64,000 nucleotides of DNA from Bugulina stolonifera (taxonomy: Eukaryota; Bryozoa; Gymnolaemata; Cheilostomatida; Bugulidae). Positions 1 through 64,000 of the stretch are shown piece by piece (positions within the stretch are counted from its first letter, which is position 1; each line of letters begins with the position of its first letter). A program made the position numbers and the translations under genes. Location: contig OW285195.1 of NCBI GenBank assembly GCA_935421135.1, positions 14,708,158-14,772,157 of the forward strand, in the 5' to 3' direction. A model generated the notes under the pieces. That model saw only the letters and a program-made list of their open reading frames with translations. It had not been told where the DNA came from and did not search any database.

Positions 1-3000
1 GTTGCATATTATACATAGATTCACATGATCCACTCAGAAATTTAGTGATCCCGAGTTTAAATTGCTATATTTTTGTCATATTTGAATGGCCTGAAAACAA
101 TTCAAAAGCACAATGTTAATCTAAAAATATACTACTGCCAATTGTTCTAGACATCCCAATAGGTTCTATTTCAATAGTATTAGTAGGACAGTACTGCATT
201 ACACTGCAATGTAAAGATCTATTTCTTTTGCGATTATACGTCATGTAATAACCGTCCTACTGTTCAAGTTGAATAGTTTTGTAGCACCTAGTAATTAATA
301 AGTTACAATATTTATATTCACTTGTACTGCGTACACTATTGGTGAATGGTTACTCAGCACTAGTTTAGGTGAAGGACTCGTATAAAAAATAATATATTAC
401 ACATAGTTACGCTTTTTGGGATTTTAATTAGGATCGAAATCTTTACACACAAAAAATATTAATGATTAGAGTGTTAAAGTGTTATATAATACCAGCAGCA
501 AAATCATATCAATATTTATGTATTATATTGCAATATCTTACAATATATTATAAACACAATACTATGCTAGTATGTTACATAAACCAGGAACAGTAGCATC
601 GTCTCCTAACTGTTATAGTGACAGCATGACTGTGATTCACTGACAATCGGTAAATGAAATGAATTAAACTTTCACTTTACCTTTTCTTTTATTTTTATTA
701 ATCTGACCTGACACATCTGCAGAGTAGATAGTACTCTACATTCTTCAATGGCTCATATTTACTGAGATCATCAAATGTTTTACAATAGCAATATCAACTA
801 CACTATGTATAATAGACAAACACTATACTGAGCACATGTGTGTGATTGTTGTTGGATATAATAATATAACCACTGAACACCTGGTTAGAGGTTATGCTAT
901 ATCAACACATGTACTAGACTACAATATTATAGTAAAATGTTATTTTTAGAAACTCTATTCAATATAGGTGGAGCTGTAAGAAGTTTAGTAGAAAATATTA
1001 TACTTTGACAAGATAACTTGCTCCCTTTTCTCAGTTTATGTTGGTATAAGTTTACTATTACATGTATATAGATGTACCATTATAGATTGTCTATTTATTT
1101 TACAACTAGAGAAATAAGTGTATTTGTGAAAATATTTTTGTGACAGATTAGAATAGGTAACATTGACTGTTATTGCTCCGAGTAACAATATTGTATTGTC
1201 CCACTATTAGTTTATGAATGTGACATGACATGGTATGACAATAACGATACGTCACATTTATAATACTTATTCTTCGTTACATGATGCACATCGTGTAAAT
1301 TGTCCTCGAAATAATGTTTCTCACCTTAGTAGGCCTCGTTAGCAGTCAAGGCATGATGATGAGATAGATAAGTTTGATTCAAAATAAGCACAATGTGAGT
1401 TTTTTTGGACTAAGTTTACAAAGAGTCCAATTTTAGAAGTTCCAGAAGTGCAATGAAGTTTAGTGGAATAATTGTTGTCAATTTTTTATTTTGAACTAGT
1501 ACGTGTAACACAACAACTGTATTTCACTTTGAGTATAAAAGTGAAAGCTTCTAATTTTGGTATAATTTTACCATTTTTGTAACATGTATATACATGTAGG
1601 TTGCAATATGCATGCCAACTGTACATACATGTAGATAGTATTCTAGACAATCTTGCTCACATTACTACTGTATAACTATAACATTTATCAATATAATGTA
1701 TCCTCCACGCCAGGTGCAAATAACTAAAAATATGTTAAGGCAGCAAGAGTGAACAAGTACAAAGCTGCTTTATTTTATCTAAGGGCATCTTCTGATACAA
1801 CCTACCCATAAGCTGTTTGAGGTGTATCTAGCCCCAGCCATAATAGTTTCTCAAAGTATGGAACTTAGTCTTGATATTGTGGATGTGATATTATTTGCTA
1901 AAGATGCTGTGCAATTATGTAGTTTTGTTTTTGGCAAAACAATTAGCACAAGTAGCTAAATAATAGATAATGGCATGATGAGATAAATAAGAAAATTATT
2001 TACCAGCTTCAGTTCCTAGCTGGCAAAATGTGAGTAAATAGGGTGGTTTTTTGACACTGCCAGTTTTTGATTTGAAAAACTGCTTTAAGAACACCAACCC
2101 TAATAGCACATAGAAATAATTATCCGGGCAGTAGACACAATTCAACTATCTGCATTCCATTCTTGAGAAAAATTCAGGATTAATATTGGTGGGAAATGAC
2201 AGAACTACACAATAATATATAATAATAATATATTTATAGTTATATATTCACATTGTTGAATTCATAATCTCAAAACAATAAGTTTTTTTACCAAAACTAA
2301 TCATTTCACCGCCACATCTATTATAAATAAGAGTGCAAGTAGATGGAATTGTATGATAATTAAAATATTGTTAATTTTAGTACTGAACTTTTGCTCTTAA
2401 AATCTATTTATTTATAATTTTGGAATTAACCCGAGACATACTGACTCCACCATGGAATACAGCCTACTATGCAGTCTGGGAAATGTGGCTTAAACCCATG
2501 TAATTTTGGTGAGCAAACGAAGTTAATCCACTTTTTGCAGTTTTACCATAATTCCACACTCAAAGACTCAATAATGTTATACAATGATTTAATTCAACAG
2601 CAGTGTAGTTTTGGATTACATCACCTTATGTAATCCTGCTTCCTGGGAAATGATTGGTTAGTTGATTGATTATCGGATAAATCAGAAGACTTCTCGGATT
2701 TTGATTGGTTAGTTGATTGATTAGTCAAACTAAATAATCATTAAGTGGTTCCAACTTAACTTTTAAAAAGAAATTTAAACTTTCACACATAAATTTAAAT
2801 CGATATGGTGTTTGAACACATTTATACATACATTTTGTTTTATTCAGATTTTCTTAGTAATTAGTTTTTATTTATTCAAAACATGCAGCATTTGCATTGA
2901 TTAACTTTCTTTCCGAAAACCTGGTATGTTCTCCTTGCAGCTTTCTAGAATACTTTAAATAGTAAAATACCATCAAGGCAGCAAATATGCTGACTTGAGT

Positions 3001-6000
3001 TGGCAGGTGCTAGTTGTTAATAGATGTAGATACCAACAGGTGCCCTCTCATCTCCACACTTCAGTGTCTATCACTGAGTTATTGACAAGTTATTCAGGTG
3101 CACTATGAGTTATGAATTTCACTAACATGAAGGTTTTTCATATTTTAAATGCCATAATTTGTAATGAATTCAATTGCTATAAGTAACTGTGGAAGAGGCT
3201 ACATAGTTATGAATTGTAAAGCAGATAGGTAAAGACAACTAAAATATTTAGCCAGGGAACCTAACGTAGTCAGATATAAATTGGACTACATGCGCCTATA
3301 AGTGATGCATGTTGTTTCGCGGCTGACCTACACTACCCTCCTGTTTACTTTAAATAAAAATTATAAGCTTTGAAAATGACAGTGAGCGTCAGAAAATTTG
3401 TACGACATGTAGAAGTAATGTATTGTACTTTAATTCACCAGTACCCACTACAGTACGGTGTATATTATTGTGCTAGTGAGGAAAATATAAAACCTCAAGG
3501 GGTAATTCATAAATGCATAGTTGGCATGTATGGGGTCCAAGCTCCCCCCCCTCCCCTCCCCCACCACAGTAGATTATCGACATGGTAGTAATTTACTACA
3601 AAACTCTTATTACAAAATAATTGTCCAAGTCCTGCTCTCATTCATTACCCACTCCTCTTTATGCAAGATAATAAGCATTTTATGTCTACAGGCATTTTAT
3701 GGGAATAGTTGTATGCAAACCCTGTATAATAATTATTTTTGTTGACTATTTAATTCTGTCTTATGTAATATAGTGGCATAGAATGGCCGGATGTGGACTG
3801 TTTGAGTTTAAATACTAAATATTATTTATACTGCCAAATATGCTTCTAAATGAAACATTGATCTCTAAATGATATGTTGCAAAACAATGATCTCCAAATT
3901 ACAATGAAGAGGCATTTTTAGAGATCAGTTGGTTCATTCATTCTATTATTACATAGTGTCTGTATTGATAACTTGACACTATGGCAAAGTAGCACTTGCA
4001 ATTTGCCCAAGAACTTTACACATTCCTATTGTAACTTAGTGTCATTTGACCAACACTTCCCTACAGGTGCTTCTTTTAGGAGCACCTGAATTTGGGTGTC
4101 ATAATTTACTACCACTCCAAGCTGCTATGTATGTCACCCAAACTGTTAATTACTTTCAATCTAAGTGTTCTTAAAATATTATTGTCTCTGATGAAACAGA
4201 GCGCAGGTGCTTGACTTTGTGAAAAGTTAGATAGCAAAATAGTCAGCAGAATGTAAGATTTGACAGAGTTATATTAAAAAAAGTTATATTCACACGCAGC
4301 AGGTAGTTTTATTTGTATCTGTATGATAGTTAATTTTTTTATCTAACTCAACATTCACATAGAACCATATTGGTTAACTTAAATAATGTTAGATCACGAA
4401 TTGAAAAGTTTTCTTGGCCGGAATAGCTTTGTCGCAACGAAGATTTTATGCTTTATCCAAAACTATTTGCCTTTCAAGTAAAATATCTAGTAAAAAACAT
4501 ATACCTTTGTCGTACTCACATGTTTCATGCAATTGTATGTCTAGACTCATTTTAGTTTCTCATAATTTTTCGAACCATTTGTCAGTTTCTCAGGAACAGC
4601 GTTAATTCTTGATAGAGCTGTCTCATTTGAATTAACCAGCAAGCTAATTAATGTGCTCCATATACATGTATAACATGATGCAATAGATTGTTACATAGAG
4701 TGAAACATAAAAATAAATTTACATATATGCCAATCAATGCATGCATAGCAAATTGTAGCAAAAAACTAAATTCCAATAAATTTTAATGAGTTTGGCTTGA
4801 ACGTTGGGCTTCACCGTCGCCATTGATAAGGTGTGATTGATTGTACATGCATTGGGGACTCATGATCTCACACCCTTACGGTTTTAGCAATGTCACTCCA
4901 TTCAACTAAGCTTTTAGATTAATTTTTTCACTAGATCTTTTTGTCTCAAAACTTTTTCCTCCTTGATGCGGTGCTTAGTTTGTAGTTTATTGGGTACAAT
5001 TTCTTATAGTAAATTCACTGTTACTGCCTTTAAAAGATACCAGGAATGATTATTTATTCCTTCTGGTGCATGTTTCATGTTGGACAGAGTATTTAGGGAT
5101 GACTCATTTGTTAATTTATAATTTTAATTTTATTTTAATACTCAGTAAGAAAGATTAATACAATAATAATGTAAATGTACTACACAAGTAAACTGATATG
5201 GGTTTAGCAATTTGTAATTAAGTCTTATGCAACAATGCATCAAGTCATTCAATTTTAATTGTGTGGCTTAAAACTTGATTAAATATTGAAATGTGGGGGC
5301 AGCTACATTCGAATCCAAATCATTAATATAAAAATAAATAAAAGGTTAAAGGGCTACAGAAATGATAATATTTTGTTTGATATATCTAAACTTTAAGCCC
5401 TGTGGCTGCTATATTCACTAATTATTAAAACTCTGAAAATAATTTGGGCTGGTATATGCCAGCATATAAAATTATCACGAAGAGTGGGTTCTGGAAAAGG
5501 AAGTCTCAAGTTACAGGGGTGTTGTCCACATCCTGTATGACGTGTGAAGGCCCATAGCTTGGCTCTCTAATTATAGCCCTGTGCAGGGGAGTTACCAGGT
5601 GCCCCATACTTACACTACAAACCCACTGCTATGAGCTTTCTGTAATTAGTTGGCTTATGTAATCCTATGGTTTTCTCAATAATATGACCAGCCATTGAAT
5701 GATACAGTATAATCAGGGACTTTTACAGAAAGCAAAGGAAGCTGTGAGTGAGGATATTGAGACAAAAAATCCTTTAGTTGCTGACCGAAGCTTGTTGAGG
5801 GCTAATGACTATGTTGTAGCAATATAATACTTATGCAGATATTGTTAGTATAAGACATGTATACATGCAAAATAACAAGTGGCAATATAATATGCATGTA
5901 ATAATTGTTATATAGACCTACATGTACATCCAGACCTGTTTGAAATTATAAATATGTTCAACCATGTTACTTATTAATACAAATCATGTACATGTAGGTA

Positions 6001-7020
6001 CAGATATACAGTAGTACTTGCATGAAAATATAGAGTAGATACTATAATTACAGTATATACATTTTGTAGCATATACTAGATATAATATGTTATATTACAT
6101 TGAATTATAAACACAGTATATACATATAGTATAACTACAAGTATGAATATAATAACATTATACTGCGTTATGGTCTAATACAGTATCAGTATGTACATGT
6201 ATTACAACGTGCATGCATTGTATTACTGTACATTAAAATGTGTACTGCACTCTAATACAAAAAAATATTTCATTGGAGGGATAGGAAGTAATGCAACAGT
6301 TATTCAAGCCAATTGAGGGTGGTGTAAGTGTGGCATACATCATTTGGGGCCACATGCTGTAATAAGCAAATGCACATAAAACAAGAAAACATGGCAAAAC
6401 TGAGGTACTCTGTTGTAAAACAAGCAAAATTTTACCAAAGACACAGTGATTAACTAGATCCAAGTTTCTGTTTGAAGCCTAGACTTGGAATAGCAGATTA
6501 GATGAAGATATTGGCTACTGCTGGCATTAATTCCCACCCATTACCTATGCTGGAATTTAAGCTAAATTAACCACACTAATTTAATTGGCTAGGCTTTGTT
6601 ATGTAACAACTTCCATTTTGTTTCCACAGTTACAGAGTAAACAAAGTTTACATCCTTTGTAATTCAATATGGCAGAATGAGAGCTTGCAGTGTTTTCCAT
6701 TTGCAGAAAACAGACAAACTGATTATGTTATATGAATTTTTGTTGCATATATTGAAAAATAATAACCTATATAACATAATTGCTACATGAAAAGGCATGC
6801 TTTCAGTAGTACTTTAAGCTTTCTGTATATACTGTACTTAGATAATCTTTCTCTCTGACCAACACTCGCAGTGAAATTCAGTTTAAAAGTTTAAAAATTG
6901 CATGTCCGCTAGAATGACTTGTACTTTACCTGAAAAATTTTATTGTGTCTTGCAGGTTCAGGTTAACCAATCATGTCATTTTATGTAACTTTAGTAAATA
7001 GTATTTTGTTAATTTCACAG
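1..7020. other. AT-rich region with no convincing gene (5' flank or upstream intron of chordin)
   Basis: Open frames here are short and low in complexity, and none shows a recognisable domain. I looked for the signal-peptide exon that should precede the first chordin exon. It would start with ATG, encode a hydrophobic leader and end one base into a codon before GT. I did not find a credible one, so it is either far upstream or outside the window. The region holds AT-rich simple sequence, a short direct repeat of GATTGGTTAGTTGATTGATTA near 2651 and 2702, and a C-rich tract near 3541-3563. A possible orphan exon at 5729-5827 is listed separately. Confidence 0.6.
5729..5827 (+). CDS. Possible orphan 3'-terminal exon
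   Basis: A TTTTACAG acceptor-like sequence ends at 5728 and is followed in phase 0 by 32 sense codons and TAA. The peptide is rich in charged residues (KAKEAVSEDIETKNP, then LVADRSLLRANDY), which differs from the Leu/Ile/Tyr/Cys-rich translations of the surrounding AT-rich DNA. I recognise no family and find no upstream partner exon. It could be the last exon of a gene whose body is upstream, a decayed coding fragment, or chance. Confidence 0.15.
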   Translation, partial: KAKEAVSEDIETKNPLVADRSLLRANDYVVAI

Positions 7021-10000
7021 GGTGTCAGTTTGGAGGTACGAGATATGACATAGACAGCCAATGGCATCCGATCTTAGAGCCATATGGAGTTATGTACTGC
7101 TTGAAGTGCACATGTGAAGCCGTAAGTACTAGCATCGCTGCTGTTACATTGCTGACTCTATAAATAACTTGATTTGCTCTACATATTTGGAATAGCGCCC
7201 AGGTTGGATTTCACCACCTACGTTATCCGTACATTCTTAGAGATTTGTACTTTTGTTGACCTGCCTACAAACAATTCGTATACATGTAGTATGAAGAAGG
7301 CATTTACCAACCTATTTTTAGGATTGCGTTTCTTTTGCTGCCGAATGATTGAAACATTCTTGTTTTCAGCATGTATTTACTGACAACTGTTATAGCAATG
7401 CTTTTACAAGATAAATCAAAACATCATGACGCCTACGCATTGGTTGGTGTAGTACCTACTGTTGTGTTGAATGAGGTATCTAGGGCTATAAAGTATAACG
7501 TTAGTCGATTTAATCCACCAGAACAAGAGAAGAACAATTCAACTAAGCTCAGCCCAAGCATCTCAGAAGAATTTTTAAATTCTCACTAAAATTGACTTTT
7601 GTTGAACATACTTTTATGAAATTTGTTTCATTTTCCATCAAACAGAACTGCCCACATTGTGTGCATACAGTCATGTACGTTTACAATGTCTCTTTCCATT
7701 TGAGCTACAAAAACCTCCACTGTTCGCTAATGATATGCTACAATTAGCTTGATCTCTTCACAACCATGTTATGCTTTCAGGTAATAAAGAAAGGTCTGCT
7801 GCAGCAAAGAGGTCAAGTGCAGTGCAGACGAATATCACAAGAATGTCCGGATGTGAGTAGCTGTCCACAGACAGCGGTGCTTCCACCAAACAGTTGCTGT
7901 AAAATCTGTCCTCATAACCAAGGTAGGAGCTGTGGTATCTATACCTTGCTATGCTCATAGTGACGCTCTTCTCTGCTAGTAGGTCAATAGTTCAATATTC
8001 TATTCAAGATTCTAAGGTGTTGATAACCGTATTTTTGAAACTAGTGGGACTTTGTTGATCTTTATAGCTTTAGTACCTTAGCCTAAGCTCTCTTGGATCT
8101 GTCAAACGAAGAGGTCACTAACACCCCAAACCTTGCTAACCAATCTTATTGTAGATGCTAATGCTTATTACTAACAAAAATTAAATATCGGTGTATTTTA
8201 CTTCAAACAAATTTATTTATAATGCAGTTATTGGATGAAATCACAATGGTTCCATTTTACACGAAAAAATTCTCATAGTTTTGATTCAGCTGACTAAGCT
8301 CATCGCTTGCTAATACCGCTCTTGTCTATTGCTTGTAGAGGATAGCTCAGGTTCCCATGTATCACCCTTGACTGGGCCGGCTAGACCTAACCCACCCGCT
8401 GTCAATAACAACTATCAAATAGAGCATCAGGCAGCCGCTTCTGCACTCAGTAGTAATAGCCATTTCACCAGGTCTGGAACGGTGACAGGTGAATTATATA
8501 ACAACTCGTGTGATTAGTTAATACTTGTCCAACTATATTAATGATTACTTATGATAGATAGATATCTCAGACGATTTTCTAACAATATGAGTCACAGATA
8601 TGGCGAAACATTTCCATTTCAGTGAAGCTTTAAAATAATTTATAGTCCTGAATTGTTCTTCCGAAGGAATAGTGATAGGAGCGCTCCCCCCCCCCCACTG
8701 GTGTAATTTCAACACATGCAGCTTATAAACAAAAACAGCACCCTTCAGCAAAAAACATCCTTTGCCCCTCCATTGAGTCTATTTGTTTCTTAGCCTAAAA
8801 TCTTAGTAGTTCAGAAGAAAGAGATTGTCTTATGCCCGCACACACGCATTAAAATAACTCTTCATGTACAAATGGGCCTCGCAAGACTGTGGCTATAATT
8901 AAACTTGTTTGTTACAAAATTTTGACCCTCATAAACATTCACTTTTTTGTTGTGATATCCGTTTAATTGAGGGCTTTACGTACCAACTTCATTGTGAAAG
9001 ATATACCTACGTATAGAATACATGTACATGTACTAAAATTTTATACATGCTGGCCTATATTATAATAATGTTTAATATTGTACACTATTATATTTATGTG
9101 ATATAGTGTATATCTCATCCATTGTTACATTTTAGAATTCTCAGCTCACCTGAGTCCAACCAGAGACTCAACGACTACCGTGATTGGAAAGTCATTCATC
9201 TCACTGGAGCAGTCTGTACTCAGAATTACCATTGAACTATCTGGGTAAGTATAGTAAGTATAGCATGTACATGTATGTAAGTATAGCATGTACGTGTATG
9301 TAAGTAACGTAAGTAAAGTAAGTACCATAAGTAAAGTAAGTACAGTAAGTATAGTAAGTACAGTAAGTATAGTAAGTATAGTGCATTGTTCATGTGGCAA
9401 ATGGGGACTGTGTAGTTTGCTGACAGAGGGAACAGGTTTCAACCCTGTATGACGGGTACACTTCTCTCAGCTGTCACAACATTGTGTAAACTTAAAACTT
9501 TACCTCATAAATTGACCAATATTATTACTCTGATACACAGCAGAGTGAATAAACATCTACCATGTGACTTACGGCTTATCCTCTTGTGAAATTTTAGAGT
9601 TGATACAAACCCTTCTAAGATTTTCTAGTTTACATTAAAATTCAATAGATTGACACTCTCAATGGTGTCAACCTATTGCCAAATTATTGCATATATACCT
9701 GTTAGTTTTCACAAGGTGACATGTGTATTATTTCTACTTAATGCATTTGGTATAAAAACTGTAGGGCCAAGGTTTAGTCTACAACAATAAATGGTTAAGA
9801 GCAAAATTCAAAAGAACTGGAAACTAAGGATTGATTTCCAGAAGTTATTCCCTAATATTCGCATACTAAGTATGGCCATTGCTGTATATAGCAATCGTTA
9901 TAGTAGCGTCTCAGCATGCTAATAGAGCGGTCATTGGGGCCAGCGTGATGATAGGAATCATTGAGAATGGCTGCATAAATGTTTAAACTGACATGAAATA

Positions 10001-13000
10001 AAAGCTCAAAATTTAAATTTCAGGAAATCGGCTTGATCTTATTTTTCACCTAATTAATTTATTAAATTTTACAAAATATTATCATACATTACTACTGATA
10101 AATCATAGATTACTTTCTATTTATAATTAGCTCATGTATAAACTATGCTGGATAAAACAAACACTTCTTTTGTCTTTTGGGTACAGTGTTTTACCGAACA
10201 TAACAAAGCTGATCCTAAGAGGAAAGAACGGCAACCATATTTATGAGTCAGCAAATATAAGCGATACGGAAATAGCAGGCAGAGGGTCCAAGGTAAATAT
10301 AATCAATTTATATGATGAGTAATACCAATACCTCCCACCTCCCTCTCAGTATTCTGGTGTTAACAAAATAATATCAATGATTTGCCCTTCTAACAATGCT
10401 CTGTGCTGGTATAATATCCGATTGTTTCTAAAAAGTAAAATCAAGTTAGGCAACTATTATGATTACGACACTTCTAATTTCTTAATCTTTTACAAATAGA
10501 AGAAATGTAAAAAATACCGGTGAGACAGTTCAATAGTGGGTAGATAGCCACATGCTGGTAAAACTTTACTAGCTGTATGAAATTATGGATTTTAAATATT
10601 GACTAAAGTCTTCGTATGGAGCTTTTGGAGATTGATGAAAATTATAACATTCTTTGGGATCTATAATTGATTATTCATGAATGAAAAAGCTATATTTTAC
10701 ATACATGTATATATTATGTATAAAACTACAATACTCCGCATTGCTTCCGCTCAGTACAGGTATGCTGATGACACTATGCTTACAAACGACACAAATCATT
10801 CATTTAAACGTCTTGTTATGGCTGCTGGGAACAATTAAACCAAGCTTTGTATTTCTATACTTGCCTATTAGTATAAACAATGCAATGTGAGTCTAATGTA
10901 CCGAGCTGTATAAAGGCTTTCTGTATACTCATGTTCCATAATACAATTTGATAGCCGTACATTCAACGCCATCTGAAGAAAGTTTCCAGTATTGTCTCCA
11001 TACCATGTCCTGATAATTTCATTCACAAAAAATTTAGAATGATAATTGCATAGTTTGACGTAATGAATACTGTTATAATGTTGTATTGCACTATAAGTTG
11101 AGAGAGGAGTTGGTTTTGTGTTTGCTATTTATTCTATGTTCCTACATGATATACATGAATGTTTGACTGTCAGACTAAAACTAAAACTAAACCAAGATGT
11201 GTGTGTACAATACCACCAGCAAAACAAGGCTATTAAAATAATATCAGTAGTGTTGTACAAAGCTATTAATACGATATTAGTAAATAATGTTCTACATTAT
11301 AACATCTCCTTTCTCAAGATAAAAATAATTACTCAACTTAGCTCTAGCATGCATTGCACAACTTGCCAACTAAAATAATAAAGCTGTATGAGTGAGCTAA
11401 TCATAATGTTTATACCAGGGATGCCCAAATGTGTCCCCAAGGGACACAGTGTCCCTTTGCCTGGATTTTGGTGTCCCTTCATCACTTCCCAAATTTTGCA
11501 TGCAAAAATGTCTTTCTATGGCTGAGCAGTGCTAGCAAAATTTACACTGCTCAAATTACAGTCAAAAATACATCACAACGTTAAAAGATTCTCACATTTG
11601 GAAATCCCAAAATATTTATAGCTGACATAAAGGTAGATTTCTGTCAAAAAATTGGAACCTACAAAAAACTGATGGCCTGATTAAGAGCTGAATTGGCAGA
11701 ATAAAGTGGAAAGAACAGCTACCCCAACGCATCTAGAATTGCTCTCAAACTGGTGATACTCTTTGCTAGCACTTTCTTGTGTGAGAGTTTGTTCAGTCAC
11801 CTGAGCTACATGTACACGTATATTGACAACGAAAAATCAGGCATGACTGGCTGAAAAACATACCAGGCAGCTATTAAAAGAGACACAGACTTTATGACGA
11901 TACAAGAGAAAGGACAATTCCATGTCACCCACTAATAATTGGGTTCACAAGTGAATCATGTAACATGCATGGAAGATTCATTACAATTTTCATTTAATTT
12001 GCTGACATATTTTTTTAAATTTTAAGACTAAATCAGACTAGTGAATATTTTTTACATGTTTCCACCACTTTTTGCCAGCATGGCAACTTTTTCCCCACTG
12101 TACAACACACACCAGCGATGTTTCCTTCATGAGCATAGTTTCTAGTTTGAGCATGTGTGGCAACGCAGGAAATTATTTTTACGTCTCCTAAGTCGTGGAC
12201 ATCACATCATATTCGATTTTGAATTTCAATTTACAGACGGAAATGCGGAGTGGCGTCGGTAAAGACGTTGCTGGCCAATCTGAAGTCAGCTTTATTGAAA
12301 GTGAAACACAAAATATTAATCATGCTAGATATTTGGCGAACAGGGCATTTTCGCTCAATTTTGTGACGGCCTGTCACTCCACCGTGATTTCGCAGCGAAT
12401 AACGGTACGAAGTTAGCTATTCTGTTTCTCCCTTTATTTTGTTTTCGTGTACTCCAAAAGTAGATGACTATAATAATTGCTGTTATTCTTTGGTTGAAAC
12501 AAAATCAATATATACGCATGTTATAAAACCTATGAAATAAGTCGTATTGTATTACAATCGAATTGATAGCTGCAATAAATGCAGCAGCAAAACTAAGTGT
12601 CCCTTGCCCGGGTCCACTTTTATAATTTGTCCCTTTCCGCCAACAAGTTTGGGCATCCCTGGTTTATACACTAGAACTATGCATGATATAAGTGACCAAA
12701 AATGATTGCTTGTTGACAACACTGGTGGTGAACAAAATCTAGCTGCCATATCTGACAGGTGGCTTGGAGACCCTGCCGGATCTTGTTATAGTGTGTGGAC
12801 CAGAGTGGGGTTGGGTTTGTACACTAGGGGTATTATTGGTGCTGTTACTAACAACTTGTGAGCTAGCGGGTTGGGATCTTTGGCTAGTCTCTAAATTACT
12901 GGGAGGGCTAACAGGTATAGCTGCCTGGGATGGCTGTACACTAACTTTCTCACTAGAACTGGTATTGACTGGTTTACGTAGCCTAAGGTGTTTCTGATTT

Positions 13001-16000
13001 CTTCTAAACACCCTGCCATCATTCAACTGTATATAGAAACTTCTAGGAGTTTGAGCTAGCTCAACAATCTCGCCCTCAATCCAATTCCTATGACTTAGCT
13101 TCAACCAAACTTTTAAACCAACATAAAACTGCACTGCTGGCTTGCCTGTACTACTGTTAAAGGTAGTTCTCGCCTGGCGCTTCATAAAAATGTCCTCAAT
13201 CTCATTCAAGTTAAGGTGCTTGTGTTTCAGTTGTGCTGGTGCACAATGTAAGCCACCTCTTAGATTTCTAGCTTGCAAGAGAACTGCTGGTGATGGTAAA
13301 TTGTCACCAATAGGAGTAGAACGAAGGGTGAATAACACATCAAACAGAGACTGGTTGGACTCAAAAGCTTTCTGCAAACTGTTCTTTATAGTTTGGTTCA
13401 TCCTCTCGGCTAATCCATTTGACTGTGAATAATATGGACTGGTGGTGACATGCTTAATTTCATTATCCTCCATAAAGCATTTGAATTCATAGGATGTGAA
13501 ACATGTCGCATTGTCAGAGATGAGAATCTCTGGCTTCCCAAAGTCTAGGAATTGTCTTCTCAACAAAGAAATCATTTCGCTTGATCTGCCTGTCTTGAGC
13601 TCATTGCAACAGGGCCATTTAGAATATCTATCAACTGTCACCAGATATTGAACACCATTCAACTCAAAAACGTCCATGCTGACAGACTGCATGGGATATT
13701 CAGGGATCTCAAAATATTCAAGATTAGTGGATGCATTGGCCCTCATGTTCTCTTGGCATATTCCACAACCATCGACTAAGTCCTTGATTTGGCTATGGTA
13801 ACCTGGCCAGTAGACTGCACATTTGGCTCTTTCAATACACTTACTGGTGCCTAGGTGACCAGCATGTATCAGGTTTGCCACTTCTTTCTGCATTGAGACA
13901 GGAATTACAATTTGATTACCTCTCAATATCAAACCATCATAAACAGTAAGGTCATGTCTCACTGTCCAATAGGGTTTCAAAATATCTAGACAAAATTTCT
14001 TCTGCATAGGCCAACCGTCCTCAATGTGAGAGATCAATATCTGCATAGTAGGGTCGGATTTTACAGCTGTTTGCAATCTACCCTTAAAGGTTGAACCTGT
14101 CAGAATTCCCTGTGTGACTGCTTGAATCTGTTCAAAATCATTGTTTTGCAACAACTCTGCACCATCACAACTCTGTTCGGCTAGGAATGCACGAGACAAA
14201 GTATCAGCCAATACAAGCTCTTTTCCTGGCTTGTATACTAACGAGTAATCATATATTTGATTTCGCAACCTCATTCTCATCAATCTAGGACTCAAGTCAT
14301 TCAGACCTTTCTTCACAATGGACAACAGAGGAAGGTGATCTGTCTCCACTATGACATGCTGGCCATAAATGTACTGGTGAAACCTCCGCAGGCCAAATTG
14401 AACGGCTAAGAACTCTTTTTCAATTTGAGCATAGCGACGCTGAGTTTCTGTTAATGCACAACTGGCATATTCTACTGGTTGTCCTTCTTGAAGAATGGTA
14501 GCTCCCATACCATGCTGACTAGCATCAACTGACAATGTCAATGGTAGTAGGGGATCAAAAATCTTAAGAGTGGGACATGAGGCTATGACTGATTTTAGAT
14601 TTTCAAAAGACTGAGCATGTATGTCAGCCCAAGACCACTCGACATCTTTTCTCGTTAAATCTCTCAGCGGAGTTGTTAACTCTGATAGATTAGGGCAAAA
14701 CTTAGCCAGATAGGTAGCCATACCCAACAAACGTCTAATATCCTCCTTGCACTGGGGTGGAGGCATATTAACTACAGCCTCTACTTTGGCCGGATCGGCT
14801 TGGATTTTCCCCTCACTGATAATGTGCCCAAGGTATTTAAGTTCAGCCTGCCTAAACTTACACTTGGCTTCATTTAGCTTTAGATTGCTCTCTCTACACC
14901 TCTCAAGCACTGCCTTGAGGATAGCATCATGCTCCGTCTCTGTAGGAGCATGTATCAAAATGTCATCTACATAGCATTCTACACCTTGGATATCTTCGAA
15001 CAACTCTGTCACTGTTCTGGAGAATATTTCTGGGCTAGAGGAGATACCATATGGAAGACGTAAAAATCTATACCGACCAAAAGGCGTGGCAAACGTGGTC
15101 AACAAACTGCTCTCATGATCTAGCTCTATCTGCATGAAGCCAGATGTACAATCAAGTGTAGTGAACACTCTAGATTGACCCAATTTAGCAAAAATCTCAG
15201 TTGGAGTAGGTAGAGCATAATGTTCTCTCTTCAGATTTTTATTCAACTCCGAAGGGTCAAGACAAATTCTGAGAGAACCATTGGGTTTCAACACGTTTAC
15301 AATGGGATGCACCCAATCAGTAGCCTGCCTTACTTTGGTTATCGTGCCTTGGGACACCATGTGATCAAGCGTCTCTCTAAGCTTATCACGGAGACGGAAA
15401 GGCACTCTACGTGCGCTATGAATGACAGATTTAGGATCAGATTTCAACTGTAGAGCATGCCTGCATGGCAACTTGCCAAGACCTTGAAACACATCTGTAA
15501 AATCTCTAGCTACCAAATCAGACACCGAATCTGTGACATTAACTAACCCTAGTTCCTTACAACTGGGCAGCCCTAATAATGTGGTTTGGCCTGAGCATGT
15601 GTCTACTATAACAAATTCTATTGAGTAGAATTTTTTGTGTACTTCCACCAGCAGTGTTGTCCTACCTAATACACTTAGTTTGTGGCCACTAAATGTCACA
15701 AGTGCTTTAGTATGTTTATCAAAAGAAACTGTGCTACATGATTTTCTACACAAAAATTCAAAAGTTTTCTTAGGCATAACATTGCATGATGCTCCAGTAT
15801 CTACTTTCAATTGCAGTGGTAGGTCATTACAAAAAGCATTAATACACCATTCATTAGTAGTATTAGGTTTAGTATTTACTGCAAATGTCACATCATGATC
15901 ATTCTGCATCTCTGTTAGTTCATTGGTGTTGGTCTTAGAAGTACTAACTGTCTTACCTGAGCTTCGGCAAGCTCTAGCGAAGTGGTTTGGCTTATGGCAA

Positions 16001-19000
16001 CTTTTACAAACCTTGCCATATGCTGGGCATTGTCCTCTGGGATGATCAGTCTTACAGTATTTGCAGTTCTTAACTAAGCCATTGTTAGTGTCTGTAGTCT
16101 GTTGTGTAGATTTCTTATCAGGCTTCTGGTAGGTCTGCTTTCGAGTATGCTGCTGTTGTATTGCGTGAACGGACTTCTGGGCTTCGGGTTTCATATCTGA
16201 CATATATTGTTTTGTGGCTTCTGCTCTGCGACAAAGTTGTATTACTTTATCTAAGTCTGGGTTACCATCCAAGTTAAAAATGTCCTCACGTACTGTTTGC
16301 GAAGTTATACCTGCGACAATTCTGTCCATCAAAGCATTATCTTTTTCATCTTCATGGAAGTTGCAGGTCGTTATGAGACACCTCAGTGCGGTTAGAAAGT
16401 CATCAAATGATTCCGTTTGTTGCTGTATTCTACTGTGAAATTTAAATCGTTCGAACACTGTTTTTACCTGGGGTGCGAAGTGTGCTGTGAATTTTCCTTT
16501 CACGACTGCGACATCCTTTTTCTGATCTGCTGTAAGGTCAAAGGTTCTGTATATCTCCTGACCCTGTGCTCCTAGCAGTGTCAATAGTGTCGCTACTTGT
16601 ACCTCCCCCGACTTAGCACTCTTCTCCGTTGCTACCATGTAGCAGTCGAACTGTTCTAACCATTTCGTCCAACTGCGTGAATTCTCACTGGGGTTACCAG
16701 TAGAACTAATAAAGTTACCGGGCGGGCGTAAACCTTCCGCCATTGTTAATTCTTATTTTATAGTCCGTTAATAATGTAATCCATGTGTACCAGCTCCCCT
16801 CTTCCTGACACCATGTTATAATGTTGTATTGCACTATAAGTTGAGAGAGGAGTTGGTTTTGTGTTTGCTATTTATTCTATGTTCCTACATGATATACATG
16901 AATGTTTGACTGTCAGACTAAAACTAAAACTAAACCAAGATGTGTGTGTACAATACCACCAGCAAAACAAGGCTATTAAAATAATATCAGTAGTGTTGTA
17001 CAAAGCTATTAATACGATATTAGTAAATAATGTTCTACATTATAACAAATACCTCATTATTATTTGCAAAACTTCGGCTTTAATACGGTTTTCAAACTGC
17101 TTGGCTGGAAAAATTTTATATTGAGTGTCAGAACGCTTACTATTATGTGCTACAAGTTGAATGTTTTTCTAAAGTTTTAGTTTCGCAAGTTAACCTCTTG
17201 TTTCACAGATATGTGTGACGTGGTGGGATGCGACCAATCATGTAGAAGATATTAAATCTGATCAAGTGCAGCTGATTCTCTCAACCACCAGTCAGCCAGC
17301 GGGAGCCATGTCTGGATATGTTAAAACAATGTCCTCTTCAGTACTAGGTAAACAGATGCAGGCTGTGGCTATTATAGACAGTACGATGCTATAACTATCA
17401 ACCAGGCATTGTGGGTAAACTGTTCAAACAGGAAGTCTGTATTCCGACGTTCAAAACAGAGTTTACCATCTTATTCCATGAACGAAATATATTTGATGAG
17501 CCAAAATAGTTAAATATTTCTAATTGAGATGTTGCAATCCCACAGCGTCTTATATATGCCAGACAGATTACTCAGCAAAACAGCGCTTCAAGTAATTTTT
17601 CATGTAAATGCTGTACTTACATGTACACACGTCACAGTTGTAAATGTTTGAGCTCTTAGTGTCGTCTGCCAAGATTCTTCCCTTGAAAGTATCTTGTTAT
17701 CTATACTGTGTACTTACAGAGACTTTCTCTGCCCTAATGACTGGGAACCCAGGCTATGCTGCCACCCTGTCTATGGGGGTGGTACTATCAAGTGACTCGC
17801 TGACTATACGAGGGTCCGTGTCTGCACCTGAAGAGGTACACGGTAAACATGCCGTTACCATGGAGATCCTAAGAGACCGACGACTTCTTTTCACCGAGCA
17901 AGTTATTGTGGCATTCAGCTCTTATGTGAGTACCATATTTTTGTTGTTTAGCCGATTAATCTTACATATAGCTTGAGGTCATATCGGATAGCCCAAGTTT
18001 GGCTCTTGTTCAATGTTCGAAATCTTGATATATTTATCAAGGTGATAAAGTACGTTAGCAAGAATTCTCTAATAGTCAATGTCAATCTCTTAGCTATGGA
18101 GTGATGTTCTTGGTGCTCATATACGTCATAAAATATTATCCTATGATTACGTTCATTAGAAAGCGGAGGTTCTCGGATTCGATATGGTGGATAATTGGTT
18201 TGAAGTAAATTGATAGTAGGATGAGAATAGCTCATTGAAAGACGACCTTTCACCTGTACTCAACATGTACGGTGTTGATAGACTGCAGGTCTAATAAGCT
18301 CGATATCTGGCTCACTTCCAATATGCCACAAATGTAACAGCCCTTATCGGACACAAAATACCAATTATATCTTTTTGCGTCATGTTATATGTTTGTTTCC
18401 CCATATTCTATTTTATCATAATATTATGTTCCAGATTAATTCTAGGCCTTCCAATGTACAAATACATTCTAAAATACATACCTGTATTTTTGTAGGGAGG
18501 AGAGTTTCAAACAAAATGGAGCTCGTTGTCCACAGCTAGCTTGAAGCAGTTAGGGAGGGGACGATTGACAGCCACCCTCACTCTACCAGATGGAGTTGTG
18601 CTCTCTGGTCGTATTACTACTTTCTACAAGTGTGGAGGGCTAAATGCCCTGGTTACAGGACAGGATGCTGTACCCAAGTACACTACGATGGGGGTAGCTG
18701 TAGCCAAGTTCAACCTTACCCATAATGGGCAGATCAGTTACCAGGTAGAACTAAGTCTTATATATACACTTGTACATATATGCATATTTCTATATTATAT
18801 AACTTTGACAATCAACTTTAAATTTATAATTTTAATGTGTATTTTTTAACATTGTGTCCCTTACAGATAGAAATCAAGGATGTTGAGTCCAAGGTCACGG
18901 AGGTTGTTATCGAGACGGACAGGACTGCTTTGTCAGGAGGAACTAAAGTTACCCGTTTGGCAAGAGATATAAACGAAGAGATCATTATAAAAGTAAGTGG

Positions 19001-22000
19001 AACACGAATAGCTGCTCCTTGAACTTTGCTCAGAAAATATAAGCTTTAGTTTGCCTTCTGCTCAAAGGTTGACGATTGGTGGGAAATTGTGCAGCTAAGT
19101 TTGTGAAATAAGCCTTTATAGAGTCTAATATTACAAATTATAAATTATATTTTGTACATTCCCATTGAACTTTACTATGAGCTTTTCACGTTTGCTATCA
19201 GGCAAAGTTTACGTTAGCTTTTCTGTTTCACAAAACTGCAGTTTATAGTCATGGATTGTGGTTTTTATATTCTCCAGTATTTAAATTGAGTCTGGCCAGG
19301 TGTGTGATTCCATCAATGGGAAATGTAAAGTTTTAAAGTTAGCTCCGACTGCTTTGAGACTATATTCTCAATTTCATCTCTCACTTGATTGGCTAATTGT
19401 ACTTTAGATAAATGGCGTGTACGATAAGACTGATGCTACAATAATACAACAGCTGCTCGAAGGAAAACTATTTATTAACATACAGACGAGGTTGAGACCA
19501 TCTAGTGCCATGAGAGGACAAATCCTACTAATTCCTGTCAAAGATTCAGGTCAGTTTAATCATGTCGTTGTGTCTTGTGGTATGTGTCCCTAAACTACAA
19601 CACAATTAGCAAACTCTATCATTTCCCATTAAATTTTTAGCCCATACGCTGATGGTTGAAGGGGTTTCTGGGATGGCTGCCCTAGCCTGGTGTGATAACT
19701 CAAATTGTTCCCTAGCCTGTGATCTTCTCATTCCTAGAAGCACAGTGAGGCGAGACGCCTCAACTCAAGCCTATCTGCAATACTGGAATCAGAAACAACT
19801 ACTTGCTACCTTTACCGAAAGCAATCTGGTAAGTATTTCCCAACCACAGAATTTGAGGCGAGTCACGTCGCAACGTTTCCACTACAACATTTACTTTGTA
19901 GTAAAATCCGAACTTTGTCAAACTTCTCACTACTTCAGTGGAACATAAACTCTACCATCCTTTTGACGTATGCATACATTTACCAACACCATCATCCTCT
20001 TGGTATCAAATACAAAATTGGCCCATTTGTCATAAAAATATTTCATTGATTAAACAAATTGCCTCTGTGGAAGCGGAATGGTGTCTCCTTAGATCAGAGA
20101 TGGTGAATCATGTGTATTCACTAACCGCAATAAATAATCATTTGTCACTATTTAGTCCTACTTGGTTCTATGATAAATTATTATTGAATTTTATTTGTCA
20201 AATTAACACGTTAGTTCATTGAATAATTCGCAAAGTAAATGATTTAGAAGTGAAAGAAACATTAAATAGACTAGACTATCATGGAAAGTCAAATGTCTTC
20301 CTGTCACTGATTTATTAAACCACAGAAATTTGACCAAATATGACTAACAACTTTTCACCAATTTGAATCAAACAGAGTATAGAGTTATCATAATTGAAAT
20401 CTAAACCTAAACTTCTAATTTACATAAAAATGCTGTGTTGAACTTGCGTAAGTAATTATATTTGGATAAGATTAAGTATGACACCATGAAGCACCTGTTT
20501 GTTTAAAGACGATTATGTGCAGAAATCCCCAATGAATCTGTTGAAGAACTTCTTCTCTGGATTCGTTACCATATTTGTATTATGTTGTACGTGTTTACGT
20601 TGTATTATCGAAAATAGAGGAATAAAAAATTTTGAAATGTGTCTAGTACTACTTTAACATAATAATTATAGTAACGTTTCTTACCACTACCAATATACAA
20701 ATGTATTTTTATTCAAATATAGTTATGTGTAATGGAATCGACTCTTTTACAGATGGAAGTTTCTATTACAAAAATGGAGGTACTACAGATTGGATCTACT
20801 TTACCAACCCTCAGTGTTGTTACCAAAGATGTTACTCTATATGGACAGGTGTTTATTATATTACCTTATAAGGACAAATGTTCATTATATTACCTTATAA
20901 GGACAAATGTTTACTATATTACCTTATATGGACAGGTTTTTATTATATATTGTCTTATATGGAAAGGTACCCTCAGTGTTGTTACCAAAGATCTTACTCT
21001 ATATGGACAGGTGTTTATTATATTACCTTATGAGGACAAATGTTTGTTATATTACCTTATATGGACAGGTGTCTATTATATATTGCCTTATATGGAAAGG
21101 TAGAGTAATATGCGTTATGTAGATGGAAAGTGACATGCGAATTAATCTAAGCTGTAATCATTAGCCTTTACTTCAGCATCTTTCAAGTTGTCTTGTCATT
21201 GCTACATATCTGAAACCAAGCACAACTATGATACAGCTCTTGTCTTCTCTTGGCAGTTAAGCTTATAGCAAAGACAGTTAAAGGCAGTTTCCTTATTCTA
21301 TTCTAATGACCCAACTTTAATCAAAATAATCTAATGAATTTTTTGTTTGGCTTTAGGTTAGCATACCGGAGATGTGCTTTGAAGGTTCTGCTGGCCATCT
21401 GCTACCGTCAGCCGATCAGCAGCGTGGCTCCAGAAGAGAATGGATTGATACCCCTCTGGAGCTGGCACACAAATGCAGATATGATGAAAAGATTTACTCA
21501 GACGGAGAAAGTTGGAAACCAAAGGATTCTAATCTAGCTTGTGTTACATGTAGTTGTAAGGTAAGATAACTCTTAATGTTCGGTACATTGCATCTAGTGT
21601 TCTCCTGACAAAGGATTATTTAGACTTTTTGATATTGTAGACTCCTAGCTTTATCTGTAGATTTCTTTAAGCAAGCTTGTTATACATGTACATGTATGAT
21701 ATGTATGAACAAGACACCATACACATGGAGTAAGCGTGTGCTATCAGCAGTACAACAGTTGGCTATCGGCTTTATGCTCATCACGGCACTCACTAGCAAA
21801 ATATATTTCCGTAACTGATGATTTAATATCTATCTATCAAACTGGCATACCGCTACATACATGTATACAAGCTGTTTGAACCATTGCCTCATTAAATTAT
21901 TTGAAGTTATCTCATCTAACGTGAAATGGATTTAGATACATAATACGGATAAATTTATATTTATATTAAATAATATTAAATGTAATGCGATTGGTGTACT

Positions 22001-25000
22001 TTCTGTACTTAGAGAAACAAAGCCCAGTGTCACCCGGTCATCTGTCCAGTGGTAGAGTGTCCTAACCCTGTCACTCTACCAGGAGAGTGCTGTCCAGCCT
22101 GTCCTAAGCCAACAGACAACACGACTAAAACCTGCTTCTTTCCTGGAGACCACAGAGACCATGCTGTCGGCACAGTCTGGCATCCATTCATGCATCCGGG
22201 TGGATACTTTAAATGTGCAATCTGCTACTGCAAGGTGGGTAGAGTTTTGGACCTTCACCTGAGGTCTGCAACTGTAACTTGAATGTAGATATGCTAAGTT
22301 CGCAACTTTGCCTTACTTTTGTTTGACTTTACAAGGATATCTTCAATTTCTAATTTTGACTTAGATCAAACGATTTAGGATTTTTTGACCAGAATCAGCT
22401 CGTCTTCAGTGTTCAAGAAGCGACAACTCCAATATTTTTTCATCAAGCACATTTTATATTTCTAATAGGTAACTAAATTTACAGTCGCTATTGCTAATTA
22501 ATGATAATATTGTACAGAGTAATGGAGATGGGTATGACTGTGAGCAGACGACTTGTCCCGTTCTAGCTTGTCCCGAGCGTCTGCAGGAGACATTACCTGG
22601 TGAATGCTGTCCGTCATGTAAAGGTACGTTGGTTTGTCCACTCTGTAAGATACACTACCCTCTGTTGGTCAAATGGAATACCCTACCTGCTACATTACAA
22701 TGAAGTTCCCTATAGTATGTCTTCCCACCAGGTGGTTGTAAATAATTTTAAATGTCAACGACACCCCACTCGACTGGCTGGAACATATGACATGACTCTG
22801 CTCAAAGGGCCATTGCCTATCCTGTATTATGAATAATGTACCTATATATGACATTTTAGTCATAGTCTATCATATATAAATATAAAACATAAATAGATAA
22901 ACATGTAAATTATTTATGTCTTTCTGTGTTGCAAGTAAAGTCAGAATATCTCCCCCATCTTTGATTGATCAGGGAGACAAAACTGCTTCATTTAACATAA
23001 TGTGCTCTACACGATAATATTTCTTGTTGAATACAGAACAGACAAATGTCGGGACGATATTGAGACACAACACTGATCTCTCCAGAATGCAAGGGGATAG
23101 CGACAGTTACAGCTCTTGTAAAATCGGTGACAAACAATATGCCAATGGAGAAAGTTTTAACCCACAGATATCTTCTTTGGGAATGTATGGAAAAGTAGTA
23201 TGCACTTGTAATGTAAGTATGTATTTCTAACTACATGACTAGTATATAGAAAGCTAGCCTAAATTCTTCAATAGTGATGGGTATTGGTTGTTGATTATGA
23301 AGCTTAGACCAAGAGTCTTTTCATAGCCCAAGTACTGCAGTTATACCTCCTATCTGCGAGTGCAAACTCATTTCATTGGGTGATTTATTGGCCAATGAGA
23401 TGACTCCACAACCACCGGTATCTTATTCTGTTATAAACCGACTTTTCATCTCGAAATACCTCTCGTGTTATTCAAGTAAACCAGAGTGTTTTATTCCCGC
23501 AATAGATTACATAATTATATGTAATATTATCTAGTCATTGATACCGTAATTCATATTGCATATTAATTATTGTCAGTTTGTTTTCCACATTTTTAGAATG
23601 GTAAACTAAATTGTAAACCCATTGAGTGCGACTGCAGTAAAAAGATTTCACGTAAAAACCGATGCTGTATGAAGCAATGCGGCTTTACGGAATCAGGTAA
23701 GCGTTACCCTTGAGAACTATCTGCTAGCTGTCAGAATCAGATATTTTTGAGGAGTCCATTTTTATCAACGATAATAATTATAAAACTTAGCTGATTTTTT
23801 ATTGCATCATTTGGTATTACCATTTGGTGCATTGATCGAAGCAGGTATAATAAAACCTTTGATGGTTTCCTGGTGCTTATTTCTTGCAGTAAAAGTTGCC
23901 TTTTTCTCTTTGCCAAAACAAAATAAAGAAACATCAAGTTTGTTGTTCTGAACTAATTAGAAGAAGTCAAGGAGAGGGTGGGCAACGGAGGGAAGCGTAG
24001 TATGCAATTGCGAGTCATAATTCATAATGTAGGATTTCCCGAAGTTTATTGTATACTCAAACATTATTTTCACAGACTGCACCACAAAATCTCATCTACA
24101 GGTATATTATACATACATGTAGTACTTAAGTGTTCACACCCACACTGTTATGTTGTTATTGTTGTACTCACCTTGTAAAGTAGAATGATTTCCGCTTCAC
24201 AATGTTTTAATATTTTATACACAGCAGGACTTTGGGAAGGGTGTTATATTCTGTTATATTTTAGACGCAGAAATAAATTTAGTTTGCTACATAATATTGT
24301 GCACACACCCGCCATAATTATATATGTTAACATATCCCACAATGCTTAGCACTTCCCTTCACATTGTACCTACTAGAGGCAGCACGAAAATGATGTAGTG
24401 AAGAAATAATTATTTTATTAGAGACTTGTGATATGCAATGCTCATGGTAATTGTAATTCTAAAGTTGTCTCCTCGTTGTATGTCCTCTTTTGGGATGACA
24501 ACTTTTAATTAATATACGCCGCAGCTGTTAAGTGAATGGTCTAGAGCAGGGATGCCCAAATGTGTCCCCAAGGGACACAGTGTCCCTTTGCCTGGATTTT
24601 GGTGTCCCTTCATCACTTCCCAAATTTTGCATGCAAAAATGTCTTTCTATGGCTGAGCAGTGCTAGCAAAATTTACACTGCTCAAATTACAGTCAAAAAT
24701 ACATCACAACGTTAAAAGATTCTCACATTTGGAAATCCCAAAATATTTATAGCTGACATAAAGGTAGATTTCTGTCAAAAAATTGGAACCTACAAAAAAC
24801 TGATGGCCTGATTAAGAGCTGAATTGGCAGAATAAAGTGGAAAGAACAGCTACCCCAACGCATCTAGAATTGCTCTCAAACTGGTGATACTCTTTGCTAG
24901 CACTTTCTTGTGTGAGAGTTTGTTCAGTCACCTGAGCTACATGTACACGTATATTGACAACGAAAAATCAGGCATGACTGGCTGAAAAACATACCAGGCA

Positions 25001-26105
25001 GCTATTAAAAGAGACACAGACTTTATGACGATACAAGAGAAAGGACAATTCCATGTCACCCACTAATAATTGGGTTCACAAGTGAATCATGTAACATGCA
25101 TGGAAGATTCATTACAATTTTCATTTAATTTGCTGACATATTTTTTTAAATTTTAAGACTAAATCAGACTAGTGAATATTTTTTACATGTTTCCACCACT
25201 TTTTGCCAGCATGGCAACTTTTTCCCCACTGTACAACACACACCAGCGATGTTTCCTTCATGAGCATAGTTTCTAGTTTGAGCATGTGTGGCAACGCAGG
25301 AAATTATTTTTACGTCTCCTAAGTCGTGGACATCACATCATATTCGATTTTGAATTTCAATTTACAGACGGAAATGCGGAGTGGCGTCGGTAAAGACGTT
25401 GCTGGCCAATCTGAAGTCAGCTTTATTGAAAGTGAAACACAAAATATTAATCATGCTAGATATTTGGCGAACAGGGCATTTTCGCTCAATTTTGTGACGG
25501 CCTGTCACTCCACCGTGATTTCGCAGCGAATAACGGTACGAAGTTAGCTATTCTGTTTCTCCCTTTATTTTGTTTTCGTGTACTCCAAAAGTAGATGACT
25601 ATAATAATTGCTGTTATTCTTTGGTTGAAACAAAATCAATATATACGCATGTTATAAAACCTATGAAATAAGTCGTATTGTATTACAATCGAATTGATAG
25701 CTGCAATAAATGCAGCAGCAAAACTAAGTGTCCCTTGCCCGGGTCCACTTTTATAATTTGTCCCTTTCCGCCAACAAGTTTGGGCATCCCTGGTCTAGAG
25801 GGATAAAACATAATATATAATATTCTATTGTTATGAGGGAACTTATAGTATTGCGAGTGGAAACACAATAGCCTAACAATTCTTTGATTGGTTTTGCTCC
25901 ACACTATACTCAAGGGAAGACAACTCTAATCAAAGGTTCACAGGTCTACTTGTACATGACTGTATTGCGGATCCAATGATAATCTGTCCATTCTAGATGT
26001 ATAAAGACAATGACTGTCAGCTTGAATGAATTTTGTTTTTTTACAGACATGATAAGAAAAAGGAGGAGAAAAGACAAGAACAAAGCCAAAGATTTATTCT
26101 GTTGA
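7021..26105 (+). CDS. CHRD: Chordin ortholog, secreted BMP antagonist (18 exons, 5' end missing)
   Basis: Exons: 7021-7121, 7781-7922, 8339-8488, 9136-9244, 10187-10292, 17209-17347, 17720-17925, 18496-18744, 18867-18992, 19408-19549, 19641-19828, 20753-20848, 21357-21560, 22013-22234, 22518-22623, 23037-23212, 23597-23696 and 26047-26105 (stop TGA). All phases agree and about 873 residues are visible. The first two exons encode a VWC domain ([21 protein letters not shown], then CCKICP). Exons 4-12 encode the CHRD region, probably four repeats, each ending in a G-x-[IV]-G-like strand. Exons 13-17 encode three more VWC domains, each split by an intron; the third VWC overall ([19 protein letters not shown]) is very close to the family. 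The tail is [10 protein letters not shown] and ends in Cys. This VWC-CHRD-VWC3 order is diagnostic of chordin, which binds BMP ligands outside the cell and is cut by Tolloid proteases (family knowledge). The signal peptide is not in the visible exons. Confidence 0.93.
9245..9380 (+). repeat. GTAAGTA microsatellite grown from a chordin 5' splice site
   Basis: The donor of the fourth visible chordin exon is GTAAGTATA at 9245. It is the first unit of an array holding 11 copies of GTAAGTA plus one ATAAGTA, broken twice by a GCATGTAC(A/G)TGTAT segment. Every unit is itself a near-ideal match to the U1 snRNA consensus. Confidence 0.9.
11071..11304 (-). repeat. 3' LTR of the gypsy-type element
   Basis: This 234-bp repeat runs TG...CA with perfect 10-bp inverted ends (TGTTATAATG/CATTATAACA). 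By eye it is identical to the copy at 16814-17047, including every codon of the open frame that both copies contain. Confidence 0.95.
11305..11317 (-). other. Polypurine tract
   Basis: On the minus strand TTGAGAAAGGAGA lies directly next to the 3' LTR, the position and composition expected for the plus-strand primer of an LTR element. Confidence 0.75.
11720..11854 (+). pseudogene. hAT transposase C-terminal (dimerisation) remnant
   Basis: One frame reads [11 protein letters not shown] then [15 protein letters not shown] before a stop. This matches the hAT family signature of a short hydrophobic run, S-T-[YF]-x-C-E and F-S, which belongs to the C-terminal dimerisation region. The catalytic core is absent. 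The 44-codon remnant shows that the 1246-bp element is an internally deleted hAT and not an unrelated repeat. Confidence 0.75.
12034..12424 (+). mobile_element. CAGACTAG-type MITE carried inside hAT copy 1
   Basis: This 391-bp block starts CAGACTAGTGAAT and ends GTTAGCTATTCTG. It is similar along much of its length to the element in Tollip intron 6 (35859-36213); shared words include TTTTGCCAGC, GGCGAACAGGGC and GCGAATAACGG. It is interpreted as an older MITE captured by the hAT before the hAT amplified. Confidence 0.65.
12739..16743 (-). CDS. Gag-Pol polyprotein of the LTR retrotransposon (1334 aa, one frame)
   Basis: The single frame starts at ATG 16743 and stops at TAG 12739-12741. Order from the N-terminus: a Gag-like region (about 1-225); two zinc knuckles at 227-259 (a CX2CX3HX4C variant, then CX2CX4HX4C); aspartic protease with DTGA at 315-318; reverse transcriptase with YVDD at 591-594; RNase H with its first Asp near 740; and integrase with an N-terminal HHCC zinc site near 960-996 and catalytic D1024, D1077 and E1113. 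No chromodomain is visible at the Ser/Pro/Gln-rich C-terminus. The RT-RNase H-integrase order defines Ty3/gypsy, and the overall look resembles Mag or K02A2.6-like elements (inference). Gag and Pol share one frame without a frameshift or stop. All landmark catalytic residues are present, so the element may still be active. Confidence 0.96.
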   Translation of the reverse strand: MAEGLRPPGNFISSTGNPSENSRSWTKWLEQFDCYMVATEKSAKSGEVQVATLLTLLGAQGQEIYRTFDLTADQKKDVAVVKGKFTAHFAPQVKTVFERFKFHSRIQQQTESFDDFLTALRCLITTCNFHEDEKDNALMDRIVAGITSQTVREDIFNLDGNPDLDKVIQLCRRAEATKQYMSDMKPEAQKSVHAIQQQHTRKQTYQKPDKKSTQQTTDTNNGLVKNCKYCKTDHPRGQCPAYGKVCKSCHKPNHFARACRSSGKTVSTSKTNTNELTEMQNDHDVTFAVNTKPNTTNEWCINAFCNDLPLQLKVDTGASCNVMPKKTFEFLCRKSCSTVSFDKHTKALVTFSGHKLSVLGRTTLLVEVHKKFYSIEFVIVDTCSGQTTLLGLPSCKELGLVNVTDSVSDLVARDFTDVFQGLGKLPCRHALQLKSDPKSVIHSARRVPFRLRDKLRETLDHMVSQGTITKVRQATDWVHPIVNVLKPNGSLRICLDPSELNKNLKREHYALPTPTEIFAKLGQSRVFTTLDCTSGFMQIELDHESSLLTTFATPFGRYRFLRLPYGISSSPEIFSRTVTELFEDIQGVECYVDDILIHAPTETEHDAILKAVLERCRESNLKLNEAKCKFRQAELKYLGHIISEGKIQADPAKVEAVVNMPPPQCKEDIRRLLGMATYLAKFCPNLSELTTPLRDLTRKDVEWSWADIHAQSFENLKSVIASCPTLKIFDPLLPLTLSVDASQHGMGATILQEGQPVEYASCALTETQRRYAQIEKEFLAVQFGLRRFHQYIYGQHVIVETDHLPLLSIVKKGLNDLSPRLMRMRLRNQIYDYSLVYKPGKELVLADTLSRAFLAEQSCDGAELLQNNDFEQIQAVTQGILTGSTFKGRLQTAVKSDPTMQILISHIEDGWPMQKKFCLDILKPYWTVRHDLTVYDGLILRGNQIVIPVSMQKEVANLIHAGHLGTSKCIERAKCAVYWPGYHSQIKDLVDGCGICQENMRANASTNLEYFEIPEYPMQSVSMDVFELNGVQYLVTVDRYSKWPCCNELKTGRSSEMISLLRRQFLDFGKPEILISDNATCFTSYEFKCFMEDNEIKHVTTSPYYSQSNGLAERMNQTIKNSLQKAFESNQSLFDVLFTLRSTPIGDNLPSPAVLLQARNLRGGLHCAPAQLKHKHLNLNEIEDIFMKRQARTTFNSSTGKPAVQFYVGLKVWLKLSHRNWIEGEIVELAQTPRSFYIQLNDGRVFRRNQKHLRLRKPVNTSSSEKVSVQPSQAAIPVSPPSNLETSQRSQPASSQVVSNSTNNTPSVQTQPHSGPHTITRSGRVSKPPVRYGS
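16796..16813 (-). other. Primer-binding site, probably tRNA-Leu
   Basis: Directly inside the 5' LTR the minus strand reads TGGTGTCAGGAAGAGGGG. Its first 11 bases complement CCTGACACCA-type tRNA 3' ends, which are found on several animal tRNA-Leu species. The assignment to Leu is from memory of tRNA ends. Confidence 0.7.
16814..17047 (-). repeat. 5' LTR of the gypsy-type element
   Basis: This is the partner of 11071-11304, with the same length and ends. It is followed on the window's right by the AATAC target duplication at 17048-17052. It should carry the promoter for the minus-strand transcript. Confidence 0.95.
20807..21103 (+). repeat. Tandem duplication spanning the donor of a chordin exon
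   Basis: The last 42 bases of the exon ending 20848, with its GTGTTTAT donor and the following intron, are repeated 162 bp downstream at 20969-21010 with one base change (GATGTT to GATCTT). Inside each copy are shorter units built on TTATA(T/A)GGACA. The second copy keeps an open frame and an identical donor. Its only acceptor-like sequence is the internal CCCTCAG, so it is more likely a decoy than a used exon. Confidence 0.85.
24851..24985 (+). pseudogene. hAT transposase remnant in copy 2
   Basis: This matches the remnant at 11720-11854, including the same premature stop. The defect therefore predates the spread of both copies. Confidence 0.7.
25165..25555 (+). mobile_element. CAGACTAG-type MITE carried inside hAT copy 2
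   Basis: This is the counterpart of 12034-12424 in copy 1 and was carried along with the hAT. Confidence 0.6.
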
Positions 26106-26904
26106 GACAGCACATGAGATCTATATGTAGTTCTCTGTCATGGTAGGATGACTCCCTCAATGTCACATGATAAGACAAACCTTGCGTTTATCCTTTAGCC
26201 AACTATAAACATTGAATCTCGAGGTGGCAATTGTGACTAATTGGACTTTCTCAACATTGGACAGTTTCATATCAATTTTTAAATCCTGTAGGTGGTACTA
26301 TTTATTTGTGCATAGTTTTATTGCTATAATAAGCAGATATGTGTATGGGGGTGGGTCTCAGAAAGCCCACATCACTGACACAACTCCGTTCCTGAATAGG
26401 AGGAATGGATTCTAACTACTATGTTATTATACATGTACATCACATACACTGTACATTATAATAATATTATACTGACCACTTGGCTTAATAATTATATTTT
26501 TATACTGCATTAGATAATCAGACTGGAGTTGTATATTTTTCTAAGTTAGTAGGTAGCTATTTGCCTTCAAAATCTCTATTTGTCGTTAGCATCACTACTG
26601 AGCAATGTTGACATGTTGCTAAGCAACCAACTAATATACAATGTATATCTTGCTAAGCAATATTTTACAGCCATTTTCTAAATCAACTTTACAATGTTGG
26701 TGGGTTAGTATGATTATTGGGCCGACATTATTATAAGAATTTTGTTCCACTTTTTATTGAAACTGTAATACTATATACAAAATGTACATCTAATTATGTT
26801 ATAACTATTCGCGGATTTTATGTAACAGTTCTTCTGATTTGATGGCATTGCTCATAATATATATACATAACTTTTTGTTTCAAGTCAGTATCATAGCTGC
26901 TCCA

Positions 26905-26910
26905 AATAAA
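26905..26910 (+). promoter_or_regulatory. Poly(A) signal, chordin
   Basis: AATAAA lies about 800 bp after the chordin stop, and I noticed no earlier canonical hexamer. Cleavage would fall near 26925-26940. Confidence 0.55.
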
Positions 26911-27565
26911 GATACTATAATATGTAAGTGCTTGCCAGAGTTATTAGTTTCCGGCAGTTCATAAAAAATAGGTTGTACAACGACATTCCAGCAAGTCAAA
27001 CGCAAAACACCAATTTTTTCAGCCAGGAACTAGAATGTGCCGATGAACTAGGGATGATATGCTTAGATTAAACAAAATCACCTGTTCATCAGATTTAGGC
27101 TAGTAACCATTTTGACAAATGTGTTTGCTGACTATATCTAGTACCACGGATACCATGGTATCTTTCGGCCTCCTTCATGCTTGGATATACACAACCAGTC
27201 ATAGGTGATGAATGCATGTACATGTGTATTATGTAAAACATTTATAGGCAATGTGTAAAGCAGTAACGATAAACGATATATATACATGTTAAATTGTACA
27301 AGTATGGATAATTAAACTCAAATACATTTTGGTTGTATAAAAACAGTCACGGTGCACCCATGAATTGTTGTGAAAAATGAGTATATGAGAAGAAAACATA
27401 CATGTAGTTTGAAACATTGAAAAGGTGGGAATTACATAATATACAGATTAAATATATACAAAATGTACATAAAACATAGCTGTACATACACAGTTATACA
27501 TGTATATATGCATGGGTAGGATCGTGTAGCCCCATAGAAAAGATACATGTACGTACGTATAGCAC

Positions 27566-27624
27566 GGGCACTAATAAGCTATTGATCATAATTAGAAGTT
27601 GTCCTCTCCCAATTTATCTTCCCC
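27566..27624 (+). mobile_element. Half copy of the GGGCACT foldback element
   Basis: It begins GGGCACTAATAAGCTATTG and continues through AGAAGTTGTCCTCTCCC. This is one arm of the palindromic elements at 53533, 53893 and 57899; the second arm is missing. Confidence 0.7.
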
Positions 27625-28758
27625 TTTAATCACATTCCATAAATATTTGCTGTACAGTAAAGATTTATGGAATGTTATCAAAATTCCAGTCAGACAAGAA
27701 ACGTGCATGTGGGACATTATTTCAACTTATTTCAAGTCGAATCTATCAGTCGATATACTTAACTTGAACTTCTATTCGCACAAAAACATAAATATACTCG
27801 TATCTGTGATAGTATCTGTATGCTATGAATGATATTTACAACAGTGTCATCTGCCGACTGCCATCAAAAAGTCTTTGTTGGGGAAGGTGCACAAAACGTC
27901 ATATAATTTAATCTTATTATGTTTAGTTATATATGAAGTATCACAACATAATAAATAATAACATATTATAATAATATGATTGTATTTCTGTGGAAAACCT
28001 TAACCCAGTAAGAGTTGTCTGCCCTGTATATTTGGAAATATCCACACAACTATTGCTATAACGGCTGGTTTAGAGACGAAACGGTAGCTTACACGCCAGT
28101 TACGAGCTATGCTTGGTGGAAACCGGGTTATTGAACACTATAGTCCGAAATTGTGCTTTATAACCAAATTCATATACAATGATTAACACGCAAACAACTT
28201 CAATAGTTACCTTGGGATATAGTGATTCAATAACAATAAAATTGGGAATAGGCAAAGATTCCACTATCTTTGGAATAGGTTTTTATTATTATTGATAGAT
28301 AATTTTGTGTTTTCCTGTTACTTTATAACTGTATATTCTTTCAAAATACCATGTCCCTGACGACCAAACAAACGCCTAGAGGACAAGTAAGTAATCCGCA
28401 ACTGATGAATTATGTCTGGACAAGAATATTTAGTTCTGATGACCTGTGGTTTGCATTGGTAGTTTTTACAAAACAATCGTTTTCTGAATTGCAATACAAT
28501 CAATAGTTATAATAGGCCTACATTAGATGACTAGAATCGATAAGATTTGAGCTGTTCTGTTGTAAGAAAAACTATTAATTTAAACCATGAATTATAGTAA
28601 ATAAATAATTAAATGAATAATAATTATAATATAAATATTGTAATAAAATAAATATCGGCTATAAAATTATAAATAATAAATTCAAAATGAAAAGGAAAAT
28701 TGTAACTCCTAACTAGGAATTTATAATTCATTGGGATTATCATTACGATTATTATTAT

Positions 28759-29140
28759 ATAATGTTATCTAATCTTTGTTGCTTAGCCTATAAAATAATT
28801 ATTCTAGTTATTTTGTAAACTATTTTATTAGTATTGGTATAAAGTATCATTATCATTATGATTATTATATTATTTATATATTAATATTATATTAATTATT
28901 TTATTATTACTATAAAATCATTTAATGCATAATATTGTAATTAATTATTGTTATTATTGAAAATTGCATTATAATAATATAATTTTTTACAATGACAATA
29001 ATTAATTACAATATTATGCATTAAATGATTTTATAGTAATAATAAAATAATGGTGATACTTTATACTAATACTAATATAATAGTTTATAAAATAACTAGA
29101 ATAATTTTTAGCCTAAGCAATAAAGATTAGATAACATTAT
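28759..29140. repeat. Large AT-rich inverted repeat, about 380 bp
   Basis: The left arm starts ATAATGTTATCTAATCTTTG and the right arm ends with its inverse, GATTAGATAACATTAT. The arms stay complementary, with small gaps and mismatches, almost to the centre near 28968. It could fold into a very long hairpin. It may be a foldback transposon or MITE; no clear target duplication was found. Confidence 0.85.
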
Positions 29141-30958
29141 AACTTTATAATAATAATTGTGTATATTGTATTAAGATTATTACAATTACTTGTAGTAAAA
29201 CAATATCATGTAGCATAAAGAACAATACCATCACAGACAATCACAATGACAATCCTAGGAGTACATGGTTTATGAAATCATATAGGCCTAATAATAATGA
29301 TAATAATAATAAATAATTTGGTAATAATTTTTATATAGCCTAATAATTAATAGGCCTAATTCAGAATAATGATAATTATTATTGTGGACTTTATGTTATA
29401 GGCCTAATATTGCTATTCAGACCCATTATTCTTTGTTACAAAAAATATCTCGTATAAAATGTGTGGCCAAACCCTTCCCCCCCCCCCCCCGCCCATACTA
29501 TTTTTTTTTTGTAAAGAATATTAAACCGAACATTAATGGTTATCTTCATCTCGATTTAGGACAGGGCCTAACTTTAATTGCCATTATAGTTACTAGAGTG
29601 TTAATCATAGGTTAGTGTTTTTGATCACTACCAACATCATGGACAAGCTACCTAAGGCCTAGCTCATTGGACAATGAATAATGAAGTCTCCACTGTGACT
29701 GTTCTGTCTGAGTCACAGTGTAAGTGTGAGCAGCAGATCCGCTAGTCCATGTCTTATTTAGCTATCATTCTCGACTAGTGACAAATTAGAGCCTGTTTCT
29801 TACTTTACTTACTTACCTAATTCCTAGGCCTGTTTTGTTACATATGCAATCTAGGAGTATTAAGGGTCACCGAAAGATTAAAATGTGTAGGTAATGCCGA
29901 GGAAATATTTAAGCGTGTGAAAAATACACGCTCTCGATAAGGGCAAAATACATGATGAAAAATAAATTGTTTATTTATCCACATATTCATAGACTCTCAT
30001 GGAGCCGAGCCTGGTACCGTTGTGATGTACATGTAAGCCTATATTATAATAATTCATTTGGTTGTGCCACTATGTAGAATTCGTGTATTATGAATAGAAT
30101 AGAATAGAATAGCCTAAAACTAAAGCTAGATTTTGGCTAAGTGAATGGATTTTTCTTCAAGGTATAAGGTCTATGCCTGAAACTTTACAGTAATGTCAAG
30201 TCGTAGCTCTTTGAATTAAAATACAGTAACAACGCATAGACATCATGGTGTAGACTAAGTACTAATTAGTATTGACGAGTAGGCCTATAGGCTAAATGGC
30301 CCAAAAAAAGCTGGACAAGTTTTTTATATAATTTCAGTTTATTCTGTGTGGTTTTCTTCTAGCAAACACAGCATTGGATAGTAACTACACAACGTGGTGG
30401 TAGGACCTTTACTTATGGCCAGGAAAAGAGAAAGTTATATTACCTTGTGTATTAGCCTACCTTTCAAGTGAACTTCATTTCCTAGTTACTGATTCTGAAA
30501 ACAAACGGAAAAGAAATATTTTGTGAAAGTTAGCATCTCGACTCATAGCAAAGCTGCGATTCTCTTAATCCCTTTTAAACTCGTTGTACGTTTTCATTTA
30601 GCTGGTGTATAATTTAGTCTATATGATTTCTAAACTGCTAAAACACTATTGAATTAAGTCGATGGGAGGGAAACGTTGTTATAGGAAGGGTAGATTCTAG
30701 AACATTCCAATAAATGAAGGTAAAACTAGCTAGAAAAGGAGAATTGGCATGTGACTTGGGTTAAAACACTAGGAGATAACCACTAAAATAAATTACATGT
30801 ACATAATATAGAGGAATTCCAACAAAGTCACTAGTTGCAGTAGTAGTGATGTCCATTTTGCCACCACCTTTTCTACACCAAAACTGTGGGAGTTACATCT
30901 GATGCCATGCAGTGTCTGGTGATACAGTAGACTATAATGTACAGTTTAAGTTTGAGTA

Positions 30959-31167
30959 TCAGTGTGAAGAGAGATCAGTGTGAAGAGAGATCACTGTGAA
31001 GGGAGATCAGTGTGTAGAGAGGTCAGTGTGAAGAGAGGTCAGTGTGTAGAGAGGTCAGTGTGAAGAGAGGTCAGTGTGAAGAGAGGTCAGTGTGTAGAGA
31101 GGTCAGTGTGAAGATAGGTCAGTGTGAAGAGAGATCAGTGTGAAAAAAGATCAATATGAAGGGAGAT
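30959..31167 (+). repeat. 16-bp minisatellite upstream of Tollip
   Basis: About 13 copies of TCAGTGTGAAGAGAGA with variants (GTAGAGAGG, GAAGGGAGA) end roughly 265 bp before the Tollip ATG. The strand bias (purine-rich top strand) is strong. Confidence 0.9.
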
Positions 31168-31432
31168 CGGGTTAGATCGACTCATGATCACACGCTGGTA
31201 GCAGGTATATCTATGACTCATCATAAATCAATGATAGTGGCTGTGATGTGATATTAGGAGATATTTGTAATAAATATGCTGGTAATATCTTACTATACAT
31301 CATAGCTTACCTGCAAGCATTTATATACATGTACAGTAGACATAGCTAGTGTAAGGAGTAGATAGCTTTTCATATGCATCTTCTATGCAGTGAAATTCAT
31401 AAAAAAATTTAATTCTGGTAATAATTCATAAC

Positions 31433-34400
31433 ATGTGGAGGGTTGTTACAGTCAAGAAGGTATGTACTTTGAGGTTCATAGTACAAAGTATAAGCTTACT
31501 GTACACATATGTTGTTGTCATACTATTCAGATACCTCTTGTGTTTCTTATTAATTGTTAGTCACATGACATAATATTTTGATCTACTACATTGACCTGAA
31601 AATTGTAGCTAATTAATTCAGTCAGCTAACTGCAGTTTAGTTTTGTTTGGTAGGTTAGTTGTTATTCCTGGTAGGACATTGGTCTTCTGCACTTGAGATT
31701 CTATGGAGAACATGTTGACAATCATAATCTATGGGGGCGTTGTTGTTGGCCATCTACTTCATTAAGTTGACTAGTACTCTGTTAGTACTGCAGATGCTTG
31801 TTAATATACAATACTAAGTATATTATTTCGCTGCTGCAGGTGGTTGTTGGTGATCTACCAGCCGACTTTCTTAGAGTTCCACAGTCTTCTAGCCTAAGTT
31901 CTCAGCAGCAGTATAACGATGAGATGACGGCCAGGATGCTGCAGGCCCAGCAGGTCGGCTACCACCCCGGCAGTATGCAGCTACCCAGCAATGTCAAGGG
32001 CAGACTCAGCGTCACTCTTGCTCAGGTATTTCTTTCACTCACTTTATTCTCATCACTGTGATGCTATATCCAAAAGCTTGCTGTTTCGAACCCATAATAG
32101 ATAGATAATATAATATCCATGTACCTAACTCTGTCTGTGTAGGCATGGTAGGTATGCCTAGCCAGGCTGGCTCTTATTTCTCCTTTACACTCTGCTAATA
32201 GATATCCAATCAATTTTATGCAGTGTATCTCTCTCTCTCTTCACCACTCCACATCAGTTACCAAGTGGCCCGTTAGCTCTCTGTTGTAGTACGTGTTTAG
32301 TTTCATGTCCAAGTCTATTATCAACTAGCTTTGCTTGCTATATACTGTTACTATTCTACATAACTTATAGCCCCCTCTCTCTATATTCGTATACACCACC
32401 AATATATTGATGTGAGCTATGTGGACTGTGAGGTATGAATTAGAATGAGGGGCGGATATGGCATACTCCCCATTATTATTACAACTTGTGGTGTTGTAGG
32501 CTAAGCTTGTCAAGAACTATAGCATAACCAGAATGGACCCGTACTGCCGTATCAGGATTGGTCACGCTGTGTTTGAAACACCCACATCCTCAAGTGGAGG
32601 GAAGAATCCTCGCTGGAACAAAACTGTGCAATGGTAAGACAGTCGTCTGCTGACCTTTGACCTCTTGTTTCACATTATTAGTCATAGTCATGTCAAAGGT
32701 TAAATAAATGTCACTGCTAGTCGCTACAGTGAGATAATGTAATTGGCAGCTAAATACAACCCATTTCTTTAGACTCGCTGTTCTTTAGGGTATCCTCAAC
32801 CTATCAATATTAGGCTATGTATATAATATATATCTGTGTTTTAGTCTTCATTTACCAATCGCACTTCATGAATTCTCAGGTTTTTGTTATTATTTGGAGT
32901 TGTGTCATCTTCAATGATATTAGACTAAAGAGAGGATAACTGCCATAACAAACGGTTCACTCTGATAATATCCTGAATGAATAGTTTTACTAGGTGTTGC
33001 TGTCCATTGTGAATAATATTTACTAGCATACTAGAATGTAGTGGGGACATATAGCTTGTATTACGCATAACACAGTATAGACTCTACCAGCTAGTATGCA
33101 GTACATTGTACTCCCCATGTTGCAACGCATTGTAATATATTGAGATGTCATACATTGCATATATGCCCACTTGTGTACTAGTAAGTTGTTACATAATAAC
33201 TTATTTCTATGTTATTGTTATTACGTATTACTGTGTTATTTATAGTTTCCTTCCTAATGGAGTAACAAATGCTTATATAGAAATATTTGATGAGGTAAGT
33301 CTACCACACACTCATTAATCACCACTAGAATTTACTTTTGCTCTATTTCAACTGGTAGCTTTTTCCAGTTATGTTACAAGTTGTCTTCTTTTGGCTTAAG
33401 AGAAGATAACTTCAAACTGGTGTATAATAATAGTATTGTTGTTGGTTACTGCAGAGGTTATGTGTGTTTATTCTATGATTGCAGAAGACGTTTACAGAGG
33501 ATGACAGGATAGCCTGGGCCTACATAGACATACCTGAGCTGGCTCTCAATGGAGGAGAGGTGGTGGATGACTGGTATAAACTCTCCGGTAAACAGGGAGA
33601 CGAGCAGGAAGGGATGATTAACCTTGTGTTCTCCTTCACTGTAAGTCTATCTTGTAACAAATTAACTTCCTGTTTCACGGGTTGTGCTATGCGATCACCC
33701 ATTTGATTCAAAATAAATTCAACTAAAATAATTATTTTAAAAGGAATTTAAATAATTTTGTAAAAATATTTTTAATTTTTTTAAACATTTGTAACCAAGT
33801 GTTGTTTTATTTAATTATACAAATTTTAGTGGGCTAATATAATTTTTATATATTTTAGTAATATTCCTAGAGTTTAGGGTTATTATATCTCAGCTTTTAT
33901 ATGCCTCAAGAGAATGATATAATCTCAAGGACAATACATTCATGTCATGTAACATCTACGTAATAAAACTGATAGCTAGTAGTACAAGACGTTTTCCTTG
34001 GGCTATATTTCAGTGACTATCACTGATGATTTCAAGACAAATAGCCTTAGATATCCAAAAGAATGTGTCATATGCTATTATTTGTCATGCGCTACTTTAA
34101 CCCATATCAACATTTTCTAAAAAAATTGATTATAGCCAAGATACTAGCTGATACACAGCCATTGTTACTGGTGATAGACTGTGTTTCTATGCTTGTAGCC
34201 ATCTGACCCTGTACATGTAGCCCCACAGACTGCAGTCATGCCACAGGTTGTTATGATGCCAGGGGCTCCTGGTATGTACCCGACTTATCAGCCTACCTTC
34301 CAACCAGGATACCCTACCGTGGTACAGCAGCCCATGCCTGTAAGTTATCCACTCAGTGTGTACTTACTCCTGTTTCTACGTACGTATCGACTTACCGTGT

Positions 34401-36453
34401 CATGTTTCCATGTCTGTAGCCTTTGGGTTATGGGTGATCTATTTCTCTTTCATGGCTCCAGAGGCTATTGTTTGTATGCTTGACTATATGCTGAAGAAAT
34501 GAGCAAGAGCCAAGTACTGACAACTCCCATTTATCCCAACTACATGATTGTGTAACAAATTGGTAGGCTGACATGTGTACGCTTTTTTGCCTGTCTTATT
34601 CAGCCTATCAGAGTCACCGTTATTGCCTGTAGCCTTGAGCCCTAGGCACAGAATATACTCCTAGCCTGTCTATCCTATGTTGTGGTCATGGGAGGGGGAC
34701 AAGGGGGTGAGGAAGGGGACGGGGGGGGGGGGGGGCAGGGGGTTGAATATACAAGATAAGATAGTACTAACCATATTCTTGGAACTGATGTGCACAGAGC
34801 TGGGAATTGATTGGCTATCTTATCTTAGGGGTAGAATTCTATACTCCATATCTGTACAGCTGTGTATTACATATGATGATATGATGTTAGTAGTGCTATC
34901 TCACCAGATGGCATATTCACACTCACTGCATGCCTGTTTATCTTGTTTAGTTATTTTTATCTGTTGGGGAAACAATAATGCAGTATTTTCTATGTCCCAT
35001 AAATCTGGATTATACATTAAGCTCTACGGAAATTCAATCATATCTATCAATCTCGGAAACATTGTGAATCATCTGGTAAAGTAGTCTCAGCTGGTTAACC
35101 TTGTGCAACATCCTTGACCTCTTCAACCAACTGGCTGGCTATACATGTGGATGTACAGATAGTTGTAACAATAGATTGTTGTAGTACCACTCTGGTAGAT
35201 GTATCACTATTATAGTAAAGGTATCACTATTATAGTAAAGGTATCACTATTATAGTAAAGGTATCACTATTATAGTAAAGGTACTGCAGCAAGTTGCTAT
35301 TCAAATCCAGATGCCAACTGTGCATTTTCCAGCATCTACTTTCCAATTTTACTGCCATGGTCAGTTTCACCTGCCTGTTGCTCCAGATCCCCATTGAAAT
35401 ATGAGGGTGCTCTTTCTTCTCCCCCCCCCACCCACTTATTTCCCATCACAGTAAATCACAGTCTACTAAGACCATATTGCTGCCTATGTCAGCAGTAAGA
35501 TTGCACTGTCTATTAGTTTTATGGTAGAGCTGTAGCTCTACACTTGGGCTAGTCATGAGTGTATTGAGGCCGAGATGTTGGTGTGGAGGTCATAGTTCAC
35601 AACTATATAGGAAGTAAAATGACATACTTAGCATAATTTTTAACCTATACAGGCACAACTACTAAGTGAATAACATCACATATGTGACATATTTTGGCAT
35701 TGTGCAAGCATTCAGACATCAACAACTAGTCAATACACAATCGGTTGACTAGGTGATTCATCAGCCTTATTCTTTTCATCTAAATCCCTCATTTTATAAG
35801 CCTGGTCTCATAGCACAAACACATGTCGCTGCTTGATAGTATACACTAAAGGTCGACCCAGACTAGCGAATGTTTTCGCCGCGTTTTCATCACATTTTGC
35901 CAGCGTGACTAGGGTTTTCCCACGGACTAAATTTATATTTCAAGCGTGCATGCTTAGGCAGCCAATTATTTTATATATGCCTCCTTAACAACATTATGAC
36001 AGCGACTCAATTTGGAATCTTTGTTTACAGATAAAAGTGTGGAATGGCACCGGTAAAATTGAGCCAATCGGAAACCAGCGTTATCGAGAGCGAAACATGA
36101 TGCATTAAACATGCTTGATACTGGGCGAACAGGGCGTTTTCACTCAAAATTTTGATGCCCTGTCGCTCCACTGTCATTTCGCGGCGAATAACGGCGCGAA
36201 ATTTGCTAGTCTGTTTCAATCTTCATACTGCTGTTATTTGCAGGGTATGATGCCACCTGCCATGGTCCAAGGTCAACCCCAGCAGATGTCCCAGCAGATG
36301 CCCCAAGAACCCCCTAAGATGTCAGAAGATGATTTGAATCAGTGCAAAGACATGTTTCCTAGCATAGACATGGAGGTTATTAAATCGGTGGCCGAATCAC
36401 AGAGAGGAGATCGAGACGCCACAATAAATGCCCTTCTTACCATGAATGACTAA
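31433..36453 (+). CDS. TOLLIP: Tollip (Toll-interacting protein), 7 exons, 300 aa
   Basis: Exons: 31433-31459, 31840-32025, 32500-32633, 33246-33294, 33485-33640, 34199-34339 and 36244-36453 (stop TAA). All phases agree. The first exon gives only MWRVVTVKK and was chosen because it has a GTATGT donor in the right phase and aligns with the short N-terminus of the family. Residues about 10-60 ([13 protein letters not shown]) form the Tom1-binding region. Residues about 62-185 are the C2 domain, with [27 protein letters not shown] and an acidic loop at [15 protein letters not shown] Pro/Met/Gln-rich linker follows. Residues about 257-300 are a CUE domain with the ubiquitin-binding MFP (268-270) and LL (295-296). 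Tollip is a cytosolic and endosomal adaptor linking ubiquitinated cargo, Tom1 and phosphoinositides, and it dampens IL-1/Toll signalling in vertebrates (family knowledge). Nothing appears broken. Confidence 0.97.
35201..35280 (+). repeat. Four perfect 20-bp tandem repeats in Tollip intron 6
   Basis: The unit GTATCACTATTATAGTAAAG occurs exactly four times with no mismatches, suggesting recent expansion. Confidence 0.95.
35859..36213. mobile_element. CAGACTAG-type MITE in Tollip intron 6
   Basis: The ends are inverted: CAGACTAGCGAA at left, and TTTGCTAGTCTG at right with GCGGCGAATAACGGCGCG just inside. The length is 355 bp. It ends only 30 bp before the acceptor of the last Tollip exon. It is related to the block inside both hAT copies. 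I saw no clear target duplication. Confidence 0.7.
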
Positions 36454-39157
36454 GGCTACACTCAACATTGTACAATATATTATATTTCTATATAATTATT
36501 ATTTATATTTTTATGCTTCCATTGCTAACATCTTTACCTGCAATATGCCATAGTTGCTGTTCCATCTCTACGTAGCCTATTTGTGAGGGTGGGATCACAT
36601 CACACCCTCTCTAAAATATAGTATTGATGATAATTTTGTCTCATAGTAAACTATTTGGTTGTAGTTACTGTTGTTGGCTTGATTTTTTTCATGTTTCCAT
36701 GTTACCACGGTTACGCTACTACTATAACTACCAACAGATATACTAGTTCTTACCTGCGCAACCCTAATGGAAACCACTGAATGATGGTGGTATATTATAA
36801 GGGTAATATAAAATACAGCCAAATCAATCTTATATTCTCATAGTTTGAATTAATGTCTCCTTTGTTGTATATTTTATAATATATGCTCTGTAATTATTGT
36901 TATAAAATGTAGATTTAACCTTACAATGTATTTTCTCTATTATTATAATTTTTGTTGACATATTAATTATTTTCTTAATAAATGTGATTAATGTTAATTA
37001 TTATTCATATTTTGGCCCATGTAATGTATAGTTTGGCACACCATTACTTCATTATAGTACCTACAGGCTACATCATATCTTTGGTAGCCTTTGCTCCTAG
37101 TACTAACAAGTTGAATATGATTATCATCCAACTCAGCATAATTCTTGGTACATTTTCTACTAGTACATGTATATTCAAGCACCGACAGCTCCACAAATTT
37201 TCCCAAATATCGTTCAAATTAAAGTGGGAGCAATATGCTTCAATATAGCCACGGAACATGGGCATACATTACACCTTGGACACCACGGTGCTACATGTAG
37301 TTTGTGTCACTCGGGCTTCCTTTTTGTTCAAGCTCCAAGTCTGTCTTTGCTCAACAATAATTCCACTCCGAAAGTCGCATCGTTAAAACTTAGACTAAAT
37401 ATATATTATAATAATGGTGTTATATTAGGTCACAGCGCAACCAATTTTCTTCAGCTAAGTAACCCACAGATTAATTTGTATTTTTGCTTTAGGTTCGGGT
37501 GGGCAGGTCAGTTTACTCCTATTGTAATTGTCTTGTATAAAACACTATGGGCATAGTTTCATGTAGGCTGAAGGCTAAAGAGGCGCGGCTTGGATGATTT
37601 TTATCCTAGGTTCAATCTAGTGATTTGGGATTCTATAGCATCATAATGTATTAATAGACACTTATTCTACTTCCTTGTGTCATGCTCGGCACTTGTGATA
37701 AAGCTGTGACCCAAATAGTAAGCATTGTGTGTTATTATGTACATTGTGTATACACAATCTCACATTTGTATATAAAATACAAGCATTTGACCTAAACATA
37801 GAACATCTTCTTGGTCTGGCAAAAATGACAGTTTAGTGGTTCAGATGGCTAGTTGAGTGGTTGATGACATGAATATAAACAAAGCTGTTGTAGCTTGTTA
37901 CTAGGCAAGGCTGACTACACATACAGGAGTACCTGGCATGTGGTTGCTGGACTCTGAGTTTATCAGTTTGAGTGTATTGGTTTTCCTTATCAGCCTGGTT
38001 TAGGGATTGTTATAACCTTGTCTATAAGCTACTACTAAGGTACTACCAATGCAAAGTCAGTATCAATTGGACTTGTCCACCTTTCTATAAGTCTGGCCAC
38101 TGGACAGAGCTGTATTTACCAGCTGATAATAAATAATCATTAGTAGACTTTTATTGTACCTGTAGATGGTATACACAAGGAAAATAACATGTTTTATGTA
38201 CATTGCACTATATACTATTATAATGCATGTATATACATGTAGGTAGGTAGATAGATATATAGATAGGTCTGATAGTAGGCTAACTGGAAGTGCATTTGGA
38301 AATGTACATGTAGTTTAATTTTACTGCCGAGCTGCATGTAGTATTAGTATTATAATAGTAGTATATACTATATAGGCCATATCATATAACACACTAATGA
38401 CTAGACCTACGCATTGTGCTTGAACATATTCTAGCGTTACAGAATAATTTTCCTTACCGATATGATTGTGTGTTATGTAGGCCTAAAGCAATAAAAATAT
38501 ATACTAATAGAATAAGTCATCCAGGTACAAGCATAAAGGTATATCTGACTGGGGACATTATCCACTTGGGGTCATTATCCACTTAGTAAAATATCTAGTC
38601 TGGATTTAAAATTAGCCCAGAGCACTGTCCCTTTATCTCTTCCCATATTCATTATTGTGCTGGAGGTGGATTTTCTCTTATCAACCTTTTATATTCCGTA
38701 GTAACAAGTAGTAAAACTGTACAGCCCTACTTTATTACCTGATAAGACCAACAACCCTATTTATCAGCAAGGGTATATATTTCACTCAAGTCTCACGCAC
38801 GTGAGTGATTACCCATAGCTCTGTTAATGGTGACCTTCTGACCACAGAGCTAATGTATTCTGTATTGCTTACTAGGTTCGTGGTTACAAACCAATCAACC
38901 TGAACAGAAAGATTTTTATATCCCCATTGCCTTCATCTACTACAAGTCATTATATACAATAAGGCACGCACGCATACATACGCATCTCTGCTGTGACCTA
39001 CTAAGCTACTAGTACTTTACTAACTTCTACTACTCTAAACCTCTTTACTGGTACTACTCTGAAGTCCTACTGGTACTACTGGATCTGGCCAGGATTACAC
39101 TCTCTCACACTTTCAGCCATCTGGCTCAGAATATCTGGACAGTCTACGGATGTGGAT
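36454..39157. other. Tollip 3' UTR and intergenic region
   Basis: The Tollip 3' UTR extends to the AATAAA near 36977. After it I see no supported gene. A 129-codon open frame at 37167 shows no recognisable motif and no start context. Short tetranucleotide repeats (GTAG/ATAG) lie near 38240. The promoter of the next gene should lie just before 39158. Confidence 0.55.
36977..36982 (+). promoter_or_regulatory. Poly(A) signal, Tollip
   Basis: AATAAA lies about 525 bp after the Tollip stop, in very AT-rich DNA. Confidence 0.55.
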
Positions 39158-42100
39158 ATGAAAGTGAAAAGCTCCCTGAGAAGTCTGTCTGTCGTGGCAC
39201 TGTTTGGATTCACTCTAATCTGGATTAACCTGAGTAAGTTATCTACTCTTTGCTCTACTGCTTGCTGTTGCTTACGAGAACTTTCTAAGGCAACTTTCCA
39301 AATTCAGCTCTATTGGGAGGTAGAGCGTCTTGGTGTAGCAATGCTAACAAAGATTTATAGCATTTAGAGTTATTGGCAGTGAAAGCACTCCACTCAGAAC
39401 TACCACCATTTCGTGGAAGTTTATGGAACATTTGTGAGATTAAAGGTTTTAGGCGATCACAATGATCATGAATTGTTAACACTATTAACAGTTAAAATCT
39501 TTGGTACATGGCGATTCCTTACTGAGTTGTAAACCCTTGTTTTCTAAATTAAGTGCATAAAATTGAGTTTCTATATTATTTGAGACCATAAACATTTCTT
39601 CGATGATAGCGGTGACATTATGAGACGTATTTTCAATATCTCTGAGGACATCGCGAAACTTGTGCATGTAAATACTAGTAACACGTACATGTAGTTGCAT
39701 TACGTTAGTTATCTATTGTGAATTGAATTAAGAACATTCTTTTACCAGTTATCTCCTTATTGTAAATTGTGCCAGACACCCTTTTTCGAGTTAGGTGCAG
39801 AAGTGGAGAAATTTGAGATAGCCTTTGTTCTTCGCCAAAAATGAAGCAGGAGAAGTTGTCTTCTCTATATTTTGCTGGTTGACCGCCCTTACCCCAAACC
39901 CCAACCACAAACAAGGAACTAAGGCTATCCAAATTTCTCCACTACTGCACCTAACAGCCTTTTTCTAGCAACTGTAATAATGTGTTTTTAAACCCAATAA
40001 CACTGGCAAATACGGAGTTTTCCTTGATGAGATTAAGGGCTAGTCCTGTAGAAAATAGGCAACAGTTTATTATGTAACCAGCATCCCTACACAAGATGTT
40101 TCAAGAAACAGCCGTTAGTACATGGCTGGATGTCTTGCTACTCATGCAATGTTACATTTATGAGAAGCCGGACAGTTGACCAAAACTAGCTCGGGTTAGC
40201 TGATAAAACACAGAATATGACACCAAAGCAGTGATTCACAGTCATGAGCCTTTTAAGAAAGATATTTAAACTGATATCAATTATGCATCTGTAGCAAGTC
40301 ACTATGGTATGTGTCAACTTTTAGTTTAGCACATTCTTTGGTTGATATCATTCTTTACAAGATAACAATGCTACTGAGCAAAGGCTATATTATACTCAAG
40401 ACTACTGTCCATAGCAGCAATCCTGTTTTAAACCATGCAGTCAAATTGGTAAGAAGAGTACTTTAGGAGAGGGCTGTTAGTGATGCAAATAGCCTGCCTT
40501 CTTGCCAAAATTGAAAGCATACGAAATCGCGTCGATCCATTAACCCCAACACCAATGATGAGTCTCGGTCTACAGTGCCACATTTGACGGAATCAAGGTT
40601 TAAGTCAGTCAATCAATCTGTTTAATTTAATTTTAGTTGCTTCAAACATTTGTAAATTGGCACACATGTAGAGTTATGTTGATAATTGAGTTTTGTCATA
40701 ACATTATACTGTAGTAGAGATAACAAACCTACAGCTTACAGTATGAAGTTAGTACCAGCATAAACTGTCATGGCAGCCTGTATCCAAGCTATTGTACGTG
40801 GCCAAACTCTATGTCAAGGCTCTCAGAGCTAGTTGATTTACTTGCAATGGTCTATTTCACTATTAAGCAGTTGAGCATGTGATGGTTCCCAAGTGATTTG
40901 GTAATCGGGTTTCAAGCTGTCACTTTCTATTCGGGAATTTTTTAAGAAAAGCCACAAATTCTGATTCTGACCAAGATGATGATATGGTGTTCTAGTCCAC
41001 CTGTTTTCTCTGGTCATATGGCATGACCCCCACAGTGAGCATACAAGATCCTACATACATCTAGTCTGATTGTTATTGTGTGTAATAATCCTAGTCAGTG
41101 TTTTTGCTTTGGCTCCCCAAACAGACCTTTTTGGCAGACGTTTTTACCCTATAGAATGTAGATGATGGTGAATTTGTCTAATATTTTCAACTATATTCTG
41201 TACCTCAGTTTTACCAAATTGAATATGGGCTCGACTTGTTCTGTGTTGGTTAAAGCTATCGATTTAGTCATAGGGTTGTAGAAAACTTTCTGGCCTTAGA
41301 GTTTGTTATTTACGTGGGAATAGGTAAAGAACACGACTTCTGATATGACGAATAACCATTTCTACTTTAAACAAAGTCTCTATAAGCTGCGCTGCTTGGT
41401 AGAAAAATAAATTTTAAATCTATCTCTACTTATGCGTTGTTGGTAAAAGAACGCTTTTAAAATGTCAGTTAGAAACAGGATGTTCCGAAAACTTTCTTTT
41501 TGAGGTTTGAACATTTTTGGAACATCCTGTTTCTAACTGACATTTGCAAACAGTTGCAAATTTGTTGCATTTGTGCCACAAGTTGTTAGGGACCACTAAA
41601 CACTCTTTGCTGTTGTGTCATGTCTGTTAACCAGAGCATTGTTTTTTGTTACACATCACTGTAAGATGCTTCTTCATTGTTAGGGATACACATGGCTACA
41701 TTCAGAACTCTATGCTGTGCATTGTACTGTACAGTGCAAGGAAGGCTGTAGGATATACACATGTATTAAAGTTATAAGTGAACTAGTTTAGCTGATATAG
41801 TGCCTCTCATCATCTAGCTATCTCTATCTCTGCATGATTTCAACAGCTCAAACTAGAGCAATAATTTATGGATTCCGAAATATCTCCGTTTCATAGAGGA
41901 AAAAAATACTCCTATAACTACTTCACAAATTATAATCGATTCGCACTCATTGGGTTCTATCAGTCTTTAATTTCGGATTCTATCAGTCTAAGAGCCTCTG
42001 CTCTCCTTTGTGGGCCTTCAGAAAATTGTGCTGTCACACTACCAGGCTCAGATGTGATTCTGAGTTCTAGCAAGGAAGTGCTCTTTACTAGTTCTAAGTA

Positions 42101-45100
42101 CAAAGTTCTTTCATATCAATCGGCAATCATGCAACTTAAAACAGCAATTGTTTCAGCAAGGCAATTAATGCTAAAAATAATGTCTATTAATTAACCTTTC
42201 TCTACATTTTTATGGCTCGTCCAAGGTTGTTAGTGGATTAGTTACTGCAGTAACTACTAGCTGGTATTTACTAGTTAGCAGCCATTTGTTGAGAATTGGC
42301 TCAAGCAATATTTAGCCAGGAATCCAGGTATTATGACAAGAAATGCTGGTCTATGGTTATGGACAGCATTTTATTATTCATACCCCTCTTTAAACTTAGA
42401 GATCATGGGTAAAACCAATTTGATTCTGAGCACTAGTGTGGTTGTCTTCCATTTCAATCACCATTTAATTTTGTATGAATTCTATTATTAAATAAATAAA
42501 CCAACGCCAAGGAAAATACATCATTATTCTAGGATTTTTCAGCATCAAATGCATGACATTATTACATGATGCTGTTGGCAAACAGGGAGACAGTAGTTTG
42601 ATTGGAGGGTTTATTCTTATTCCTGTAGTCACCATTTCCATGTTGACTTCATGTAAGTGTGGCGCTTGAAGTGGGTTAGTTTGTATGAACATATATATGG
42701 CTATTGACAGATAACAATCTACAGTGTATGTACTTCTAGCAGGAAGTAAATAGACTATAGTGTGACTGGAGCTGATTATTCAACTCTCCAGTGACAGCCC
42801 ACAGCAAGACTTCTATAAAATCATCAGGGAACCAGCCTTAGTACTAGTGCAGGCTACATTCTAGTTTGGGATGCGACTTCTGTGCCCTTCAAACTAAAAA
42901 TTTGCTGTATAATCCTGGCCACAAGCTCTATACTGAAAGGCGTGGAGTAAACACAATCATGAGATCAAACATTTTGCTAATAAATCGCTCAGGGTCCAAC
43001 GTTTCCATAGCACTGATGAGACCATAGCTCTCAATTTGATTAGTCAAAAAACCTGAGCCCATATACAGCATGTATCGCGGGGCGGTAGGAAAATATCCTA
43101 GGTGAGGCCGAGGGATTCACCGCTACTACGTAGTAACATGATATAACTTGATTTCAGTACTGATATTACGAACTCAACCATGCAATATACATGTATATAA
43201 AATACTATATAAACTAAGAATTTATATATCAGTATGGACTCAACGAAATGTAGGCCATTACAATGTTGGTGTTGGAAGTTATTAATGGAGTGTTTGCTGG
43301 TAGCCATGGTTACTTCTCTATTTTGATAGTACATCTACATAATATAAGCTGTAAGTTCTACTAGTTTTAATTTGTTGTCTTGACTTGGGAAAGGATTATG
43401 CATCATATTTTTCTCATTTGATACCAGCTTACATTGTATTTGTTGTTAGCTGCAATTTATGGAATGTACCTTATCGCATGCCAGTGAACAATACAATGTG
43501 CGTAATACAGTAGGTCTGCCTTTATACCAACAGTACATGCAGGTTCTAAGTGGTAAGACCACCACCAGGGTGGGCTGATGGCACACCGCTTAGGAGGGAG
43601 ACACTGAAATTTGGAGAAAACAACTTTTTAATACTGTCATCAGCTTATGGTCATGGTTGAGAACTGACAAATAAGCTGAGCCATTGCTGATCAGCCTGTG
43701 GTCCCACACTCCTGGCCCACTAATTAGAGCCAGTAAGCCCCCCCCCCTCTCTAATGAGAGGAGTACATGTAGCAGCACAATGGCTCTGAAGCTGGTTAGT
43801 CCTGATGATTGGTGAAGTTTTAAAACATTTTTGTTATGGCAAATTCACACAAAATACATTTTTGTTATAGCAATTTCATCGTAATGAATTTGCCTTGGCG
43901 AGAGAGCTGACACCATATTTATGACTTCTCATGACCTTATCAGAAGGTTTACCAGTATTAATATCACTATTTTATCAAGCTCTAGTGCTCAAGTTGAACA
44001 GCTTATATATGCTACTGCTAGTTTTCCGCTAGTGGTTATATTATACGTAGGCGTCAGAAGCACATGTATCTTACGACAGTTTATCATATGATATTCATCA
44101 CCTATCTTTCGATACAGTTTGATCCCAATGATTCCGTCCAGGTTTGTGGAAAAGTGTCTTCACTTGGCCAATTCACTGAAATTCCTGACAGTACCAATGG
44201 GGGCAATGACCTTAATGAGATTCAAACCCAGAATATCTTTGTATAAATATTTCTTATCATAATAAAGTTGGCGGCCATCTTGTATTTTGTTATTTTATTG
44301 TTTTAGCTGCGATATTCCACTCTGAATCATTTCGGACCAGTGAGATGGCTAAGAGGTCTATAAAGGGAAAATTCTCACATTCCACACTCAACAGCAATGA
44401 TGGGGGCGCCGACGTTCCCTCCCCTACTCCGTCCACAGAATCACCAACACCTAGCACAGCAGTTCCTTTACCTACTCCACCAGAAGTGAAGTTACCAACA
44501 TTCAACAATGAATTCTACTTGCTAACCATGCTCAGTATATTCAATGGTATGTAAGGAATGTTTTGAGAACTGACACAACTATGCTCATGGCTTCTGGTTT
44601 ACCACAACTTGCATTTCAAGTGAATATCTTTGATTTCTCACTTTGCCCAGTCACAAACTAAACAATGGAATGGGAAATAAGGGACCAAGGAAGGGCTTAT
44701 GAAGTTGAATTTGTAATATTCTGCTGGTAGAATAGAGGTTGCTTTCTCTATCTGATGATACAGTGTATTGTATAGGCTACCAGATGCGGAAGCATTCTTC
44801 TGCTCAAAGAGTCAAATCTGAAGGTTTTGCTAGTAGTTTTAAGGTCCTACCACTGCCGATCCATATTACACTCACCAGTCGATAGATAAGAGGACCACAC
44901 ATCAAGTGTAATAGTGTTGTTATCTTTCCTATAACGCACGAACCAATAATCATAGTTCATTTTTTCTAGATAATGTTTTATTTGTCTCCAACCTCTAAAA
45001 CCATAGCGCTAGATTGACGTACATTTGCAGTTGTCCCCTCTCTGTTATGATATCCCATAAATGGTTGCAACAGTGAGCCTTAGGTTACTATAGCCTTAAG

Positions 45101-48100
45101 TTACTAGTTGTCAACCAACAGAGCTAGTAGTTAAAACTGACGCCAACGTTACTGATAGAAGAGTGGGGAGTCCTCGACGCCCATAGTAAGGGTGGCTCTT
45201 CCTTTCCCCCTTAGCTGAGCAAGAATAGGAATTAACGAGTCATTCTGTTCTAGTCTATTGCATCATAACAATACTGAACCATCCTGATACAAGGAAGAGG
45301 GTCATGTGACGTCCTGTAAGCGCAGCGTCTAAGGTACTTGTAGCACTTACACGGCATTTGAACTATAATACTCAGTGTACTGAGCCTGGATTAATCGCAT
45401 TACCCATAATGCAATTGTTTTTGTAGGGGCAGCATGGTCTAAATACAAGGACTTCTCTCCCAAAGATCTAAAAGAAAGAGATAATGAATATTTAGAAACA
45501 TTAAAAGTTAATTCAAACAATGAGTATATCAGAGAGATTCACCTCTTCTATACAGATGATGAGTCTCTAGAGGTAAGGTCAAGGTCGTTTGTACTTTATA
45601 CCAAGCAGCTCGTGCCGCAAATACTGTTCTACCTTTCTGTTTAATAGCAGTGTGGGCAGAGGTACCACCGACTAATCTGTAACTTCTTTCTCTCTGTCAC
45701 CTTGTGCTTCTATGACCCATGTGTGGGCGGAGTTAGCGGGAGGTCTACGAACGAAATTGGAGGGAGGTTTGTGGACGAAATTAGTCAAACCAGTCATTCT
45801 ATTGAACTCTTGTTACACTAACTTAGATACACATGAAATATGCTGAAATGAAAGCTCAATTGTGCCCTATATACATAAGAACGAGCACGGTGAAGATGTT
45901 ACCATAGTTACTGGGCCAGCTTTTAGGATGCATCATGAATTTCTTTGGAATATACTGAGGTGCTTCCCGTTACCTGCCTCAGGTTTGTTGTCAGGGTTGC
46001 CTCCCGTATCTTCTGCCTTTCGGCTAACTCACCAACCCACCCAAGACATGCCCTTATGCTAAATGTACAAGATATGTATCTACACTTGCACCTTATGGAG
46101 TGTACATGTAGCAGTGCAGTCTAATAGCTTTGATGGTAGCTAATCTCCAATTAAGTACAATTAGGCAGTACTAACTAGAGATCTACTGCCAGCTACTTGT
46201 CCAACATGCACACACACATTTGTGTACTTGTTTCTGAGCAAGTTGAAATAAGCCTGACTAAACCCAGACAAACTAGTGGTACCCATGATGCCGTGCCTGT
46301 TCCATTCCTACAAACTACATAAACACTACAGTTTATGCCTATTTAGTATTACAATATTTACAATACTGAAATATCCTTAGACCTTATTTTACGGTGGCCT
46401 CATCTCAGAAATGAAAATAGGCATGATTGCCATAAAGTTAGCGCATTTGAGCATTTTTGAACCGATCCCGCCACTTTTTACTGTCACATACACGCCCTCA
46501 GGCTTTTTAGTCGCTGAAGCTACCCTCCAGACAAACTGATCACCCACTCCCCCAGCATTTTACTCGTTGCTTGATTAAAAATAGTAAATATTGATTGTTT
46601 TAAGATTATCTTTTAGATGACATTTAACCAGTGCTCAAAGTGTACCGGCTCGCTCAGGCTCGGCGAGCCTGTAAGAAATCGTCATGGCTTTCTTCTAGGC
46701 TCGCCGAGCCCTAACAATATAATGCGCCAAAGTTGGGTTTTCCCATACGCAGATGCTGGGAAAGTCGAAAACAATCAAGAGTCTGGCACGTTGCTCATAT
46801 GAAATCGCGTGATAGTATTAGTTTAACGACAAAGCTAAGGGCGCAGCAAAGTTGAGTAAATCCCCTTTTGGTCATCGTGATAAGCAATTGTAAATAGCTA
46901 GACCTTTCAGTGCAGGGAACAGCTTATGCTTTATTTCCGGAACAAGTTGAACTTGTTTTCTTTCCATACTCTTGAGTTTCAATCAGTAAATTACTAATTA
47001 TTTTTCACCGAAAACTATTGTAGCAGCTGCTCTTTATGCAGTCAAGTTTGCAAAGCTGATTAACTAAGTGAGTCAGTCGTTTTTAAAGTTCCAAAATGTT
47101 CTATGTGGCCCTGTGTACTATCTAATTTTCTTTTGTGATTTTTTTGGTAGTCATCATGATCATCCTTATGATGAGATGAGCAAATTGGATAATCAATCAT
47201 AATGATGATGATCATCATCATATGATGTATAAATATTAATATAATTATGATAATAATAATAAAATTATCATTGTTGTTAGAATAATGATGATAATAGTAA
47301 TTATTATTATTGCTAATTCCTAATAATAAAAATAGTAATTATGTAATAGTGGTTGTAGTAATGTAGGCCTCCTGTAGTGGTAGAAGTCAACGGCAATTTG
47401 TAAGGCTGCTGGCAGATGAGCTAGCAATATTTGTTTGGTGACTGTCCTGAGTTTCTGTCACTTTCTGTATTTTTTATTAATAATAAAAAATGCCCTTTTT
47501 GATAAACTATTATTATTATTAATGATATATGATGGTTATTATTATGAAAATTTTAATATTAATATTAAATATTAATTCATCTCCCAAATAAGTCATATCT
47601 TGCCCCTAAAATATACTTCAGCTTGCTTGTAAGATGTTGAATTTTTGAAATTTTCCGCTGCGCGGGCTAGGCGGGGGGTGCCCGCACCCCACCCCCCGCA
47701 CCCCCCTCCCACCCTATATCAGAGCCTGTAAGAACTCCCATACACTTTGAGCACTGCATTTAACACCGGCAATAACTCAATTACCCCAGCAGCATAACAG
47801 TATATCATGTGCTAGCGGTTTTTGATTGGACGCTAATACCATGTAGACTAATCTACAGCTACGTAGCGTACAATATACATTTATAGTGCCTGATAACATT
47901 TAATAAAACTAATTAGGCCGTAGTTCTATAATAATTGCATTACCACTGCTGATAGTGAAAGTAACAAGACTCCAATTTGCAAAAATTATCATAACATGAT
48001 AAAGTTGCTACAAACACGTTTTATTGAGTTAATATTTATACGATAATCAGTACCTCTGTGGATAGGCGTGCATCTACACTGTATGCTTGTATGTACACCA

Positions 48101-50021
48101 CAGCTTTGTTGATTGCATAGCAGCCATGTTTGTGGTTACTAACATATAGTTTTGATACTGTCTTACAATATTGTTTTCAAACATGGCAAATCCGCTGTCG
48201 AAGCCTGCACCCATATGTCTGTCTATATAATTTTGTTCTTTATTCTGCAGATAGTGAAATCGTTGAACCTACCCAACATAGATAAAATATATCCAGTTAA
48301 ATGGCATCGAAGGTTGCATATGGCCGACTTCTTTCTCTACGCATCCAGAAATTTAGTGAATAAATCAGTGATAGCATCAAATGCCGATATAAGTAAGTGA
48401 TAGTAACAAATGCCGATATAAGTAAGTGATAGCATCAAATGCCGATATAAGTCAGTGTATTGATCCTACATGTATGTATAATAATTTCTATACTGCAAGT
48501 TTATAAATTCTTAGAAATGTTATTATAATTTTTAGAGGAGCAAGCATTACTGTACAAAGGACAAATTTTGGTGTTTGAAATAATATTATTTTTAAAATTC
48601 ATTTGGGATTTACTACACCATCAAAAACTTCTATTACCACACATGTTTGGAACGACCTAGATGAATATGTGGAGACAACTACTGACCCTGTGTTTGGTGA
48701 CTGGGAATCCAGTGTTTGCTTTTCACTACTTTTTCCCAATTCATACAACTGTGTTTATCCAATTCTATAAATAGCATTAATTAGAGAACCTGTTAGACAC
48801 CTGCAGAAATTGACATTTACAGTTTTGGTCATTATTTAGTTATAGGTGGTGGTCTAAATCATATAGATACTGAAAGGTTGAGAGATGAGAGGGTTATGTA
48901 TTCATTGACTCGGCACAATATCATCAGAGGAAACAAGACTTGTACTCCCCTTAACTTGTGTACGGAAACCTACTACAGAGGTATTTTACATAAATAATCC
49001 AGCTGTAGCTACTGAGGCTAGCATCTGTAATTGTCTGTCTCCGGTAATAAATCAAGAAATGGTAAGACAATTCCTGTTTGTCTTTACAATATTGATTTTA
49101 TTACATTGTTAATAAATTTTGTACTGTATTATTGTTTTAATTTGTAGCGTCTCACGACACTCATATATTTAGACTAGCAGAACCACTGAACGAGACTCTA
49201 ATATTAGATAAACTAGATTATCCAATCAACATGTGGGGAGCCGAGAACGGTAAGACAACTCCTCCTTATATTATATGGTAAAATAGCCCATTATGTTTTA
49301 TTATATAACATGGAATTACATTGTGTTACACGGCACAACGAGCCTTCATGGTATTTTGTATAATGTATACCATTGTATATTTGGCTATGTGGTGAAGCAA
49401 TGGGTCGCATCGATGTACCCCAACCGTTGAGTGTGCGCTAGCTGTGTTACCAGACAATTTTGTTAGATACCTTCGTTTGATGTGGCCTTTGGATTTGCAT
49501 GTAGGTGCAGCGTACTGAACTATACTACATGACTCTATATATACTTTGGTTCAGTTTTGCCGGGTATAGTCTTATAACTACTCATGTCTCACTTCTAGTC
49601 TGGGGAGACGACCACAATCATTTTGATTGGCCAATGATAGGTAGGCTGTATGTGATGTACATTGGTTCACATTTCCCTTGTAGAAACTTAGCACTATTAA
49701 TATGATGTTATTTTCATTTCAGCGATGCATTGGACATTTAAATTTGAGCTTGACTTTGTGGTAAGGAACCCGTGTAGGGTTATATATACCCACCATAACC
49801 ATTGCTCCAAGGTTCATGGCCCAAGCTTGGAAAAAGTTCATAAACATAAATATTCGATATATTTCCTTCCGGGTAAAGGTTGGAACTTGAAGCGCGTAAT
49901 TGAGAGCTATAGTCCATTTGAAGACACTCTCCGCTATAGAGAAGCAGAGATGAATTCTACAATTAACTCAGTAGAAAGTCAGGCGAATTCCGTAGGTGCA
50001 GTTATTTCTACAAGCTCATAG
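39158..50021 (+). CDS. Glycosyltransferase-like type II membrane protein, paralog 1 (381 aa)
   Basis: Exons: 39158-39233, 44307-44546, 45427-45572, 48251-48392, 48840-48980, 49148-49249 and 49723-50021 (stop TAG). Phases are 1,1,0,1,1,1. Residues 1-8 are basic and 9-25 hydrophobic (VVALFGFTLIWINL), giving a signal anchor. A stem with repeated S/T-P-T-P follows to about 100. The conserved domain then shows IREIHLFYTDDESLE, KWHRRLHMADFFLYASR, N198-A-D200-I, SLTRH, SHDTHIF at 250-256, NMWGAEN at 276-282, and NPC at 298-300 with H307-N-H309-C310. In order and spacing this resembles GT-A-like sugar transferases in which N-x-D takes the place of a DxD metal motif (from memory, not searched). The four late Cys could form two disulfides, fitting the Golgi lumen. 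The exact sugar and acceptor are unknown. Exon 1 is 5 kb upstream of exon 2 and is the least certain part. Confidence 0.8.
39791..39954. repeat. Foldback repeat in intron 1 of paralog 1
   Basis: TTAGGTGCAGAAGTGGAGAA at left matches the inverse of TTCTCCACTACTGCACCTAA at right, with AGATAGCCT/AGGCTATCC further in. The 164-bp unit encloses a pyrimidine-rich loop containing AGAAGTTGTCTTCTCT. Confidence 0.8.
41460..41545. repeat. Perfect 26-27-bp hairpin in intron 1 of paralog 1
   Basis: The arm AATGTCAGTTAGAAACAGGA plus TGTTCC is followed, after a 32-base spacer, by its exact inverse. The perfect arms suggest recent origin or constraint. It could be a tiny foldback element or the stem of a small RNA precursor. 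Confidence 0.85.
46629..47756. mobile_element. Second hAT-type non-autonomous element, in intron 3 of paralog 1
   Basis: The ends CAGTGCTCAAAGTGTA and its inverse TACACTTTGAGCACTG are flanked by a perfect 8-bp duplication CATTTAAC (46621-46628 and 47757-47764). The length is 1128 bp. It contains a GC-rich palindrome GGCTCGGCGAGCC near the left end, ATT/ATG microsatellites in the middle and a G/C-rich stretch near 47655-47712. No transposase remnant was recognised. Confidence 0.9.
48368..48454 (+). repeat. 29-bp triplication across the exon 4 donor of paralog 1
   Basis: Three units start at 48368, 48397 and 48426. Each contains the exon end (CAAATGCCGATATAA) and a donor: GTAAGT, GTAAGT and GTCAGT. 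The first donor (48393) is the one that matches the paralogs. Using the second would shift the frame by 29 bases. Confidence 0.9.
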
Positions 50022-50202
50022 CACTACTGAAAGCATGCAGCAAGTAGTTGTTTGCTGAGATGCTTCATACAGCTGCTGACAGCATCTAACAGGTGGTTGT
50101 TTGCTCAGGTGCTCCATAGCAGGTTCCCATGTCAGTCCACATCTATATTTCGCTATTTATTGTTTTACAATCAGGTAACCAAAGTACGCCTGAATTTTCT
50201 AT

Positions 50203-50208
50203 AATAAA
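50203..50208 (+). promoter_or_regulatory. Poly(A) signal, paralog 1
   Basis: AATAAA lies 182 bp after the stop. A second copy at 50285 is an alternative. Confidence 0.55.
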
Positions 50209-51063
50209 AAGCTCCATTTTTTTAATTGATTATGTTCTATTCACCACGAGTTTATTTTTATGCACATAAAATGTATAGTTTTATAATAAAATATTCTCTT
50301 GCCAACTCAGTGTTTATTTGTTATATGCATGTATAATATTAGTCCACTTTCACTATCTAGATTTCAGCTTTTTGTTCGTTTTTTAGTTCAACAGTGTCAG
50401 GTGTTTAGTTCAGTTTTACTGGTGAAATTCCTCTTGCTAATAAAATTGATCAGTGTTCTGTCCAAGAACTATCATAGCAGAGTTGGACAATAACAAAGGT
50501 ACACGCTATTAACCTAAGCGTATACACTGGAACAGGCAGTACAAGGGAGAAGAAATTCACATTCAATAGTGGTTTTGTGACTGGATGGTTCTTTACTGGT
50601 GGTTTACATCTAGCTTATAGAGCAATAAAGTGGAATGGCTTGATGTACTACAACAACCAGTTACAGACCCGCTAACTGCAATACATAACAGACCACATTA
50701 GATAATTATTGACTGTATAGGTCGAAGTTGTCCTCTCCCGATCTGTCCAGCAAATTGGGAGAGGATAACTTCAGTAAAATTTGGCGACCTGTTACAGCCA
50801 TCGTCACATATATATTGTGTTTAATGTTATTTGTCCATTTATTTGTTGCAAATGACTTGTGAATTCTTACAAATAACATACGATCTATTTAGCTATGCAT
50901 TGCATCACACGTTGTGCAAGGAGTAAAGTGTTTCATTAGAAGGTCTTCATTCTGAACAGCGGGCCTACTAGCAAAGTTCGAAGTGGAAAAATTGAGGTGG
51001 GTACACGGTAAATGCAATCTCACAGATTAGTATTGTATAGCTATCCACCTAATCTTATGGTAG

Positions 51064-51104
51064 CTAAGAAATTAGTGGATTACTAAAATCCACTAATTTC
51101 TTAG
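51064..51104. repeat. Perfect 17-bp hairpin
   Basis: CTAAGAAATTAGTGGAT and its exact inverse are separated by seven bases. It lies 200 bp before the Tc1 relic and may be part of that element's decayed end. Confidence 0.8.
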
Positions 51105-51307
51105 CCACTACGCTAGCAGGTCCACAGCAACTGTGTGGGGAAAACAAGCTATTAAAATGAGGGTACACGCTTGCTGGCCGTATAACCACTAAAATTGAGG
51201 TGGGGACACCGTATACTCCTGTATGACCACACGTCGAACACTGCCTACTAGCGTGGACCAGAAAGTCGTTTTGTTCAGAAACAAGAGCTTGCATAGTTGC
51301 TTTAGCC

Positions 51308-51849
51308 GGTGAAGGTTACTCTGAAAGGCAACTGGCTAAAAGATGTGGGTGCAGTAAAACAGTTGCCCATGGATGCATTGCAATGAATAATTAAATTAAA
51401 AACTTTTTTCTGATCGGAAGCGCTCAGCGCGACCAAGGGTCACAACAAGCCGTGAGGATGGAATCATGCGTTGGATTTCTGTTCGATCACCCTCCTGTTC
51501 CTACAAGAAAATGCACGCACATTTGTTAAGGAGTTTTCCAAAGACAGTTTAAAAGCAGTCTCGCACTGACAGCTTAGTCAAAGAATCGTAATCTCGAAAA
51601 AGCAAAGCCACGGCTCACATTAGCAATCCTCAAAAAGCGTTGACATAGAAGTTCTGCAGTAGCCAGGTGACAGCCTTGGCCTCCAGTCACTAATGAAAGA
51701 TAAAAGTGGTAGAAAATATATTTCAGCTGATAGAAACCATCGAGTCAGTGCGGGTGAAGGAAATTGGCAAGGATTACTGCTGTAAGCCAGTGGAAAGCAT
51801 GCCGAGACGGCTAGAAGCCGTCATCAAAAATGAGGGTGGGCACAGAAAA
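51308..51849 (+). pseudogene. Decayed Tc1/mariner transposase
   Basis: The left part reads GYSERQLAKRCGCSKTV, the helix-turn-helix start typical of Tc1 transposases. A middle part keeps KPRLTLAILKKR. The right end reads VESMPRRLEAVIKNEGGH, the characteristic Tc1 C-terminus. Stops and frameshifts separate these pieces. At about 540 bp against roughly 1 kb for a full transposase, the DDE catalytic centre is mostly deleted. It is an inactive relic. Confidence 0.85.
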
Positions 51850-52212
51850 TGTTGACAAAATATGCATATAAATGGATGCTGAGATGTTGTAATGCTCTAC
51901 CTAGATATAATTTTACAAATTATCTGTGGTTAATTTAAATAGAACATTCTCATAGCCATTAATCATGTAAAACTCTATTTCCGTTAAATAATGAAGGTGG
52001 ACAAGGACTGTAACTATAACACTAGCTTGTGTATTGTTGGCTTCGCGTTGTAACATAACATAAAACGGAATGGTATCAAATTATTCAGTTCTTCATTCAC
52101 CACTAAGCAAAAGCTACATGTAGCGCGAGGCATTGGTAGAAGTACGTGACTTGTAATTGTAATAATGATGGGAGTTTCACCCTATATTTGTTGCTATTAA
52201 CGCTAGAAAGAA

Positions 52213-55200
52213 ATGGTGATGTGGATGATGAAAAAGCTGAGACCTGTAGCTGGAATTAGTGCTGTAAGCATGTTAGTACTTTTAACATGGGTAGTCCATC
52301 AAGACCCCAGTGACCACAATCACAATGAAGGTAAGTGAACAAAAGTAAATTGTTAATGTTCAAATCTATTGAATTGTAATTGTTAGTAAAGTGACTCAGC
52401 GAAATATAATATTTTTGCCCCAATTAATTTTACCCTGTGGGGGTGGGGGGAGAGCCAGAGAAAAATGATTTCACTGTCTATAGCTGCTTCAGTGGTTGAG
52501 GCATTCAAATGTCTTAAACATGATGCTCACAGTCGCTTACCTCCATTGTCAATGTTTAATGTCCATAGACCATAAGATTAAGATAATTTTGCGTAGAAAA
52601 TTAAATTTGATTTGAACAGTTGTAGTATAGTTTAGTAGCTGTAGATATTATTTTCTATAGCATTTACTGTAGAACAGGCTATGTGGGTCAAAGTTTATTT
52701 AATTTTAGTTATCCTGGTGTCTTCTAGTTTATGTGCATATGATATGCTTAGACTATCTATAGCCTGAGGATATGTAATTGTTATTGTAGTTACAAACCAT
52801 TACTCATGCAGATGTGTTACTGGTACAAATATGAAGTGTTAGTATAGAAATTAGATTTAAATGTTTAGGGATATGAACCTACATGCTACATGTATATACA
52901 TGCATACCTGTCAACTATCCCGATTTGGGCGGGACCCTCCCTATTTCAAACTCTCACTCCCACTAGCTCCCTATATCCCTATATCCTCCCGATTTCAGGG
53001 CATCAGGTTGGGATTTTTCACTTTTGTATTATCTAATATCCAATAGCCAAGATTATCCAATAAATAGCATCGAATTAATACCCTTGTTCAGTCTCATTTC
53101 ACTCCATCTGGTATTTTGATACAGCTTTGGAGTTATCAGCTACTACATAGCTTATATTGCGCATGTGGTAGCTAATTTACATGTCTTACTGATTATGTCT
53201 AAAGATCATGATTAGTGCTGTGATAACAATGAAGCTTGGCACCCATACTCCCCTCCCCATGGTTCCAACTCTTCAAATGTATTTTTGCAGTTGGTAGCTA
53301 AGGTCGTGAAAATTTCACCTGTGCACCCGGAAGTTGGGACTCCCTATATTTTTTCACTCCAGGTTGACAGGTATGTATACATGTACATGTAAATGTATAT
53401 CATTTGGGTTACCATGATCTGTACACGTTAACCAATAAAAATGTATGCAGCAGGCAGTACCGTGAAAGTTGACCTCCTGCTCCAAAAGATGCAAATAGCT
53501 GGCAACTAAACTTACATAACACTCTTATACAAGGGCACCAATAACCTTTTTTAGGAAGATAAATTGGGAGAGGACAATTTCTAATTATGATCAATAGCTT
53601 ATTAGTGCCCATGCTCTTATAGAATATCGCTATTAGCTATATTCTAATGAAACTGCTGATAGTAAACCCTGAATATATATACTATTATTTATAGTTTTAT
53701 CCACTACATAACAAAAGCCAAAACTTTAAAATGACCTTTATTGATGCATTTTTAGCATTATTGGTAATGGTTACATTTGGTTACATTATGATAATGTAAA
53801 AGAAAAAAAATTAGGAGCTTCTCTGGTTGGCCAAATAGATTCATATGTACATTATATAGATTATAGACTGTAAACCAGTTGAATGTGTACATGGGCACTT
53901 GCAAGCTATTGATCATAATTAGAAGTTGTCCTCTCTCAAAAGAACGGAAAAGAAAAGGAGAGAGGAAAACTTCTAATTATGATCAATAGCTTATGAATGC
54001 TCATAGTTGAGTATCTGTAGACTCTGTTCCCCACTTATGGCTACAGCCGATACTCAATTATATTGTCCCCTTTCATTCATAGGGAGAAACTCTACAATCA
54101 AACGAGAACTTAGCATAGACTTACTGTTTGGCTACGGGAGATATTTGCGTCAGAATAGTACAGATTTAAGATCCGATGTGTACAGTACACCCGTCACAAC
54201 AACTGGAGGCAGTATGACGGTGTCTGTTTTGGGCGGCTATCATCTGTTGACCATGGTCAGCTTGTTCAATGGTATGATTACAGTAGTGGTTGGTTTCCTT
54301 GTACACTGTAGCTAACCCAATAGTATGCTAGATGGTATATACCGAGGAATTGCCATACATAATATTTGATGTAGGATTACTACTGTTAATGCACACGGTT
54401 TATTACAATATCTATTAGCTTACTTGGTACAATATCTATTAACTTACTTGGTACAATATCTATTAGCTTACTTGGTACAATATCTATTAGCTTACTTGGT
54501 GCACAACATAGTACTCAGAGTTGATAAAAATGACAACATTGAGTTTGAAGTAATAATTATAAATATAACCTACATGTATATTTATCATTGTTGTAATTGT
54601 TCTCAGTGTGATTTAGTTTTATATACTGTGTGCTCCAAGTAAGCTATTAGACATAGTTGAAGTCCAGAGCCTGTCTTATATTCTTACAAGACGAGTTTAT
54701 CAATCCTCCTGTACCTCTGAGGAAATACAACAAATGAAGAATAGCAATAATTAGTTTAATTAATTTAATTATATTAGACGTGTAGAATATTAATATATAC
54801 ATGTGTTTCTACTGTTTTGTGTTCTATGTTTTATGCTCTATATGAATGTCACTTACATGTGACACTCTACGCCCCTTTTCTTGCAGGAAATGCAAGCAGA
54901 GGTTATGAGAATTTCACATCAGAAGAGTTAGGAGGAAGAGATGGAGAATATCTGGAGACTCTGAAGAAGAACTTGAACCATGACCAGGTGGTAGCAGTAC
55001 ATCTGTTCTATATAAATGATGATGACTTAAAGGTGAATACAGCAGTTGTCTCCTCTATATATACAATATGATGGTGACTTAAAGGTGAATACAGCAGTTG
55101 TCTCCTCTCTATATACATGATGATGACTTGAAGGTGAGTGTAGTAGTTGTCTCCTCTCTATATACATGATGATGACTTGAAGGTGAATACAGCAGTTGTC

Positions 55201-57226
55201 TCCTCTCTATATACATGATGATGACTTAAAGGTGAGTACAGTAGTTGTCGCCTCTCTCTATGCAATATCATGATGGGATTTGGGGTTTTACACGAGGAAA
55301 CCTTAGAACCTACAAACAGCTCCATAGTGCCATAGAAATTACAGGTAGTTCCTTGTATTTTATGCTCTGCCTATCTCACAGACAGTGAAAGCGTTGAATT
55401 CATCCAACACGGATAAGATGTATCCAGTCAGATGGCATCGGAAGTTGCATATGGCTGATTTCTTCCTTTATGCATCCAGATATCTAGTTGATAAACCAGT
55501 GATAGCTTTGAATTCTGACATAAGTAAGTACATGTCGATGACTTGTCACCCAATGTGACCATTGCTTGTAACTGTAGATATAGTAGTTAATTTACAGCAG
55601 TTTCGTGTCAGGTGTGGCCTGTTGTTAATGATTAAATTTGGTAAAACTCTCCATATTGGTAACATAGTCAAAATGGTAAATTATAACTAACTCTCTCCCT
55701 ACAGATATACATGTAAAATACATAAATAGTATATTTATCTATAGTTATTTATTAATTCTATGTTTCTGTGATTTAGTCATAGGTGAAGGATTAAATGAGA
55801 TAGACACAGAGAGATTAAGAGACGAAAGGGTTATGTATTCGTTGACTCGGCACAATATCATCAGAGGAAACGAGACTTGCACTCCAGTTAATATGTGTAC
55901 TGAATACAGATATATAGGTATGTGCTTACATAGTAACCTATGAATACAGGTTAGTGCGGGGCGGTGTTGATTTGCACCTGCATTCATTTTTTTGCTATTT
56001 TAAAAAAACTCAATGATACCTAAGTTGTCGTTTACCACTCGGCTTAATTCAGGGTTTTAATTTTCGGAAAGAGATCGAATCGTTAATTTCATGCTTGATT
56101 TTGAGAGTTGTCTCGCTCCGCTTTTGCCTATAATTGCAGCCTTCTTTATTTTGTTTACAATAATATAGACTAATTTTGTCCAAAATTATATTTCCTTGGA
56201 TTAGTCTTGGAGTTAGGCTTCTTTTATGTTGTTTGAAGGCTAGTTTGCCAGCTTACATGTACTTAGCTAGCCCACAACTAAAACACCACAGTGGTCATTC
56301 CTCCTCTACACCAGCAGGAAGAAGGACATATTTGTTTTCACAAAATTATAAGTACTGGGTAACAACGATGATTGCAGCTAAGTCTGTATGGCAAGGATGA
56401 CATCGGATTATAATGATTGAAAAGGGCACAATATGCATTCGCCTGTTTGCAATCCTGGTCGTTACCAGAAGTGGGCACGCTGAAAGAACAGATGCGATTT
56501 GAATTTAAAAACCGAATCCTATCGAACCGTCTATGCGGCTTCGGTTGACATTTTGAAATTTTTGGAACCGAGAGAAAAAGCTGAAAACTGAATGATGCTG
56601 AAACACAGTGCAGCACTAGTATACATGTATATCTGTTGGCACAGTGTTTACGCTGTAGCCTCTGCTCTTTACTCTATATTGATATCTATTTGTCCTTCAC
56701 CTCTTGTAGGGTCCCACGACACTCACATATTTAGACTGGCAGAACCACTGAATGAGACTCTAATATTAGATAAACTAGATTATCCAATCAACATGTGGGG
56801 AGCCGAGAACGGTAAGACAACTCTTTGTATTATATTATATTACATGGTAAGATAACTCCTTAAACTGCATTATGGTACCAGGTATATTGCAACAGAGTAC
56901 TAACCTAATAATAACTTTATTTTATTTCAGCGATGCATTGGACGTTTAAATTCAGTCTTGGCTTTGTGGTAAGGAACCCGTGTAGGGTTGTATATACCTA
57001 CCATAACCATTGCTCCAAAGTTCACGGCCCAAGCTTGGAACAGGTCAAAGAGCATAAATATTCCATCTTCTTTCTGCCCGATAAAGGATGGGCTGTGGAG
57101 CACGTTCGAGCAAGCTTCAGCCCATTTGAAGACGCTCTCAGCTATAGAGAGTCGGTGAACTCTACGATCAGCCCAACAGAGAATCTGAGAAATTCTACAG
57201 AGAAATCCACCACCGCAAGTCCTTGA
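52213..57226 (+). CDS. Glycosyltransferase-like type II membrane protein, paralog 2 (377 aa)
   Basis: Exons: 52213-52330, 54083-54271, 54887-55032, 55382-55523, 55777-55917, 56710-56811 and 56931-57226 (stop TGA). Phases are identical to paralog 1. The N-terminus has MKKLR followed by a hydrophobic span (GISAVSMLVLLTWVV), then His-rich DHNHNE, so it should be a type II anchor. The stem (exon 2) is shorter than in the other two paralogs. The conserved domain has AVHLFYIND, RWHRKLHMADFFLYASR, N195-S-D197-I, SLTRH, SHDTHIF, NMWGAEN and NHC. N-S-D-I is the form I remember from bacterial GT-like proteins with the same motif order. It is closest to paralog 1: the exon 6 products differ only in the first residue. 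Exon 3's own donor is a weak GTGAAT followed by four near-copies. Confidence 0.82.
52903..53375. mobile_element. 473-bp DNA transposon with CATACCTGTCAAC ends, in intron 1 of paralog 2
   Basis: The terminal inverted repeats CATACCTGTCAAC/GTTGACAGGTATG are flanked by the 8-bp duplication TATACATG (52895-52902 and 53376-53383). An 8-bp duplication fits hAT or P superfamilies. CTCCCTAT and CCCGATTT words recur inside near both ends. No coding remnant was seen. Confidence 0.85.
53533..53610. mobile_element. GGGCACT foldback element, short copy
   Basis: GGGCACCAATAA at left and TTATTAGTGCCC at right enclose GGGAGAGGACAATTTCTAAT. One arm is largely deleted. It is related to the copies at 27566, 53893 and 57899. 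Confidence 0.75.
53893..54002. mobile_element. GGGCACT foldback element, full palindrome
   Basis: The left arm has AAGCTATTGATCATAATTAG and AAGTTGTCCTCTCT. The right arm is the inverse and ends AATGCTC. The 110-bp unit is a nearly complete hairpin and ends 80 bp before exon 2 of paralog 2. Confidence 0.8.
54405..54500 (+). repeat. Four 24-bp tandem repeats in intron 2 of paralog 2
   Basis: The unit is ACAATATCTATTAGCTTACTTGGT, with one base change in the second copy. Confidence 0.95.
55018..55260 (+). repeat. Minisatellite of about 50 bp that repeats the exon 3 donor of paralog 2
   Basis: Five units each contain the exon end GATGA(T/C)TT(A/G)AAG followed by a donor, with donors at 55033, 55085, 55134, 55183 and 55232. 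The real first donor is GTGAAT; the third and fifth are GTGAGT, a better consensus. Reading past the first donor meets an in-frame TGA within 40 bases. Confidence 0.92.
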
Positions 57227-57708
57227 CAAGTCTAGACACTCATCTGACTCGGACCTGCTACGGCAGACTGATGGAAATAAGTAACAAATAATTTTAGAGC
57301 TTGTAATTCTAGAAGACTTTTGGTCATTCGCTAATTTTTATTGTAAAACCCCTTTTGAGTTGAGTATCTTATTAATATCTGGACTTTGATTGGCTCATGT
57401 GTTGGCCTTAAGGGTTTTTTATTAAATTTTACTTGCTTTTAGTTATTACGCTATGTACAGCTACACATTGCTACAGTAGTGTTACATCTTGCATGTATGT
57501 TACATTGTGGAGATTAAAGTAAATATAGAGGGCAGACAACTCCCCTATTATATGTGTCATTGCTGTGCGAAGTTATATCTTAATACTTCTTGGTTGAACC
57601 TATTGCTATTGCCTTGATCTCTACTGGATTGAAGCCTACTATATATTAAACTATACAACAAAGTTCATACCACATAATCATGTAGCAGGAATAGAACACT
57701 TGAGCTTT

Positions 57709-57714
57709 AATAAA
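57709..57714 (+). promoter_or_regulatory. Poly(A) signal, paralog 2
   Basis: AATAAA lies about 480 bp after the stop. No earlier canonical hexamer was noticed. Confidence 0.45.
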
Positions 57715-57898
57715 ATATTCAGTATATTTCTAGTTCTTCCATGGTATGTAGCATGCCTAGCTAACATTACATGTCTGCTTTTACTATACTGTGGCTGGCT
57801 ATAAATAACTATTAATTTATGCTTAGATAACTGGAAACGTTATCAATTCCTTGTAGCCCTAGACCATGTGACTATGTTTGACAATGGCCACTCATAAG

Positions 57899-58000
57899 CG
57901 CCCATAAGCTATTGATTATAATCAGAAGTTGTTCTCTCTCAACTTCTCTTCATCTGAGAGAGGACAACTTGTAATTATATCCAATAGCTTACGAGTGCCC
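57899..58000. mobile_element. GGGCACT foldback element, full palindrome
   Basis: GCGCCCATAAGCTATTGATT and AGAAGTTGTTCTCTCTC at left mirror GAGAGAGGACAACTTGTAAT and AGCTTACGAGTGCCC at right, over 102 bp. Confidence 0.78.
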
Positions 58001-58700
58001 TTGGTTGCTGCGCCGCCATCAAGCAATATGTTATAGATAACACAACATTTGCTAAGTTCTGAGGACAAGCACTCACTGCTAAATTTATATGCACAGGCCA
58101 ATTTGCCTTTTCTTACTTTGTGTTCTTAAAAATGACCACATATATATACGCATGTGCCGGTCTCTCTGATTCCACAGACAGGAGACTATTATTTTCAACT
58201 CAAAATCTTGCACCGTATCGAAACTAACCACCCCCAACCCAAATGCTGAATCACTATGATTTTCACCAATGAAGCTTGGCACATGCATGTATAACATTAA
58301 ACAAGTCTACGATATTATGTTAATTATAGTTATACAATACAATTCAAGTAGCAGCACATGCTACTTGTAGGCTTTAAGTAAATAATGAATATTGCCTGAG
58401 TAACTCACCGACAGCTAGTTTGCTGGTACATCATCAACAATGCCCACTGATTGTTTGGAAGGCTTTTGAAACTCAGACTAAGGGATGAGCATGAGCATGC
58501 AGAATGGATAACAATAGATAATTGTCTTATTGCATTGATTGTCCTGCTTAAGGTAAAAGACAATATTGATTAGTAATTTAATATTTTAGCATTTTTTAGC
58601 CAATTGTTAGTTTGAGTGTATATTCTAATGGATAGACTTACTGAAAACTATAATTCATATTTTCTGTTTTAATTTAGGCTAATAATACATGTAGAAAGAC

Positions 58701-61700
58701 ATGACACGATGCAAACTAACAAGGCTGCTGCAGCTAATCATATTTATTATAGTCTGGATGGTATTGGCGGAGGTAGCTAGGGGTAAGGCAAATACTCTAA
58801 TATTGTGTACAATGTTTTAGGTACACATATCTATGTGCTGTGTGGTGCTGGTGCCATATGAAAATATCTTTGTGCTGCAAAGTCTTCATGCTTTCGATAT
58901 AAAATTAACAGCACTAGTTCCTTGATTAGCCATTTAGGCAGTTGGGTTGGGGGTGTCACCATCTTTATAGTTAGCTTAGAAATTTTACCTGAAAATGGTT
59001 TGGTGTGTGATGTAACAATGTGTTATATGAGTACAGTGAGTGTGGCTAACCTGATACTCTGCAGCCCTTGTTATAACTAAAATTGGGGGTTTTGGTATTG
59101 TCAGTTATAACATTTAATTGGAGCCAAAGTACTTAGGACTCACCAGCTGTACGTAGTATGTAGTAGTAGTACGCTGTCTGTAGGTCCTTTTGTCAGCACC
59201 TTGATCTCCAATGTAGTAAGCTGTGTGGCGTAGGTTCTGGTTCTGTGGTCTAGGATGTGGCGGTGTTGACTCTATTCCAAGGTCTACAACGAGATAGTTG
59301 TTCCGCATATATCCTTACTCCTTAGTACGCATTGATATGAGTTACTGGGTAGCCTACGATCCACCTACACTCCACACGCTCCACACTATTGTAGTTTAGT
59401 TTAGTTTTTAGTGTTTTTGTTTTAGTGTTTTATTGGTTTTTATTTGGTTTTCTATTTTGTAGTTTTTCTTTCATTTTCGTGTTTTACACTAGCTTATACA
59501 TTTGTATAATATGTACGTGTAACGTCTATGTAGTCGTCCACTCTTGTCACTATGTGACTTATCTACAGGTATGTCGACAGTCTATACTGCTGTCTCTCCA
59601 TGCCTCATTTTCACAGTCTACTCTAGGTATCTGTCTATCTATCTCTCTACTGAGACTACTCTACTGTGTATGTACTCCTCTCCTATATATACCTGTCCTA
59701 TCTACAGTCAGCCAATCAATTTTAGTGAGGAGTTACATTCTCTCAAGTGCGCAAGAGTGGACAACTCTTAAATATACTAATTGTCACTATTTATATGCAA
59801 CACCCTTATAGCCTAAGTACTCAGATTCAAGTCCCACTCACTCATGTTAGCTCAGCTCTGCGGCAAATCTAAATAAGCATTTTTTAAATTCAGTTATGCA
59901 CATTTGTTGAACTGGATACACATTTAATCTTACTTACATGTAATTCACTGTCCCCACCCCCCATGTTAGCCATATTGAAACAATCAGCTATAAAATATCG
60001 CTGTGACATAATGCAATCTTCATCAGCCTAAAGCTTGTATATTTATATTGATGTTAGCGCTGGAACCAAGGCTTAGTAGGGTACGAGATGCCCCTTTTAG
60101 GTCCTGCCAAATATCCCGATTACTTGCCCCTGTTAATGCTAGCTGGGTGTACATGTACATGTACATGTATGTATGTATGTATGTATGCATGTATGTATGA
60201 AAATTTGTGCTATAAATGTAGCTCTGGAAACCTTCCTAACATCACCAGGGAACCACAGGCTTCAAATCCGGGATTAGTGTTGGAAACTAACTCTAGCCAA
60301 GATTGCTGCTACTCCACATCCTTAATTTATGTGTGTTACAGATAGATTTGCTGATCAGCGAAAAATCTATCCCACTACTCAGCGGACAGCTACCAGGAAA
60401 GCTGTCATTGTGCAAGCTACAAGACCTAAACCACCAGCCCTGAGTCCACCAGCTCCTATTAAACATACTTTGACATATCATTATACTACCACTAACACCA
60501 CCACCAGTCCCACCTCGACTAACCCTGCATCAGTCAAAGTGCACGGTGGTGTAAATAGCACGTCAAATAAATATTATGTGATGACGATGCTCGGCATATT
60601 TGGGGGTAAGACTCCACTTTCTTTACTTTCTAAGTTATAATCACCTCTATATAGGCTATCTAACAGAGAACTGTCAGTTACTTTGTGCTGTGAGAGGACA
60701 ATCATTAAGGCTTGGAGGTTTAATTCAGTGCCAACCAATGGGAATGAAGTATCCTACACGTACATTGTAGATACTTGATGTCAATCAAAATTTCTAATTT
60801 TTAAATACATAATAAAATATTTAAATAAGCTACCTGGCAGGTATCACTAGAATGACCAAAATCTGTTTTCAAGTAGGAATTTTTCTGTACGAAACTGAAA
60901 GATGTTCCAAAGTTCTGTGTTACCGGCCCCGGAATAATCTGTAAATAGTTTGTCCACGAACCAATGAATGGATGATTAAATCTTTGCATTGGGCTCTGTA
61001 CTACTACTAGTTAGTTATTCACTATTTAATAGAAATGTCAGAATTATTTTGGCATACACGGTCAATCTAAAGCTACATGGACACATAAGTAAGTGATTGA
61101 GTAAATATTGAGTAATGTCATACATTTACATTGGTATTCCAGGGAAGGTATGGGAAGGGTATGATAACTTCTCATTAGCTGACCTGGATAAGCGTGATCA
61201 GGACTATATAGACACACTAAAGCATAATCTCAATCATCCATTAGTACAGCAGATTCACTTGTTCTATACTGAAGAGAGGACGTTTCAGGTATATATATTG
61301 TTATACAAATACATAATATTACTGTATATTGTATAAATTCCTTGCTAAAAATACATTATACAATATATAGAAAATGGCCAAACCCCCTAAAATGCATATT
61401 ATATTCATCATTCTCTTTTGAGTTGCTAGTACTATAAACATCAATTTACATGACGTAATGACTTTTGAAGTTGCTCTCTCGTTTCCCGATTAGCTCCTGG
61501 TGACCCAAGAAAATGTAACAGTACAGGGCCAGGGAAGCTAAAGAGTTAGCTTTATAGTAGTTGTCATATGTTCTTGTTTTTATTCTGTAGCAAGTTTTGG
61601 TCTTCAAGCTCGCAATTTGCTTGTCTGGACTTTTTTTTCGAATAACTAACTGATTGAATTACTGATGAACCATTTGACATGTTTATTTGCATGGTGCATG

Positions 61701-63693
61701 CGTGAGTAAACTGTGAGGCAATATGCAGATGTGTTAGCCCTGATATGTTCTTGTACTACAGGTACAGGTAAATAGTTTTAACTAGGACACAGAGAGTAGT
61801 AGAATACCTACGGCTATATTCTAGTACTCTATTTCTTCCTGTTACACACACCCTCTTGTTATTACACATACAGATATTTGTTTCCGCCCATAGATTGCGA
61901 GAGATTTTAAGCTGAAAAACTGGCACAAGGTTCAACCTGTTCATTGGTATAGAAGATTGCATATGGTCGACTTTTTTACATACGCTTCTGTAAGGCTGTT
62001 GAACAAGACTGTGATAGCCATGAACAGTGACATCAGTAAGTGCAGTGCTTTACTTGATTTTGATGAAATGAAATTTAGTTTTATACTTTGGTGATTGTGA
62101 CAGATAGGTTGGGCTTTACCCAAAAAGTGAGTGGAGAAGACAACTTCTCCTGCTCAAATTCTGACAAAAGACAAAGGCTGTATATATCAATAACAATATT
62201 TACATGTTGTATAGTCCAGGCTTACAAAATCTCCCTGATTCTGCAGGAGATGCCCTGAGTTTGAACTCAAACTTTAGTAGCCCACCCCAACAAAACAAAA
62301 CACCCCCACCCAAATTTGAATCTCCCTGATTTTCTTCAGTGGAACTAGATAGCCTAAGGTCCTGCACCTACCTATAACAATAGACTGTTGTGTAATACAG
62401 CAATAGCTGTGACCTAGTAATTACTAGTGGTAGCATTGGGTAGGGAGTCATCGTGTCGGCTGAATTAGGTATTAATTTGTCTACAGGGATTGTCTGTTCA
62501 GTCGTATTTAAATTTAAATTGTAGTGATCGGAGAAGGGTTTGAAAAGGTGGACACGGAGCGATTGAGAGACGAGAAGGTTATGTTTTCTCTAACCAGGCA
62601 TGCCTATAACAGCTCAAAGAATAATTGTTCGATTACAGCTGTCTGCTCCCGACTATATCAAGGTAGAATGGATTTACGGAACTTTTATATAATACATGTA
62701 TAGGTGTACATCATATTATACGGTACATGATGTATTTATGTATAATATACATGTATTTGTATACTCATGCGTGTTCAGCTATTTATTGCAGCACTACACG
62801 CTCATGATATCATCTCAGAACAGACAATATTTTGCATCTAGCCAAGCATAGCCTAACTTTGCCAAGTTGCCTCATAAGAATAAGAAAATATTTTAGATTA
62901 CGTGAAAACGTTATGTCATTCCGTTTCAGGGTCACATGATACACACGTGTTCAGACTGGCTGAACCTTTGAACTCACACTTGTTAAAGCAATACCTTAAT
63001 TATCCGATTAACATGTGGGGAGCAGAGAATGGTAAGTTGACAATCTATATTTACTTAATATAATTGTCACATGGTAAGATAACTCCCTACACTTGATAAA
63101 ATTGTCACATGGTGGGACAACTCCCTACTTAATATGATAGTCACATGGCAGGATAACTCTTTACAGTTGCTATAATAAATGCATGGTTTAGTAACTTGAT
63201 CCTTAGAATTCAATGGATGGATTAAGTAATCACATGGAGTAAGCAAATACCAAACATTACTAGCAATTTGCAGCTGATATTTAGTGTGTGCTCAATGTAG
63301 GAGTAATCTGCTCTTACTCATACAATAATTTTTTAGCACACCATCATGTGCTCCCCTTGTTATAGTACATGGCTTTTTACTCTACATTGCATTGTGTTCA
63401 AATTCCTTGCAGGGTTAATGTTTGTCTTCAGAGCAAAGTTTAAATTTGTCGTTAAGAATCCATGTGGTGTTCTGTACACTTACCACCGCCATTGCTCTGA
63501 CGTGCATGGGCCCCGATATGAGAAGATAGCAGAGAGCAAATATCACATAAAATATCGTGGGTGGACGAGGGAACAAGTTTTATACAGCCGAGCTTTCTTT
63601 GAGGACACTTTAACTTATGGAAATAGTGACCTAGATCCTGTAAGGGTAACACGAGGCCGTTTCACTGATGGACCACTACCTATGGCTGGGTGA
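58701..63693 (+). CDS. Glycosyltransferase-like type II membrane protein, paralog 3 (384 aa)
   Basis: Exons: 58701-58782, 60342-60605, 61143-61288, 61894-62035, 62525-62662, 62930-63031 and 63413-63693 (stop TGA). The phases match the other two genes and exons 3, 4 and 6 are the same lengths (146, 142 and 102 bp). The N-terminus MTRCKLTRLL leads into a hydrophobic span (LIIFIIVWMVLAEVA). The stem is the longest of the three and is rich in Pro and Thr (TTTNTTTSPTST), a likely O-glycosylated spacer. The conserved domain shows QIHLFYTEERTFQ, HWYRRLHMVDFFTYAS, N208-S-D210-I, SLTRH, SHDTHVF, NMWGAEN and HRHC. It is clearly more divergent than paralogs 1 and 2 but keeps every motif, which argues that the motifs are functional. 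Substrate unknown. Confidence 0.82.
60149..60199 (+). repeat. TACATG/TATG microsatellite
   Basis: ACATGT repeats change into a TATG run in intron 1 of paralog 3. TACATGTA words are common through the window. Confidence 0.85.
63061..63163 (+). repeat. Three degenerate tandem units after the exon 6 donor of paralog 3
   Basis: Units of TCACATGGTAAGATAACTCC with variants (GGTGGGACAACTCC, GGCAGGATAACTCT) repeat about every 48 bp. Each carries a donor-like or near-donor sequence 30-120 bases after the real donor at 63032. Confidence 0.75.
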
Positions 63694-64000
63694 CTTTAGT
63701 TCAACCTTTGACATACACAAACCTGGTTCTCGGCTAGAGACTTGCAGGGGATCATGCAGTTTTAAGAAAATTGTAATACGTTATATTTGTTCATATAAAG
63801 TACATGACTCGTGCATTTTAATAGTTGTAATCTAGAAGAGTGCAGATATTTGTAATGCGTGCTCTGTGCCCCCCCCCCCCCCCTCAACTATAATGTATGT
63901 ACTACCTAGAACTTCCTAAGCAAGCAGTTACATGTCTGACGCTTCGGTGAAGATTATCGTTTTGTGTTTTGTATCCGTGTAAATAAAAAACTTGTGGTAC
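63694..64000 (+). other. 3' UTR and end of paralog 3
   Basis: This is AT-rich sequence with a 16-17-base poly(C) tract near 63869. It ends in AATAAA at 63982, probably the poly(A) signal of paralog 3. Any cleavage site lies at or just beyond the window end. Confidence 0.6.
63982..63987 (+). promoter_or_regulatory. Poly(A) signal, paralog 3
   Basis: AATAAA lies about 290 bp after the stop and is preceded by TGTGTTTTGTATCCGTG. Confidence 0.6.

What the first reader, a model, noticed from the sequence alone, without database searches (positions are those of the whole stretch)
39158..63693. Tandem cluster of three undescribed glycosyltransferase-like type II membrane proteins
Three genes share seven exons, identical intron phases and the same motif series: HLFY near the domain start, N-x-D-I, SLTRH, SHDTH[IV]F, NMWGAEN and HxHC. 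From memory this order mirrors GT-A-like bacterial proteins with NSDI, LTR, SQDxWIF, a G-x-D/E-N step and a final YHxH. An N-terminal anchor plus a Thr/Pro stem fits a Golgi transferase. I know of no named animal family with this signature, so the cluster may encode a new lineage-specific glycan-modifying set.
Basis: partly seen in the sequence, partly recalled or inferred. Interest (0 to 1): 0.85.

Follow-up and report, generated by a model that had tools for sequence, protein, structure and literature searches.

The report
Unnamed Golgi sugar-transferase family in bryozoans
Three neighbouring genes in a bryozoan genome belong to a 15-copy family of predicted sugar-attaching enzymes that matches no entry in the protein-family libraries searched, has relatives in corals, bacteria and viruses, and probably decorates the animal's secreted or cell-surface molecules.

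Summary
At 39158-63693 lie three tandem seven-exon genes with the same intron phases and every motif named. The set is larger than reported: 8 copies on this stretch, 15 in the genome. The recalled bacterial signature is real: profile comparison links the bryozoan core to phage and bacterial proteins (98.5-99.7% probability; two unrelated controls 0.2% and 0.0%). Several of these are fused to, or lie beside, glycosyltransferase and GDP-sugar genes. Models of a Bugula homologue and of a prokaryotic/viral member are GT-A folds; VIA-align ranks glycosyltransferases first. Corals carry the family too. No Pfam model matches genes 1-3, no NCBIfam model genes 1 and 3. Best reading: an undescribed GT-A glycosyltransferase family whose animal branch has a membrane anchor, a stem and added cysteines. 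Activity, donor, acceptor, metal use and Golgi location are untested. None of 77 rows keeps the Asp of xED, which weakly suggests a retaining mechanism.

The parts
39158..39233 (+). gene 1 exon 1 (preferred candidate): N-terminal membrane anchor (type II), phase 1 donor
   Evidence: 17-residue hydropathy 1.94; the script's other candidate 42553-42652 scored 2.23; 19-residue hydropathy 2.07 with the next residues
44307..44546 (+). gene 1 exon 2: Ser/Thr/Pro-rich stem and start of the core
45427..45572 (+). gene 1 exon 3: HLFY region
48251..48392 (+). gene 1 exon 4: WHRRLHMADFF...NADI (N-x-D motif)
48840..48980 (+). gene 1 exon 5: SLTRH and two Cys
49148..49249 (+). gene 1 exon 6: SHDTHIF and NMWGAEN
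49723..50021 (+). gene 1 exon 7: NPC and HHNHC, stop
52228..52330 (+). gene 2 exon 1 (candidate): membrane anchor; further in-frame ATGs at 52213, 52219 and 52225
   Evidence: the only donor in 50030-54080 that gave a hydrophobic phase-1 exon
54083..54271 (+). gene 2 exon 2: stem
54887..55032 (+). gene 2 exon 3: HLFY
55382..55523 (+). gene 2 exon 4: NSDI
55777..55917 (+). gene 2 exon 5: SLTRH
56710..56811 (+). gene 2 exon 6: SHDTHIF and NMWGAEN
56931..57226 (+). gene 2 exon 7: YHNHC, stop
58701..58782 (+). gene 3 exon 1 (candidate): membrane anchor
   Evidence: hydropathy 2.61; the rival candidate 60088-60190 scored 1.76
60342..60605 (+). gene 3 exon 2: Thr/Pro-rich stem
61143..61288 (+). gene 3 exon 3: HLFY
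61894..62035 (+). gene 3 exon 4: NSDI
62525..62662 (+). gene 3 exon 5: SLTRH
62930..63031 (+). gene 3 exon 6: SHDTHVF and NMWGAEN
63413..63693 (+). gene 3 exon 7: YHRHC, stop

Best explanation
The three genes encode Golgi-resident type II glycosyltransferases of an undescribed GT-A family. A short cytosolic tail and one membrane helix anchor the protein, a variable stem holds the catalytic domain in the lumen, and a GT-A domain of about 220 residues binds a nucleotide-sugar and hands the sugar to a secreted or surface acceptor. Inferred roles: N-x-D stands where GT-A enzymes carry DxD and binds the divalent metal and nucleotide; the [A/C]-[D/E]-N step at the start of a helix stands where they carry xED; the HxH near the end holds the metal-binding C-terminal His; S-[Q/H]-D helps form the active site. 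Because the Asp of xED, the usual base of inverting enzymes, is Asn or Gln here in 75 of 77 rows and Asp in none, a retaining mechanism is somewhat more likely (about 60%). The animal branch shares an origin with a pool of bacterial and viral sugar-transferase modules. It carries an anchor, a stem and up to four added cysteines, and multiplied by tandem duplication in bryozoans to 15 copies, 8 of them here. Shown: core gene structure, homology, predicted fold, gene count, glycan-gene context of some relatives. Inferred: catalysis, metal use, Golgi location, retaining chemistry. Unknown: donor and acceptor.
Confidence: 0.85

Rival explanations
1. It is a nucleotidyltransferase (RmlA/IspD type) or other GT-A-like enzyme that makes nucleotide-sugars rather than transferring sugars.
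Confidence: 0.06
2. The fold is GT-A but the bryozoan proteins are catalytically dead and act as lectins, chaperones or partners of other transferases.
For: N-x-D replaces D-x-D; one paralogue (C9 13.509 Mb) has lost HxH; the best match of the prokaryotic model is a chain of the CHSY3-CHPF complex, whose CHPF part is recalled to be a partner subunit.
Against: N, D, both His and the S-x-D Asp are invariant in 77 of 77 chosen rows across animals, phages and bacteria, and dN is well below dS between genes 1 and 2.
Confidence: 0.12
3. Ordinary but highly diverged members of a named animal family (GT27, GT7, GT31 or GT64), not a new family.
For: WGAEN...NPCRV...HxH looks like the Gal/GalNAc-T motif of polypeptide GalNAc-transferases (recalled), and GalNAc-T2 is the best VIA match of the animal model.
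Against: No Pfam match at E 1 for genes 1-3 or at E 10 for five relatives, where GT27 and others would be expected to hit PF00535 or their own models. The sequence relatives found outside animals are phage and bacterial proteins. GT27 uses DxH (PMC7185993, passage), not NxD.
Confidence: 0.08

Closest known systems
Polypeptide N-acetylgalactosaminyltransferases (GT27; GalNAc-T2, PDB 4d11, 2ffu)
   Different: N-x-D in place of D-x-H; HxHC; no PF00535 match; no lectin domain in the reading frames; 9-11% identity in the best structural alignments to GalNAc-T2.
Chondroitin synthase subunits (CHSY3-CHPF 9q8z; E. coli K4CP 2z86/2z87)
   Different: Single GT-A module, no bifunctional polymerase layout, no sequence match.
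Phage protein SWZG_00036 of Synechococcus phage S-SKS1, and viral proteins of the BFVD library: A0A6J5PQ76 (uncultured Caudovirales phage), A0A6G8MYH0 ('Glycosyltransferase', Cedratvirus kamchatka), A0A5B8IQ41 (Mimiviridae sp. ChoanoV1)
   Same: SWZG_00036 has NADI, LSRW, SQDSWIF, GCDN and HFH. The three BFVD entries match the prokaryotic/viral model with TM-score (query) 0.69-0.86 and 25-35% identity, so they are probably members; their letters were not seen.
   Different: SWZG_00036 has SQD, not SHD, and no Cys after HxH. It was not scanned for an anchor.
Coral-type proteins (Acropora muricata P0014; P0010-P0013, P0015, P0016 from unnamed sources, 66-87% identical to P0014)
   Same: 30-35% identical to the bryozoan core, same four Cys, SHDAWVF, HYHC.
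   Different: NADC/GIEQ variants. Some coral-type ORFs run uninterrupted through the core, which would suggest fewer introns than in bryozoans, but the contigs may come from transcripts or spliced annotation, so exon structure is not known.

Membership tests
GT-A fold glycosyltransferase superfamily | GT-A (Rossmann-like) catalytic fold | tested here: met
GT-A fold glycosyltransferase superfamily | DxD metal/nucleotide motif after a core strand | tested here: inconclusive
   N-x-D in 77 of 77 rows, directly after strand 156-160. The second Asp is kept, the first is Asn.
GT-A fold glycosyltransferase superfamily | xED motif with Asp as base (inverting members) | tested here: not met
   Position 244 D 62, E 14, Y 1; position 245 N 68, Q 7, S 1, G 1 of 77. 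That this step is the xED place is inferred from its position at a helix start. Retaining GT-As vary here (PMC7185993, passage).
GT-A fold glycosyltransferase superfamily | C-terminal metal-binding His | tested here: met
   Two His (HxH) in 77 of 77 rows near the domain end. Metal binding itself not tested.
GT-A fold glycosyltransferase superfamily | transfer of a sugar from a nucleotide donor | not testable with these tools
   Needs an assay.
GT27 / GT2 (PF00535) | match to PF00535 profile | tested here: not met
   No Pfam family at E<=1 for genes 1-3 or E<=10 for five relatives.
GT27 | DxH metal motif | tested here: not met
   N-x-D instead, 77 of 77 rows.
Nucleotidyltransferases (RmlA, IspD) | match to their Pfam profiles | tested here: not met
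   0 families for genes 1-3; among 63 rows of A10 a single weak hit, to a tail-fibre model at E 0.0073.
Type II Golgi glycosyltransferase layout | N-terminal signal anchor plus stem | tested here: met
   Best 19-residue hydropathy 1.79-2.19 in genes 1-3 and 1.83-2.61 in P0001-P0006. Prediction only; first exons not confirmed by transcripts.
Type II Golgi glycosyltransferase layout | Golgi localisation | not testable with these tools
   Needs microscopy of a tagged protein.
Any CAZy GT family | membership by CAZy's own profiles | not tested
   No CAZy library is on hand. Only Pfam, NCBIfam and PHROGs were searched.

The most novel reading that the evidence does not exclude
A sugar-transferase module that circulates among phages, giant viruses and bacterial polysaccharide gene clusters entered the animal line. 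It was refitted for the Golgi with an anchor, a stem and disulfide-forming cysteines, survives in colonial animals such as corals and bryozoans, and has been multiplied in bryozoans into tandem arrays whose enzymes build glycans unlike those of better-studied animals.
Probability: 0.3. Interest if true: 0.8.

Novelty: new variant of a known kind. Interest (0 to 1): 0.58.

Why it matters
Glycosyltransferases of animals are mostly filed in a fixed set of families. Here is a family that the Pfam and NCBIfam searches did not recognise, that links predicted animal Golgi enzymes to phage and bacterial glycan machinery, and that has 15 copies in one bryozoan. It gives a signature (N-x-D, L-S/T-R, S-Q/H-D, D/E-N, H-x-H) by which many hypothetical proteins can be annotated, and concrete enzymes to assay in a phylum whose glycans are, as far as I recall, little studied.

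Tried and rejected
Sequence searches against solved structures with gene 1, the bryozoan profile and the wide profile gave nothing meaningful. PHROGs gave only weak hits to families of unknown function. P0017 as a single query found no relative in viral contigs; the animal-plus-P0017 profile found one (L003). Papers: locus tags of relatives, 0 papers; a motif phrase, 0; bryozoan plus glycosyltransferase, 10 of 17 listed; bryozoa/tandem/expansion terms, 8 of 246 listed; novel GT family/bryozoa, 7 of 7 listed; cedratvirus/ChoanoV1, 2 of 2 listed. None of the titles and abstract starts listed is about this family; only listings were seen, and the library holds open-licence papers alone, so 'undescribed' means undescribed in these libraries and searches. 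A link to calcification or allorecognition was considered (corals and bryozoans are colonial and calcifying) and left as speculation. A direct transfer from giant viruses was considered: the tree separates animals (with P0017) from 53 prokaryotic/viral rows by one branch (100/98), but it is unrooted, its prokaryotic rows were picked from the top of a list, and no known giant-virus row was in it, so donor and direction stay open. Absence from other animal phyla is not shown: two protein searches named only bryozoans and one coral, they need shared 5-residue words, and 339 of the 459 hits were not listed.

Rows dropped: A8/A9 hold 54 of the 119 new proteins listed; P0007-P0009 and P0018 were left out there, and the tree left out P0007 and P0018. 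Neighbour scan: 136 of 189 ORFs of at least 130 aa, from 27 of 37 loci, without a background control and with 25 of 96 families shown; the L005 neighbours were read by eye only.
Full report
What is there. The window comes from an animal genome of 234.95 Mb; it is contig C9, 14,708,158-14,772,157. The lengths of C9, C7 and C5 (16.36, 19.49, 20.27 Mb) equal chromosomes 9, 7 and 5 of the Bugulina stolonifera assembly (PMC10213821, outline and passages seen), so the source is that bryozoan (inference from sizes and from the protein matches below). Three genes on the + strand span 39158-63693. From exon 2 on, each splices with GT-AG introns into a stem exon and five core exons; with the chosen anchor exons the phases are 1,1,0,1,1,1. 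Each carries HLFY, N-x-D-I, SLTRH, SHDTH[IV]F, NMWGAEN and HxHC. The anchor exons are script candidates; gene 1 has a rival at 42553-42652 and gene 3 one at 60088-60190.

Size of the family here. A search of the whole genome with the Bugula homologue P0001 gave 72 exon matches. After fetching those regions, exon profiles resolve 15 copies with all five core exons: the three of the window, five more at C9 14.772-14.808 Mb (two of them on the minus strand), three at 14.456-14.493 Mb, two at 13.503-13.513 Mb, one on C7 and one on C5. S-H-D is kept in 15 of 15. HxHC is kept in 14 of 15; the 13.509 Mb copy reads Q-N-Y-C. NPC is kept in 14 of 15. The 13.503 Mb copy has its last exon in two frames. 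The expected donor phase is found by script after core exons 3, 4, 5 and 6 in 13, 15, 14 and 14 of 15 copies. Genes 1 and 2 show dN 0.18 and dS 0.89 by NG86, 0.21 and 0.58 by YN00; for the pairs with gene 3 dS could not be estimated.

Relatives. The first search found five proteins, all bryozoan: Bugula EB796_006937 at 59% identity and four from Watersipora. A profile search found 18 proteins, adding more bryozoan ones, coral-type proteins (one named Acropora muricata), P0017 of unnamed source and a fragment, P0018. tblastn with P0017 found Synechococcus phage S-SKS1 and a 735-kb phage, two records each. From these followed 65 viral contigs, two contigs of bacterial assemblies, one of which encodes a protein 88% identical to that of S-SKS1 and may be phage, and 459 proteins at E<=0.1 (120 listed). 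Profile-profile comparison of the bryozoan core with three bacterial/phage sequences gives 98.5%, with eleven sequences (P0017, itself found from the bryozoan profile, among them) 99.7%, with corals 99.9%; corals against the three bacterial/phage sequences 98.4%. Two unrelated control alignments gave 0.2% and 0.0%.

Active-site reading. In 77 chosen rows N161, D163, R189, D215, N261, H270 and H272 (P0001 numbering) are invariant. N-x-D follows strand 156-160 and the A-E-N step opens helix 243-254, the places of DxD and of xED at the helix start in GT-A enzymes; HxH stands where the C-terminal His is expected (GT-A core as given in PMC7185993, passages seen). The residue in the place of the xED Asp is Asn in 68, Gln in 7, Ser in 1 and Gly in 1 of 77 rows. 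The same paper says that this Asp is the base of inverting enzymes and varies in retaining ones; hence the weak prediction of retention. Pocket geometry was not checked.

Context of the relatives. In the 735-kb phage the domain lies in one 1122-residue protein with GT47, Nucleotid_trans and GT25 domains. In S-SKS1 its gene overlaps a nucleotide-sugar epimerase gene and lies within about 15 kb of GDP-mannose dehydratase, GDP-fucose synthase and fucosyltransferase genes. In a Chitinophagaceae contig it lies after genes that read like a Wzm/Wzt polysaccharide exporter and before three GT-like genes (by eye). On a Salipiger plasmid it begins a protein annotated exostosin near gmd, GDP-L-fucose synthase and a GT10 gene. 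Among 136 neighbour ORFs of 27 loci (26 viral contigs and L004), 7 match GDP_Man_Dehyd, 4 GT2, 4 GT47 and 4 group-1 transferases; AAA and methyltransferase models also appear, 96 families matched in all, and no background was measured.

Animal branch. All 13 animal rows of A8 carry four cysteines that prokaryotic/viral rows mostly lack (0 of 13, 2 of 20, 5 of 63, 0 of 63 filled rows) and S-H-D where all 63 others have S-Q-D. In the 15 copies of this genome, read by eye, the first of these Cys and the one after HxH are in 15, NPC in 14, and the second is in 10, missing in 4 and not covered in 1. A hydrophobic anchor is present in genes 1-3, in 6 of 6 bryozoan homologues scanned and in 2 of 5 coral-type proteins as called. 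In an IQ-TREE of 84 rows, bryozoans, corals and prokaryotic/viral rows each form one side of a branch (100/99, 100/99, 100/98). Gene 1 pairs with Bugula P0001 (96/81) and the C7 copy with Bugula P0006 (99/93), so some copies predate the split of these bryozoans; the C9 arrays and the Watersipora set look like separate expansions (inference). The tree is unrooted and its prokaryotic sample is biased, so direction and number of transfers are not settled.

Verdict. The interpretation of GT-A-type Golgi transferases is supported by predicted fold, homology, context and predicted topology, though not by activity. 'Lineage-specific' may hold for the tandem expansion, not for the family. No Pfam model matched genes 1-3 or five relatives, no NCBIfam model genes 1 and 3; among 63 rows of A10 one row hit one Pfam model (E 0.0073) and three NCBIfam models hit one row each (best E 0.00035), all of unrelated kinds and taken as chance. 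CAZy was not tested.

Noticed in passing
window 12739-16752, - strand: One 1337-residue open frame that reads like a Ty3/gypsy-type retrotransposon polyprotein (zinc knuckle, reverse transcriptase and integrase-like stretches by eye). Described only.
   Followed up: no
window 17644-18849, + strand: Exons whose translation reads like chordin (CHRD) repeats (by eye).
   Followed up: no
window 36109-36453, + strand: Exon whose end reads like a CUE ubiquitin-binding domain (by eye).
   Followed up: no
window 48380-48455 and 55030-55240: Short tandem repeats inside introns that begin with copies of the preceding exon's end (N-A-D-I + donor site in gene 1; D-D-D-L-K + donor site in gene 2), giving several possible decoy splice donors.
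   Followed up: no
L112 (C9 13507000-13515000) and L111 (C9 13501000-13508000): Two paralogues that look decayed: one with Q-N-Y-C in place of HxHC, one with its last exon in two frames.
   Followed up: partly
L039:1612-3645: Viral protein of 678 residues that carries at least two tandem copies of the domain (by eye).
   Followed up: no
P0017 (229 aa, unnamed ENA source): Sequence that sits between animals and prokaryotes/viruses: HNHC as in animals, S-M-D, no anchor in the called ORF, 3 of 4 animal Cys. Its organism could clarify the origin.
   Followed up: partly
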